Assembly: GCA_002189035.1 (NCBI GenBank)
Contig: NEEC01000007.1
Coordinates: 124,001-188,000, forward strand
Direction of reading: 5' to 3'
DNA from: Utricularia gibba
Taxonomy: Eukaryota > Streptophyta > Magnoliopsida > Lamiales > Lentibulariaceae
DNA length: 64,000 nt
Notes under the pieces: model-generated
Seen by the model: only the letters and a program-made list of their open reading frames with translations
Database searches by the model: none
Told to the model about the DNA's origin: nothing
Part shown: positions 1-64,000 of the stretch, in pieces
Position numbering within the stretch: the stretch's first letter is position 1
How the letters are laid out: each line of letters begins with the position of its first letter
Program-made: the position numbers and the translations under genes

Positions 1-107
1 CTCATGTTCCCAACAAACCGTACCTCCTGAGTTCACGTGTCGTTGTTTTGTTTTTTGAAAAGCTCTACCCCGGCCTGTTTTTGTTTCAGTTTCTGGTTCT
101 TCAAACC

Positions 108-3100
108 ATGGCACTTTTGCCTGTGGGGTTAGTTTTGTTTCTGGGTTCTTGTTGTTTCCTGTCCTCGAATGCCCAGAATTTAGAGAACCCAGAGCGCCAA
201 ACCCTGCTATCTTTCAAGAAATCCCTTCAAAACCCTGAAATTTTGCCGTGGGATGTTGGGATTTCTCATTGTAACTGGACTGGGGTTTCCTGCAATGGCG
301 AAGGCAGAGTAACTTCGCTAGTTCTTTCGGCTACCGCTCTGAATAATGGGCCGCTCATCGGGCGTATTTCATCTGCCGTGTTCTCTCTCAGTGCCCTCGT
401 TGTCTTGGATCTCTCGTCGAATCAGTTCTATGGGGAGTTTTCACCGGAGATTGCTTCGCTTACGAGACTGATGGTCTTAGACGTGGGTTATAACGGCTTG
501 ACGGGGGAGCTGCCGCGGCAACTTGGTGAGTTGACGAGTTTAACGACACTTCGACTCGGACCGAATATGTTCACGGGTAATATTCCGCCGGAACTGGGGA
601 ATCTGGTAAAGCTTGAATCTTTTGATGCATCCGGAAATTCTCTCACTGGATACATTCCGCCCCATCTGGGGAATTTGACTCAGCTGCAGGTTTTGGCTCT
701 TGGAAACAATTTTCTTACGGGCTCTTTGCCGGGAAACCTCTTCGCAAACCTGCAGTTTCTGTCTTCGTTTGATGTTTCAAACAACTCACTTTCCGGGCAA
801 CTACCGCCGGAGATCGGGAAACTTGGTTCATTGAAAGTTCTTTACCTTGGTGACAACCATTTCTCCGGCATGTTGCCACCGGAGACTGGGGAGCTTTCGA
901 GTCTTGAGATTTTCTCTGCTCCGTCTTGTCTATTTACAGGTCATTTGCCTGATACATTCTCTAACCTAAAAGCCTTAAGCAAGCTTGATCTTTCCTATAA
1001 TCCGTTACAGTGCCCGATTCCAAAGGCTGTTGGTGATATGAGTAATTTGACAGTGCTGAATCTTGTTTATTCTGAGCTTAATGGTACGATACCACCGGAG
1101 ATTGGCAAATGCAGAAACTTGAGAGCTCTCATGCTTTCATTCAATTCTCTTTCTGGAGGTTTACCTGAGGAGTTATCACAGTTACCATTGATGACTTTTG
1201 CGGCTGAAAAGAACCTTCTTTCAGGCCCATTGCCTCCTTGGCTTGGAAAGTGGTCACAAGTTGATTCTATATTGCTTTCAAGCAATAGATTCTCTGGAAA
1301 AATCCCACCTGACATTGGAAATTGTTCAATGCTAAGTCACATTAGTTTGAGCAGTAATTTCCTTACTGGTGAGATTCCTGCTGAACTCTGTAATGCTGTT
1401 TCGCTTTCAGAGCTAGAACTTGACCACAACTTCCTCGGCGGTAGTATTGAGGGGACATTTGTTAACTGTGGAAATTTAACACAGTTAGTGCTAATGGGAA
1501 ATCTTATCGTCGGTTCTATTCCGGATTATCTATCGGAGCTCCCACTGAATCTTCTTGTGCTTGATTCAAACAACTTCACGGGCAATATACCTCTGGGTAT
1601 TTGGGGTTCGCAGAGTTTGATTGAATTTTCAGCTTCGAATAACCAGTTAGAGGGCTCTCTCCTGCTGAAATTGGCAATGCCATCTCGTTTGAGATGATCG
1701 TTCTTTCCGACAATAAGCTCACTGGGCCGATCCCTCGGCAAATTGGACTACTTGCTTCTCTTTCCTTCTTGAATCTCAACTCCAATTTTCTTGAAGGAAA
1801 TATACCGTTAGAACTTGGGAACTGTAGTCGGCTGTCTACCCTGGACTTGGGCAACAATAGGCTTGATGGCTCCATTCCCGAAGAAATAGCTTTGTTGCCA
1901 CAGCTACAATGCCTCATTCTCTCGAAGAACAATTTTTCTGGAAATATCCCTTCCAACGCTTCCATGTATTTCAGACAAGTTCAGAATGTTCCTTATTCAT
2001 CCTATATTCAGCATCATGGATTGTATGATCTGTCATACAACAGGTTGAGTGGCTCAATTCCTGAAGAATTATCGAGGTGTGGAGTCATTGTTGATCTACT
2101 TCTCAATAACAACTTGCTATCTGGTGAAATTCCACCTTCTCTGTCCCGCATATCAAATCTTTCGACTTTGGACTTGTCTGGCAACTTGCTTACCGGTTCC
2201 ATTCCAAGTGAGTTAGGTGACTGCGTGAAGTTGCAGGGGTTATATCTAGGGGATAATCGGCTCACGGGTTTAATTCCTGAGAATCTCAGTAAACTGAATG
2301 CACTGGTGAAACTTAACTTGTCTTCAAATATGTTGTCTGGTCCAGTTCCTCGCACTCTCAGAGGATTAAATGGTCTTACTCATCTGGACTTGAGCTCCAA
2401 CTCACTCAGTGGTGAGCTACCTGCATCCTTGTCCGAACTTTCCAATCTTGTTGGGCTTTACTTGCAGCAGAACAAATTTTCTGGTGGCATAACTGGCCTT
2501 TTCAAGAACACTGTAGTTTGGAAAGTTGAGTTTGTGAACCTCAGCAGCAATACATTGACTGGTAGCCTTCCAAAATCCTTGGGCAATGCCTCGTATCTGG
2601 CGATCTTGGATCTCCACGGTAACAGGTTTTCTGGTGGTATTCCAGTTGACATCGGCAAACTTGCACAGTTGCAGTATCTTGATATCTCTGAAAACTGGCT
2701 CACAGGAGAAATCCCTGGTGATGTATGTGGCATTCCCAATCTGGGGTACTTGAACCTCGCTGATAATAACCTTGCCGGCTCGGTTCCAGCAACTGGCGTC
2801 TGCCGGAATCTCAGCAAGTCTACCATAGCAGGGAACAAAGGTCTGTGTGGTGGAATTCTCGGTTTGCAGTGCCGCTTTGTCCAGAAATCTTCATCTCTGA
2901 ATGCTTGGGCGGTTGCTTCTATTGTTCTGGGAACCATCTTGACTGCAATTTCTGCTATCATTATCCTCAAAATCTGGGCTAACAGAGGGAGGCCTGATCA
3001 AGAAGACAGTGGAGAAAGCAGTAAACTCAACAGCTCGGATGATCCAAATCTCTATTTCCTGAGCAGCAGCCGGTCGAAGGAGCCATTGAGCATCAACATT

Positions 3101-4015
3101 GCTATGTTTGAACAGCCCCTACTTAAGCTCACTCTGGTTGATATCCTGGAAGCCACGAACAACTTCTCCAAGGGGAATATAATTGGAGATGGAGGGTTCG
3201 GAACTGTTTACAAGGCTACGTTGCCAGATGGTAAAATTGTTGCTGTGAAGAAGCTGAGCCAGGCCAAGACTCAGGGGCAGCGCGAGTTTCTTGCAGAAAT
3301 GGAAACCGTTGGAAAAGTAAAGCACCGGAATCTCGTCCCATTACTCGGCTACTGCTCCTACGACGAGGAGAAAGTGCTGGTTTACGAGTACATGTCAAAC
3401 GGAAGCTTGGATCAATGGCTGCGGAACCGGACCGGAAAACCCAGAGTTCTCGATTGGTGTAAGCGTTTCAAAATCGCGGTTGGGGCTGCCCGTGGGCTCG
3501 CATTCTTACACCATGGCTTCATTCCCCATATCATCCACCGTGATATCAAGGCCAGCAACATTCTGCTGAACGAGGACTTCGAAGCAAAGGTTGCTGATTT
3601 TGGGCTGGCAAGGCTGATCAGTGCCTGCGAGACTCACGTCAGCACAGACATCGCCGGAACATTCGGGTATATTCCACCGGAGTACGGGCAGAGCTGGAAG
3701 TCCACCACGAGGGGAGACGTGTATAGCTTCGGTGTGATCCTGCTGGAGCTGTTAACCGGGAAAGAGCCCACCGGCCCTGAATTCAAGGATATTGAAGGTG
3801 GTAATCTGGTAGGTTGGGTGTTTCAGAAGATCAAGAGTGGGGCGTCCGTTGACGTGCTCGACCCTACGGTTCTTGATGCCGATTCTAAGCAGGCGATGCT
3901 CCTGACGCTGCAGATAGCGGTGTTCTGCCTGTCGGAAAACCCTTCCACCAGGCCCACCATGCTTCATGTACTCAAGTTCCTAACGGGGATCAAAGACGAC
4001 GACGACGACGACTGA
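108..4015 (+). CDS. EMS1: EMS1/MSP1-like leucine-rich repeat receptor kinase (reading frame interrupted once)
   Basis: Single-exon receptor kinase of about 1302 aa if one base is restored near 1660. The start is ATG 108, followed by a hydrophobic signal peptide ending near SSNAQ; the open frame extends upstream but only from a TTG. An N-terminal cap with CNWTGVSC is followed by roughly 30 LRRs of the LxxLxLxxNxLxGxIP type. Next come a membrane segment (about 2905-2975, AVASIVLGTILTAIS) and a Ser/Thr kinase with GDGGFGTVYKA, catalytic HRDIKASN, DFGLARL and GTFGYIPPEY. EMS1/MSP1 family members sense the TPD1 peptide and set tapetum fate in anthers; that role is inferred from family. The upstream frame stops at 1697 and the kinase half continues in another frame from about 1661. 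Both halves are well conserved, so a missing C is likelier than a true break. The family is usually intronless, which argues against an intron. A run of Asp codons ends the protein. Confidence 0.9.
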
Positions 4016-4379
4016 CCAAGTAGCGTACAACATTGCTGCATGTTAATTGTTCATGTAACACCTCCTTCCATGTCCATGCTTATCCCAAGTTGAAGGAAGT
4101 AATATTCTGTGTCTGCCCGCGCAAAAATTCTAAATTACATTTTGATACACCAAAACAGGAGAACAGGTCGTCTACGCCTTGATGTCCAACCCAAACCCGG
4201 TTTTGTTACGAACAAAAAAACCCGGACCCGGACCCGACGACTCGCGTGTCGTGTACGGGGACCAGAATTCTTCACACACGCGCGTGTGACATTCAACGGC
4301 ACGTGGAGGTGGTCCCCTGGGATGGCAATTTAGTCTTTTTGCAACCGCGGATCACCACGTAGACTACACATCATTCCCC
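4016..4379. other. Convergent 3' intergenic spacer EMS1/HSFB2
   Basis: Tail-to-tail spacer between the EMS1-like stop and the HSFB2 stop. It should hold both 3' UTRs. I see no conserved coding frame; short open frames here overlap the HSF gene antisense. Confidence 0.5.
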
Positions 4380-5389
4380 TCATCCATTCTTGTCCGGATC
4401 CAACGGCTCGGATTTGATCCGGGCCCTTGGCTGGTGCAGCTGCAAATCCGTGTCCGACGACGACCACCCGCCTTCCTCGTGGTTGCGCCGCTTCACGCCG
4501 ATGGACGCCCCAAACAACCTTGCGTCTCTTTCCTCCACCGCCGACCTTGTATTGCTGCGATTCCCAGCTGGAGCCACGATAGCGGCGGTTTCCGTTCCTT
4601 CGCAAAAACGCGTCATCGGCAACAGATCCAACGGCTTCACCTCCTTCTCCGGCGAGGAACCCTTGAATCCGCGGCTGATTTGGTCGATCGATGTCTGATT
4701 TCTCCCGTAACTGGACACCAGAACACTGATATTCTTGCACAGGTCCTTCATTTTGTTCAACTCGTTATTGAGCCGATCGTTTTCATTCCGCAAGCGCTCG
4801 TTTTCACTTATTAAATCTGCGGCCGCGGTGGTGTTTCCGGGGGATTTTGAAGCTGAGAGCACTTGCTCCTCGCCGGACTGCGACGCAGAAGCCGTGGGAC
4901 GTGGATGAGCGGATGAAGTAGGCCGTAGCGGTAAAACCATGGGCGGCGGCGCCATCGCAGTAATTTTCCGCCTCTGTATTTGGCACAGAAGCTTCTTCTC
5001 CCCTTTCCGAAAACAATCATTCGAGAACTCCCATCTATCGGGAACAACCTTCCTGAACCCCTAGAAAGTCCACCAAAACCACACACCTCAATCCTCAAGA
5101 GTCAGAAAAACGCCATCGGGAAATGAAATCGAAGCTTACATACATAGGTATTGAGCTGACGAACGAAACTGGAGAAATTGTTGTGCTTAAAGTACTTGGG
5201 CAACAAATCTTTGGCAAACCCCGTGGGATTCCAGACGATGAAAGCAGAGCCATCTTCGTTCCAGGAGATAATATCGTCGACCCCGTGGTCGTCTACCAGC
5301 TGGTAAGTTTTGGTCAAAAACGGCGTCGGAATAGGCTTTGAAGAGTCGGAGCCACCTCCACCGCTTCGATCAACCGTCACCGTATCCAT
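4380..5389 (-). CDS. HSFB2: Class B heat shock transcription factor, HSFB2-like
   Basis: Two exons, 5389-5144 and 5060-4380, joined over an 83-bp intron at the position typical of plant HSFs (after FVRQLNTY, before [12 protein letters not shown]). The product is 308 aa. Exon 1 opens with MDTVTV and the DNA-binding domain ([16 protein letters not shown]-like, [19 protein letters not shown]); exon 2 completes the domain. A short Leu/Asn-rich oligomerisation coil follows ([20 protein letters not shown]). There is no insert between heptads A and B, as in class B. Near the C-terminus is [11 protein letters not shown], the place of the class B LFGV repressor motif, with Ala replacing Val. Class B factors mainly repress or tune heat-responsive genes in the nucleus. 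The B2 assignment rests on the LFG-x-SIG-x-KR block and is fairly sure. A heat-shock-element-like site lies about 300 bp upstream. Confidence 0.9.
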
Positions 5390-6083
5390 GACAAAAAAAA
5401 AAAAAAGAAAAGTAAAAGCTCCGTTCACAGGAGATAACTGCTGGTTCAGAATCAATTCACCCTAAAAGAGATGAGGGGGGAAAAACACAAAATGGGGCTC
5501 ATCTCCACTACGAGCCGATCCATCCAATCGAGAGGGAGAAAGAGCGAAAGTTATAAATTGATGGCAAGGGTTTCCAGAAGGATCAGGCCAGCTGCACACA
5601 GAAGGAGAAGAGGGGGAAATTGTAAAGAGGTGAGAAAGACGACGAAAACGGAAAGGAAGGTCGGAAGAAAAGTGCAAGGAAAGCACCAGAAGTTTCTGTG
5701 GGGGCGGCACACGTGGCAACGGCATCGAGAAGCCTTCACCGGAAACCCAAAGGCCCAATAATTAATTGGGCTTACAATGGTCAAAAGTCCAGCTCTGGCT
5801 CTGCAAGCAAACTTGGTAGTGTTTTATGGAGGTCTTCTCGCGCGCTCACACTCCGGCGACGCCGTGAATCCGAACCAGGAACCTTCTCACGGCGGCCTCA
5901 GAGGTTCCCAACCAACCAGTCTGGCTGGATGGATATTTATTCAACAGTGATTATATTTTTATCCGAATTCATCACAAACCCACATCTGTATGAGCCACTG
6001 CCACGCAGAAAAGAAAGGAAACAAACGGATAACACAGAGGCTCTCTTTTTGGAAACACACGAAAAGCAGATGTAGACAGTTCA
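5390..6083. other. HSFB2 promoter/5' UTR and remorin 3' UTR
   Basis: This spacer contains an A-rich tract directly upstream of the HSFB2 ATG, the HSE-like site near 5690, and presumably the remorin 3' UTR. Short open frames on either strand have no recognisable content. Confidence 0.45.
5688..5697. promoter_or_regulatory. Heat-shock-element-like inverted repeat upstream of HSFB2
   Basis: The site reads AGAAGTTTCT, two inverted GAA units spaced as in an HSE core (GAAnnTTC). It lies about 300 bp upstream of the HSFB2 start codon. HSFB2 gen­es are known heat-inducible HSF targets, so function is plausible; a 10-bp match can also arise by chance. Confidence 0.35.
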
Positions 6084-7306
6084 TCAGAAGCATCCAAGCA
6101 GTTTCTTTGGAGCTGATCCAGTGGCTCGATGCTTAGCAGCTATTTCCTCGGCTTTCAGAACATCCAGCCCACGCTGCGCTTCGATTGTTGCCCGCTTCTC
6201 TTCAGCAGACTTGTGGATTTGAGCCAATTGGTTCTTCACCTTCTCCAGATAATCAGCTTTCTTCTTTTCCAGTTGCTCCTGCCAGTCCAGCAACACCCCG
6301 TTTACTCATTGTTCGCTCACGGATTTGTTCAACAGGGGAGAGGATTAACAGTTACCTCAAGCTTCTTAAGCTCAGCTTCTAAAGTTGCTTTCTGAGAATT
6401 CTCCCATACGCTAATGGCGGATAGCGACTTCTGAGCCCTGTAAGAGAACGGAAATGCAGTCAATGAGTGTTCCATGTTGTGCTAGTTAAGTTGCCTGGAT
6501 TTTCCAGGGCAGATCCATTGAGATTAGGGTCAGAGACGTACTTGTTTTCTGCCTTGGATCTCTCATTTTCTTCCCATGCTCTGATGAAAGACAACCTCTT
6601 CTCAGTTGCTACTCGGGCAAGAACCGCATCTATAAGAACATCCCACAACATCACAACCGCGAATCATGTGAAACAAATGTGAGAATTGGACAGAAATCGG
6701 TTACCTCTGTTTATGGAGCCTTCGAGCTTTTCCTCCTCTTCCACCTCTGCTTATTGCACACCAGCAGAAACAAAAGAATAAGACAAGCAACAGAATTAGG
6801 ACAATATTATGCAGTTAGGTGATCAGAATCATCAAGATTGGAAGGAGACACCCCCGATGTGCTACAACACCTCTGCAATTCTACGTACGCACCACATACA
6901 CACGAAAAATCATCTAAATATCTGAACGGAAACTATTTGATCAACCACAGAAAAAGCTTTTTTTGTCGGGCCTCAGTCACCAAAAGAACAGAAGAAGCAG
7001 CCCCAAAACGACCAATCCACTGACATTATTGGGGTAAGATTTTTTTTTTTTAACCCAAACATACTTACTTTCGACTACCACAAGTGCTTTGCCCTCATCA
7101 GCTTTCTCCTTCTCGGTGGAAACCTCCTCAAGGGGTTTGAGTTCCTCAACCGCCACGATGGCTTTCTCCTCAGCCACCTCCTTCAAAAACTCGACTTCTT
7201 CGGCTACCAGAGCTTGTGCGCTAGACTCAACTTTCTTGGTCTCCTCCTCCGGTGTGGGAGCTTCCACAGGGGGCTCGACTTTCTTGGTGTCCTCCTCCAC
7301 CGCCAT
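6084..7306 (-). CDS. Remorin
   Basis: Five exons: 7306-7069, 6746-6705, 6629-6542, 6437-6356, 6278-6084, encoding 214 aa. All borders are GT/AG with phases that join exactly (the second-exon acceptor is a tandem AG, so 6746 or 6750 are both possible). The N-terminal third is Glu/Lys/Val-rich and disordered (MAVEEDTKKVEPPVEAP). The C-terminal two thirds are the remorin_C coiled coil: AVLARVATEKRLSFIRAWEE, then KAQKSLSAISVWENSQKATLE and QLEKKKADYLEKVKN. It ends LLGCF, with the Cys that in remorins is S-acylated and part of the membrane anchor. Remorins scaffold plasma-membrane nanodomains and affect plasmodesmata, immunity and symbiosis; the exact role here is not predictable. It shares a short divergent promoter with the zinc-knuckle gene. 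Confidence 0.93.
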
Positions 7307-7872
7307 AAATTGAGTTACTGTAAGTGGGTTAAGGGGAAAACAGGGGATCAGCAGCAGGACAATAAACTTAATCCAACAGAAACAGCGCCGGAGAAGAAGA
7401 TTGGGGGTGTATGTAGTCGGTAGGATAAAGTAGCGAGAGAACGAGAGAGAGAAGAACAACCCCAACGGTCACAAATTAAGACATGGAAATAGCCTAAACA
7501 TGAGCGGATGTGAGTTGGCAGTTGGCACATTGCACCCTGTCCCACTGAATTATTGCCACTTTTAAAACAATTCTATTAAAAAAATCAGATATTTTTTTTC
7601 AGAAGCAGAAGCGCAACCACGCTACCGTTCCGTGGACCTCCTTTTTCTCTCTCTAGTCTTTTCTTATCATCTCTCTCAAGTGCTTCACTATAATTTGGAA
7701 TTTTTTAATATTCTAATTTGAATCGTTCGCCCCAACCCTAATTTTGCTTCTTCATTTGGAATGCAATAGCTTCAATGCTCCTTCGAAGTCGAAAGCCCTT
7801 CCTCCGCTGACAGTCGAACGGCGGCAGCCTCTTTTCCCAAACAGGTGTGACGTTGTGAAGGCATACTGCGTG
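7307..7872. promoter_or_regulatory. Bidirectional promoter region remorin/zinc-knuckle gene
   Basis: Head-to-head interval of about 570 bp between the remorin start and the zinc-knuckle start. It must contain both 5' leaders and promoters. AT-rich stretches lie around 7560-7600 and 7690-7720. I could not assign specific sites. Confidence 0.5.
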
Positions 7873-9204
7873 ATGGTGAGTCAGCGGCAGAGGCTGGCCA
7901 AGAAACGCTATAGAGAAGCACATCCGGATCTTTTTCCGGCCCCGGATCCCACGATGCCGAAGGATCCGAGGAAAAAGAAAAAGAGCATGTTCAAGCGTAA
8001 GAGCTCAGAGGAGAAGGGTGCTTCACTCAATTCTAAGAAAGGCTTGCGGAAAAAGCACCCTCTTCGTGTCGCCGGAATGAAGCCTGGTGAGAGCTGCTAT
8101 ATATGCAAGGCCCCGATCATATTGCCAAGAATTGTCCCAAGAAATCAGAATGGGAGAAGAATAAGGTAAGTTTAAAAGCAATGGAGTTTAGTAGTGTTTT
8201 GGATCATTTAGAAAATGCTTGTTACACCATGTTCAAATGAGCAGAGCCAATGAGAGTATGTAGCAGGACCGTGCGGGCGATTTATGGTTGTTTTACTGGC
8301 TTGTTGCAGGGTTTCTTGGTTCTATCTAATGGTTACTCTCGTTCTTTAGGCTTAGCGGGATTCCTGTTTTTCTGAAATGGAGAATCTGGGACTGATGATG
8401 CTCTATATGTCTACATGTCCTTAGCTTTTCTATGCCAACAGATCTGTTTATCTTGTCGCCGGCGCGGTCACAGCCTAAAGAACTGCCCGGAAAAATTCGA
8501 GACGACGGAGAAGAAATTGTGTTACAATTGTGGGGAAGCAGGGCATTCCCTATTTAATTGCCCTCAGCCTCCTCAGGATGGTAAAGCCATTATTTCTTGA
8601 ATGCCTGTGCTGCTGTGTAACTGCTCCGATGATCTGATAGGCGATCTCCTCTGGTCGACCAGGTGGAACAAGATTTGCCAAGTGCTTCATCTGCAGTCAA
8701 TCTGGGCACTTGAGTAAAGATTGCCCCAAGAGCACTCATGGAATTTACCCCAAGGTAACTTGATGAGCATGTATGTGCCCGTCCAACGCTGTATCCTATC
8801 TGACTGTCGTCCGTACCACATCCTTCGCTCTCTGAGAATATTCTACAGGGTGGTTGCTGTAAAATCTGCGGTGGCGTAACACATCTGGCCAAAGACTGTC
8901 CAAAAAAGAGCAGCAGATCCTCTGATGCTGCTGCCACGAACTCCCAATCCTGTAAGAGAATGATTTTATTGTATAGGGTTGTGGCCTTTGTCAAGATGAA
9001 CCATCTGGTGGATAATTCTCGCTTGCCTCTTTACCAGTTGAATCGGTAATGCAACCGAATAAGATTACCCGGTTCTCCAGCGGGGATGACCTCGAAGATG
9101 ACTTCACCCCTATTGCACCCATTCTCAACCCTCAAGATGCGAACCCAAAAGCAACTGGGAACAAGAAGAACTATGGAACCAAAGTCGTCAACTTTACTGG
9201 TTAA
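7873..9204 (+). CDS. CCHC zinc-knuckle nucleic-acid-binding protein (ZCCHC9-like), one frame slip
   Basis: Five exons: 7873-8165, 8442-8580, 8663-8754, 8849-8951, 9038-9204; about 264 aa. The N-terminus is highly basic (KDPRKKKKSMFKRK), suggesting nuclear or nucleolar location. Then come five CX2CX4HX4C knuckles: CYICKAPDHIAKNC (needs one extra base), CLSCRRRGHSLKNC, CYNCGEAGHSLFNC, CFICSQSGHLSKDC and CKICGGVTHLAKDC. The C-terminus is acidic then basic and ends NYGTKVVNFTG. Proteins of this type are thought to bind RNA, possibly in ribosome biogenesis; that is family inference. In exon 1 the first knuckle is out of frame because the run CCCC at 8111-8114 is one base short; the shifted frame then runs cleanly to the donor. 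The start at 7873 is the first in-frame ATG. Confidence 0.85.
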
Positions 9205-9823
9205 GGACAAAGTCGGGAAGCTGTGCTGAAGCTGAAGCAGCCCTGCCATCGAGAAGTTGGCAACAATTTTGTGGTTTTGTAATGGTGTGCTTTTGTTTTT
9301 TTCACTTAGAAATATTTTTCTGCGTTAAAAGGAGGCAGACAAACTATTATAATGAAGAAGAAGAGTTAAGGACATGGGACCGTGCACTAATAATTCCCAT
9401 GACCTATGTGTGGAGCACAGCTGTTCTCTTCGAGCGCGGGCGGGGCTGTGGCTTCCCTCTCTTGTTCTCCGGTTCGCACAACCTCGGGCTCTCCTCTGCA
9501 TCATGCTTCTGACAAAAAACGCAGATCAATAGCCCCCCACCTGTCAGTTCCTATAGAAGAAAAGAGCAAATGACTGGAAGAGGGAGTCGAGATCCAGGAG
9601 GGGAATTCATGAAGAGCGGGGGGGAGCACAACACGATGGACCACTGCCGCAACACCTCTTGCCCCTTTGTTTTAAATACGAGTAGGTGAACAGAGCTGCG
9701 CTGCACTACAAATTCATTACATGTAATTTCCCCACGTCATGTCCTTCCCATGCACACACAGTCTCACACATGCTGCTTAGCTGTTGCAGTACGATTGCGA
9801 TCAGTGGAACACCACACCCACAC

Positions 9824-9864
<41 letters not shown>

Positions 9865-11369
9865 GCAGCGAATGTAAATCCTGAAACTTACAGCTGAGAG
9901 AGAGAGAGTGAGCGAGATGGCAACTTGTTGATATCACAGCCACGGCATCCTATGCCGCCATGTTGGAACTCACCCCCTTCTCGCACTTGAACCTCTTCAA
10001 CTCTACCAGAATTATACTGAGAGTAGGAAAAAGGGTGTGTGTTTGAACTTCACGAGTAGGAACACGAACACATATCAGGTCGGGATGAGGAGAAAAGGGA
10101 ATTTTACCGGAGTAACCTTTTTTCTTTTTCGCGAGCTGCGGATCGGATTGTACGGTTGAGCTGGCAATGAAGAATATAATATTAATTTTCCGGGCAAGCA
10201 GAGCAGATGGACAAATAAAGAAACTCCACAGTTATCATTAAAAGGAAAGCGCCTTCAAGTTCCACACGTTCCGTCGTGGATCCATGGATGAACGAACAAG
10301 ATGAAGATCGGCGGATTAATGGAATCTGGAGAAAGGAAGAATGAAGGGATGGCTCTTATTGGCGAACCTTGGGAAGGCGGCAGCGAGGAGTTTCAGTGGC
10401 GTGCGGTGGAGAATTCCGAGGGGATCGCATGATCCGATGATCGAATCGAACCGGAGCATAAGAAGAAAATCGACCTCACCAACGGATCAATGCGATCCCT
10501 TTGGAATTCTCCACCACACACCGATGACCCGAACCGAAGCAGCGAAACCAAAAAACCAAAAAAAAAAAAAAGGAAAAAACTCTCTCCCGCTCCTACCGCC
10601 GCCGCTGCTTCTTACTCTTGGGAGAAGAATAGAAAGGCGGAAGACGAGAGAGATGCTGGTTGTTGCGTTGTGGAGGGTGGCTCCCTCCCTCCCTCCCTTG
10701 GGTTTCCTCTTTTTTTTACATGGTCGCCCATTATTTTATGCGTGGCCAAAGTTGGCCCTCGGTACTCCCTGTCTCCATAAAGTCAGATGTTTCTCTCTTT
10801 TTTTTGTTTTTGATATTCTTTATTAATATTATTGATATGCAAACTCAATTAATTTGATTAATGGGCAGGCACCGGGACGGCAGCCTGTAATCTAACCTCA
10901 CCGCCTGAACAAGTGTGATAGCTGCTGCATCTGGTTGTGATCTTGCAGTGTTGGGAGTCACTCCTTTCCTTTCTGTCTTGTAGCTCTGTTAAAAGGTGAT
11001 GAACAGTGAAATCGAATCGCTGGCTGCCTTCCCGGTTAGCAAAACGATGGATGGGAGTAGTAGGAGTAGTAGTAGTGGTGTTGGGATGATGGGGGCACGT
11101 GAGATGTTCCCTGCCCCCTCGAACACCGCACGTGGGCTCCCATCCGCCTCGATTTCAACTCTCCTCCGTATCCGCCCATCCCATCTTGTCTCCCCCTCAA
11201 AGCACCAAAACCCGGCATCCTATGCTATGTCGACTCCGCATGTACGCACTCACTGAATAACGTGACCAACGGGAAGGGCACCCCGCTCTTCTGGGGTTTA
11301 ATTTACTAGTAAGTATTCTTCTACAGGAAGGCGACTGGGGCAACAAGAACATGATTGATTCACGGCGGC
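9205..11369. other. Gene-poor intergenic region with microsatellite
   Basis: About 2.2 kb with no gene I can support. It holds the zinc-knuckle 3' UTR, an (AC)n array near 9823-9862, a short AG run near 9900, and a CCCT run near 10680. Short open frames around 10300-10830 lack any known domain. The part next to 11370 is probably the SPPL1 3' UTR. Confidence 0.5.
9823..9862. repeat. (AC)n microsatellite
   Basis: About 20 uninterrupted AC dinucleotides downstream of the zinc-knuckle gene. Length is likely variable between individuals. Confidence 0.9.
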
Positions 11370-12685
11370 TCAGGGCTCTGCAGCAGGATTTTTCTCTATT
11401 ACGGTCAGGGGGCTTCCTTCCCACAGTTCTCCGAGTTCCTCCTTCATCCACGACAGGAACATCACGGGCCCCAAAGTGCAAGGCACCTGTTCATGAACAA
11501 AATGCTCATCACCGGCAAGCGGGATCGGAGGGTATGAAACTGAACTGATACCAGATACAGAAGCGCCGGCTGAGGCGAGTGTGTTAAAATGCCAGCTGCC
11601 AGAGCACTGAAGAGTCCGAATGCATATCCCAAAAGTGCGTGCCCGAAGTACTTGGTGCCTCTAGGAGACTGGAATTCTGAAGAATTATCGGGCTTCTGAG
11701 ATTTCCTGTGGTCGAAGCAGAGAACAAGGGCCAGGAGCATCGAAGGAATAGCCTGCAAAAGCCATGAGCTTACATGAACGGATGGAGAATCCGTCAAAGA
11801 ATCAAAGATGCTAACTAAGAAACAATGGCTTCCTTGTTTTTCTTTTCTTTTTTTTTTTGTGAGCCTTCGGATTTCCTGGTCACATACCATGTCACCGAGG
11901 CCAAGCATCATGTAGTCAGAAACACTATTTCCAGGCACGGAACCCCCCAACATGTTTCTTGGGAAGACGATCTTGACAGGCAACTCTAGTTTCTTGGTAA
12001 TAAACTGCAATCCTGGAAGGCTCAAGGTATTAGCAACAGTGTGTACTGGATTAGATGCCTGCTGTGTTGCAACTGATACCATAACATTTGCCCCAAAAAA
12101 TCTTTCTGAGTAGAATACCCAGAATATATCGTACACAAACAGGCAGATGAGGAGCATGGCACATATTTTGATATTTGGTAGCCGAACATGGCTAACAAAT
12201 GCTATGCAAAGAGATACACCCAAAAGGTTGTTCAATATCCAGTTCCCAGTAACAAGCCATGCTGTAACTAAACCAATGCAGAAAACCAATAATAGCCCTT
12301 GGAAGAGTGTGCATGACTTAGTACAACATCTACAGATATGCGGATCTGATAAACCGAATCTCAACTTGCTTTGAGCAATATAAGGGGAAAAGCAAAAGTA
12401 GAGAGCTGACACCGAGGCCATTGCTGTGAAAGCAGTGAGAAGTTGGGAGACTGAAGAAAATAAATAGAACATGAGCAGTAAGCTGCAAGAGCTCATTATT
12501 GGAATCATCAATGCCTGAGATCTGTCTATGGTAATTGAGGCTTGTGAAAGATCTCGATTCCTCTCCATTTCTTTCCCATGATTTAGAGCTCTAGAAGCCG
12601 ATACATAAGATACCAAGATAGCCGTCAAGAACAGAGTAAGAGACGATGGCTCCAACAAATAAACAAGCTTCCACAAAGGCTCCAT
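11370..12685 (-). CDS. SPPL1: Signal peptide peptidase-like 1 intramembrane aspartyl protease
   Basis: Three exons: 12685-11888, 11752-11552, 11486-11370; 371 aa, close to the 372 aa of Arabidopsis SPPL1. The 11753-11887 intron happens to stay open, so a naive frame reads through it. The protein is multi-spanning. It has the catalytic YD motif in the sixth region (CLFVYDIFWVF), the second catalytic GLGD motif in MLGLGDMAIP split by the first intron, and the PAL motif in HSPQPALLYLVP split by the second. Conserved blocks include ALNHGKEMERNRD and RLPNIKICAMLL. SPPL proteases cut type II membrane proteins within the membrane, in endosome or Golgi compartments; plant substrates are poorly known. 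The start is the Met in MEPLWKLVYLLEP, which aligns with the family; the open frame upstream is probably 5' UTR. Confidence 0.93.
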
Positions 12686-14103
12686 GCTCAAAAAACCTAC
12701 CACTTCTAACTGACGTAAGTTACCCTTGCGGTCACAAAGCAGGAGCAAGCTCTCTACGATCAAGATCAAGATACGAACTTGTTCCTCTGGGAAGCTGATT
12801 AATTTGGTAAATAGGATGGACAAACCTTCCTTGAATCCAACTTAGTAAACAGCCTGAGAACGAATTATATGAATCCAATTATACGAGGAAATGGAAAAAA
12901 GATCCGATTCCAAAGACACAGCGTGGCAAATAGAATCCTCACAATGACTTAAATCATGCCAAAAAAAAAAAAAAAAAAACCTCCACTACATAGCAAATAC
13001 ATAACATTCATAACCCCATTCCCTAAACAGCCATTTATTTGACATAATGAAAAAGTCGGCATTTCAGTAATCTGAGAAACCCGGCAGCGTCCATTTCCAG
13101 AAATTCAAACTAGGGATCACCCATGATCCTTCCACCAATGAACATTAAAGAGTGCTCGAAAACTATAATCTTGCGCGAAATAATGTTTACAGTTTGGCTT
13201 GATAACGAAATTGATGACTAGTTCACGCGAAAAATTCACATCAAAATCAAAAGAGGAATTTTGATTACAAAAAAAAACTACAGGCGTTATTCTTGTAAGC
13301 CAAGGGTAATTTCACCTTTGACTTGAAAACCTGCGAAGACGATCCAGTAGTTGGCTCACAGGGAGGGCTTTCTCCCAAATCCCAGTGAGCGAGGCGCGAT
13401 TGCATCTCGTCGCTGCAATCGGGATATTAATATTTTTGTAAATTAATAAAAAGTAAAGAATAAGAAATACTAAATAAAATGTTTTTGAAAAAAACACATA
13501 AAAGGATTCTTGTGAACTGTGAATTTGTACATGCAACGTATAAAGTTGTGCGATCGTCGCTTCTTGTTCCCGGATTAGTACTGCAATTCTTCGCTTTCTC
13601 CGAACAAGTTCCTATGAAAGTTGTGGACAAGAATGGGGCTCTCGGAATGATGAAAACTTTGCATCTTCCTCGTTAGCTGCCGCTGCTGCAAGAGACTTAG
13701 ATCTCTCCATTTGGAAGGAAGCTGGGTATGGGTTGTTCCAACTACTGGGCCTCGGACCATCTTAAAGTAGCACCAAGTGGATCACTGGCGGCCAAGAAGA
13801 AGAGGGGTGTTCGTGAAACACTCAAAAGTACACAGCAAAGCATCAACACAAGTAGAGTAGATGCTTGGAGGCAGCAGCAGCTCCGGCATTAACGCCCCGC
13901 CCCTCTCAGTGATTTGTCCTTCTGATGCATTCCACTGTATTTAAAACGCTGACGTTTTAGTCAAGTCTTGGTTATTGATAGCGCTAGTATACTATATGAG
14001 ATTCCAATCTTCACGTGAGAAGACCATTTTATTATAAGACCATGCGTTTTATTTTGTTCAAAGGAAAATACAGTGACAGGGATCCGGTGCCATGCAGTCG
14101 TCT
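12686..14103. other. SPPL1 upstream region and SRC2 3' region
   Basis: The interval contains the SPPL1 promoter and 5' leader, a poly-A tract of about 20 near 12961, AT-rich sequence near 13430-13500, and then the SRC2 3' UTR. I see no supported gene. Confidence 0.45.
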
Positions 14104-14897
14104 TTAGAAGTCGCCGTCCTCTACACGCTCCGCCGCCTCGTCGGCGACATGATCCTCCAGCGCATCAAAACCCTCCGCCAGCGCTACTCCCCCACAACCC
14201 CTGCCACCGCACCGATGGCCAATCCAGTACCCATGCCTCCAAATCCGCTCTTCTTCTCCCCCTGGTACACCGGCTGCTGTCCACCGTAGCTGTCGTAGCC
14301 GCCCTGACCGTAGCTCGCAGCCGGAGCGCCGTAAGCCGGCGGAGGAGCTCCGTACTCAGGCCGAGCATCGTACTGAATCCCGTAGGCCGGTCGCGAATAA
14401 TCGGATTGCCAATCCCTGGTTCCCGATTGGGCGACCCCATACGGCTGCGGCTGCGGCGGCGGCGGATAGTAGGAACCCGATGAGCTATACCGCAAATCGC
14501 GTACGGATACTCCGATGTTGAGCTTGCCGTGAGGGCGGCCGGAAGGGCGCTTGAGATCGAGCTCCTTGTCGCGGCGGTTGCCTAATCCGACGTCGTTTAC
14601 AACGTCATGGAGAGGGATCTTGGCGGATCCGATAAGAGGCTTGGTTCCTTCCCCGGGCCTGGCGTTGACGATGTCGATGTGGAGAGTGGAGTCTTCGATG
14701 GGAGAGCTGAAGGGGATGATGAGTTTCTGGTCCCAGAACGGCGCCGTATCTCCCTCCTCATCGACGCGCGTAGTGACCTTGTTCGCGGGATCTACCCACA
14801 CGACGGCGTAGGGCTTCAGGCCGCCGTGGAACCAGTTGATATTTTTCAAATGCTTGGCGGAGATTATGGTGACCTCGAGCTCGTATCGCGACGCCAT
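14104..14897 (-). CDS. SRC2: SRC2-like C2-domain protein, one frame slip near the C-terminus
   Basis: Single exon, about 264 aa after one-base correction. An N-terminal C2 domain ([48 protein letters not shown]) is followed by a Pro/Gly/Tyr-rich linker ([20 protein letters not shown]). A glycine-rich hydrophobic segment starts [12 protein letters not shown], and an acidic tail ends VEDGDF. The predicted frame stops early at 14184 because the G run (+ strand CCCCC, 14189-14193) is one base short; the next frame supplies the expected VALAEG...[14 protein letters not shown] tail down to 14104. SRC2 proteins are cold-induced, traffic from ER to vacuole, and bind RBOHF in Arabidopsis; these roles are inferred. 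The start is the ATG of [11 protein letters not shown]-box lies about 430 bp upstream. Confidence 0.88.
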
Positions 14898-15884
14898 TGC
14901 CCGAACCGAAATTTGAATCGAGTAGGGGTGACCAGGCCCCCAACCGGGTCCACCATTTATAGTGCCGGGAGCGCGAATGAAAAATACCAAATTGGCCTTA
15001 CCAGTTGCCACCATAAAGGCACACGCTTTCACCAACCAGAAGAGGGCAAAAGGGTCCAGCGTACAGCAGCTACCCGCTAGGTAGACGACTCGCTTTGCTT
15101 CATGGCTACGGTGCGTCCCCTACACACCGATCTTGAATTTGGATTAGTTTTCTTTAATTGCAATTAATGGGCATCACCATTCTTCTAGAAATCGCCATCC
15201 GTCAACGGGCCGGGCCTTTCGAGTTCAACTACTAGGCCGGCCCGGCCCACTTAAAAAACCGTGTGTTCCCTGCATGGCCCACGCGGCGGCCGCGTACGCG
15301 GTTTTCATTTTAATATTCGCTGCACCACGTGGGATGGGGGTGAGTTAGGAATATAAATAACCCGACTGTTACATGTTCTTTTTTTAGTAAAAAAATTAAT
15401 TTCATTTTAATGTATGAATTTGTGCATAGTTTTTCTAAGATTATTTCGTATATAATTTAGTTGTGAAGGAGAGAACATTATATTATATTAATGGCAATAG
15501 GTTTTGGAAAAAAGAATTTTGTTAGTTGGGGAAGTAGATGTGAACCGGTTACCGAGTTACAAGGTAATCATCAATGATTAAAAATTATTGGGGGGAAAAA
15601 TGATTGGCTGTAGTTATCCGACAGGGGATGGCGTGGGAGGTCATCACAGACATTCGTTTGACTGGATCACCTACATGACCTCAGGGAAGAGGACGGAAGC
15701 CTCCAGGAAAGCCCAGCGGCAGGTTTTGCTTCATTTGAGTGCTCGTTGCTGGATGAACTCGTCACAAGAATCGGCGTTGCGATTTCAAGTGTTTTCTTTT
15801 TTGTTTTTATGATCGGACGGCGGTGATCGGTGAGGGAACGACGGAAAATGGTTATGGATTGAAATTGAAAATCGAGTGCTGATA
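14898..15884. promoter_or_regulatory. Divergent promoter region SRC2/unknown protein
   Basis: Head-to-head interval of almost 1 kb. It includes a GGCC-rich block near 15205-15260, a perfect G-box at 15326-15331, and AT-rich DNA from 15370 to 15500. Short upstream open frames precede the ATG at 15885. No additional gene is supported. Confidence 0.45.
15326..15331. promoter_or_regulatory. G-box/ABRE-like CACGTG
   Basis: The palindrome CCACGTGG sits about 430 bp upstream of the SRC2 start. G-box/ABRE elements are bound by bZIP and bHLH factors and fit the stress induction known for SRC2. Position and function are inferred. Confidence 0.35.
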
Positions 15885-18800
15885 ATGGACCTTGAAATTA
15901 TCATGAATTCCAACAGTCCAAAATTGAGATGGAAGCTAGTGAAGAAAAGTAGGAGCTACCGAGGGACGTTGGGTAGAAGAAGCGCGAATGATGAGGCGAA
16001 ATTAGGCAGAGTTGGGGATTTTTCTGAGTCTGATTCTGACAAGGTACTCTTTTGGTGTTTTCTACTTTGAGCTATTTGTTCGGATTCAGGTGAACTTATG
16101 GATGCCATTTTGGATTATCTGTTTTTGCAGTTTAGTGAAGGCTTCCTGGGGCAATCAGGGCCTGGTAAATTAGAGAGTGTGCCCTTTAAGAAAAGGCGCC
16201 ATTTACTACATGAAGATTCCGTTTCTCACTGCCCTTCACCTTCTTCAGACGGCATTAATGAGCAGGTTCCTCATCCTGGGGGTAAGAGGTCTTTGCATTC
16301 GCTATGTGAATGTAAAGGTGCTGGATTTTTGTGTGTGTTTGATGGTCAGTTGCGTTTCATTGTGTAATATTCATGAGATGTGGTTCACTCAGGGGAATTG
16401 TCTGCTCGCATGGGTGACGCTTGTAGTGATGAGTTACCAGCTGCTGAAGATCCCTCACTGAAATCAAAAAGTGTTGCACCACAATGTGAGATTTTCTTCA
16501 GAAGTAATGAATCAGAGAATATTTGTGGCAATTTATCCAGGGAAGGAGAAACTTCTGAAAGAAATGTCTCAGCTCCCGTTTCTCCAAGCTCGCTTAAAAG
16601 AACAGAAGGTGAAATTTCATCAATGGCAGTAAATAGAGAGCACTGGGACTTAAACACTATGATGGATGATTGGGTCAAACCTTTTGATCCGATCCCTGGA
16701 TCAAGGGAACTTGATGGTGATATGGATGTGAGGAAGGATACAAGCTTAAATCCAGGTGGTCGCATGAGTATGGAGAAGGACCCAAAGGAATCTAATGAAA
16801 ATGTAAATCTGGGAGGTGGCGGAAGTACTGAACCCCTGAAACTGGAAGAAGATAAGTTGACGGTGTCTTCAGCACTAGAATGCACCAACTTTGCTTCCAA
16901 GGAACCCTGGCGAAGTGGTAAGCCAGTGGAGGCAACTAGTGACTTTTGTGATGAGGCGACTGAGGACAAGCCTTATCTGGGTAATAAAGATGAAATTTTT
17001 CATTGTGATTCTCATGATGTAACCAGAGATGAGACCTCTGATGCAAATCATCCATGCCTCAATACTACTGCATTTGTGTCTACTGGAAATGAAAAAAGTA
17101 GTATTGGCGCCTTTGATATGTCCCAGAAAGTTTCCTGGTATACTAATTTGGATTATTGTGAGAGGTCTGGAACTTCTGCGAGCACTCTTGCACAAGATGG
17201 TGAGTCGAACTTAGCTGCTGGCGGAACCGAAAAATGTTTTCCTTTTGGCCAATCTGTAGGTGTTGAATATCTCCCAAAATATGAGGATGACAAACAGCAG
17301 TTTCGAAAATCAAATAGAACTGGTTCAAGCAGGCATTTCATTGAAGGAACATTTGATTATCCTAAACAACATCCAAACAGTTCTCAGGCTTGCCATATTC
17401 CCATCCACAGAGATAACTTGATGGCTAATAAGGAAGGATACTCTTCTCCGGATGAGAACCTGGAGTTGAGGGTTCCCTATGTTTATTCTGCGGAGGAGTA
17501 TGAATCTGTTGATTATGGACGTGATGGAACAGATGGACATGAGACCCATATTACTGATTGTGACATGTCGGAGTTAGCTGACGGTGTCTCTGAGTCTTCT
17601 TCGAGTATCAACGAGATAAATTTGGCGTCAAAAAGAAATCCCAGAGCCAAACAGAGTGATACTGGACCCGTTGAACGTTCTATGATGAAGCATCGTGGCT
17701 TGAATAGCTTTGGTGATACTGAAATAGCAGAAAAGCGCAGGCAGTCATTTGATACAAGACTTGGAAACAACGTTCCTGAAAGGACAGATCTGTGGAAAGG
17801 TAAAAGTCACCTTGCTGACGGCAATATGGAAGCAATCAATGAACGAGCCTCAAGCATTTCCGGGGGTAAGCTCCAGCCTTCCCCTGGATATCATCAAACA
17901 TGGAGGTCTGCTACATCCTTTTCCAATATTCTACCTTCCTATTGCCCTGGAGTCTTTATGTGTCTAGTTGAAATAGCTTTTGTCTTTTTTATTCGTTGTA
18001 ACTTTTATGTTACTTAAGATCATTTTGGCCAAACAGATCATACTCCCGTGTCAAGAGGGGCATCTACCCTGGCAAGTATATCGGCACTCGTGGATCTTAC
18101 AGTGGTGTAAAAGATGGAACCCAGAGGACATATTGGACTTCAAGACCTCATACCTCTCGGTATCAATTACCGCAGGCTCATATCAATGACCGGAGTATGC
18201 GAAGAGACAATACAAGTGACCCTGTGGAAATCATTGGCCATGGACAGGACTTCCTTGATTCAGCTAATAACTGTACACCTGAACACCTTCAAGATTCCAT
18301 CATGAGACGGCCATCTTTCAAAAGGGAGGACTATGTCGGGGTTCAGAGAAGAATGCCGCCTGCTATGCGTGGAGTTGGAAATTTTAGTAGCATCGGACAT
18401 TACTCGCGGCATGATGATCGAGGTTTTGCCCATCTACATGATGATACTGGAGCATTCGTGCGGTTTCCCCACTCATCAAAACGAGATCAAAACCTTCCTC
18501 TAAATTCTAGTAAGAGCTCTCATCCAAATTTTTCCAGGGGAAGGTCTGGTTTGAGATGGGGATCCAACTCTCCAAGGACAGAGCAGGAATTTCGGGAGCA
18601 GAGAATGACCAGAAGACAAAGCAGGTCTCCTGATTACAGGACAGAGGCTAGGAAGGAAAGAATGAGGGTGCCATTTTTTAAGTCTAATTTTGAATCTAAT
18701 ATGAGAGAGGGTCATATGAACACATCAAGAGACTGCATCTCATCACAGGACATTTATGGACCATTTGATGACTCCTTTTCCCCAGAGGATCCTTCAACTC

Positions 18801-18940
18801 AAGGGAAGTCACCAATCCGAGTATTCAGGTACCCTAAGAGGTTCGACAACATGCCTTCTCCTCGGCAATTTAAGTCAAACGAGTACTACGGACCTTCTGA
18901 TAGGTTCCACCAGACACAAACCAAAAGGAGATTTCATTGA
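15885..18940 (+). CDS. Uncharacterised plant nuclear protein, Arg/Ser-rich C-terminus
   Basis: Modelled as four exons: 15885-16043, 16131-16281, 16393-17905, 18037-18940, giving 908 aa. I do not recognise a named family. Features seen: a short basic N-terminus (KLRWKLVKKSRSYRG), then FKKRRHLLHED followed by CPSPSSDG; a long acidic Ser-rich middle with HWDLNTMMDDW; a basic segment KRGIYPGKYIGTRG; VEIIGHGQDF; and a C-terminal half rich in Arg, Ser, Gly and Pro (GRSGLRWGSNSPR, RRQSRSPDYR, SPIRVFRYPKR). No enzyme motif or membrane segment is visible. The composition suggests a nuclear, perhaps RNA-associated protein, which is inference only. The third intron is the least certain: the donor after TGGAG at 17905 is weak, but it is the only choice I found that keeps frame with exon 4. 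Confidence 0.65.
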
Positions 18941-19734
18941 TAAAAGATGGGAAGTTGGCAGTCAAATCTCTCGCCGTTGACTCCCCACAGCTCGTGGTGG
19001 TGATATGCTGATGTTTGATCACACCCCTCCTGATATTTAGGATGATACATTGAATTGGAATGTGCCCCAGTTTTCAGTGAAGAGATATACCTTACAACTT
19101 GATGCCCTTTGAGAGGTGGCGTTGCTGGAAAAGATGTGATCGTGATCACACCTATTCGGATGTTTCAGGACGAGACATTTGGATGACATGATAACTCGGT
19201 TTCCATGGCGATGTACCCTTGTACACAGTGACAGGTGGCATGGCTGAAAAAGGTGAGTGATGGCATCTTTGCGCTGGTTGCTGAGCTTATGTACATGGGC
19301 CGTAACTGGCAACACAGTGCCAAATGGCTATTCGAGTATCGATGTAGCCGTGTCTGAATTTAATATACAATACTTTGCTTTTTAGCCCTAAATCTTGCAA
19401 AAGAGTCCAAGCTTTTGTCACGGAAGGTGTTTGAAAGACTGTCGCTTTAAGATTGATATGTGAGCGGCAATATTCTGAAAATGGCAGGAAAGCCAGGCAT
19501 AAATGCTTCACAGACTGTAGTGATCCAAAATCTTGTCTTTAGATGTTTTCACGGATAAATTCATTAGTATCTGCATGAATTTGCTTGATGACGGGATCAA
19601 AACTCTCCATTCTCAATCCAGAAGGAAACCCAAGTGGAATTCTACTGTCTTCCACTCTTCTGGAGTCTCATTCTTGTGATTGGTTGGTACCATTGTTTCA
19701 TGGTATCCTCTTGGAGCCACAAACTAAAGCTATC
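18941..19734. other. Intergenic: 3' UTR and CrRLK1L promoter
   Basis: Non-coding by inspection. An open frame runs into the CrRLK1L gene from 19585, but the signal peptide begins at the later ATG (19735). No other feature seen. Confidence 0.45.
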
Positions 19735-22209
19735 ATGGGTGCAAAATCCCTGCACTTCCTCTGCTTCTTCTTCTCCTTTCTGATGCACTCACGCGCTTTC
19801 ACTCCCCAAGATAATCACTTGGTCAACTGCGGTTCAAAGTTTCCCACCGTAGCCGTGGGTAATCGTCTCTTTGTCGGAGACTCATCGGACGGTGGGTCAT
19901 CTTATATTTCACTAGGTGAAGGAGGATTTGCTCTAGAAAACCCAAACCCATCTTCGTCCTCCTCATCGATTTACGGAACTGCGAGAGTTTTCACTTCAGC
20001 TGCAAAATATTCGTTTGAAATCAAGGATCTTGGCACCCATTTGGTACGTCTACATTTCTCTCCTTTTGCTTCTGGGACCTACGATCTCAAGAATGGGAAT
20101 TTTGGGGTTTTGGCAAATGGGGCTTCTATTCTCAGAGGTTATTCTGCTAATTCAACCGTCATCAAAGAGTTCTTTCTGATGGTAGACAGAGATAAGCTTG
20201 AGATTCTGTTCACGCCTGTTGATCATTCCAGCTTTGCGTATGTTAACGCAATTGAAGTATTTTCTGCTCCAAAAGGTTTTTTCGTTGATGCTGGGGAGAT
20301 AGCACTTCTTAATCCTGATGGGCCTCAGCGATTCACGCAGAATCTCTCCACCCAAGTACTGGAAACTTTACATAGAATCAATGTTGGTGGTCCTGTGGTA
20401 ACACCTTTCAATGATACCCTATGGAGAACATGGATACCTGATGAAGATTTCCTTTTCCTGAAATCAGCTGCTAAGGTAGCTCGAACAACTCATCCTCCGA
20501 ATTACCAGTCCGGCGGCGCCACAAGAGAAAATGCCCCTGATGCAGTATACATGACTGCTCAGCAAATGAATATAGTGAACCACAGTTCATCCTTTCTGTT
20601 TAACATAACATGGGAGTTTCCGGTGAGTTCTGAGGACTCTGTCTACCTGGTGCGGTTGCATTTCTGTGATATCGTAAGCATTGCGCTGCATACACTGTAC
20701 TTCGACGTGTATATCAACGAGGTCACCGCTTACAAAGATCTGGACTTGTCTGTTCTGACATTTCATCAACTTGCATCTCCTTATTACATTGATTTTGCGG
20801 TGAGTAATCCGAAGGATTATGGTGCTGTAAGAGTAAGCATCGGTCCTGCTGACTTGAGCACTACCTCGAGAAAGAACGCTATCCTGAATGGCCTGGAGAT
20901 CATGAGAATGGTGAATTTTAATCTTGCACCTGCACCTGCACCGGTTGTTTCTGGGAGGAGAAGCATTTGGATTTATGCAGGGCCAGTCCTGGCGGGATTC
21001 ATACTTGTAACTCTTGCGATTCTTGCAACATATTTTGCCATGATTTTCAAGTTCAGAAGAAGACTATCCGAGAGCTCATGCTTCACTTCAGTGCGCAAAA
21101 CTGAAGGAAGCTCTCATGCCACGTTATCAGAAGCCACAGTTCTGGCTTCTCTTGGTCCTTACGGACACTATGGATTGAAAATCCCCTTTGTCGATATTCA
21201 GTTAGCTACGAACAACTTTGATAGCAGCCTGATAATTGGATCAGGAGGCTTCGGCACAGTGTACAGAGGAACACTCAAAGATACCATCAAGGTTGCAGTG
21301 AAAAGAGGAGTTCCTGGTTCAAGGCAAGGCCTCCCTGAGTTTCATACAGAAGTGATGGTTCTTTCCAAGATTCGGCATCGGCATCTTGTTTCCTTGGTGG
21401 GATACTGCGAGGAGCAGTCGGAGATGATTCTTGTTTACGAATACATGGAAAAGGGACCCTTGAGAAACCATCTGTATGGAAGTGACCTACCTTCCCTGTC
21501 ATGGAAGCAAAGGCTGGAAATCTGCATTGGAGCAGCAAGAGGGCTTCATTATCTCCACACGGGTTCTGCTCAGGGGATCATCCACAGAGACATCAAGTCT
21601 ACCAACATTCTTTTAGACGAAGACTATGTCGCGAAAGTCGCAGATTTCGGGCTGTCGAGATCCGGTCCTTGTGTAGATGAGTCACATGTGAGCACTGGCG
21701 TGAAGGGTAGTTTTGGGTACCTGGACCCTGAATACTTCCGGCTGCAGCAGCTGACCGATAAGTCTGATATTTACTCATTCGGGGTGGTGTTGTTCGAAGT
21801 CCTCTGTGCTAGACCGGCGGTTAATCCATCCCTTGTGGGCGAGCGAGCTAATCTGGCGGAATGTGCTGCTCAATGGCACAAGAAAGGGCTGATCGAGCAA
21901 ATGATGGATCCTCATCTTGCCGGCCAGATAGAACCAGCGTCGCTGAAGAAGTTCAGTGACACTGCGATCAAGTGCCTCGCCAACTACAGTGAGGATCGGC
22001 CCACAATGGGGGAGGTTCTGTGGAACTTGGAGCATGCTTACCAGCTTCAAATACAGGGGATAAGAAGAGATGCTAGAGATGGGGAAGATGATTCCATGGC
22101 ACCCGCCCCAGCGATTCTTCCAGCCAGCGACGAGGTAGGTGAAGATGCCATCTCCGATATTTCAAGGAGCGCAGTCTTCTCCCAGTTGCTGTCCCGCAAA
22201 GGCCGGTAG
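19735..22209 (+). CDS. CrRLK1L malectin-like receptor kinase (At5g24010-type)
   Basis: Intronless, 824 aa, the same length as Arabidopsis At5g24010. The chosen ATG (MGAKSLHFLCFFFSF) begins a clear signal peptide; 50 further upstream codons are open but look like leader. Ectodomain: two malectin-like halves with family blocks VNCGS, TARVF, LVRLHFSPF, INVGG, NDTLWRTW, GGATRENAPDAVY and LVRLHFCDI. After the membrane span (WIYAGPVLAGFILVTLAIL) comes a kinase with GSGGFGTVYRG, AVKRG, HRDIKSTNILL, DFGLSRSG and GSFGYLDPEYFR. It ends AVFSQLLSRKGR, as in At5g24010. CrRLK1L receptors bind RALF peptides and monitor wall state at the plasma membrane; the ligand here is unknown. The neighbour about 2 kb downstream is MinD, as in Arabidopsis. 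Confidence 0.95.
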   Translation: MGAKSLHFLCFFFSFLMHSRAFTPQDNHLVNCGSKFPTVAVGNRLFVGDSSDGGSSYISLGEGGFALENPNPSSSSSSIYGTARVFTSAAKYSFEIKDLGTHLVRLHFSPFASGTYDLKNGNFGVLANGASILRGYSANSTVIKEFFLMVDRDKLEILFTPVDHSSFAYVNAIEVFSAPKGFFVDAGEIALLNPDGPQRFTQNLSTQVLETLHRINVGGPVVTPFNDTLWRTWIPDEDFLFLKSAAKVARTTHPPNYQSGGATRENAPDAVYMTAQQMNIVNHSSSFLFNITWEFPVSSEDSVYLVRLHFCDIVSIALHTLYFDVYINEVTAYKDLDLSVLTFHQLASPYYIDFAVSNPKDYGAVRVSIGPADLSTTSRKNAILNGLEIMRMVNFNLAPAPAPVVSGRRSIWIYAGPVLAGFILVTLAILATYFAMIFKFRRRLSESSCFTSVRKTEGSSHATLSEATVLASLGPYGHYGLKIPFVDIQLATNNFDSSLIIGSGGFGTVYRGTLKDTIKVAVKRGVPGSRQGLPEFHTEVMVLSKIRHRHLVSLVGYCEEQSEMILVYEYMEKGPLRNHLYGSDLPSLSWKQRLEICIGAARGLHYLHTGSAQGIIHRDIKSTNILLDEDYVAKVADFGLSRSGPCVDESHVSTGVKGSFGYLDPEYFRLQQLTDKSDIYSFGVVLFEVLCARPAVNPSLVGERANLAECAAQWHKKGLIEQMMDPHLAGQIEPASLKKFSDTAIKCLANYSEDRPTMGEVLWNLEHAYQLQIQGIRRDARDGEDDSMAPAPAILPASDEVGEDAISDISRSAVFSQLLSRKGR

Positions 22210-22492
22210 CCACTACCTTGGCATGAAATGCAAGTGAATTGTGTGATTTCCCAATGCAGATAACTTCGTCTTGCCTGTCTGTGAACAGCGAAATTGGATT
22301 TCTCTTGGAGATGATTTGGACAGTTGAAAATTGAAATCAAACCAATTCATCCCATAAAAAGTAGCCTATGTAGAAACATGATCCAACAAGTACAGGAAAT
22401 TCGAGGGGACCGCTGAAACATAACAAAGCCATTATTGCAAACAACAGTCGAGTCGAGTAGAAGTCAGGAAAAAGTATAAAAAACACCTTCCA

Positions 22493-23107
22493 TCACTCCT
22501 TCAGGAAGTGGTTAAATGCATAAGAAGCATCGTCAGCTATTTGAAGGGATGAAACAACCTGAGCAACCAGATGATCAGCGGATACACCAACAGATCCCCA
22601 ATCTTCCTCAACCAGATACTGATGGTATATGCCTCTGTCAAAAGGATTAGAAGCCATCAAGTTTGAACTTCCCCAGTTATCGTATACGCTCCCACAAGTG
22701 TGAGGATCAACAGTCCATCCATGGTCTTCATGTGGATATGTAGGCAGATCTGGACAAGAAACGAGAGACTGTCGTCTGTGAGTAAAAATGCCGATGTTGC
22801 TATCAAAATCACGGGTGTTTGGCCACTTCTTCTTAAGCACAACTTTGCATGAGTCGTCAGACTCTTCACCAAGGAGGACATGCAGGGCAACTGCTTCAGC
22901 TATTGCAGCTCCTTCTTCATCCAGCCTCTCTTGCTCTTTCTTCTTTTGCTTCTTCTTTTCAAGTTCAGAACGAATAGCAGCAGAAGTAGCTAAAGCCTTC
23001 TCCAAACGCCTCATTTTCTTCTCTGCTTGTTTTATGCGGTCAAACTCATCCTTCATTTTCTTATTCTTGGTTTTCCTCACCCCATTCGCTATCTTCACAC
23101 CTTCCAT
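22493..23107 (-). CDS. Uncharacterised coiled-coil protein
   Basis: 204 aa from ATG 23107 in one exon. Residues 10-70 are Lys/Glu-rich and likely helical (KKMKDEFDRIKQAEKKMRRL, LEKKKQKKKEQERLDEEG), then AIAEAVALHVLLGEESDDSCK. The rest is mixed, ending SYAFNHFLKE. I do not recognise a named family; such short coiled-coil proteins are common and unannotated in plants. An intron in the leader is likely (donor just below 23800, acceptor near 23117). If the upstream exon is translated from ATG 24006, splicing at the TAG at 23117 keeps frame and would add about 72 residues (MRISKPTLDSSAPFLEVL and on). I cannot tell whether that extension is real. It is divergent from MinD. Confidence 0.6.
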   Translation of the reverse strand: MEGVKIANGVRKTKNKKMKDEFDRIKQAEKKMRRLEKALATSAAIRSELEKKKQKKKEQERLDEEGAAIAEAVALHVLLGEESDDSCKVVLKKKWPNTRDFDSNIGIFTHRRQSLVSCPDLPTYPHEDHGWTVDPHTCGSVYDNWGSSNLMASNPFDRGIYHQYLVEEDWGSVGVSADHLVAQVVSSLQIADDASYAFNHFLKE

Positions 23108-24266
23108 TAAACCTGCCTACTCAAAACCGAAATCACGTCCTTTTTTTTTCCAATTCTTTTACCCCAGAAAACCTAGCACACTGTCTGCCACATCTAATGC
23201 TGTTTGTGTTTCTTTCCTATGAAATTCAATCAGTACATAGAAATGCAAATCTATAACTAACACGCTGACAACACCCAACTTAATGCTACACCCACTCAGG
23301 CCTGAAAGCGTAGCTCATCCTACGGACGCTGCATTCCCAAAAAGAAACACCGGGTGACAGGAGCAGTGAAAAATGACAATCAGATACCGATCCTTCTTCA
23401 ATCATTTTTCCAGATTTTCTCGCTCGAATTACTGTCACAAAGGTGAGCAAGAATTGTTGATCTTTCATAAAAACCAAAAGAAAAAAAGAACCAAAGAAAA
23501 AGACACATCTTTCGATTCCACAGATCCTCTGAAACAAAACGAAATAGATAGCAAAATGGTATCACAGATCACACGGTCGGAGATTCAAAAGATGAGCTAT
23601 ATTAATACAATCAATGCAACAGAACAAACATAATCTCAGACTTCCAGTTTCCGTACTCAGAGTTCATACAAGGTATCGATTTTCAATATAATCAGCATCC
23701 AATTCCTAAAGATCCACTCCAAGAGTCACAAATTTCGATCGACAGAAGAAGCATACAACCGTCGGCAGTTACAAACACAGTAATCGAAGCAAAACCTACC
23801 ACAGCTGAAGGCAACGAAGCCAGCCTCCTCGAAATCGAAAAATCACAAGATAATGAAACAGAAAGCGAATCGGCGAATCGGGATCTGCAGTCAGCGGATG
23901 CTGTGCGTGAGAGATGAGGAAACCAAAAATGGCGGGGACCACCACCGGTCGTTAAGACTTCAAGAAACGGAGCAGATGAATCAAGGGTAGGCTTGGAAAT
24001 TCGCATTCTCAATTGCGTGGTTTTCAATGAAACGTCTCTCTAGAGGACTTTTATAGTTAGGCCCTAGAAAGAATAATAAGAAAAAGAGGGGGTGGCTAAA
24101 GAGTATTTATAAATCCGAGGGTCGAAGTGAAATATATGGAAACTTTAGGATATCGTCTGTGTACAGTTCATACTGCCGATTGATTATCTTCGAATCACGA
24201 CGGGAAAAAAAAAGCGCATTGCGGCGGGGAGGTGGCTGATTCGCCGGCCCAGGCGTACGGGAAGCG
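23108..24266. other. 5' leader/intron of the coiled-coil gene and divergent MinD promoter
   Basis: This region probably holds the non-coding or alternatively coding first exon of the minus-strand gene (about 24030-23800), its leader intron (about 23799-23117), and a compact bidirectional promoter from about 24030 to 24266. No other feature is recognised. Confidence 0.45.
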
Positions 24267-25217
24267 ATGATTTCTTTTCACTGCATTTCGAAACCCTCGC
24301 CATTAGACTGGTTTCCGAGAAAATCTCTCGGAAAGCGTACGAAAGCTCCGTCTCCTATCCACTCTCTTCTCCAGTACAGCCGGAAGCCACAGCTGGCCGG
24401 AGAAACACCTCGAGTGGTAGTTATAACCTCTGGGAAGGGAGGCGTTGGGAAAACCACCACAACCGCGAACATTGGGCTCTCCATTGCCAGGTTAGGCTTC
24501 TCTGCAGTAGCCATTGACGCCGACGTAGGACTCCGCAACCTGGATCTTCTCCTAGGTCTTGAGAATCGCGTCAATTACACGGTTGTGGAAGTGTTGAATG
24601 GCGATTGCCGCCTCGACCAAGCCCTAGTTCGCGACAAACGCTGGTCGAACTTTGAGCTTCTCTGCATTTCCAAACCTCGATCAAAGCTCCCACTAGGGTT
24701 CGGTGGGAAAGCCCTAATTTGGTTGGTTGAAGCACTCAAGAACAGGGAAGAAGGCGCTCCTGACTTCATCCTCATTGACTGCCCCGCCGGAATCGACGCC
24801 GGCTTTATCACCGCCATTACCCCTGCGAATGAGGCCGTTCTCGTCACAACACCGGACATCACTAGCCTCCGCGACGCCGACAGAGTGACGGGGCTGCTGG
24901 AGTGTGATGGGATTAGGGATATAAAGATGATTGTGAATAGAGTTAGGACCGATATGATCAAAGGGGAAGATATGATGTCAGTTCTGGACGTGCAAGAGAT
25001 GCTTGGGCTGCCATTGTTGGGTATGATCCCTGAGGATTCAGAGGTTATCCGAAGCACGAATCGAGGACATCCGTTGGTTCTGAATAAGCCACCAGCTTTG
25101 GCCGGATTGGCATTCGAACAGGCCGCTTGGAGGTTGGTGGAACAGGACACTATGAAGGCGGTGATGGTGGAGGAAGAGCCAAAGAAAAGGGGCTTCTTTT
25201 CCTTCTTTGGTGGCTAG
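24267..25217 (+). CDS. MIND1: Chloroplast septum-site determining ATPase MinD
   Basis: Intronless, 316 aa. The first 50 residues are Ser/Lys/Pro-rich with few acids and act as a plastid transit peptide (MISFHCISKPSPLDWFPRKS). The mature part has the deviant Walker A GKGGVGKTTTTANIG, switch AIDADVGLRNLDLLLG, and Walker B FILIDCPAGID. It also has TTPDITSLRDADRVTGLL, VNRVRTDMIKGEDM and LGMIPEDSEVIRSTNRG. The C-terminal amphipathic helix that binds membrane is seen as KKRGFFSFFGG. MinD with MinE and ARC3 places the FtsZ ring at the middle of the chloroplast. Loss gives misplaced division and few, uneven plastids (Arabidopsis ARC11). All key residues are intact. The At5g24010-type kinase upstream matches the Arabidopsis neighbour. 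Confidence 0.97.
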   Translation: MISFHCISKPSPLDWFPRKSLGKRTKAPSPIHSLLQYSRKPQLAGETPRVVVITSGKGGVGKTTTTANIGLSIARLGFSAVAIDADVGLRNLDLLLGLENRVNYTVVEVLNGDCRLDQALVRDKRWSNFELLCISKPRSKLPLGFGGKALIWLVEALKNREEGAPDFILIDCPAGIDAGFITAITPANEAVLVTTPDITSLRDADRVTGLLECDGIRDIKMIVNRVRTDMIKGEDMMSVLDVQEMLGLPLLGMIPEDSEVIRSTNRGHPLVLNKPPALAGLAFEQAAWRLVEQDTMKAVMVEEEPKKRGFFSFFGG

Positions 25218-25545
25218 ATTACATGCCCCAATTTGTTGAAATAACCTGTATAGAGGAGAACTGCAGTTTCTTCATTGTCTTGATTGTCCTTTGAAAACTC
25301 ACTGAGCTTTTTGTCTTCACTTGCTGCAATTTACTGCTAGCTCGCAGCATTTCTGAGTTTTTGTACTTCTGCAGTTTTTTCTAACTTAATTGTTGATGGT
25401 GCATTGAAAGAAAAACCTTCACCCGCGTGTCCTCAACTTCCATTAACTGATTTGCTCTTCACGGGTTTCGTTCTTCTCTTATAAATGCTTGACATTCTCT
25501 TTTTATTCCTAATGCATCCAGCGCAACACATGATTACCAGAAGCA
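25218..25545. other. Intergenic MinD 3' UTR/polygalacturonase promoter
   Basis: A short spacer of 328 bp between two plus-strand genes. It is T-rich, typical of a 3' UTR and core promoter. Nothing else seen. Confidence 0.45.
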
Positions 25546-27248
25546 ATGGGGAGGCTGCAGCTGTTGGTTCTGGTGGTGGCGATTCTGTGTTGCCTGAACT
25601 TAGCAGCAGGATGCGGAGAGCCCACCCCCACTGAAGGCCAGCATTATTGGGCAATAAGTTGCCGTAAACATACTGCGTTCTTGCCAGATTTCGGAGGGAA
25701 GGGCGATGGTAAGACCTCAAACACGAATGCCTTCAAGGCGGCAATAGCTTATATTAGCAAGCTGGCCTCCGATGGTGGCGGTCAGCTCATCGTGCCCCCT
25801 GGAAAATGGGCTGACGGGGTCATTTCACTTGACGTCGCATTTCACACTTTTCTTACATCAGGGTGCTACTCTTCTTGCATCTCAGGTATAATAAATACAT
25901 AGAGTCCTGGCATGAAGCATTTGAACAAACCATTGACAGAGTTCTCCTGTAAATTTTTTAGGAAGAATCTGATTATCCTGTGGTGGATCCTCTACCGTCG
26001 TACGGAAGAGGAATCGATGTTCCTGGAAAACGATATGCTGCTCTCATCACCGGAACAAACCTCACAGACACTGTTGTAACAGGTGCAGAGCATTTCAAGC
26101 ATCCTTATCTTGTGTCTCAGTCGACTTTGTGGCCACTCATGTTATCTTACAATTCAAGGAAAAAATGGGACCATAGACGGGCAGGGGAAAATATGGTGGG
26201 ATAAGCTCAATGCTCGTAAGCTCAAATACAGTAGGCCAATGCTGATAGAGATCACGCATTCCAACATGATCCAAGTTTCTGACCTTACTCTGATCAACTC
26301 ACCGTCATGGAATGTGCATCCAGTTTACTGCAGGTAGGATCTATAGCCTCAGAAACTTGATCTCCACGAGTGTATAAATTCTTTTCTCACTCTAAAAGGG
26401 ACGTTATCGTCGAAAATCTGACGATTTTGGCTCCCACTCAAGCTCCGAACACAGATGGGATCAATCCAGGTTCACGTTAATTTGCCATTCATTGCATGCC
26501 AAGAAATGTTGGATTGTGATTTCTTGTTGTGCCGATAGATTCCTGCGAAAATGTGCGTATAAGGGGCTGCTACATAGAGTCCAGCGATGATTGCATTGCC
26601 ATAAAGAGCGGACGGGATCAAGTCGGGGTTAAAGCAGGGAGACCCTCTCAGCACATAAGTATCAGTAGAGTCCTCTGCCTTTCTCCTAGAGGTGCTGCCA
26701 TAGCTTTGGGAAGTGAGATGTCCGGAGGGATTGAAGATGTCCGAGCTGACGAGATCAAGGTCATCAACGCCGAATCCGGTGTCAGGTTGAAAACAGGGAA
26801 TTTGGGAGGAGGATGCACTAAAGACATCTATGTGAAGAACATGTTCCTGAGTAACTTGAAGTATGTCTTCTGGCTCACAGGAAACTACAGTTCCCATCCA
26901 AATGGCAGATATGGTCATCGCCCAGTCCCACGAGTTCAAAACATAAACTTCCTGGACTTCCTCGCTGAGAATGTGACGCTTGCTGGGAAGCTACAGGGAA
27001 TCCATGGTGATCCCTTTACGGGGATTTGTATTTCTGATACTTCTATTAGGATGGGCTTGGATTCCTCAGGGAAGAGGATGAAAATTCCATGGAAATGCAC
27101 GGATATTTCGGGGACCAGTAGCCGTGTGTTCCCCAAAGCTTGCCATCTCCTGGTGGAAAAGACGGCCCAGTGCAATTTCCCTCGAGATGTGTTATCTATT
27201 GACAGAGTTGAGCTGAAGAGCTGTTCTGCTGCATTGAAGCCCTGGTAG
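25546..27248 (+). CDS. GH28 polygalacturonase-like protein, one frame slip
   Basis: Five exons: 25546-25885, 25962-26082, 26159-26333, 26399-26469, 26539-27248; about 471 aa. It begins with a secretion signal (MGRLQLLVLVVAILCCLNLAAG), then FGGKGDGKTSNTNAF and the beta-helix. GH28 motifs: NTDG is present; the second motif is SSDDC, which supplies the paired catalytic Asp; RLKTG is in the RIK place. The GHG histidine is absent and the region reads AIALGSEMSGGI, as in a plant clade whose catalytic activity is unclear. Exon 1 becomes out of frame after PPGKW because GGG at 25808-25810 is one base too long; the other frame gives the expected WLTGSFHLTSHFTLFL. All other joins are in phase. The likely role is pectin modification in the cell wall. 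Confidence 0.87.
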
Positions 27249-27377
27249 AGGTTAAATTTTCTCTTCTCATCAGTCGAACTGTCTTTTGTTTCAACGGCTC
27301 CATCGTTTCCATAATATCAAAATTGAAAATACGCAAACAAATAGAAACTGAAACTTGTAGAAGCTTAGATTTCAACT

Positions 27378-30263
27378 TCACTCATCAGAATCTGAACCTG
27401 AACCTGAAGACTCGGACTTGCTCCCTTTCTTAACTTTCTTCACATTTGACGTTTCACCATCTGCCTCATCTTCACTATATTCGCTTTCAATTTCCTCTTC
27501 CTCCTCCTCTTCCTCCGCCTCCTCATCAGCGGCATCATCCCCATCCCCGCCCCCTTCACCCTGAGCAGCAGCCGCACCTCTTGTGCCGGCCCGTGTTCGT
27601 TTCCCGACTTTAAGCTTAATGCTTACTTTCTCATCGCACCCAATCCAAGAGTCACACATCACGTAGCAAGTTAGGTTGTAGTTACCTTCAGCCGAAGCCA
27701 AGAACTTCCCCAACACGAGGCGAGCCCCACTCTTAACTCTCTCAACTGCATTCTTGACAGCTGAGCTTTTTTCCTTTGGACTCGAACCTATAACTTCCAT
27801 TCTTTCCTCAACTGCAATCGAAGCTGCGGTCACTGCTGCTGCTTCGTCCATAAAAGAAACCATCTGGGAGAACCACACGGCATTCGATGACTGGTCAGCA
27901 AGTAGGAGCCAGAATGTTTCTTCCTTGTGATAAGGGTAATGCGGGGCATGGGGCAAAGCACCAATCAAGCCATTTGGACGCTTCAAAGTGATCCATGCTT
28001 CAATTGTCACAAGGTCACCCTCCTGTATGCCTTCTTCGCCTTCTGTCCCACAGGTAACTTCAATTGATAATGAAGGGATCATTTCAATTGCCTTCTCCAC
28101 ATCCGCCATCTCAAGGGGGGTTAAATCCGCAGCTTCTGAGAGTAACTGGGAGCGTTCTTCGATCGGCATTTCCTTGACCTCCTGAAAACTACGTACCTTC
28201 TGCAATGAGGAAATCAGACCTAAGAGGTGCTAACAATAATCCTCCCATTGTTCACCGCGATACTTTTATGGAGTCCATAAGAAGAGGTATTGATACCTTT
28301 CGGGTTATTTTCTTGATTGTTTGATCACTAAAGTGAGGAAGCTGCAAAAAAGGAGCAGTCCCTCTGTTTTCCTAGCACTCAGAGGGATAGCCTGGAAATT
28401 CATAGAAAAAGATATGTGCTTTCAGCAAAGCCTGAGAGGCCGGAATCCATGTTTCAAGAGTAAATCTTTATGTCGCTTATCTTCAAACCAATACCTGAAC
28501 AATGCACTGCGAAAGTTCAATGACTCCAATTGCAGGCCTAAGCCAGCCATGCCCCTTTGAACTACGAGGAACTATTGCCATCTGCAGATACATATAAATT
28601 TACTCAAGAAAGCTAGAAGCGTCAATCACACCCAAAATTAAAAAAAAAAACAATAAAAACGGAAACCTTCAAAAGCTCTTCAAGAAGACGAGGTACAAGT
28701 TCTAGCACACGTTTACAGTCACGTTCCAAGTCCGCAGTTAAAGAGGCAGTTTCACGGATCAAGTGAGCTTGAATCAGAAGTTCTGTCTATGTAATCAAAG
28801 TATAAAACAAGGACACAAATAAAAACCATGTTGGATGGTACGAAAACCTAATCTAAAGCAATTTACCTTAACAAGGGCCGGATGCTGCTTCCAAAACTTT
28901 GCCTGTTCCTTTTTTATATTTTTCAGGTCTAGGTTTAACTCACTTCGCACGGTCATGAACAGTTTCTGAAGGGGTTCATCATCAGATCTCCTAACCGGAA
29001 TCTCCATGAATTCAGCTGCTCTTACCAAGACTTCTATAACTTTACTGCATAGCATAACAGGACGGTTCCAAATTTTAACTACATTTTTCTAAATTTACAA
29101 CGCAAGTCAAAAAATAAAAACTCAAATAGAAGAAATACCTGGGTGCCAAGGAAGGTTTCATGGAGTGAAAATAAGCACCGAGTGTATCATTCTTGACGAA
29201 ATTCCCACTATACTTCGAAGATCTTGCCAGGTATACAACAGCAGCCAACAAGGGTAACAATATGAACACACCAACGATGCACATTAACAGTATTCCGCTT
29301 GAGGAACCATCGATATCCAGAAGAAACTGTGGAAGTGCGATTCCCATTTGAAAACCCTGACAACATGAAGGTCACAACGTAAGACACGCTCCTCTAGCTA
29401 AACACTACAACTCCTAGGTTTGCACACCCAAACATAAGCTTGCATTCTAAATCTTACCTGTCTACCATCTGGATGACCGTACTTCTCATAATTTTCACGA
29501 GAAACTGGATCAGTCAGCGCTTGGTACGCCTTGGATATATATTCCACAAAATACTTATGAGCAGCTGTACAAAGTGAAAAAATAAGGGAAAAAGTCTAAT
29601 GAACGAAAAGGGAGAGAGCATGTCGACTTCCCAATTCAAATCAGATGACAATAATGGAAAATAGCAGTAAGCTAAAAGTAACCTGGATCAGGATTTTTAT
29701 CAGGATGATACTGTACAGAGAGTCTGCGATATGCCTTCTTAACATCTGAGTCTGATGCCCCGGCATCCAATCCAAGGATACTGAATGGCTCGAAGACTTG
29801 ATTCTGAGTAGGCAGAGAAGCTTTAGAAGTAATGATAGATGAAGAAAACACATCTTATGAATCTTCCCACATGTCCCTACATCCAAATGATTTAAAATCG
29901 CAGCATACCTCACGACTTATTGTCTTAATGTAGTATACAAGAATTCCCATCAAGACCCATAGAAGCATCAATGTGAAGTTACCCAATGTTGAAACGTTTG
30001 CAATCTGAAAGATTAACAGAAATGATAGTAGAGTTGCATAGCTTCAGTCGATGTAGGTATCTGAAAGATCAACCAACCCCTTTTAATACTGATTTTCCAT
30101 ATTTCCCTGATCTCATACAATGAGCACATTGGCAGTGGATGCTCTTAGTCTTCTTTGAAGCGGCACGGAATAGTTTCAGGATGGTATAGGGAACCAATGG
30201 CAAGGCGATCATCGACAAGATGAAAATCGGAAACAATGCTTTATTTTCTTCTGAATCTGCCAT
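27378..30263 (-). CDS. ERDJ2: ERdj2 (Sec63-type J-domain ER translocon protein), one frame slip
   Basis: Ten exons: 30263-30078, 30004-29909, 29803-29683, 29564-29458, 29356-29139, 29044-28867, 28786-28667, 28581-28495, 28391-28297, 28199-27378; about 676 aa, near the 687 of Arabidopsis ERDJ2A. Order: two N-terminal membrane spans ([33 protein letters not shown]), a lumenal J-domain with YHPDKNPDP, a third span ([20 protein letters not shown]), then Sec63 domains and an acidic tail ([17 protein letters not shown], ending SGSDSDE). Sec63 partners with Sec61/62 and recruits BiP for protein translocation into the ER; loss of ERDJ2A is lethal in pollen. In exon 9 the frame is lost after SARKTEG: the run CCC at 28360-28362 (+ strand) is one base short, and the next frame gives the expected [11 protein letters not shown]. 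All other splice phases agree. Confidence 0.92.
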
Positions 30264-30769
30264 GAGAAATCCCTAGTCCTTAAGTTGCTTAAACCTGGAA
30301 AGCAATTTCATAGTCAACTCAAGAACACCGGACGGAACGATATTCTGCAGATTCTAAAACAAGGCCAAAAAACAGAGCAGCCAGCGCAAAAACAGACCCT
30401 TGTATCCAATCCACTAAATACCCCACCATGCTCAAATTTTGAGAATTCTTAAATCAGAATGCCCGCACGCAGACTTACTTCAAATCTGTCCAAACAAACT
30501 CAAAGACCTGCGCTTCTTCAACGCAAACCGAAATCAGAGACCAGAATTTCTTGTCCCACGGCAGAATCGTTGCGCGAGAACCCTACCTTCTTCACCTTTT
30601 AATTAACGGTATTGGATTTAGTTACTGCTTTAATAATTTCTTAGGCGAGGGATCGGAATTATGACTACATCTTTTTAACATTAAAAAAAAACAGTTGTTA
30701 AAAGTGTTGATTGACCCAACCCAACCCATTCGCTCTCGATAGAACTGATCCTGCTTCCAATCCGCATCA

Positions 30770-30832
30770 ATGGCGCCTGCACTTTTCATTGACAGTCGCT
30801 TTGAACTCGCGGTTGACCTGTACACGGATCTG
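30770..30832 (+). pseudogene. Possible SGT1-like N-terminal exon remnant
   Basis: The 21 codons from ATG 30770 to a GTTAGT donor read MAPALFIDSRFELAVDLYTDL. They resemble the first TPR helix of plant SGT1 (pattern F-x-D-x-F-x-x-A-V-D-L-Y). The LAEKAKEA block expected just before is missing, and I cannot find the rest of SGT1 (other TPRs, CS and SGS domains) in the next kilobase. It is either a relic exon or chance similarity. Confidence 0.25.
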
Positions 30833-31255
30833 GTTAGTTGTTCATCTTTTCCTGCTTATGTTACGCTACCCTTGCGTGAATGCAATGCTGCTATCATTCT
30901 CAATAAGAAAAAGCGTAGATTCCCGTTCTAGCTGCGGACGGATGTCGGATCTTAGATTAGAATGTTGAAGAAGTTGTTTGTAGTCAAAAGAAAGCTGTGT
31001 TGCGGGTTGGATGTTGGGTGAGAAGCCATCCATCGCCGGCCAAAAGAGCATTTTGGTGGATCAGGAAAGCATCGAAACCGTACTTGTACGTGCAGGTTAG
31101 CTTTCTTTCGAAAACAAGTGTAAAGGAAGATGCGGCCAAGTCCCCGGCGAAGGAGTGACAACCCACATTAAAATTACATACGGAATTAGGGCTCTATAGT
31201 TACCATTTTGCGTTGGCCAAGGCATGTGGCGTATGCCTCCAAACATTTATTTCAG

Positions 31256-31278
31256 AGAGGAGAGGAGAGGAGAGGAGC
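31256..31278. repeat. GAGAG/GGAGA short tandem repeat
   Basis: Several copies of a five-base GAGAG unit in tandem upstream of the MAKR gene. Approximate borders. Confidence 0.7.
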
Positions 31279-31959
31279 CGGAGGAGATGTACGGCGGCCC
31301 AAGATATGGAGATGGGCTAGCCTTTCGCTATCTGCGTGTCCAGGGTCAACAAAGGAACGCCGAGTCAAGGGAGTTTGGAATTGAATGAACCCCTATTTCT
31401 TCAAAAATTTAAAAAAAGGACCATTTGCTATAAATTACACCTTTTACAATAATGATAATGCTATGCATTTTGTTTGTTTACAGCTATGTTATTATACAAT
31501 CTTTTCAAACATTCAAAAAAAGAATCTTCATCTCACCAAAATACGACTAACTGATTCTTGGTGCACGACATGAATTATCATGGGATTTGAATCTAATCTT
31601 TTTGGATCAAGATATTAGGAGTTGTGGAGGGAAGGGTGGGCTGGCCTGGCCAGGATATCAGGGTGTTGCCAAGCGGGTCGAGTCGTTTTCGGTTCCGCAG
31701 AAAAGGCCATTTTCCGGGTCCCCGGTCAGCCGGAGCGGTCCACTTTCTACCCGGATTTTGAAAACCCTCTGGTCCTCCTACTCTACTCTCTGACATCACT
31801 AGTCTATTTTCACCTCTGACCATAAAAACTCTGCATTTGGCATCACTCTCTTTTCCCCCACTACGCCTTCCTGCCTTCAATTCCATTCCATTGCATTTCA
31901 GTCCTTTGTTCGTTTGTATGCCTCCCTCAGGTGCTCACCTTCTCCACGTCTTCTCCTTC

Positions 31960-32787
31960 ATGGATGCTTTGCCGTTTCCCAAGCTCCGTCGCAACCTCTC
32001 CCCCGGAGACGACTATGACGACGAGGAATCGGAGGAGGAGGAGGAGGAGGACAACGACGCCGGTTCCTTCTTTGATCTCGTCTTCGACTCCCCCCTTGTG
32101 GGTGTCAAAGAGGTGCAAATGAAGGACGCCAAATCGAAGCCCTCCTCGCCGGTCACGATTCTTCTCCGATCCCCGACCAAATTCAAGGTGTTCATGCTCG
32201 GATTCAGCCGGAGATCCACCTCCTCCGACGGCGGGGAACCCAAGGCGAGTCCAACCGCCAAGTCATCCAAGCCTCCGAAATGCTGCAGACCGGTTTCCAA
32301 CGGCGATTATTCCGACGTTGTTTCCTCGTCAGGGAAGTCGTTCCCCAAGTACCTGAGTCTGATGAAGAAGCCTTTCCACCACGCCAAGTCGTCCAAGAAG
32401 ACGGAGTCCTTGACGCCTGCAGCAGGTGCGCCAGTCCCTTCCTCCCCGCGGCGATTCTCCGACGGGAGCCGGCGCATCGCGAGTCTCAAGGTGGCGGCCT
32501 GGACGTTGGCCAAAAGCCGCTCCGCGTCGGCGTCGAAAGAGGGTGGCGGAACGCAACCGCAGCTCCGGCGCAGAGACGACTCCCTTCTGGACCACAATGA
32601 GGGAATCCAAGGCGCCATTCTTTACTGCAAAAACTCGTACAACGCTTCTTCCTCCTCCTCCTCCTCCTCCTCCTCCATGGGTAATAATCCATCACACACA
32701 TCAAACCCATTCTCCTCCCCCCGTCACTCTATCACCGTCTCACTCAATCCAATCACCGCAGGGTTGACGAGGGACAAATCCACCTGA
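31960..32787 (+). CDS. Membrane-associated kinase regulator (MAKR family)
   Basis: Single exon, 275 aa from ATG 31960 (MDALPFPKLRRN); another in-frame ATG at 31918 would add 14 residues, and codons further up start only from TTG. Features: acidic stretch (EESEEEEEED), FFDLVFDSP, SPVTILLRSPTKFKVFMLGF, basic Lys/Ser-rich middle (YLSLMKKPFHHAKSSKK), KSRSASASKEGG, then the family signature RRDDSLLDHNEGIQGAILYC and a Ser run. MAKR proteins (BKI1 relatives) bind membrane through basic patches and act with LRR receptor kinases such as those for brassinosteroid or CLE45; membership is clear but the partner is not. The closest remembered group is MAKR2/MAKR5. The sequence is GC-rich compared with its surroundings, with CCT and TCC repeats coding for Ser. 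Confidence 0.85.
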   Translation: MDALPFPKLRRNLSPGDDYDDEESEEEEEEDNDAGSFFDLVFDSPLVGVKEVQMKDAKSKPSSPVTILLRSPTKFKVFMLGFSRRSTSSDGGEPKASPTAKSSKPPKCCRPVSNGDYSDVVSSSGKSFPKYLSLMKKPFHHAKSSKKTESLTPAAGAPVPSSPRRFSDGSRRIASLKVAAWTLAKSRSASASKEGGGTQPQLRRRDDSLLDHNEGIQGAILYCKNSYNASSSSSSSSSSMGNNPSHTSNPFSSPRHSITVSLNPITAGLTRDKST

Positions 32788-33492
32788 TACCCGATTCGAA
32801 ACGGCGTCGTCACAATCCGAATCCCAACCGATCACGGGAGCCATTACATTAAAAAAAAAGAATCAGTAACGGTGGTTGACGCCAGCATCCCGTGTGGTGA
32901 CGTATGAGGAAGGAGGGTAGGGTTTTGGGAGTGGGGTACCGGAAGCAGTGAAAAAAGTAGGTGACGTTTGTATCTTTCTGCCCTCCGCTGTGTAAAAGTG
33001 AGTGATGGGATTCCAAAAAGCGAGCATTGGATTTGGCGTGGCGCAATAATAATAATACCTCCATCCCAACAAAGACACACACCAGTAATTCATTTCATTT
33101 GGAGAGAGACAGAGTCTTGTTAGACGTGGAATCCAAAATTGGAGAAAATCAAGTGTGGAAAAGAAAGATAAGCGGGGGAATATGGAGACATGAGAAGCAA
33201 CTGGGGATGTAGCGTCTTCAGGGGACCAATCTGGTAATTAGACCCCATGATCCTGGACCACATGCCCCCCAGTAATACTTAACGCATCTAAACCAAAAAC
33301 GACGTCACACGCAGATTGTTGTTACCAAATTAATCATGTGATGTGAGCCTGATACGGACCATGGACATGGACATGGACACACACCATCCAATTCATTATC
33401 ATCTCGCCCGGTCTCTGCTGTGGCGATGCCGATTCTGGCATCCGTCCGGTCCAGTATCCATCCAACTGGGCCGAGTCCAGTAGCGCGGGATC

Positions 33493-33524
<32 letters not shown>

Positions 33525-33704
33525 GAAAAATAATATGGTATTGCATTGATTTTACTCTGGCTTTTTTGAAGAAAGTCCACTGCGAGGGGCTTTTTCAGAG
33601 TCCATTTGCAGCACCAGCATTAATTCCTTCACTCTTCTACGCTCGCACCGCGCTTCAACAAGATTCTTGACTTGAGAGACGCCACCAGTTCTTAGTTGCT
33701 TGCT
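32788..33704. other. Intergenic MAKR 3' region/reticulon promoter
   Basis: About 0.9 kb without a gene. It contains a triple ATGGAC repeat near 33359-33377 and a long poly-T tract at about 33498-33524. Confidence 0.5.
33498..33524. repeat. Poly-T tract
   Basis: About 27 consecutive T residues upstream of the reticulon gene. It could be a relic poly-A tail on the minus strand or a simple homopolymer; no retroelement body is visible beside it. Confidence 0.8.
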
Positions 33705-34844
33705 ATGGCGGATCAGGAAGCGGACCAGGTGAAGAGCGAATCTGCGCTTGAATCTCTACTCGACAACGTCACGGACAAGTTCCGTGGTCATGATTCCTCC
33801 CCGTCTCTCTCTGTCGATGATCGCGGGTTCAAGGAGTCCGCCAAGTCCAAGATCTACCGCCTTTTCGGTCGGGAAAGGCCCGTGCACAAGGTTTTAGGCG
33901 GGGGAAAGGTAGTTTTTCGGGGGCGATTTTTCGATTTCTTGTTCTGGTGTCAACGTCTTCTTACTGTTTCTATTTCTTTTTTTCCTTTCTGATTCGCTGG
34001 TTGCGTCTTTTCTGTTTAAACTGAGGAGTCTTGTTGTTCCTTTGTTTTTTTTTACAGCTGCGGATATCTTCCTATGGAAGGATAAAAAGGTCACGGCAAG
34101 TGTGTTGGGGTTGGTCACCGCAATTTGGGTTCTCTTCGAAGTTGTTGAATATCACTTGCTTACACTACTGTGCCACATTCTGATTCTCGTTATGTCACTC
34201 CTCTTCTTGTGGTCTAACGCATCCAAAGTCTTCAAGAGGTAAGCGACTTCATGACCTGAAGGCTTCCAATTTTCGGAAATTTTAGACTTATTTTGTCCAT
34301 AATAATTCTCAGGTCCCCGCCTAAGATCCCTGAAATAGTTATTCGTGAAGATATTACTCGGGACGTTGCTTCAGCCATTCGAACAGAACTCAACGCTGCC
34401 TTGGCTGAACTTCGAGCCATAGCATCTGGAAAAGATCTAAAGAAACTCCTTGCAGTATGTCCATTAATTCCCGCATTTCCACGAGTCTCGTATCTTCATC
34501 ACGATGCAGTAATTTCACAAAAACATTTAGGTGTTAGCCGGCCTCTGGGTTCTCTCTGTCGTGGGCGCCTGCCTTAACTTCCTGACACTGTTCTACGTGT
34601 GTAAGTAACCTGTCCTTGCATCCCAAATGCTTTCATCTAGACCCATTCCACTCATTCAGTGAAAACCCCTGCTTGCCATGTTTCTCTAGGCTTTGTGCTT
34701 CTGCACACGGTGCCCGTGGTGTATGACAAGTACGAAGACCAAGTGGACGCGTTCGCTGAGAAGGCTGAAGCTGAACTCAAGAAACAATACGCCAATGTTC
34801 TGAGTAAAATCCCCAAAGGCCCTCTCAAAGATAAGTTTCACTAA
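33705..34844 (+). CDS. Reticulon-like protein B (RTNLB), probable frame slip at exon 1 end
   Basis: Five exons: 33705-33908, 34058-34238, 34313-34454, 34531-34600, 34690-34844; about 250 aa. An acidic N-terminus ([20 protein letters not shown]) leads to [18 protein letters not shown], the standard entry to the reticulon domain. Two hydrophobic hairpins follow ([20 protein letters not shown] with [33 protein letters not shown] with [20 protein letters not shown]). The tail is basic, ending KDKFH. Reticulons bend tubular ER membranes. Exon 2 starts with two bases of a split codon, but exon 1 as written ends in phase 0. One more G in the GGGGG run at 33900-33904 would give GGGKAADIFLW and repair it. 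The other introns join exactly. Confidence 0.88.
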
Positions 34845-35314
34845 AAAGTTCCTAAAGTGGTGCGTCTGATTCTGTTTGTGCTCTGTGGAACCCCTATATA
34901 CCGTCGTCCCAGCCTTTGGTGGAGCGCTTGCTATACAAGATAATTTTGATGCCAACAGTCGTGTTTATCCTTGTCACCATGGATTTAATGCTTGAGGGCA
35001 AGCAACAAACACTTTGATTACCATCCCTGCCTTGTGAATCTCTATCTATACATTGTCGAGCGTGCTTCTGTGAACATTGCAAAACAATCCCAAAGGGTAG
35101 GTCCAAGCGGGTTGCGAACGTACAGCCCGAATATGCGTGCACTTTTATCCATTAAAGGCCCAAATTCGTACAAGCGCTTTCACTTTTCAGCGGTACCTTT
35201 GATACGACGTCGTTACCCGGTCGCCGTTGGAGAAGTGGATCTAAACGTCTGGGTTTTTATACGTTTCTCCGTTATTTCCGGTATTTTATGCGCGCTTGTT
35301 TCTGTTGAGGAAGT
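34845..35314. other. Intergenic reticulon 3' UTR/WDR91 promoter
   Basis: A 470-bp spacer between co-directional genes. No coding or structural feature was recognised. Confidence 0.45.
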
Positions 35315-38300
35315 ATGGGGAACATGAAATTCGCCGAGGAGCTCGTGAGGGAGTTCTTGGTGTACAGAGGTTTCACCAACACTCTTCATGCTTTCGAGAA
35401 GGAGTTGGCTACTGATATCGGCAAGGGGTTTCAAGTCGATAAGATTCTGGACTTAATTTTTTCTGTTTATATTCCCAAATTCGAGGCTGAAAACTTGGTT
35501 GATCTGCTTAGCTTTTTCAAGAGATGCATTTCTTCGGATCTCACTGCTGTAATATCGAAACTGGAGCAATCGGTCCTGCGCTATTACATTGTTAATGCAG
35601 TGAAATGTGGAAGAACGGACAAGGTTTTGGAATTTTTTGGAGCTTTTGGTGACGATTTGCTGGGAAGAGATGGTACTTGGAGCTCGTGGTTTGGTTAGTG
35701 CATTGCTCTAAAGGTTTTTTTTTTTTTTTTTTTCCAAAAAAAAGGTCTTCTTTTGAATAGTGCTAAGCCAACTTAAATCCATGGCAGCTATTCCGTACTT
35801 GCGGCATCCACATCTGGATCCTCTGTTCCGAGTGTACTTCTCTGATGAGTGGTTCCGTTCTTTACATCTGTCTATTCGGAATTTCTTGAGTGAGATTCTT
35901 GATGGTACTCATATCCTACGATGGCTTCGAAGATTTTGAAAGTGGAAAACTTTCGCCTTTCCTTGTTATTTTTTTTTTGCATTCACATCTTTGGAGTTTA
36001 AAATTTATGTTAAGGTGTTTCAGTTTGAACTTTCCTTAGCTTATCTACGTACCCCTGCCTTGTTGAAGTTTAGTTCTGAAGTGGAAACTATAAAGCAGCT
36101 CAAGAAGGAGATCAAACAACTTAACCTCAGGCTATCACAATCTCAGAAGTTGATTCAGGAAAAAGAATCCATCCGTCTGCGGTCCAGGTAGTGTTCATTA
36201 GTTTTTCTTTTCTTTGTTCATGGATGCATGCAGACGATAAAGTACTTCGTTTTCCGTTAAGTTGTGTGGAGGAAGCTGCATCTACAAGTGGAGAGGTCAG
36301 TGAAGCTTTTGCCACCATTTCAACCCAGCTTGAACGAAGAGAAGTGAACCAGATTCCAGATGATACTCAGCTTGATAAATCTTGTTTTTCAGAAGGTAAT
36401 ATCAATACTTTTTCAGAATAGGGGAGCTGTAGTCATCCTGAGGTTTCCTCATATGACTGCTAGTGTAAGCTCCTGATATTATATGCCATTATTCTTCAAT
36501 CTAGCACTTGAAAAAGCTGCGTTTTTTTTTTGGCGACATTTTCCCTTTGCTTGTACGTGATTATGAGCTGAGTTTTTTTTATTGCATTTTATAGCAAGTG
36601 AACCTATTTCACCAAGTGCAGAAGCTTTTTCAACGGTCAAAGCTACATATCAGGCATGAATTTTATGAGATAATCTGGAATTGTTTCCGTCTTCTTTTCT
36701 TGACTGTTATTTCCCAGTGTCATCTATTTATTACCTTATTTGTTAAGCTGCCCATACTTCTGCAGGATTCATTTTTGGGCCACACAGGTCCAATAGTTTG
36801 TGGCCGCTTTTCTACATCAGGCGACAATATTGCCAGTGCTTCAACTGATGGCACAGTGAGGTGTCACTGAGAATTTCTCCAACCACTTTGCTATATCGCA
36901 CATGACAAAAAATGTTAATGTAGAGTTGAAATGGGGTAGATAGAAGGCATAATTGATACTTCGCTTAGGTTTGATTTGATGGTTGTTCTGTGGAATGTTC
37001 CAAATTGGTGACCCAAGCGCTAGCACGATTCTAGGAAATCACTCTGTTTTCCACTATACTTTATGGTTTCTTTATTTTTGTTAATTTCGTGTTTTTTGTT
37101 ATTAGAATATGGACCCATGATTCAACTATGGCAGCAACTAGAAACGCAACTATCTATTGTGGAACAGAAATAACATCACTTGAATGGGAGTGCAAATCTG
37201 ATCGCCTTGTATGTTGCTTCATCTCAATCCCGTACCTTACAATGCCTGAAACCATTTCCTTTTTCAGAACAATACCAATATATATTTTTTTAAAGCTGCT
37301 CATAGGCACTTCTGATGGAAACATCAAAGCATGGAATACTGATGCCAAGCGTGTTGTTTGTGACCTGAGCTTAGCGAATGGATATCCCAGGTTAATTTGT
37401 TGATTCACTGAGATCATTTATCAACTGTTTTTTTCTGTTTTGCTCTTGACTGAATCTGAAATTTCCAACTTTTCTCATTTTCTTTTCCATATTTTGGTTT
37501 TGTTTTGTGCCCCATTTTCAGTATATTGGACCTGAAGTGCAGCCCTGTGGAGCCAATATTTGTTTCTGCGGCGGCAACTGAAAGGTTGCCTTGCATGCTA
37601 TCCAGTCTATTTAATCTTTACCCCGTCAAATACAACACTTAATTGGTCACTATCCCCAGTCATTATATAGGGAGTGGCATGAAAGTAGTTTGTCTCCTTT
37701 TATATTTGCTTTGCTGCACTTGCAGTATTTGATCAATGCTCCTTAGTGTTTCCAGGAAAGGTTCTAGCTACTTCGGGGATTTGGGCTATGGTTTATTAAC
37801 TGTGTGGAGTATGAGGACATGGAAAGCTGCGGTATGCCCTCCTTCCAGTAACGTTTTTCTATATTTCGACTGCTTGTTCGGGTGCATCTCAGTTTAGATA
37901 TGAATCTCCCCTGCTTTTTAACACTATGAAGGGAGTCCTTCCTCTTGGTGATGAACCACCTGCAATAACTTCATTGAGTTTCAATCACAATGGGAAGATT
38001 TTAGCTGCTGCTGCAGCTGATGGATTGATTCACATGTTTGGTATCCTTTTTTTTTATTTATCCCTCTTACACGATTAAGAGTTCTTGCAGTAGACATGGA
38101 AAGCCATTGCACCTTAACAACTGTTGGAAGACATGTCTGCTGGTCTGCAAGTCACTGGATGGCCTGCTCATGATTCTGGGATAACTTCTATTTGTTTTGG
38201 ACGTGATGAGACCAGCATCTTCAGCTTGGGAGCAGATGGAAATGCAAGAATTACCTTTTTCTGATCCTACACATTTTACTACTAATACTAGATTATTCCT

Positions 38301-38863
38301 TTACAAATCATTTATTGAAAGCATTTGCGACAAGAATCATTCTCTACCAGATATTTGAATTGTCGATTTGACTCTGCAGATATTTGAGTGGAGCTTGCAC
38401 AATCAAGGGAAAGTTCTCTGGTCAAGAAACTGCAACAGGTGAAACTCCGTTGCAGAACACAACTATAGCAATCATCAGGTGCTCAAATTCTAAACCACTC
38501 AACATTTGTGAACGCACGAACCATCTGCAGGTTTAGGAATCCAGAGAATTCATGCAGTTGGAGGCATGGAATGTCTCTGGATGCTGATGGGAAGAAGCTT
38601 CTGGTGACATCTGATTTAAACACCGCACCAATTTACAGCATATCAAATACGGTATCCTATACGCCGCTCTGTTTTTCCTCATGAGAAGGATCCTTTTCCT
38701 TTGGTCATAATTACTGTGCTGTGATCAGGAGGGAGCTCATAAATTTGGCTTGCAAACTCTTCCTCATGATGGATCTGTCACGACAGTCGACTGGCATCCC
38801 ATATCGCCCATCTTCTTGACTGGTTCATCTGACCACTCCATTCGAGTTACGCGGTTGGAATAA
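35315..38863 (+). CDS. WD-repeat protein 91 homologue
   Basis: Fifteen exons: 35315-35693, 35788-35904, 36040-36187, 36262-36395, 36595-36653, 36766-36860, 37106-37208, 37296-37390, 37522-37584, 37756-37831, 37932-38040, 38131-38243, 38380-38438, 38531-38651, 38729-38863; 601 aa. N-terminal LisH-like part (MKFAEELVREFLVYRGFTNT, FEKELATDIGKGFQVDKI), a coiled coil (TIKQLKKEIKQLNLRLSQSQ), then WD40 repeats: FLGHTGPIVCGRFSTSGDNI, ASTDGTVRIW, GTSDGNIKAW, SPVEPIFVSAA, FNHNGKILAAAAADG, GITSICFGRDETSIFSL, VDWHPISPIFLTGSSDHS. Metazoan WDR91 with WDR81 limits PI3P on endosomes; the plant role is inferred. Donors after exon 5 (CAG/GC) and exon 12 (AAT/GCAAGA) appear to be GC. For exon 5, a canonical in-frame donor 20 bases upstream is possible. 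Exon 4 uses the second AG (36261), needed for frame. Confidence 0.87.
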
Positions 38864-39452
38864 TGGATCGATCCTATGATGCATGAGGTGTATAGCCTGT
38901 AGCCATGTGTTGCTTACTGCATTGGTCATGGTCATGCTTCTTTCTTGTGGCTGTGTTAGCGGTCAGTTTAATGTTTGTGGTTGATAAAGCACAGTGTGGG
39001 AATCAACAATAAGAAGTTGAAAAAAAATTGAGGATCAAATTTGGGAATTAGAGAAAGTGAATGGGTCAAAATGAAAAGTCTGAAATATATTACATGCATC
39101 CGGTCCAAATGGAGCCCAATAAGCAGAGGAACTAGTGCTGAATGGATCTGGATATTGTCTAGTCGGGCCGACATCATTGAATGGGCCATACGAAGGCGAC
39201 GACGTCGTTTCATGAATGTGAGTAGTCATTTCCCCTGTTCCCACCAAGCCCTGGTGTATATATTCGATTAATATACGCCGATGCTGTTTAGAGAGGGGGT
39301 GTGCTGTACCGCCACACGTCTGAGCTTCGATACAAACAAGAAAAACCTCTGCAACCATCGTCCAGCTCCAGCATCTCCTTCTCATTCTTCGTCACTTGTG
39401 GTGGCTCTTGATTGAATTAATATTCCGGTGGGATATATTTTCCCTGGCGGTA
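38864..39452. other. Intergenic WDR91 3' UTR/PKP2 promoter
   Basis: About 590 bp without recognisable coding sequence. It should contain the WDR91 terminator region and the PKP2 promoter and leader. Confidence 0.45.
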
Positions 39453-42400
39453 ATGGCGCAAGTATGTTCGAATCTTGCCAAGTGTGCATTTCCTGCTGGA
39501 GTTGGTTCTGGATCTCAGGAAAGCCGATCAAGGGAGCAGGGGAAACTTTCAGGGTTCGATGGGAATGTATTGCGGTCAAATGAGAGGATGAGCCGCGGTG
39601 TAGCTGTAAAGGTAAGCGCTCCGATCACGCCTAGGAAGTCCCTTAGTACGGATCCGCAGTTCATCCCCGTTTCTCCTGAAGACAGTGCAAAGGTAAGTGC
39701 TTTGTTTTGTTTTCTTTTTTTTTTTTTTTGGCTCTTTCTCATGCGTATTCTTGCAATACGCCACATTTGTAAGCCGACACTTTAATGTGGCGTTTCCATA
39801 TTCTTACTTCTGGGTCAGGAACAGGGAAAAGTTCAGAGTTTTCAAGGAACTACACAAAATGGTGATGTATCCATGGGTTTGGGATCTACACCATTAGTGA
39901 GGCGGAAGACCAAAATTGTTTGCACAATCGGTCCGTCTTCCAATACCAAGGAGATGATATGGAAACTAGCAGAGGCAGGGATGAATGTGGCGCGTCTTAA
40001 TATGTCCCACGGAGATCATGCATCTCATCAGAAAGTTATTGACTTGGTCAAGGAGTACAACTCTAAGGCGAAGGACAATGTTATAGCCATCATGCTTGAC
40101 ACCAAGGCTAGTATTTTAGTTTAGCTCGTGGTTCACAACTTAATTAGACTGCAGCGCCATTCAGCTCTTCGGGATTTCGAATGGCAGGGCCCTGAGGTTA
40201 GGAGCGGTGATTTACCTCAACCTATTATGCTGTCGACGGGTCAAGAATTTACTTTCACAATTAGAAGGGGAATTGGAACACCTGACTGTGTTAGTGTCAA
40301 CTATGACGATTTTGTCAATGATGTTGAAGCTGGGGATATGCTGCTTGTCGATGGTAGAAACCTCTAACTTTCTGATATTTGTTTGTTTAGAGAAAAAAAA
40401 ACATTAGCCCGTATAATATTGGAAAACTTAGCTTCCTACATTAGTTGGTTGTCGCGATTGGCACCCTAGTATTTTTTCTTTTTCTGGATTTTGATCTGCA
40501 GCTTTTTAGATTTCATGCCCTTGATGATACTGGCCTCTGCTTTTGAATCTATATATGACTGTTTCTTGACTATGCAGGTGGTATGATGTCATTGCTCGTG
40601 AAGTCGAAGAATGAAGATTCAGTGAAATGTGAAGTTATTGATGGTGGGGAGCTTAAGTCTCGTCGACACCTTAATGTTCGTGGAAAAAGTGCAACACTTC
40701 CTTCAATCACAGGTCACGCTTTCTGTGCATCAGGATTTTCTGTTTGTAGTAACTGCATTGCTCTCCCTGTGCACAAAAAATAAGAACCGGCATTTGAATG
40801 TTCAACAGAAAAGGATTGGGAGGATATCAAATTTGGAGTGGATAATGAAGTTGATTTCTATGCTGTTTCCTTTGTCAAGGATGCTGCTGTTGTTCATGAA
40901 TTGAAGAATTATCTGAAAGGTTAATTCCTAGTTTTTGGAGCCGTATTTTGTGCTGTTAACTACTCCCTCAAGCATTGGCCCTTCTCCTCTGTTGTGGCTG
41001 CAGCAGCCACTATTGTTTTTCCATATCATGAATTTCGATATCGTTTTTTGTTCCCTGCAGCTGCTGGAGCAGATATCCACGTCATCGTCAAAATTGAAAG
41101 TGCAGACTCCATACCAAATTTGCAGTCAATTATAACTGCGTCTGATGGGGTAGGAATGGCAATCGCACATGTAGATAAATAATGATAATTTCATGTACTC
41201 AGAATGAGCTTATCAAGCTGGCTTTCTCGAAATTATTAGTGAATTATTTGCGATTGACTGTACATGGTTGGCAATGAAGCGTTTAGAAATCTGATAATTT
41301 CTTTTATAGTTTCTATGTGTTCCATGATTGGTGAAACTTGCTGCACTGCAAAATAAATTACCTGAACTGATCCGTTTTCTTGATAGGCAATGGTTGCCAG
41401 AGGAGATCTTGGTGCAGAATTGCCCATCGAGGACGTTCCAATATTGCAGGTAAAGTGGCAGACTACAGATCCGGGACACAAGAAAGAGCATGGTTGATTC
41501 AAGTTATTCTATGAACGGTTGTGTTGATTTAAGAAATACCTGATGTGTATAGGAAGAAATTATCCGGACATGTCGTAGCATGGGGAAAGCAGTTATTGTA
41601 GCAACAAATATGCTTGAAAGCATGATAGTGCACCCCACTCCCACCCGAGCAGAAGTATCAGATATTGCCATTGCTGTTCGAGAAGGTGCTGATGCAGTGA
41701 TGCTTTCAGGAGAGACTGCTCATGGGAGGCAAGTGATTTTATTTTTTAAAGAAAGCAACTGATGCTTCGTGCAGCTGAGTATTTTCACTAACCTAGGTGC
41801 ATTAAACTTTGCATGATTCCTATAATTTGACTTGCTGTCTTAGGTTTCCATTGAAAGCTGTTAAAGTCATGCACACGGTCTCCTTGCGAACTGAAGAAAC
41901 GATCTCCGGTCCAGAGACGCCAACGAACCCTGGCCTAGCACTCAAGGTTCAGTTCTGTAGCAGATTCTGCTGTCTTGTTTGTACTTCCACTTCGCATGTA
42001 CCACACTCACATCTCTGTTTGTTGTTAATTTTGTGTTTGCAGAATCATATGAGTGAAATGTTTGCATACCATGCAACAATGATGTCCAATACCCTTGGAA
42101 CCTCAATCGTAGTATTCACGAGGACTGGTTTCATGGCCATACTCTTGAGCCATTATCGACCATCTGGAACAATTTTTGCTTTCACAAATGAGTGAGTTCC
42201 AAAACCTTCGTGTTACAAGATATCTGTCTGGCTGCACCTCCCCTTGGTGCCCTTTTCTTTTTAACACATGTATATACTGATCACTGCATTCGCATGTCCT
42301 CACTTCCAACTTTCTTCTCAACTATAGCCAGCCTAGCTAATTGTACGACATGTATTGTTTGTTCTCTTAACAGTAAGAGAATACAGCAAAGGTTGGCTCT

Positions 42401-42712
42401 CTACCAAGGTGTTTGCCCCATTCATTTGGAGTTCTCCAATGATGCAGAAGAGACTTTCTCCAACGCACTCGCCTTGCTCCAGGTGCGTGCTTCTTAAACA
42501 CTAGAGCGCACAAGATCATCACTTTCGTGCCACCCGTTTGCTTTTTTTTGCTTATTCTGAGTACAGTATTCAAGGTATGAATACCAAATATGACCTGTTT
42601 ACAGAAGCAAGGCATGGTTAAAGAAGGTGAGCACGTGGCTCTTCTCCAGAGTGGCCGGCAACCGATCTGGCGATCGCAGTCGACCCACAACATTCAGGTC
42701 AGGAAAGTATAG
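39453..42712 (+). CDS. PKP2: Plastidial pyruvate kinase beta subunit (PKP2/PKp-beta1)
   Basis: Twelve exons: 39453-39692, 39819-40106, 40188-40353, 40578-40712, 40809-40919, 41061-41149, 41387-41449, 41553-41728, 41844-41946, 42043-42191, 42374-42482, 42605-42712; 578 aa (Arabidopsis 579). A Ser/Arg-rich transit peptide ([16 protein letters not shown]) is followed by the catalytic barrel: [104 protein letters not shown] and MLSGETAHG. The C-terminal domain ends [14 protein letters not shown]. The enzyme turns phosphoenolpyruvate and ADP into pyruvate and ATP in plastids and feeds seed oil synthesis, acting with alpha subunits. Introns after exon 2 (AAG/GCTAGT) and exon 8 (AG/GCAAGT) need GC donors. 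All phases join, with no frame break. Confidence 0.96.
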
Positions 42713-43217
42713 CCAGCCTCAAACGAGCATGGCTGCCGTGGTGGATCCAATGCCTCATCCCTTGCTTATTTACGATTCTAGATATTGTTCTCTCCATCTG
42801 GAGGGAGATACTGCGGTTTTTTTTTTTTTTTTGTTTTTGAATCCATCAGCTCCTGCACTGCTTTTTTCGCCTTGTCTTGCTGAATGTTTCCTTGTGACTT
42901 GGGTGAGGGCTTGCTTGCTTGCTTCTTCGTAGTGAGATTTTTTTCAGGTGCATTTATTTTAGATCAATAAAATAAAAATAAATGGGATGTAAAATAAGAA
43001 GCGTTTTCTTAAAGTCGTTGGCAGGTTTTCCGAGTTCATGGAGTAGCGACTTACACAAGATTCAATACGACGACGTACAGCGTCCTATCTCCTCTCTCTG
43101 CTTGCATGGATGATGCCGCCCCGGAGCTTTCAGCAACACTCCTTGCAGCTCCTCCACCTCGCGATTCCTTCTCCAAAAAAGTAATCAGGCGAAGGTTTAC
43201 ACAATCGAGAGGAGAGG
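42713..43217. other. Intergenic PKP2 3' UTR/DUF3143 promoter
   Basis: About 500 bp with a T-run near 42816-42830 and AT-rich sequence near 42960-43000. No gene seen. Confidence 0.45.
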
Positions 43218-44102
43218 ATGGAGGCAATTTCCGTTTTCAGATTCCCAATTCTTTCATTCCGAGAACAAGCCGTTCGAAGATCGTTTCCCATGAGAGATCC
43301 GGCAATCCGAAACGATTTTGCCAATTTCTTCCCTTGTTCACTATCAATTTGCGGTTCTAATAGGACTCGTTTTCGATCCAAGTCCGCGGAGGATGAAGAA
43401 CTGGTTGTGTCCCCAGAAGAGGATCAGTGGCTCCAGAAACTGCCTGATAAGAAGAAACCATTGTACTCCCACAGCTTGCCTTGCGTTGAAGCGTGGCTCA
43501 AGAGTTTGGGGTTTTTTCAGAGCAAAGAAGACAGAGCACTTTGGTTCATGGAGAAGCCGGATTGGCATGCTCAACTTTCGCTTGATGTCACAGATTTATA
43601 CATAAGGTGCTGCCATTGCATTTCAAGATCGCATTTTTATTTTTCTTTTTGAGGTTGCTGGTTATAGCCTTTCTGGGTAGCTCTTATTTTTTGGTTCACT
43701 TGCCAGCGTTAAATAGATGGATAGCTTGTTGATCTTATTGAATTTCTGAGAATTGAATTATCCTGCGGGATCCTACCAAGAATGAATATTTGAGTCGAGG
43801 AAGCGTTCCATCCTTTCTGTTTATGTTCTCATGATTGCAAGTGAAGCATTATATGTGGCTGAAATGTCATTGAAGTGTAATGTACTGGTTACGGTTGCGT
43901 TTAGCAGAGATCACTGGGTGCAGCTGTTGCTGAAACCAGAAGGTCCCAATTCTTTATGCCCTTTACTCATCATCTCTTTGCTCCAAAACCACGCAGATAC
44001 CTGAAGACGGGACCTGGCAATCTTGAGAAAGATGTGGAAAGAAGATTCAGCTACGCTTTGAGTCGAGAAGATATCGAGAATGCCATCCTTGGAGGACCAT
44101 GA
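43218..44102 (+). CDS. Chloroplast-targeted DUF3143 protein
   Basis: Two exons, 43218-43606 and 43997-44102, 164 aa. The first 50 or so residues are rich in Ser, Arg and Phe with few acids, consistent with a plastid transit peptide (MEAISVFRFPILSFREQAVR). The conserved part matches the cyanobacterial/plant DUF3143 family: LYSHSLPCVEAWLKSLGFFQ, DWHAQLSLDVTDLYIRYLKTG, DVERRFSYALSREDIENAI and a final GGP. The domain is split by the intron after IR and rejoins in frame as RYLKTGP. Function is unknown; ancestry in cyanobacteria suggests a plastid role. No catalytic motif is visible. Confidence 0.82.
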
Positions 44103-45268
44103 AGAAGCCCCACTTCGGGAAGCAATAAGCTGCTGCAAAGAGTCACCGAGATCAGCTTCGTGCATCAGAAATTCGATTCTTGTAGGATGACTACGATTTG
44201 ATGGCATCTATCAGATATTCACGAGGAAAAATAACACCTTAGCCAAGTCTCAATGGAATCGTTTGCGCGTGGCGCACAAATGCTGTCATCCTCTTGGATT
44301 TTATGCTCCTACTTTCGTGTCCAGTGAAGATGGTGACGACGGAGGAGCTGGACCCCCTCCTCTTGGGGTGGACAATGGTGTTAAGGGAAAGCGTGGATCC
44401 GAGCGCGCAGGCCTGCCCAGGTGAGGAGTAATCCAGCCCACTGCTCAGACTACCCAGCTCCAGAATAAAGTAAAGACTGCAGCAGCATTACATGTATCTA
44501 TCTATCTAGCAGCGTATGAGGATGGATGAATGATTGATCACCTAATCCGAATCGCGCCTTCTCAGGCACAACCTAACCTAGCAATCCTTGCTCCTGCGCC
44601 CATCAACTTTTTGGGAGTCGTGAACTTCTGGGCGCGCATCTCAACGACCAGATCTAGTTGCTCAGATTTTATGGAAACAGCCAAGCTCAGGCATGCCATG
44701 CCATGCCGGGTGCAGTTTGGAATATTTTTTTTGGTGCCCCCCAGTCCCCACTCCCCCATGTAAAGCAAGAAAAGGTCCCTCCCCCCTACAGCATCTTATT
44801 CCTTGTAGGGGGCAACTCACTCACTCACCCCTCCCCTTCCTCTCAAATTCCCTCCTTTTCAGCAGGTCAACAACACACACACACTCCAGTCTGCTGCACC
44901 TGAGCTTGAAAGCATTCCCAGCATAATACTAACCACCATCCCATAATTGATGGGGTAGAAGCATCCAATGCATGACTGACTACTCCAGTCCTGGTGGACA
45001 AAATCATGCATATTCCAAATGCCCTTCAAATAATTCAATTATTGCACCTTCCTTCCACTTTAATATTCTAATCCTGAACTGATTGATTAGATCGATGGTT
45101 GTTGGTGTAGTGATCAGCTTCTGGAAATAGAATTAATGTCGCAAAAATGATCGAGGGGAGGGGAGGGGAGGGAGGGGGACCAGCGGGGGCGACAAGGAGA
45201 ACAATAATGATAGAGGGAGAGGGAGAGGGAGAGGGAGAGGGAGAAAAGTGGATTCAAATGGAAGATCC
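44103..45268. other. Intergenic DUF3143/CRF 3' regions
   Basis: About 1.2 kb between convergent genes. It contains ATGCC repeats near 44692, a G-rich block (45152-45178) and a GAGAGG array (45210-45246) next to the CRF stop. No supported gene. Confidence 0.5.
45152..45246. repeat. Purine-rich low-complexity block (GGGGA and GAGAGG repeats)
   Basis: The first part has four runs of three or more G separated by single A residues, a G-quadruplex-type pattern. The second part is a tandem GGAGAG array. It sits just beyond the CRF stop codon, in its probable 3' UTR, where the mRNA would be pyrimidine-rich. Confidence 0.75.
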
Positions 45269-46253
45269 TCAAACGGCTAAGAACGACTCCAGACTCCCCA
45301 AATTGGAAACTTCGCGGAAATCATCATCCACCTGGAGCCATCTGCTCCTCTCCTCCACTGAGTCTTTTGCATCACCCACTGCCGCCGCGCCCGTCTCCCC
45401 AAACTCCGCCGCCTCCAGGGAATTCCGAAGCAGTAACTCCCAGCAGTAGAATTCGGACACGGATTCCACTGGGAAATCGAAAATCGGAACTTCCTCCGGG
45501 GTGTACTCCTGGGGCGCCCTCTCCCCATCTTCCGGTTCCCATTGGTTCCCTGGAGTCGGAGGAATTTTTCTCCGTATCGTGGGCTCTTCCTCCACCGGAA
45601 ACTCGAAGAAATGGCTGCTCACTGTGTAACCGGCGACCCCGGGCTCGCTGTCCAGATCGCTCGAGTATCGGAACACGGAGGTTGGGGATGAGAAGTTGCG
45701 AGACTCGCCCGCGGAATCGTAGCTGGATTCCCAAGTGTCCTTCGCCGGCGTTTTCTTGAAATTGGTCAAAGCGCCAGGGCCACGCAGCTTAATGGCAGCG
45801 TTGTCGTACACCATCGCCGCCTCCTCCGCGGTGTCGTATGTCCCCAGCCACAGCCTGACTCGCTGCGAGGGATCCCGTATCTCCGCCGCCCATTTCCCCA
45901 GGGCCGCTGCCGTACACCCCGGAACTTCGACCGGTTCCTCCTCTTGCCCGCCATTTCCTCTGCCTTCACCTTCATCGGCTTCGACTTGAGACCCAAGGGG
46001 ACTCCACCACGCGTCTGGCCACAGTCGGAGGATGCCGACTCGATTCTGATCTCGTTGACATATTTCTTGATCCTCGGCCGGAACTCGGAGTCCTCATCCC
46101 CGGACGAATCCGTCGCGTCGGGATCATCGACACAAAATCTAACGGTCACGGCGGCGTTACCGATTCCCCCCCATTCTCCGCGGTGCGGCTTCAAACCTCC
46201 CTCGGAGAACGAGCCCTCTTTGAATCTCCCCGGGGCAGCAACGTCGTACCCAT
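45269..46253 (-). CDS. CRF: Cytokinin response factor (AP2/ERF), two frame slips
   Basis: Single exon, about 328 aa if two bases are restored. The order is the CRF domain ([31 protein letters not shown]), then the AP2/ERF domain ([12 protein letters not shown], then in another frame [33 protein letters not shown]). A Ser/Pro/acidic C-terminus follows, with the CRF motif [11 protein letters not shown] and FYCWELL. The AP2 domain breaks where the T run at 45893-45895 (+ strand) is one base short. The N-terminal frame carrying the CRF domain has no ATG before a stop; the plausible start MGTTLLP at 46253 is in a different frame and would join through the C4G4 run at 46228-46235. CRFs are nuclear activators downstream of cytokinin and auxin. 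The 5' leader contains CAG-like repeats. Both breaks are in homopolymers. Confidence 0.85.
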
Positions 46254-46933
46254 GGATTCAGAGAACCTGCGAATCAAATCCAAACCCAAATGGAGGAAGC
46301 AGCCAAAAGAAGGTTGCTTTAGCTGACGAGGCAGCAGCATCAGCAGCAGCAGCAGGTACGCACACACCACTGGCAAGCTTTTTATAAAGAGACAGACCGC
46401 ATAAATAAAATAAAATAATAATAATAATAATTCGTTTTTATAGTCAGTCGTTCGTGGGGCCCACGGGTGTACTTCATCCAACCACCGCCGACAAACTCGC
46501 TGCATTACGGCTAACGGCAATAGCGAGAGGCGGGAGTTGTTGAACCATAACGGATATGGCCTGTTCGTCATTGGGCCTTGAGCTTTCTTAAAAATTGGGC
46601 CTGACTTAGAGACGGGGCTCATATTGATGATATCTGGGTTCATATTTATCTTCTTCTTCCACTCTACGGCCCAGTGGGATGATGGCTTTCTGATCCATTT
46701 TTATCTGCTGCCGAATTCGTCGCCGTCCCGGGATTTTTCGGTTGCTTGGTGACGTTTTGCATTCTTCGGAATCCGATATGACTTGCTAGAAGGATCGGGA
46801 ATACATGGGCGTACGCAGGAAGCATCTTTCGGCTGACTAAACCACTCGGTACATAACCTGATGGACGTGCTTCATTTATCTATGATGATACTTCTGCCTC
46901 CTCTAAACCTCCCTCTCCATGAAATTTTGCCGG
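46254..46933. other. CRF promoter and leader
   Basis: The CRF 5' leader with GCA repeats (46338-46356), an AT-rich ATA repeat near 46408-46430, and unassigned promoter sequence up to the ATX-like remnant. Confidence 0.45.
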
Positions 46934-47257
46934 TGTATGCCTGACTGTCCTGCGAGAATCATGAAAGTAGGTAGCGATGATAGCCGGATTGCACTTAATG
47001 ACCCGGGTGTTTCTTCGCGCTGGTGATGAATAAGGTATCTTCATCTTTTTCCCCTCCCTCATTAGAGATGCAATTCTTCACTGCGGAGATGCACCGAAAT
47101 ATATTGTAGTGAAATCAGAGATTTAGTATGTGAATTTCAAAGTTGCTTGTTTTTTCATCCTTACAGGTATGACCATCTATGGGATCCCGATGTGCCAGAA
47201 GAGTACAAAGTTCCGTGCTTGTGTAAATCTCCAAGCTGCAGAAAGTTGATGAACTAG
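46934..47257 (+). pseudogene. Remnant of a trithorax-like ATX3/4/5 SET-domain gene (C-terminal end)
   Basis: Two pieces match the very end of ATX3/4/5-type histone H3 methyltransferases. The first (46934-47034) reads CMPDCPARIMKVGSDDSRIAL, like the family's HSC-x-PNC-x-ARIM block; it then loses frame, with AGDE visible in a shifted frame and stops in the main one. A GTATCT donor and TTACAG acceptor flank an intron-like stretch. The second (47167-47257) reads YDHLWDPDVPEEYKVPC, then LCKSPSCRKLMN and a stop, matching the post-SET domain with its CxCxxxxC cysteines. Everything upstream (PWWP, PHD, most of SET) is absent. Retained intron borders mean it is not a processed copy. It lies close to a CCT-protein gene, as does the functional homologue in Arabidopsis (from memory). 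Confidence 0.8.
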
Positions 47258-47851
47258 GAGCAGTCATGCTCAGAGCATTCTATGGCTTCTGCTTCTTCAC
47301 AAGCAATCAATCAGAAAGCTTCCATCACCAGCCAGCTCATTGAGACCGTAGTTCTTTGCTCTTCACAGCTTACAAGAGTAGGTAGTATCATCAAATACAA
47401 GTAGCAGGCAGCAGCAGTCTGTACAAAGGAGATCACGTAGCTTCCTTCCTAGCCTTTCTCTGCCTGCCGATTGTTTCGCTCATTCACAAGCAGAAGAGAA
47501 GTATCGTGGTTGAAGTCGTGCTCTCTCTTCTCTCTGTTACTTCTTTAACATATGAAGAGAAATGTATATGTTATTGCTTTTCACACTTTGGCATCTGAGT
47601 CTACTGATGGGCAAAAGTAACTGAATCGACTCAAAGATGTGTATAGAAACATTTTAATTCTTACCCACTTCCCTTCCTCGTCGCCGGAATCCAGATTTTG
47701 TTCCCCGGAGAAGTTTCAGGCGACTGCGATAAAAACTGATTAGATCACCAAGATGTAATATTTGACCCCTTCCCTTTTTCTCTTTAAAATGTACTTTGAA
47801 AAAACGAAAAGCAGATGTAAAACAGAAAATAAGCGCATCTGATCCGAAGAA
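47258..47851. other. Intergenic: downstream of ATX remnant, SFT2 promoter
   Basis: About 590 bp without coding signals that I recognise. The SFT2 promoter and leader should lie at its right end. Confidence 0.45.
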
Positions 47852-48756
47852 ATGTGGAGGCTGATTCAAGGTTCCGACGAGGAACAACAAGATGACTTGC
47901 TTGAAGGAACCGACGGATTTTGTTCTCTGTCTCCGTTGCAGGTAAATATCCCGTGTTTTGCTGGAAATCCACTGCAGCAATTTGATATCCCCTTGTTGTT
48001 GGTTGGTTGGGCAGAGGATATATGGGTTTGCAGCATGTTTTCTCGCCGGAGATGTTTTGATGTTGCTGGTATGCCTGATTAACTGCTGAAATCACCCTCA
48101 TTTTCTTGCGATCGCATTTTTTATTGAAGATCTCACCTTTGGTGCAGTCACTGATTGTTTTTGCAAAGCCCATCAAATTTGCGTTGCTGTTTACTTTTGG
48201 CAATGTTCTCGCTGTTGGAAGGTACGCTCCTTCCTCCTCCTGCGACTTTGATTCCCAACGGAAAACCTTCAAACCCAGTTTTTTCGGATTGTCCGTCTCT
48301 TCCGTCGGCTTCTAACCTTTCTGAATATGATTCTCTGTCCGGCAGTGCAGGTTTCTTGATTGGCCCAGGGCAATTGATGAGACTGATGGTTGATCCCGGG
48401 CGGGTCTATGCCACTGCTATCTACGTTGGATGCGTCGTTTTCGCTCTTGTTTCTGCTCTTTTGGTAAATTCGTTCGCAGAGATTTGGCTTCCGGTTTCCT
48501 GATGCAGTGAATCCTTTCTAACACTTGTTTCACTGAGTATGTTGCAGATACACAGTAAACTGCTAACTCTAATCGCAGTCATATGTGAAATCTGCGCCCT
48601 CATCTGGTTAGTGCCTTTTTGCTCCCTACTCAGCAATCTCATTGCACTTGCTTTACATCATTTTTGTGCCACCGCAGGTACTGCTTGAGCTACATTCCCT
48701 TCGCTCGTCGAATGGTCTCTGATCTTACGGTCCGTCTATTCGACACTGAGATCTAA
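47852..48756 (+). CDS. SFT2-family vesicle transport membrane protein
   Basis: Six exons: 47852-47941, 48015-48068, 48148-48221, 48346-48463, 48548-48606, 48678-48756; 157 aa with exact phases. An acidic N-terminus (GSDEEQQDDLLEG) leads to the SFT2 signature FCSLSPLQRIYGFAACFLAG. Four membrane spans follow (LMLLSLIVF; FALLFTFGNVLAVGS; ATAIYVGCVVFALVSAL; LLTLIAVICEICALIWYCLS), and the tail reads YIPFARRMVSDLTVRLFDTEI. SFT2/GOT1-like proteins assist fusion of endosome-derived vesicles with the Golgi t-SNARE complex in yeast; the plant role is inferred. Family length and tail match well. Confidence 0.93.
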
Positions 48757-49148
48757 ATCCGCAAACTGCCATAGTTTCTGTTGGTGTCATGTACTGCACT
48801 GCAGCACAAGTTTTGGAAAAGAGGAACAGCCCTGAGTCTTGATTCCTTTTCTCAGCTCTCTCTTGGCCATGGTCTTTTTCTTGCTTGCTGCTACTATCTG
48901 CCTCCAAGTCGTATCCTGTATGTTTCAGTCAGCACTTTACTGTCTCAAGATTGGATGAACAGAACCAAAGGTACATGTTACTACTACTTATTTCATTATA
49001 CTACAATATGTACAGCTCCAGAGAGCAAGCCAAATCTACAGCACATGAAAGTAAGCTTAAGTTCTTGGCCGCTGCCATTATTGAGCAGATCCTACTGCAG
49101 GAGTACCTCCTGTAAAGGACCTGTAAAAGACAGCGTTCTCCTGCTCAC
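48757..49148. other. Convergent 3' spacer SFT2/CCT gene
   Basis: About 390 bp tail-to-tail between SFT2 and the CCT gene. No additional feature was recognised. Confidence 0.45.
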
Positions 49149-51034
49149 TCACTGCTTGATCAAAGATCCCATTTCTTCTGTCTTCGCGAATCTCCCTCGA
49201 ATCCGAGGCTGACTATCAGCTATAGCCTTCCTGCAGGCGTACTGGAACACACAAAAGAACTTCAGGGATGAGCTTTGGTTAGCTAAAACCACATGATGAA
49301 GTTGCTTGCAGTGAGTATAAAATCCACCTTGATCTTGCGTCCGAAGTTTCTCCTGGACTTCTTGATGCGATATCGAGACAGCTTCTCCCTGCGTTCTTCG
49401 GAGGTGATGGTAACCATGTTCAAGGTGTGAGATTGCTGCCCCAGCTGAAGATGGAGGCAGTTTGTGTTATTAGCAAGGGTCTGCCATAAAAACACACAAG
49501 AGTCAATTAAGTCTTCCCTACTACCCATCCTGTCCAAGAGGGCAGGAACATGTCTTGGAAACATTCTACACCTCATAGTCACCTCCACCTTGTGAAGGAT
49601 TCTTGTAGAGGGAAAAGGGAGTATGTGAAACCAGACCTTTATGTCTCCTTCACTGAAAGCCCTTCGCATCCCAGTTGCAGCTCCGAAGTCCATCTCTTGA
49701 AAATCGAGGAATTTCGGCCTCACAGAAGACTGGTTAACGTTGTCCATGGAGTGGAGACAACTGGAGCTGACACTCTTCAGGAATGAACCTTCAGCACTCA
49801 GCTTTTCACCGTTGATCATATTCTGTTCCTCCATCTTGTCATCTGGAAGTTTGATACACAAGACCTCTGATAGTGGAGTCTCATTCCCTTCCTTTGCTAA
49901 AAGATCCTTTCTACACTCATAGAACACTTCACTGAGTATCTCCCCACTTTTGATAGAGGATTCGATATCTGCGACATTCAGTGACTGGGGAGGTATCACA
50001 GCTTCCCCACAGGATATCATCGACATGGCCGCTGTGACTGGATCTACTCCCATTACTGTTTCTTCGATAATCGGCTCGGGGGCCTTGAACAAGTCCCCTT
50101 CTCCCCATATCCTGTAACCAGATATTGAAATTCCCTGCATTCAGAGATTAAGATGGAGGTGATATTCAAGTGGGAAGCCAAAAACAGAGCATATTCAGGA
50201 TGGAAAAAACTCAGGGCTGGGGCAGTAAATTGAAATGGACTTGCTCCCTTGACACACCACGGTAAGGAATCATTTATTATTGTAAAAAGGAATGAGAATC
50301 AAACAAGTTACTGCAGGATAATGACAGTGATAAGAATATAGCCCAAGATAATACAAATCCCCTCTTGTTTCCATCTAAAAGAAGTGGATAGAGTATACCA
50401 AGATAACTCATCCATCTGCTTTATGTTTTGACAAAGCATCCTCAAGTCTACAACAGTTATTTGTGTTATTTGAGAGAAACAGACAAGAGCTAGGCAAAAC
50501 CATATTTGGTTTTAAATAGAACGAAGCACAGTAACGGAAGGCCTAAAGGCAAAATGAAGTTTAAAGTGGCAAAAAAAAAAAAAAGAACTAAGAATTTATG
50601 ATGAAAGCTGTGAAAGAAAAGAAGCTTTTTTTTTTTTTTTTGCGAAGTTGTTTCTCTTGGCAAGCGTGATGAGAAAGTTGAATCACCAACCGCGGAGAAA
50701 GAATAAAAGCTTTCGCAAAGAGGAACAAGGGATGCAAGAATCAAGCGAATGAAGAACACGAAAATGATGATGATTGTGATAGTTTCTAGTGGTTTCCGTA
50801 TATGCTTCTTTCCATAATGGAAATCTGGAAAAGGAATCAGTTTTCGAGCACAAGATCGAAGCAAAAAGATTTTTTAGATGAAAAAACAAGCAAACGAACT
50901 CAAAGCACATGAAAAACCCAGAACCATAATCAAGTAACTGAAGGTAATACCGTGGAATCAGTGGCTTTCTGGGAGCATCCAAACTCATCACACTGCTGAA
51001 CTTCTTGGTGTAAACATGGGAAGTAGGACAACAT
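49149..51034 (-). CDS. CCT-domain protein (ASML2/At5g53420-type)
   Basis: Four exons: 51034-50951, 50134-49637, 49480-49328, 49241-49149; 275 aa. Exon 1 is short (MLSYFPCLHQEVQQCDEFGC) and far upstream; it resembles the N-terminus of the ASML2 group, and its join to exon 2 is in phase. Exon 2 carries the group signature EGDLFKAPEPIIEETVMG, VTAAMSMISCGE, LSEVFYECRKDLL and MRRAFSEGDIK. The CCT domain (EERREKLSRYRIKKSRRNFG, RKIKYACRKAIADSQPRIRG, RFAKTEE) is split by the last intron. CCT proteins act in the nucleus in transcription; ASML2 activates sugar-inducible genes in Arabidopsis. The large first intron holds T- and A-rich tracts. The BOBBER remnant lies upstream. Confidence 0.88.
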
Positions 51035-52454
51035 TATTTCGAATCAAAGCAAACCCCTTCTCTTGCCACAGAGAAGAGAATTGGATGTCAACCCTAACTG
51101 AACGCAGACGATCTTCAACTGAAGGAGAAGGGCCTCGCCTTACGAGCGTGAGGTACAGTTTGGAAAAAAAACCCCAAAAAAGATAAAAACAAGGGATGGA
51201 CTGCGGAGGAGGAGACAAAGACACAGCCGCATTCAAGAGGTTAAAAAAGGAATCTCAAGAATATGGAATTTTCATGGAAACTTCTCCTAAACAAACAACC
51301 TATGAGTGAGCACCCCCGCTCCCCACACCTGTCTTGGATGAACCAGCGAGTTCAAGCACCCACCCGTTGACTGAACCCTGCCCAAAACCACGACTTTGGG
51401 GTAGATTTGGATCTGGTGCAGCGACAAAAAGTTACAGCCTTTGAAGTAAAAAAAGAAGAAATAACCGTTAGTAACTAACCAAACCAGTTGATCAGCCAAT
51501 CACAAAGTCAGCAGTCGAGTTAATTAAGGGAGATGCAGAGAATTATACCCTTTCTGATAAGTTATTCTATGAATTTGTTTGTCCGATTAGTGAAGGGAAC
51601 AAGCAGAGTCAGTCCAATGGCGACGTAAAGCGTGTCGGCTCTTGCTTTTTTATTAACTGAAGAAAGAATTAGAGCCCCAGTTGTGTTGATGAATATAATT
51701 AATTCATTCTCCTTGGAGCAGCAAAAGAGACAAAATGTGTGACCTGCATTATCACAAGATGAAATAATAATAGTTAGTACTCCTTGACGGACTCCACTGG
51801 GTGTCCTTCCTCCGCTGTGAACCATGTGCAATAATGGGGTGCATACAAAGATCTGAGCCTGGCACGGGCAGGGAGGAGCAGCTCCTTCCAAATCCTGTCC
51901 TCTCACCTCTCAATTATTTGCAAGAGAGTGGACACCATCCCATAAAAGAAGACACACCCATTGCTCTGGCGTGCGTATATCACGTGCCCCCTCCTCCCTA
52001 CCTACTGAGGGAGGATCCCACTCCAATCTCCATTAATAATATTAACAGCTCGCAACTTCTGAGGGATGGTGAAAATGACAAATGCTTGTTTTGGGGCTGG
52101 GAAAGTGATAAAGTTCCGAGTTGGTGGTGGACGACCCCCTTTCTTTTCTGGCCACATGATATTTTATTGTACGGTCACTGTCATTCTCCTCTGGCCTTTT
52201 GGTGGTGGAGGCCCCTTGCGTTTGGTTAAACTCAACGCATCCAAAGAGGCTCGCTCTCCTACTCTGGTAGCCATCACACCCATTAATCCTGCTTTATTTC
52301 TTGTAGGAGTACCTATCTGTGGATGGGTATCCATGCCTCATTAGTAGCCATCATCGGAGCGGGTAACCATTTGTATCTGACCGAGCACCTGATTTCACCC
52401 ATAATATAATATCCCATAAATTAAATAGTCAACTACCAAACTCTGCAACCCCAT
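51035..52454. other. CCT gene promoter and spacer to the BOBBER remnant
   Basis: About 1.4 kb without a supported gene. Short open frames on both strands lack known motifs. The promoter of the CCT gene should lie just above 51034. Confidence 0.45.
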
Positions 52455-53680
52455 TCATGGGTGGTTGATTTTTGCTCTTGAGAAGTCCATCTCCGGGTGC
52501 TGCAGAGAGGCAGAGCATTCGTTTGTTTACAAGAGTAAGTGAGGGGAGTTGGTGTAGTATGTTTTACCTCAGCCATCAACTGACTTCTTTCAATGTATCC
52601 CGTTTCTGCATCTCATCGCTAGTTGGGAGACCCATCTGCTTTTGCTGCTGGCCGAACGGAGAAAGATAACCAGAAAACACAGCAACGGGTAGGTAATTCA
52701 TTAGAATAACAAGTAAAAAAAGACAATTTTTGAATCAGGAGGGCTCACCATCATTTTTTCAAGAGTAGAACGTGTTTCTGGATCAAGATCGGACAGTTTA
52801 GTATTTTCAGGTTCCACCTTTTGAGTGTCGATCTCTGGGTGTTCACCCTTCAACAGATATACTTCCACCATTCCATTAGGATGTGTTGAGTGAGGAGCAT
52901 CGAAACAGACGATCCTCTGCTAGAAAGTTGTGTTAACCATGTGTTTGTTCAAAACTTGAAGAAGACAGAGAAAAGAAACATGCATGCATTACCTAAGCTC
53001 CAAAAGGAGTCATCTACCTTGACTCATAAAGATCTCCCTGTGAATACAAACTTACACGTTGTGAGAACCCATAATCAAGCTTCATGATATTGCTGCAAAA
53101 TAGGTGCATCACATACATCAATAATTGGGGGCTGGCACTTGAGCCCAACTCTGACATGGTTCTTCATTATTTCACATACGTTAAATCTGGGCTTTGCCGG
53201 TAGATACAGGAACAGAAGTGGCCATCTCCCGTAGAGATTGAACACAAGAATAGTCGTCCATAAATCACTACCAAAAAACAAGGAAAAAAGCCCTAGGTTC
53301 ACCTTGAATTTTAAAAATAGAATCACCAATCTACACAAGTAATACACCCACATCACAGCGAACGAGAGAACCAAAGATACAAGTACCTTATACGAAATTC
53401 AAAAAAATATACAATAACAATACATCACAAAGGCCATACATAAAAATATATGCGCCACACATTTGGCATTCAAGATGGAACAAGATTTAAGGTAAATCAC
53501 TTCAGCAATAATTGATGAAAAGGCTACCCTTTGAAAAAGAATGTGAGCCAATACCTTGACGATCCTTCTCGTCCGTCTCCTCCTCCTCCACAGCAACTTG
53601 CGGGCATTCTTCTCCTCCGTCTCCACTCTCTCAAAAATCACCTCGAAAAATCCCAAGGGTTCCGAAGGATCAGAAATGGC
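52455..53680 (-). pseudogene. BOBBER/NudC-domain gene, decayed
   Basis: Exon relics in order on the minus strand. About 53680-53540: N-terminal part with FFEVIFERVETEE but no ATG. About 53265-53120: CS domain, with CVQSLREMATSVPV then ARFNVCEIMKNHVRVGLK and QPPIID. About 53064-53020: DLYES then VDDSFWSL. About 52922-52751: MEWWK, then EIDTQKVEPENTKLSDLDPE and EKMM. About 52653-52566: QMGLPTSDEMQK and LMAE. 52499-52455: HPEMDFSRAKINHP and stop. Lesions: no start codon; frame slips in at least five places; the AG acceptor before the FGQQQKQ exon is missing; and the conserved Trp of the NudC YSW motif is Cys. Introns are retained, so it is not a retrocopy. Working BOBBER proteins are HSP90-type co-chaperones needed for auxin patterning and heat tolerance. 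It lies next to the CCT gene, as BOB1 does in Arabidopsis (recalled). Confidence 0.82.
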
Positions 53681-54368
53681 GTTAAATTGCGCCTCTGATG
53701 AACACGAAGTCTTCGCCGTGTCTACTTGTTCGAAATCCGACCAAGAAAATCAAGAGACATCCGAATTGTAACAAGGAAAATTGTGCAACACCCAAAATAA
53801 AGCACCAACACCTGTCGCTCGCGTACGGAAAATCCTGCCCAGATGGGCCGCCCCAACGTACGGAAGCATTTACTGGGCCTATCACACAAAATCCATACGC
53901 AGCCCCGAAGGCTGACTACAAAAGGGCCTCCCCTTATGCCCATATTTCATCTCTCAGCATAAAACCGGCCGGTTCAACAAGCATGAGAAAAATCACAAAG
54001 TGCCTGGCGTCGCGGTAAGGCATTGTTCCATGCTAATTATTCATGTGGGTGTGTGTGTGTACGCATTCTCGTGTCTCAATAAACACCATTTATTAGTCAT
54101 AAGCAAACATCATGTGAAATTTTACATGGACGAGTGGACCGGACGAGGGGAGACAATAAATGCGTTCTTACCCACAGAGAGAGGGGAAGGGGGTAAACAT
54201 TCTAGAATGTCATCAAGTGACACAGCAAGGGCTTAGGGAAAAATACACATGCGCCACTTGCATGTGGACGGACGGACGGGTAGGAAGGAAGGAAGACTGT
54301 TCTGTTGTGTGTACTTGGACACGTTACATGCCCCCATGCGACATAGCGTTACTCTTAGACATAGAATA

Positions 54369-54383
54369 GGGGGGGGGGGGGGG
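54369..54383. repeat. G homopolymer
   Basis: About 15 consecutive G residues. The length is uncertain in any assembly, and it could form a G-quadruplex. Confidence 0.8.
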
Positions 54384-54786
54384 TGAGTGTTTCGGGGTTT
54401 AGATTTACTTTAAAAAATAGTCAAATATTTTAAAATGATTGAATATGAAAAATAAATTTATAAAATTTCACAATTTAGTTCCTTGTCCATTTTTAAAACA
54501 ATGAATGTTCATCTATTTTCACAATTTATTCCGTATCCATGTTCAAATTTCAACTAGAACAAGACAGCGGGCCAATCAATCCCCATCCATTTAGCTGTAG
54601 GCAGATGAGAAATAACAACATTAAATTTGTTTTGCCACTTTATTATATTATCTGCTTCTGACAATAGTTAGTGGTATGTCCAAATTCAACTATGCGTTCG
54701 ATTCTTTTATGGGTAGGTGGAATTTCCGTAAGGGACCCCAAGGGCATAACTCAAAAGCCTTATGAACGCAATGGGGTGCGGGTTCA

Positions 54787-54810
54787 GCAGGCAGGCAGGC
54801 AGGCAGGCAG
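54787..54810. repeat. (GGCA)n microsatellite
   Basis: About six tandem GGCA units. A CATC/CCAT array lies about 60 bp downstream. Confidence 0.85.
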
Positions 54811-54906
54811 CGCCAAGCTCCCTGCTTCTAACTAAACACATTCAAAATCTTCTGCATCCAGGCCTCCATCCATCCATCCATCTATCTTTGGACTCAGACG
54901 GACGCC

Positions 54907-55961
54907 TCATGTGTTCTGATGCTCCACCTTGATGGAGAAGCTTGGAAACGACAGCGTTATTTCCCTGCAACACGACACGACCATTGTTCAGCACAGAGGG
55001 AGGGTGTGACTGTGGTGGGCGATCGACTTACTTGAGATACGGAAGGTCCATGTTCTTGATCAGGGACGGGTTCTTCGACACGAATTCCTTCCACTCGTCG
55101 AAGTTGATCTGCCGGTTGCCCTTCGCTGCTTGGGAGAAGGTCTGGCAGAGAGCAGGGGGCAATGAGAATGAGTGCTCTTGTTGCTTTTTACCATTAGGAG
55201 GAGAGGAAATATGCCTCACCTTTTCCACGATCAGCTCCACGATGTCCTCTGGGAGTTCCAGCTCCGATTCGTGTAGAAGCGAGAACACCATCTGCTTGAC
55301 TTCACTCCGCTCGATGAAGCCTGAGTTCCTCAGATCATGCAACTTAAACGTGACTGTATCGCAGGGAGCATGTGAGATAACAAGGCCAAGGAACATGTTC
55401 TCCTACAAGTACTCTTTCTTTCTTACATGCGACTTTGCTGTCAAACTGAGCATCTGGGTGGAACACTCCCAGGGAACGCACGAACTCCTCGAAGTCGATG
55501 ACTCCATCGCAGTTGCAGTCGAAGAGGTCGAACAACTACAGGGGCATCACGCAAATTATTCATGGGGGAGAACAAGGTAAGGCTCTGCTGTTGCACAACT
55601 TACCCTGTCAGCGAAGAAGTTTCGTTGGCTTTGCTTCCTGAACATGGCGAGCTGGAATTCATCCTTGTTGATGAGCTCATCCTTTATGATCAAGGAGCTT
55701 ATTTTCTTGAAGAGTTCGTACAGAGCCTCCACTTCCTTCACTGAGACTGCAGAGTATCACAAGTGTCAGGTAAGTGTCGATTATCAAACAAAGCAGCCCC
55801 CTTCCATTTAATGGGAAGATGCATATACATCATCTCGTACAAAGCAAAACAGCATAGTCAAGCATGGTTTGTTTGCACTTACAAGGTGTATCTGACGCGA
55901 TATTCTTCGAATCCTCGCAGCTAGCAACGGGGCGAGATGATTTAGATGCAAAGCAGCCCAT
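54907..55961 (-). CDS. CBL4: Calcineurin B-like calcium sensor, CBL4/SOS3-like
   Basis: Six exons: 55961-55883, 55746-55604, 55535-55427, 55353-55220, 55141-55032, 54964-54907; 210 aa. It begins MGCFASKSS, a dual N-myristoylation (Gly2) and S-acylation (Cys3) signal for membrane anchoring. EF-hand 1 has the long CBL loop ([20 protein letters not shown]). EF2 is [20 protein letters not shown] and EF3 is [22 protein letters not shown]4 is unusual: [16 protein letters not shown], with no Asp at the first position, no central Gly and one residue fewer than CBL4. The C-terminal FPSF motif (CIPK phosphorylation site) is intact. [11 protein letters not shown] and [11 protein letters not shown] match CBL4/SOS3 best. 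CBL4 binds CIPK24 to activate the Na+/H+ antiporter SOS1 under salt; that role is inferred. Confidence 0.88.
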
Positions 55962-56484
55962 GAGAAAGAATCCAGGCAACAGGGATGGTGGTGTTCTCAT
56001 GCAAACAGCATCAACTATTTCAATACTGAGATACTGTGAAATGTCAAAGTTGGCGCTTGGACGCTTCGTCAAGCAACTTGACCATGTGATCCAACAGGGG
56101 CAGCTACTCGCTTAGTCAAGAGGCCTGTACGGGTGATAGGCATAGTATTCGAGAAAATCCAACACGTCAATGCTCAGGTACAGATTTTCTCAGCTTATCA
56201 AAACAAAAGCAAAACTAGATATTGCACTCAGTTAGTATCCAAAACAGTGTTCCATGATTCCCGGAATCATACCAACAACCCAGATTTGTTATGGAGAAGA
56301 ATTCGCTTTGTTGAACTTGGGCGAACCTCAAAGGGTATTTGTAGCGATGAATACCTTTGGGTGTAGAAGGGATTTGCGCCATAACACTTTCGATTGCTAA
56401 CTTAGATAAGAATCATCCCCATGTAATCTTTACATCCATTGGAACCACATCATTCTACAGTCTACATTTGTGAAGTAGTCTAGT
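55962..56484. other. CBL promoter/CLPX 3' UTR spacer
   Basis: About 520 bp between two minus-strand genes. No coding or regulatory motif could be assigned. Confidence 0.45.
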
Positions 56485-59400
56485 TTACAATGCAACGATG
56501 GAAGGAAGCTCATGCTCGGCCTCCAGTGGCTCCCCTTCTGATGATGTCTGTAGAGAAAAAGCTCGTTTCTTTGTGAACTCAACAGTGCGGAATAGGGTAG
56601 GTGAATCAAGAAAAAGGGTACCTTTTTCTGCTGTGACAAATAGCGCTGGAATGCACCATCACCTCGGAGGATTTTCGCACCACATCCACGTGCATGGGAG
56701 CCGACTGATTCTTCATCAACAATTACGGCATCTATCATGTCGTCCCCTGTTCTTACATCAGGAATCTGCACATGAATAAATCATGTTTCAGTGGAGTTAC
56801 TGGGTCGGAGGGGAAAGGGAGTAGGACCACAGACCTCATACATAGCATCCATCAAAACGTTTTCTAGTATGGCCCGTAGACCACGAGCACCAGTGTTCTT
56901 TGTTATTGCTTTTCGAGCTATCAATCTCAATGCCTCCTCTGTGAAGTGTAACTTCACCTGATATCAATCAACAGAAGGTGTACATTAAACCATGTTGAGA
57001 CACAGCCGCATCCAGTTCACACGGCAAGTACACAATTAGCATAGTCACAAGTTACGGAATGGATCATAAGCTTACTCCATTCATGTGAAACAATTTCTTG
57101 TACTGCTTCCCTAAAGCGTTTTTAGGCTCTGTCAAGACCTGGGAATGAATGTGTGGGATTGTTGCCTTAAGCTTCAAACTAAAGAACAGAAACGAGTAGT
57201 GGTAGCTAATAAGCTGAAGAATGGAAATCCAGATCCATGACCCCACGCATTCAAACCTGAACTAATTGATCTTCTGTGAGTGCTAACAAGTTAACAAGTA
57301 TGGGAAACCGACCAACAAACTCGGGTATTAAACCATACGCAATAAGATCGCTGCTTTCAACCTGAACAAAACAAATAGGTAACACAGGTCAGAAAACTTG
57401 TTCAAAGCATCCTACTGAACAAGGCTTCGCTATTAAGCTTACTGTGTCTAGCAAGGATGACGTCACAGCAGCGCTTGTGACTCCAGCTCCTCTCATGTTT
57501 GCACGTACTGGAGCACCAAAGCCGATAGATGAATCATGGCGCCTGGAATACATTGTTGAATGTATTATTTTCAGGAAAAAAAAACTTATCCTGTATGGCT
57601 GATGGTAAAATCACGACCTTTCAGATATTGTCTTTTCCAAGTCAATGAAAGCACCGCCACAGATGAAGAGAATGTCTTTCGTGTCTATCTGCAAAGATAA
57701 GGGAATGTCAATCTCACTGCTGAAAAAAGACACGCACACAATTACTCATTACTTTACCTGAATATTGTCTCCCCGGGGGTGCTTCCTTGCGCCCTTCTCT
57801 GGAACGTTTACCACCTGCAGCAGAAAAAAAGTTTTTTTTTTTTTAATGAACCCAATCAAGAATGCATACTTTCGGCCTATGAATTATAACTGATTACTCA
57901 CCGTGCCCTCCAGCATTTTAAGTAGAGCTTGCTGAACACCTTCTCCAGAAACATCTCTACTAATGTTCATACTTTCGGCCTATGATTTCACCAGAGAAGA
58001 CGCTTCATGATATGGTATTGACTGGTACAGAAAATTCTGGGTATTCTGTTTATAACACCTTTTTAGTAATCTTGTCAACTTCGTCAATGTACACTATTCC
58101 TTGCTGAGCAGCTTGAACATTATAGTCTGCAACCTGAAATTACAAAGACACATAATCAAACAATGAAACCATTAGATACCTTAATGTACAGTCCGCATCT
58201 ACACAGAAATAATCAAAATAAAAGTTTTCTCAAAAACTAGCATAAAAATCTCACAGCAAGCAGCTTGTATAAAATGGACTCTACATCCTCCCCAACATAA
58301 CCAGCCTGTGAAATTAGAGGCTCTTTATCAGCAGTGAATTAATGGGACGTATTAATCATCTAGTCAGATGATCGTGGAGCGTAAAGCAATTTCATGCACA
58401 AGTTTAAACAGCTTGCCTGGGTCAGCGTAGTTGCATCAGCAATCACAAAAGGAACATTTACCAACCGAGCCAGAGTTTTTGCCAGCAATGTTTTCCCTGT
58501 CCTTAAAATTTTATTGAAAGATCACAATGAAACAATACGTGCTATCCAGAAAGAAAAGCATTTATAATGTAGCTTTGTCATGGCATGCAAAACGAGTAAG
58601 GTACAGGATGCTCAAATTCGGGTAATTTTATGAATTCGCATGCAGAACACATGAATTGAATCACAATCCAGATTTCAAAATAAATATTTTTTTCTCCATG
58701 CGCCACTCCAATTGAACCCCCCCTTGATGATGCCAAACAAATCATATCCATCAACTTCGGGATCTCAGAGTTCTAGCAACTGCACAACACCCTACTCTAG
58801 GGAAAAGAGATTACCTGAGCCAGTTGGTCCCATTAAGAGAATGTTACTTTTCTCAAGTTCCACATGCTCATCCTCTGTGGTCCCATTTTTCAAGTCATCT
58901 GTACTTCCTGCAGACCTAACTTTCACATACAACAACTAACATCATAACCCATTTTGTTGTAAACATGAAAGCCAGCAACTATTGGAGATTCCACAAAGCT
59001 AGGGAAAACAAGCAATCACCCTGACAACGAATCGCTATATATCCTTTTATAATGATTGTAAACAGCAACAGAAAGAACCTGCGAGCCATTAAGGAAACAT
59101 GATCAAATCCGGCATGCCAAAAAAACTAACCTTCCCCCTCTTGGCCTTGGCCACTAAAAAACATACCTTTTTAGCTCTCTCTTGCCCTATTACATGTTTA
59201 TCGAGTCCTTTACATATCTCCTTTGGTGTTGGAAAATTCATCCCAAGATTAGAGCCACCCCAGCCCCCATCCTTCCTCCCTCCTCCGTATCCGCCCGATG
59301 AACCAGAAGTATCATTCTCAGCTACCTGAATAATCTTTATCCCAGGTCTCAGAATAATTCCATCAACTCCACCCCCAGAGAGGTGCCAAACCTCTGGCGG

Positions 59401-59685
59401 ATCACCCTGAGAGCTGTAACACACAACTCTCGTATTACTGCTCAACAATTTAAAGAATCTCTTAGCGCTGCCACCATACTCGCCATAGACGGAGGAGGGC
59501 TTGAATGGAGTAAAATAACCCGGTGTGCCAGAACTTGGAGATATGGCATGATGATTGTGATCAAACACGGATCTCGATCGTCTTACCCGACCGACGCGCG
59601 TGCAGTTCTGCAGAAAGCATCTGAACTGTGAGGCAGCACCCGAGGCTACGTGTAGGGATGAATTAGACCTCAGAAATGCGGCCAT
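56485..59685 (-). CDS. CLPX: Mitochondrial CLPX, ATPase subunit of ClpXP
   Basis: Fifteen exons: 59685-59167, 59078-59020, 58915-58815, 58496-58417, 58305-58255, 58133-58059, 57979-57902, 57814-57758, 57688-57618, 57542-57443, 57361-57257, 57138-57076, 56957-56835, 56765-56622, 56547-56485; 562 aa. The N-terminus ([20 protein letters not shown]) is a mitochondrial presequence; no C4 zinc-finger is visible. Core: [20 protein letters not shown], Walker [18 protein letters not shown], the pore-type motif [10 protein letters not shown], Walker [31 protein letters not shown], sensor region [43 protein letters not shown] and [19 protein letters not shown] unfolds substrates for the CLPP2 protease in the matrix. 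Exon 3 uses the AG at 58916-58917, which keeps frame. The donor after exon 4 (CAG/GCAAGC) is GC. Confidence 0.95.
57866..57985. repeat. 18-bp direct repeat flanking a CLPX exon
   Basis: The 18-mer CATACTTTCGGCCTATGA occurs in the intron at about 57865-57882 and again at about 57968-57985, where it covers the start of the AESMNIS exon and its acceptor. The copies are about 103 bp apart and bracket the exon. Confidence 0.75.
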
Positions 59686-61224
59686 CTCGGTACTTTCTAG
59701 AGGTTCACCTACAGAACGTGCAAAGACAGAAAATTTCGATTCAAATCGAAACTCTCAACATGGGTTCGGAAGAGGGAACCCAACTGGGTGGCAAGTTGTA
59801 ATACGGCGGAAATCCTTTGACGGGTGTTTCGAAGTGGAGATGGTTCTGGAGATGACAGAAACTTGGATCGAATACGAGATTTTTTAATTGAGGACGACGC
59901 AACAGAGACGAGAAAGCCTTGTCCCGTTGCAGCAGGACTTGTATTTCTTCGCCATTCCGTGAAACGACGTCGTCAAGGGGCTCTTGGACAGGGATGAATC
60001 ATCATCACCGCAGCATTGGGCTTGGACTTTGGAACGACCCAAAAAGGAGATCCAATTGGCCCAAGAAAAAAACTGGAGGGGTAGTTGGGAACTTTCACAT
60101 CCGCCAATTCATGAGTCATGAGAGGACAAGGCGTCTGTATGTACTGAATTATTGAATTTGAGCAAGAAGATTCTCTTTGTAATGAATTCGTTACAAATGC
60201 GACATGTTTTCTTGTCTCACTTGAATCCAGATGGTATGTACATATAAAAATATTCAGCAGAATGATTCAGCAAAAGAACTTGAGAAGTTTTTTGATTTTT
60301 GAGTCTCTGGTTTGGTTATACCGATCAACGAATGACGTTCTTTTAGTTGGAGTGGAGTTGGGATTTGTTGACTCATCCTCGGAAGTTCGAACGGTCCCTC
60401 CCTTGGGTTGCCCGTCAAACTTGTGTACTCAAGAGTTCATTATAAAGGAAAAAGGAAGGTGGAGTTTCCGCAGCATTTTTTTACTCAAGAGTCCTTCCTT
60501 TCGACGCTCTTATTTCAGCTTTAGGAAGAACGGAAGCAGTTCCCTTTGCAATTCGGGTTCAGTCAAAGTTGCTCGCCCCAAACCTAAAAGCGACTTGGGC
60601 ATTTGCTGGGCCAGTTTCGTGTTGTCGTCTTCTTTAATCATTTTCTTTTTCAAAAATCCGAGGCCTGTGATCGCAAACTGAATGTGGGTGGTCTCATTTT
60701 TCCATCTTTCGGTCTAATAGGACAAAAGTTTGCCTTTATGTGCTTGTGGGTTCTTCGTTGTGCGACACTAAGGATAGTTCAGAATTCTGAAAGGTCAGCA
60801 TTTTAATTGCTTCTAGGTGGCAATGCGAGAGTGGACGAGCAAAAAAGTTTTGTAGAACTGCGTGTTTTTTGGGGGTGAAGTCTTCATTTTTATGTCATTA
60901 TACTGTGGAAATTTTCGTTTGCAATACTCATGGAAGTTAATGTTGTGAATAGAATTCGAGTTTAACTGAAGTAAACAGGCATGGCTTCTACTGCATTTGT
61001 TTCCTCTCATACTGCTTTTCGATTTCAATTTCTGAGTTATCTCTTTCTATGGTTTATCAAGATTGAGATTGAGCTACGGCTGTCCATGCTGTAAGAAAAA
61101 GCCAGAATTTGGATTTGGGGTTGTTCCTTCAACTTTTCTGGAGTTGAAGCTTACAATCTTGGACTAAGGATGAAAATGGTGGTTGCAGGGTAAATAGTCT
61201 CTAGAAGTGGCTACATGTTCCTCA
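59686..61224. promoter_or_regulatory. Divergent CLPX/ABIL promoter and ABIL leader
   Basis: A head-to-head interval of 1.5 kb. The left end is the CLPX promoter. The right half is likely ABIL leader, possibly spliced. A 139-aa open frame (60262-60681) shows no domain and I do not call it. Confidence 0.45.
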
Positions 61225-63010
61225 ATGTCTGAAACTGCTTCAGTGGATGATCCTCGTGAACCACCCAATTACGATGAGGTTTCTATGCAGCAGAGTTTGC
61301 TTTTTTCTCATAGTTTAGAGGTACTTAATCGCTTGGCATATCACTCACACTGTTTTCATTGGTTAGTGCATGAAATCCTAGAAAATCTTTGTTGAAAGGT
61401 GGATTTTTCTAACTGCTGTTATAGTTGTTCAGCATTTTTCTTGTTTTCCTTGTATCTGCAGGATTTGAAGAACCTTAGGAAACAGCTTTATTCAGCTGCC
61501 GAATACTTTGAATTTTCATACACGAATGACGACGAAAAACATGTGTGAGTTGCCCAGAAAGCTGTTGTGCTCAATACTCACCTGCCAAGTATCAATCTAT
61601 GCAGAAAACATGTTCTGCATGCCAAATATCAATCTTTCCTTGCTATATGTAACATGCTGTCTGCTTCTAAAAAAAATGCAGAGTTGTGAACACCTTAAAA
61701 GATTATGCCATTAAAGCCCTTGTGAATACAGTGGACCATTTGGGGTACGTAAGTTACAAGGTAAATGGTTTACTTGATGATAAGGTCGATGAGGTTTCTG
61801 GAGCTGAACTTCGGATCTCCTGCATCCATCAGGTATGCATGCAGTTGTGCTCTACAGACCGAAATTCATTTTGATTCTGATCCTTGTTGCATTTCAGAGA
61901 CTGCAAACGTGCCAGGAGTACATCGAACATGAAGGGATTTCCCAACAGTCATTGCAGATGAACACGCCCAAATACTTCAAAAGATACATTTTGCCGTGTA
62001 ATCTCCCCTTTCCTCTGGATCCATCATCCTTCACTGTTCATAACAACGCATGCAACTCATCTTTTTGTGTGCTTTGCATGTTAAGTGGGAGAGACGGTGC
62101 ATCAAGGTGTTGTGGCGAAATCAAAGCTCGGAGGATGCATGATTCAGGACGAAGTAGAGTGGGATCAATTTAAGAATGGTAATAAAATGACTCTCTCCGA
62201 CGCCATTCCAGCTGCATTTGATAAGCTGTTGATTTTAATGCTTTTCCTACAGCCATTCGAGCAAAGATGCAGGAATCCCTCCTACTCACACAAGTCAGGT
62301 GAGTCTATGTGGAACCATCCATCATCAGATTTGTTTTAACAACCTGTAGTGAGAAAGCTCGACTGTTCACAACTATTTCATTCCAGTAAACGGGTCTCTC
62401 AATCGACTCCTCCATTGAAACTTGCACCCAAGGATGGAAACCTTCCTTTCCCAAGCAACAAGCCAAGCAAAGATTCAGGTCTCTTCTTTGTCTTGCTGAA
62501 AATGTGATGCTGTGCGTGTTGCGTGGATGCCCATGGCCATTCAGATAAAGCTGTTGCATAGCTATTTTGCTTCTGTTTGAGATTGAAGTTCCGTTGCTTT
62601 GATTTTGTGCAATTCAGGGAGGACAGATGCATCGCCGCGCAGGTTTCCTTTTTTCCGGTCGAGCTCACTCTCCATCAAGGCATCGACACCAAGAGCATCA
62701 CGGTCGAGCACACCGAATAAGAGCCGGCCCACCACCCCCGACCCGTCGATGCACCGTCAATTTGTGCGCTTCCCGATCTCATTCTCTCTTCATGCATGCA
62801 CACATCATCGTAGTGATGTTCTCTTGTGTCCTGTTTCAGTACATCTCAGAGCCTCGAAAATCATCATCCGCACAGACGTCGGTGGGTAAAGGGAGCCCTA
62901 AACACAGTGGGGAGCTTTCGAACAAGAGCAGGAACCTTCTAAAATCGCTGCTGTTGCAGCGGAAGTCGAGAAGAGACGATATGCTCTACACCTACCTTGA
63001 TGAGTACTGA
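61225..63010 (+). CDS. ABIL: ABI-like subunit of the SCAR/WAVE complex
   Basis: Nine exons: 61225-61320, 61462-61544, 61682-61832, 61898-61997, 62086-62178, 62253-62298, 62387-62478, 62618-62763, 62840-63010; 325 aa. The start is the ATG of MSETASVDD; the frame extends six codons upstream only from a GTG. The N-terminal half is the helical ABIL region: [54 protein letters not shown] and [14 protein letters not shown]. The C-terminal half is Ser/Pro/Arg-rich and disordered ([25 protein letters not shown]), ending [15 protein letters not shown] and YTYLDEY. ABIL proteins join SCAR, NAP1, SRA1 and BRICK1 to activate ARP2/3 actin nucleation. It is closest in length and layout to ABIL2/ABIL3. All nine exons join in phase. 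Confidence 0.92.
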
Positions 63011-64000
63011 TGGAGAAGGCGGAATGCGTTACAGATTGATGATTCTTCGCTCATGCCCTTTCGGGCTCCATTATGTTCTCATCTTCCTATGAACAGCTCA
63101 GGAAAGAATAGGAATTAACTGGTAGCAGAACTCTGATCAGCCAAAAGGATGAGAAATCCTTTTCCTACATGCAAAATGGGGAACATACGTGACCGCAAAA
63201 CCATATCCTCCCCATCTTTGAGTGTCAGCTTGTGCGTGATGAAGGCTCACATAATCCAACTCCCCCATGCTTGCCTCTAATTTTTATAGCACCACATAAA
63301 CCCTTCACTACCAAACGACTACGTTTCTAGAGTTCAAACAACTTCATATCGTTTCATCCCACAGCAGATGTGAAAAAAAAAGGAACACTGATTTATCCAA
63401 GCCACTGGCTTTAGAATGGGAAAGGATGAAATGCATAGGGCAAAATATAACTGTATTAACATAATAATGACAATACAACGACATAAGCACCAGGAAAGGA
63501 GATATCATTCTCAACATATCCCAAAGTCATCCCAAATTTCATGATGTCCAAATCTGCATACTATAGAAGGATGTATGCAACTTACAAAATGTTCAAACAC
63601 TTCCATGGGTGGAAATCTGTAATTCAGAGTGGAGCGCCGGAGATGACGGCCTCGGAATCACAACTGCAACAATGACAGACTGACTACTGCAATGCAAACA
63701 TGCAAATGGAACCCCAACAGAATGCATGGAACAGGATTACCTATACTAGCCCCCTCCAAGTTTACACGTCAGAGGAAACTAATGACAAACAAGTGCAAAG
63801 TGAACAAGGACAGACACGCGAGGGAATGCATGGATGCACACTATGACAAAACCTACCATGACTATGACAAAACCTACCATGATGCATGTGTAAGAAACGA
63901 TCGGATGCGTTTCAGGGTATTGAAGTATTGCTCAATAAATTGATATACATATATTCCCTGGTTCGGAATTCATCTCGGTCAACCAAATGGCCACCAAGAT
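63011..64000. other. ABIL 3' UTR and unassigned DNA to the window edge
   Basis: Almost 1 kb with no gene recognised. The left part is the ABIL 3' UTR. The right end may be the 3' UTR of a minus-strand gene outside the window. A tandem 21-bp duplication is at 63841-63882. Confidence 0.4.
63841..63882. repeat. 21-bp tandem duplication
   Basis: The unit CTATGACAAAACCTACCATG plus A is present twice without change, back to back. It is a multiple of three but lies in no supported coding sequence. Confidence 0.9.

Follow-up and report, generated by a model that had tools for sequence, protein, structure and literature searches.

Single-base frame breaks in conserved genes of Utricularia gibba as probable consensus errors of a long-read assembly

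Several genes on one contig of the Utricularia gibba assembly appear to be dead, each losing its reading frame to the gain or loss of a single base in an otherwise well-preserved sequence. This raised the question of whether the breaks are mutations of the plant or mistakes in the assembled sequence. The window, the whole stretch of DNA analysed here, comprises 64,000 nt of contig NEEC01000007.1 (G000:C213:124001-188000), and the assembly to which it belongs (G000) consists of 516 contigs and 100,091,633 bases. A review lists this assembly as HGAP at 88x coverage, with the number of contigs printed as 581 (PMC5793159), and we infer PacBio continuous long reads as the platform. The analysis described below makes it very probable that the breaks arose in the consensus of an assembly built from PacBio reads only, and are not mutations of the plant.

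Frame breaks in the window

Frame breaks were checked by three-frame reading, by their exact positions and, at most sites, by comparison with paralogues of the same genome. The first-pass annotation had described eight single-base breaks in seven otherwise conserved genes, seven of them one base short and one, in a GH28 gene, one base long. All eight were confirmed through paralogues, a motif or splice phase, with the directions as described. The EMS1 LRR receptor kinase gene (about 108-4012, plus strand) is one base short at positions 1661-1662, where the homeolog on contig C412 (75% identity) has one base more. The coding alignment of the two up to the stop region contained no second frame-breaking gap. 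The run at this break is only CC, within the CT-rich stretch CTCTCTCC, and the homopolymer label is weak there. The zinc-knuckle gene (about 7717-8760, plus strand) is one base short at a C4 run, 8111-8114, and three-frame reading shows its CX2CX4HX4C motif straddling the break in two frames. When read through, the sequence matches PF00098 (E 3e-14), a match in which the stretches counted may be later knuckles. A paralogue of this gene was looked for in the same genome and none was found.

The SRC2 C2-domain gene on the minus strand is one base short at 14189-14193, a G5 run (C5 on the plus strand), and its paralogue on contig C244 passes the site in one frame, continuing ALGGLALAEGFD. The GH28 polygalacturonase gene (about 25546-27248, plus strand) is one base long at a G3 run, 25808-25810, where all three paralogues, on C3, C451 and C2, stay in frame. 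The CRF (AP2/ERF) gene, also on the minus strand, is broken twice. Within the AP2 domain it is one base short at 45896-45899, and this site had been taken for a T run, wrongly. It is a run of G4 (C4 on the plus strand), reading TGGGG in the window and TGGGGG, with one G more, in four of four paralogues (L061-L064). Reading through the break improves the AP2 match from E 1e-8 to 2e-16. The second break lies at 46228-46235, at a C4G4 junction in the N-terminus, which fits the paralogue on C1 in frame and length only if one base is missing.

The two remaining breaks are backed less firmly than the other six. The ERDJ2/Sec63 gene (about 27378-30260, minus strand) would be one base short at a G3 run, 28360-28362 (C3 on the plus strand), as judged from its paralogue on C409, which is intact through the site. 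The evidence is only moderate here because the break falls in a segment of variable length. In the RTNLB reticulon gene on the plus strand, the break at the end of exon 1 (a G5 run, 33900-33904, one base short) is seen only as a mismatch in splice phase. The window donor is in phase 0, and both paralogues, on C1 and C244, have a phase-1 donor, AAAAC|GT. The missing base could be either G or A, and the read-through matches PF02453 along its full length. It is therefore conceivable that some of the eight are not lesions, and reflect instead an unseen intron, an alternative donor or length variation. The dependence of RTNLB on splice phase and the position of the ERDJ2 site would fit such a misreading, as would two apparent splits in GRAS genes elsewhere (C4:1155.5k and C1:1229.5k), which proved to be introns and were rejected as breaks. 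Against it, the paralogues of EMS1, SRC2, GH28 and CRF read straight through and the zinc knuckle is cut inside its own motif, and we consider misread structure unlikely even for some of the sites.

A candidate ninth break at 40,783 was rejected as an intron difference. The pyruvate kinase gene (window 39786-42500) has an apparent GC-AG intron after LDTK; its homeolog (L039) is on C508. Two genes in the window served as intact controls, each a single open reading frame on the plus strand: a FERONIA-like CrRLK1L gene (19735-22209) and a MinD-like gene (24240-25217).

Constraint and decay

If the seven genes had been dead for long, they would be expected to carry multiple mixed lesions and to show relaxed constraint. 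We observed neither. The description of their flanks as conserved and free of other decay holds, with one lesion per gene and two in CRF. The dN/dS ratio of EMS1 against its C412 homeolog is 0.13 upstream of the break and 0.09 downstream, that of SRC2 is 0.17 and that of CRF 0.10; for ERDJ2 and GH28 the synonymous sites were saturated in the comparison. Where measurable, values of 0.09-0.17 argue against old pseudogenes, and not against very recent ones, which leave no trace in such ratios.

True decay is present nearby, and the contrast that the first-pass annotation drew between it and the artefact stands. A BOBBER-like NudC remnant (52749-52906 on the minus strand, at about 52.8 kb) and what is left of an ATX-like SET exon (47168-47254 on the plus strand, at about 47.2 kb) both show differences of mixed length from C508, and the BOBBER pieces on C508 are intact. 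With such decay at hand, in a lineage noted for losing genes and with paralogues present for most of the genes checked, so that loss would be tolerable, the seven genes could be young pseudogenes that arose after whole-genome duplication, each hit once by replication slippage. The single one-base lesions, the lack of further decay and the low dN/dS of EMS1 before and after its break speak against this, as do the breaks found elsewhere in the assembly.

Recurrence across the assembly

Breaks elsewhere in the genome were counted through gene-family searches and short stretches taken at the split points. In the GRAS and HSP70 searches, genes were found cut into adjacent pieces in differing frames, and a frameshift-aware aligner was used to compare seven CrRLK1L loci with the intact gene of the window. 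This gave 22 further breaks in unrelated genes, some of them strongly constrained (13 in GRAS, two in HSP70 and three in CrRLK1L genes, two in a CCT gene present on C244 and on C251, with one each in an SRC2 and an HSF paralogue, both on C244). The HSP70 breaks are at C451:3343.8k and C496:433.4k. Among the CrRLK1L loci, the one on C411 has two one-base deficits, that on C451 has one and the others have none. Because these breaks were found through gene splitting, the sample favours clear cases.

All eight window sites are one-base indels and, from their letters, compatible with C/G. The outside breaks are uniformly one base short at C/G (22/22), and the extra base of GH28 goes in a direction absent from all of them. 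C/G makes up 47% of coding runs of at least two bases, and the chance of 22/22 at C/G would be about 8e-8, a figure that is only roughly true as it assumes independent breaks and an unselected sample. The broken runs are short, at 1-6 bases, with a few of the outside breaks at runs of one or two. The earlier label of homopolymer sites stands for one-base changes at short runs, and is weak for the CC of EMS1.

The density of these breaks is also similar in and outside the window. The GRAS genes contain 13 breaks in 42.9 kb, or 3.0e-4 per coding base (95% 1.6-5.2e-4), the CrRLK1L genes three in 16.6 kb (1.8e-4) and the HSP70 genes two in 9.9 kb. The window, with eight breaks in an estimated 28 kb of coding sequence (about 2.9e-4), is ordinary; the effect extends over the genome and is not confined to the window. 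At least one such break is present in 11 of 37 sampled GRAS genes after removal of the two intron cases; C414:3444.9k, C416 and a few loci in several pieces were set aside. Five GRAS paralogues, on C244, C375, C142, C2 and C1, are broken in or beside the same Gly-Gly-Pro-Pro (GGPP) codons, which form a natural C/G run.

For young pseudogenes, this would require the same lesion to have struck HSP70 genes, and to have hit identical codons in five GRAS paralogues, with every one of the 22 outside breaks at C/G. Together with the two copies of a CCT locus that are broken differently (see below), these observations leave the loss of function of the window genes very improbable. A genome-wide pattern could also be real in another way, if the sequenced clonal line had a defect in mismatch repair and the one-base contractions were true. 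Deletions of one base at runs throughout the genome would look alike under such a defect. Slippage in repair-deficient cells climbs steeply with run length and affects long A/T runs worst. Here the runs span 1-6 bases and the coding breaks leave A/T runs untouched, and survival would be difficult for a plant that had lost the frame of about three in ten GRAS genes. We therefore give a repair defect hardly any weight, and hold it just as improbable that single C/G bases have truly been lost from short runs genome-wide, so that many genes of the sequenced clone would be out of frame.

Under consensus error, the caller would under-count short C/G runs by one base and rarely over-count them. Such miscounting would act across the assembly and strike about 3 in every 10,000 coding bases, and long conserved genes would often be split in the assembly and intact in the plant. 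The raw reads would then be expected to carry the longer runs.

Redundant contigs provide a view of the same locus rendered twice. The assembly includes redundant or haplotype contigs: three small ones, C251, C151 and C377 (29, 34 and 20 kb), are near-identical to parts of C244, C142 and C321, respectively. C251 duplicates part of C244 (3.4 Mb), and in a CCT gene that they share, the C244 copy has one C missing near the start and the C251 copy one C missing further on. Each is intact at the break of the other, and the window copy is intact at both. Over 23,150 aligned bases of the three pairs we counted 39 one-base indels and 12 substitutions outside messy clusters. True allelic variation is expected mostly as substitutions. 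The pairs read as independent renderings of the same DNA that disagree, and true haplotypes may account for some of the differences. The indels fall at C/G in 23 of 39 cases (C/G being 37% of runs) and at A/T in 16, a weaker C/G bias than in the coding breaks. We used these data for the spectrum only and not as an error rate for C213, as polishing may be poorer where a stretch is duplicated. Separately, contigs C1, C2, C409 and C505 measure 8,500,000, 6,192,500, 2,492,500 and 3,452,500 bases, exact multiples of 2,500 that free assembly would not yield.

Implications for gene loss in U. gibba

The breaks very probably belong to a known type of artefact and are not a feature of the plant. Errors of long reads are mainly short homopolymer indels that fragment genes (Kastor, PMC12007338; citing Watson and Warr 2019). 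As in the Kastor case, most of the changes seen here are one-base deletions at short homopolymers, which fragment conserved genes and mimic pseudogenes. Unlike that nanopore assembly, where most deletions were at A/T runs (PMC12007338), every coding break here fits C/G, and the reads appear to be from PacBio. The original proposal of homopolymer error in uncorrected long reads, and not gene death, is supported as to the artefact by recurrence at the same density across the genome, by the HSP70 genes and by the CCT copies. Its word 'uncorrected' is better replaced by 'self-corrected PacBio-only', because the review lists HGAP at 88x (PMC5793159). The genes look dead, yet the breaks have the look of an ordinary artefact, because the same mistake recurs assembly-wide, HSP70 genes included.

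We also considered DCL3 as a victim of such a break and dropped it. The locus at C213:2762k lacks a match to the dimer domain, which fits the published truncation, and that truncation was verified by 5' RACE (PMC8333044). The breaks in the assembly do not put it in doubt. The Dicer-like locus at C213:2761967-2762970 matches RNase III twice and Dicer_dimer not at all, and probably represents the DCL3 whose truncation was reported in PMC8333044. Further DCL loci lie on three contigs, C255, C244 and C3, and the dimer match on C3 contains stops.

The eight breaks are uninformative on the biology of the plant, and serve as a warning against calling such genes dead. The assembly appears to be the reference for a plant that serves as a model of how genomes shrink and lose genes. 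With about three in ten sampled GRAS genes broken in this way, gene-loss counts, claims of truncated proteins and gene models that derive from it therefore need to be checked against the reads.
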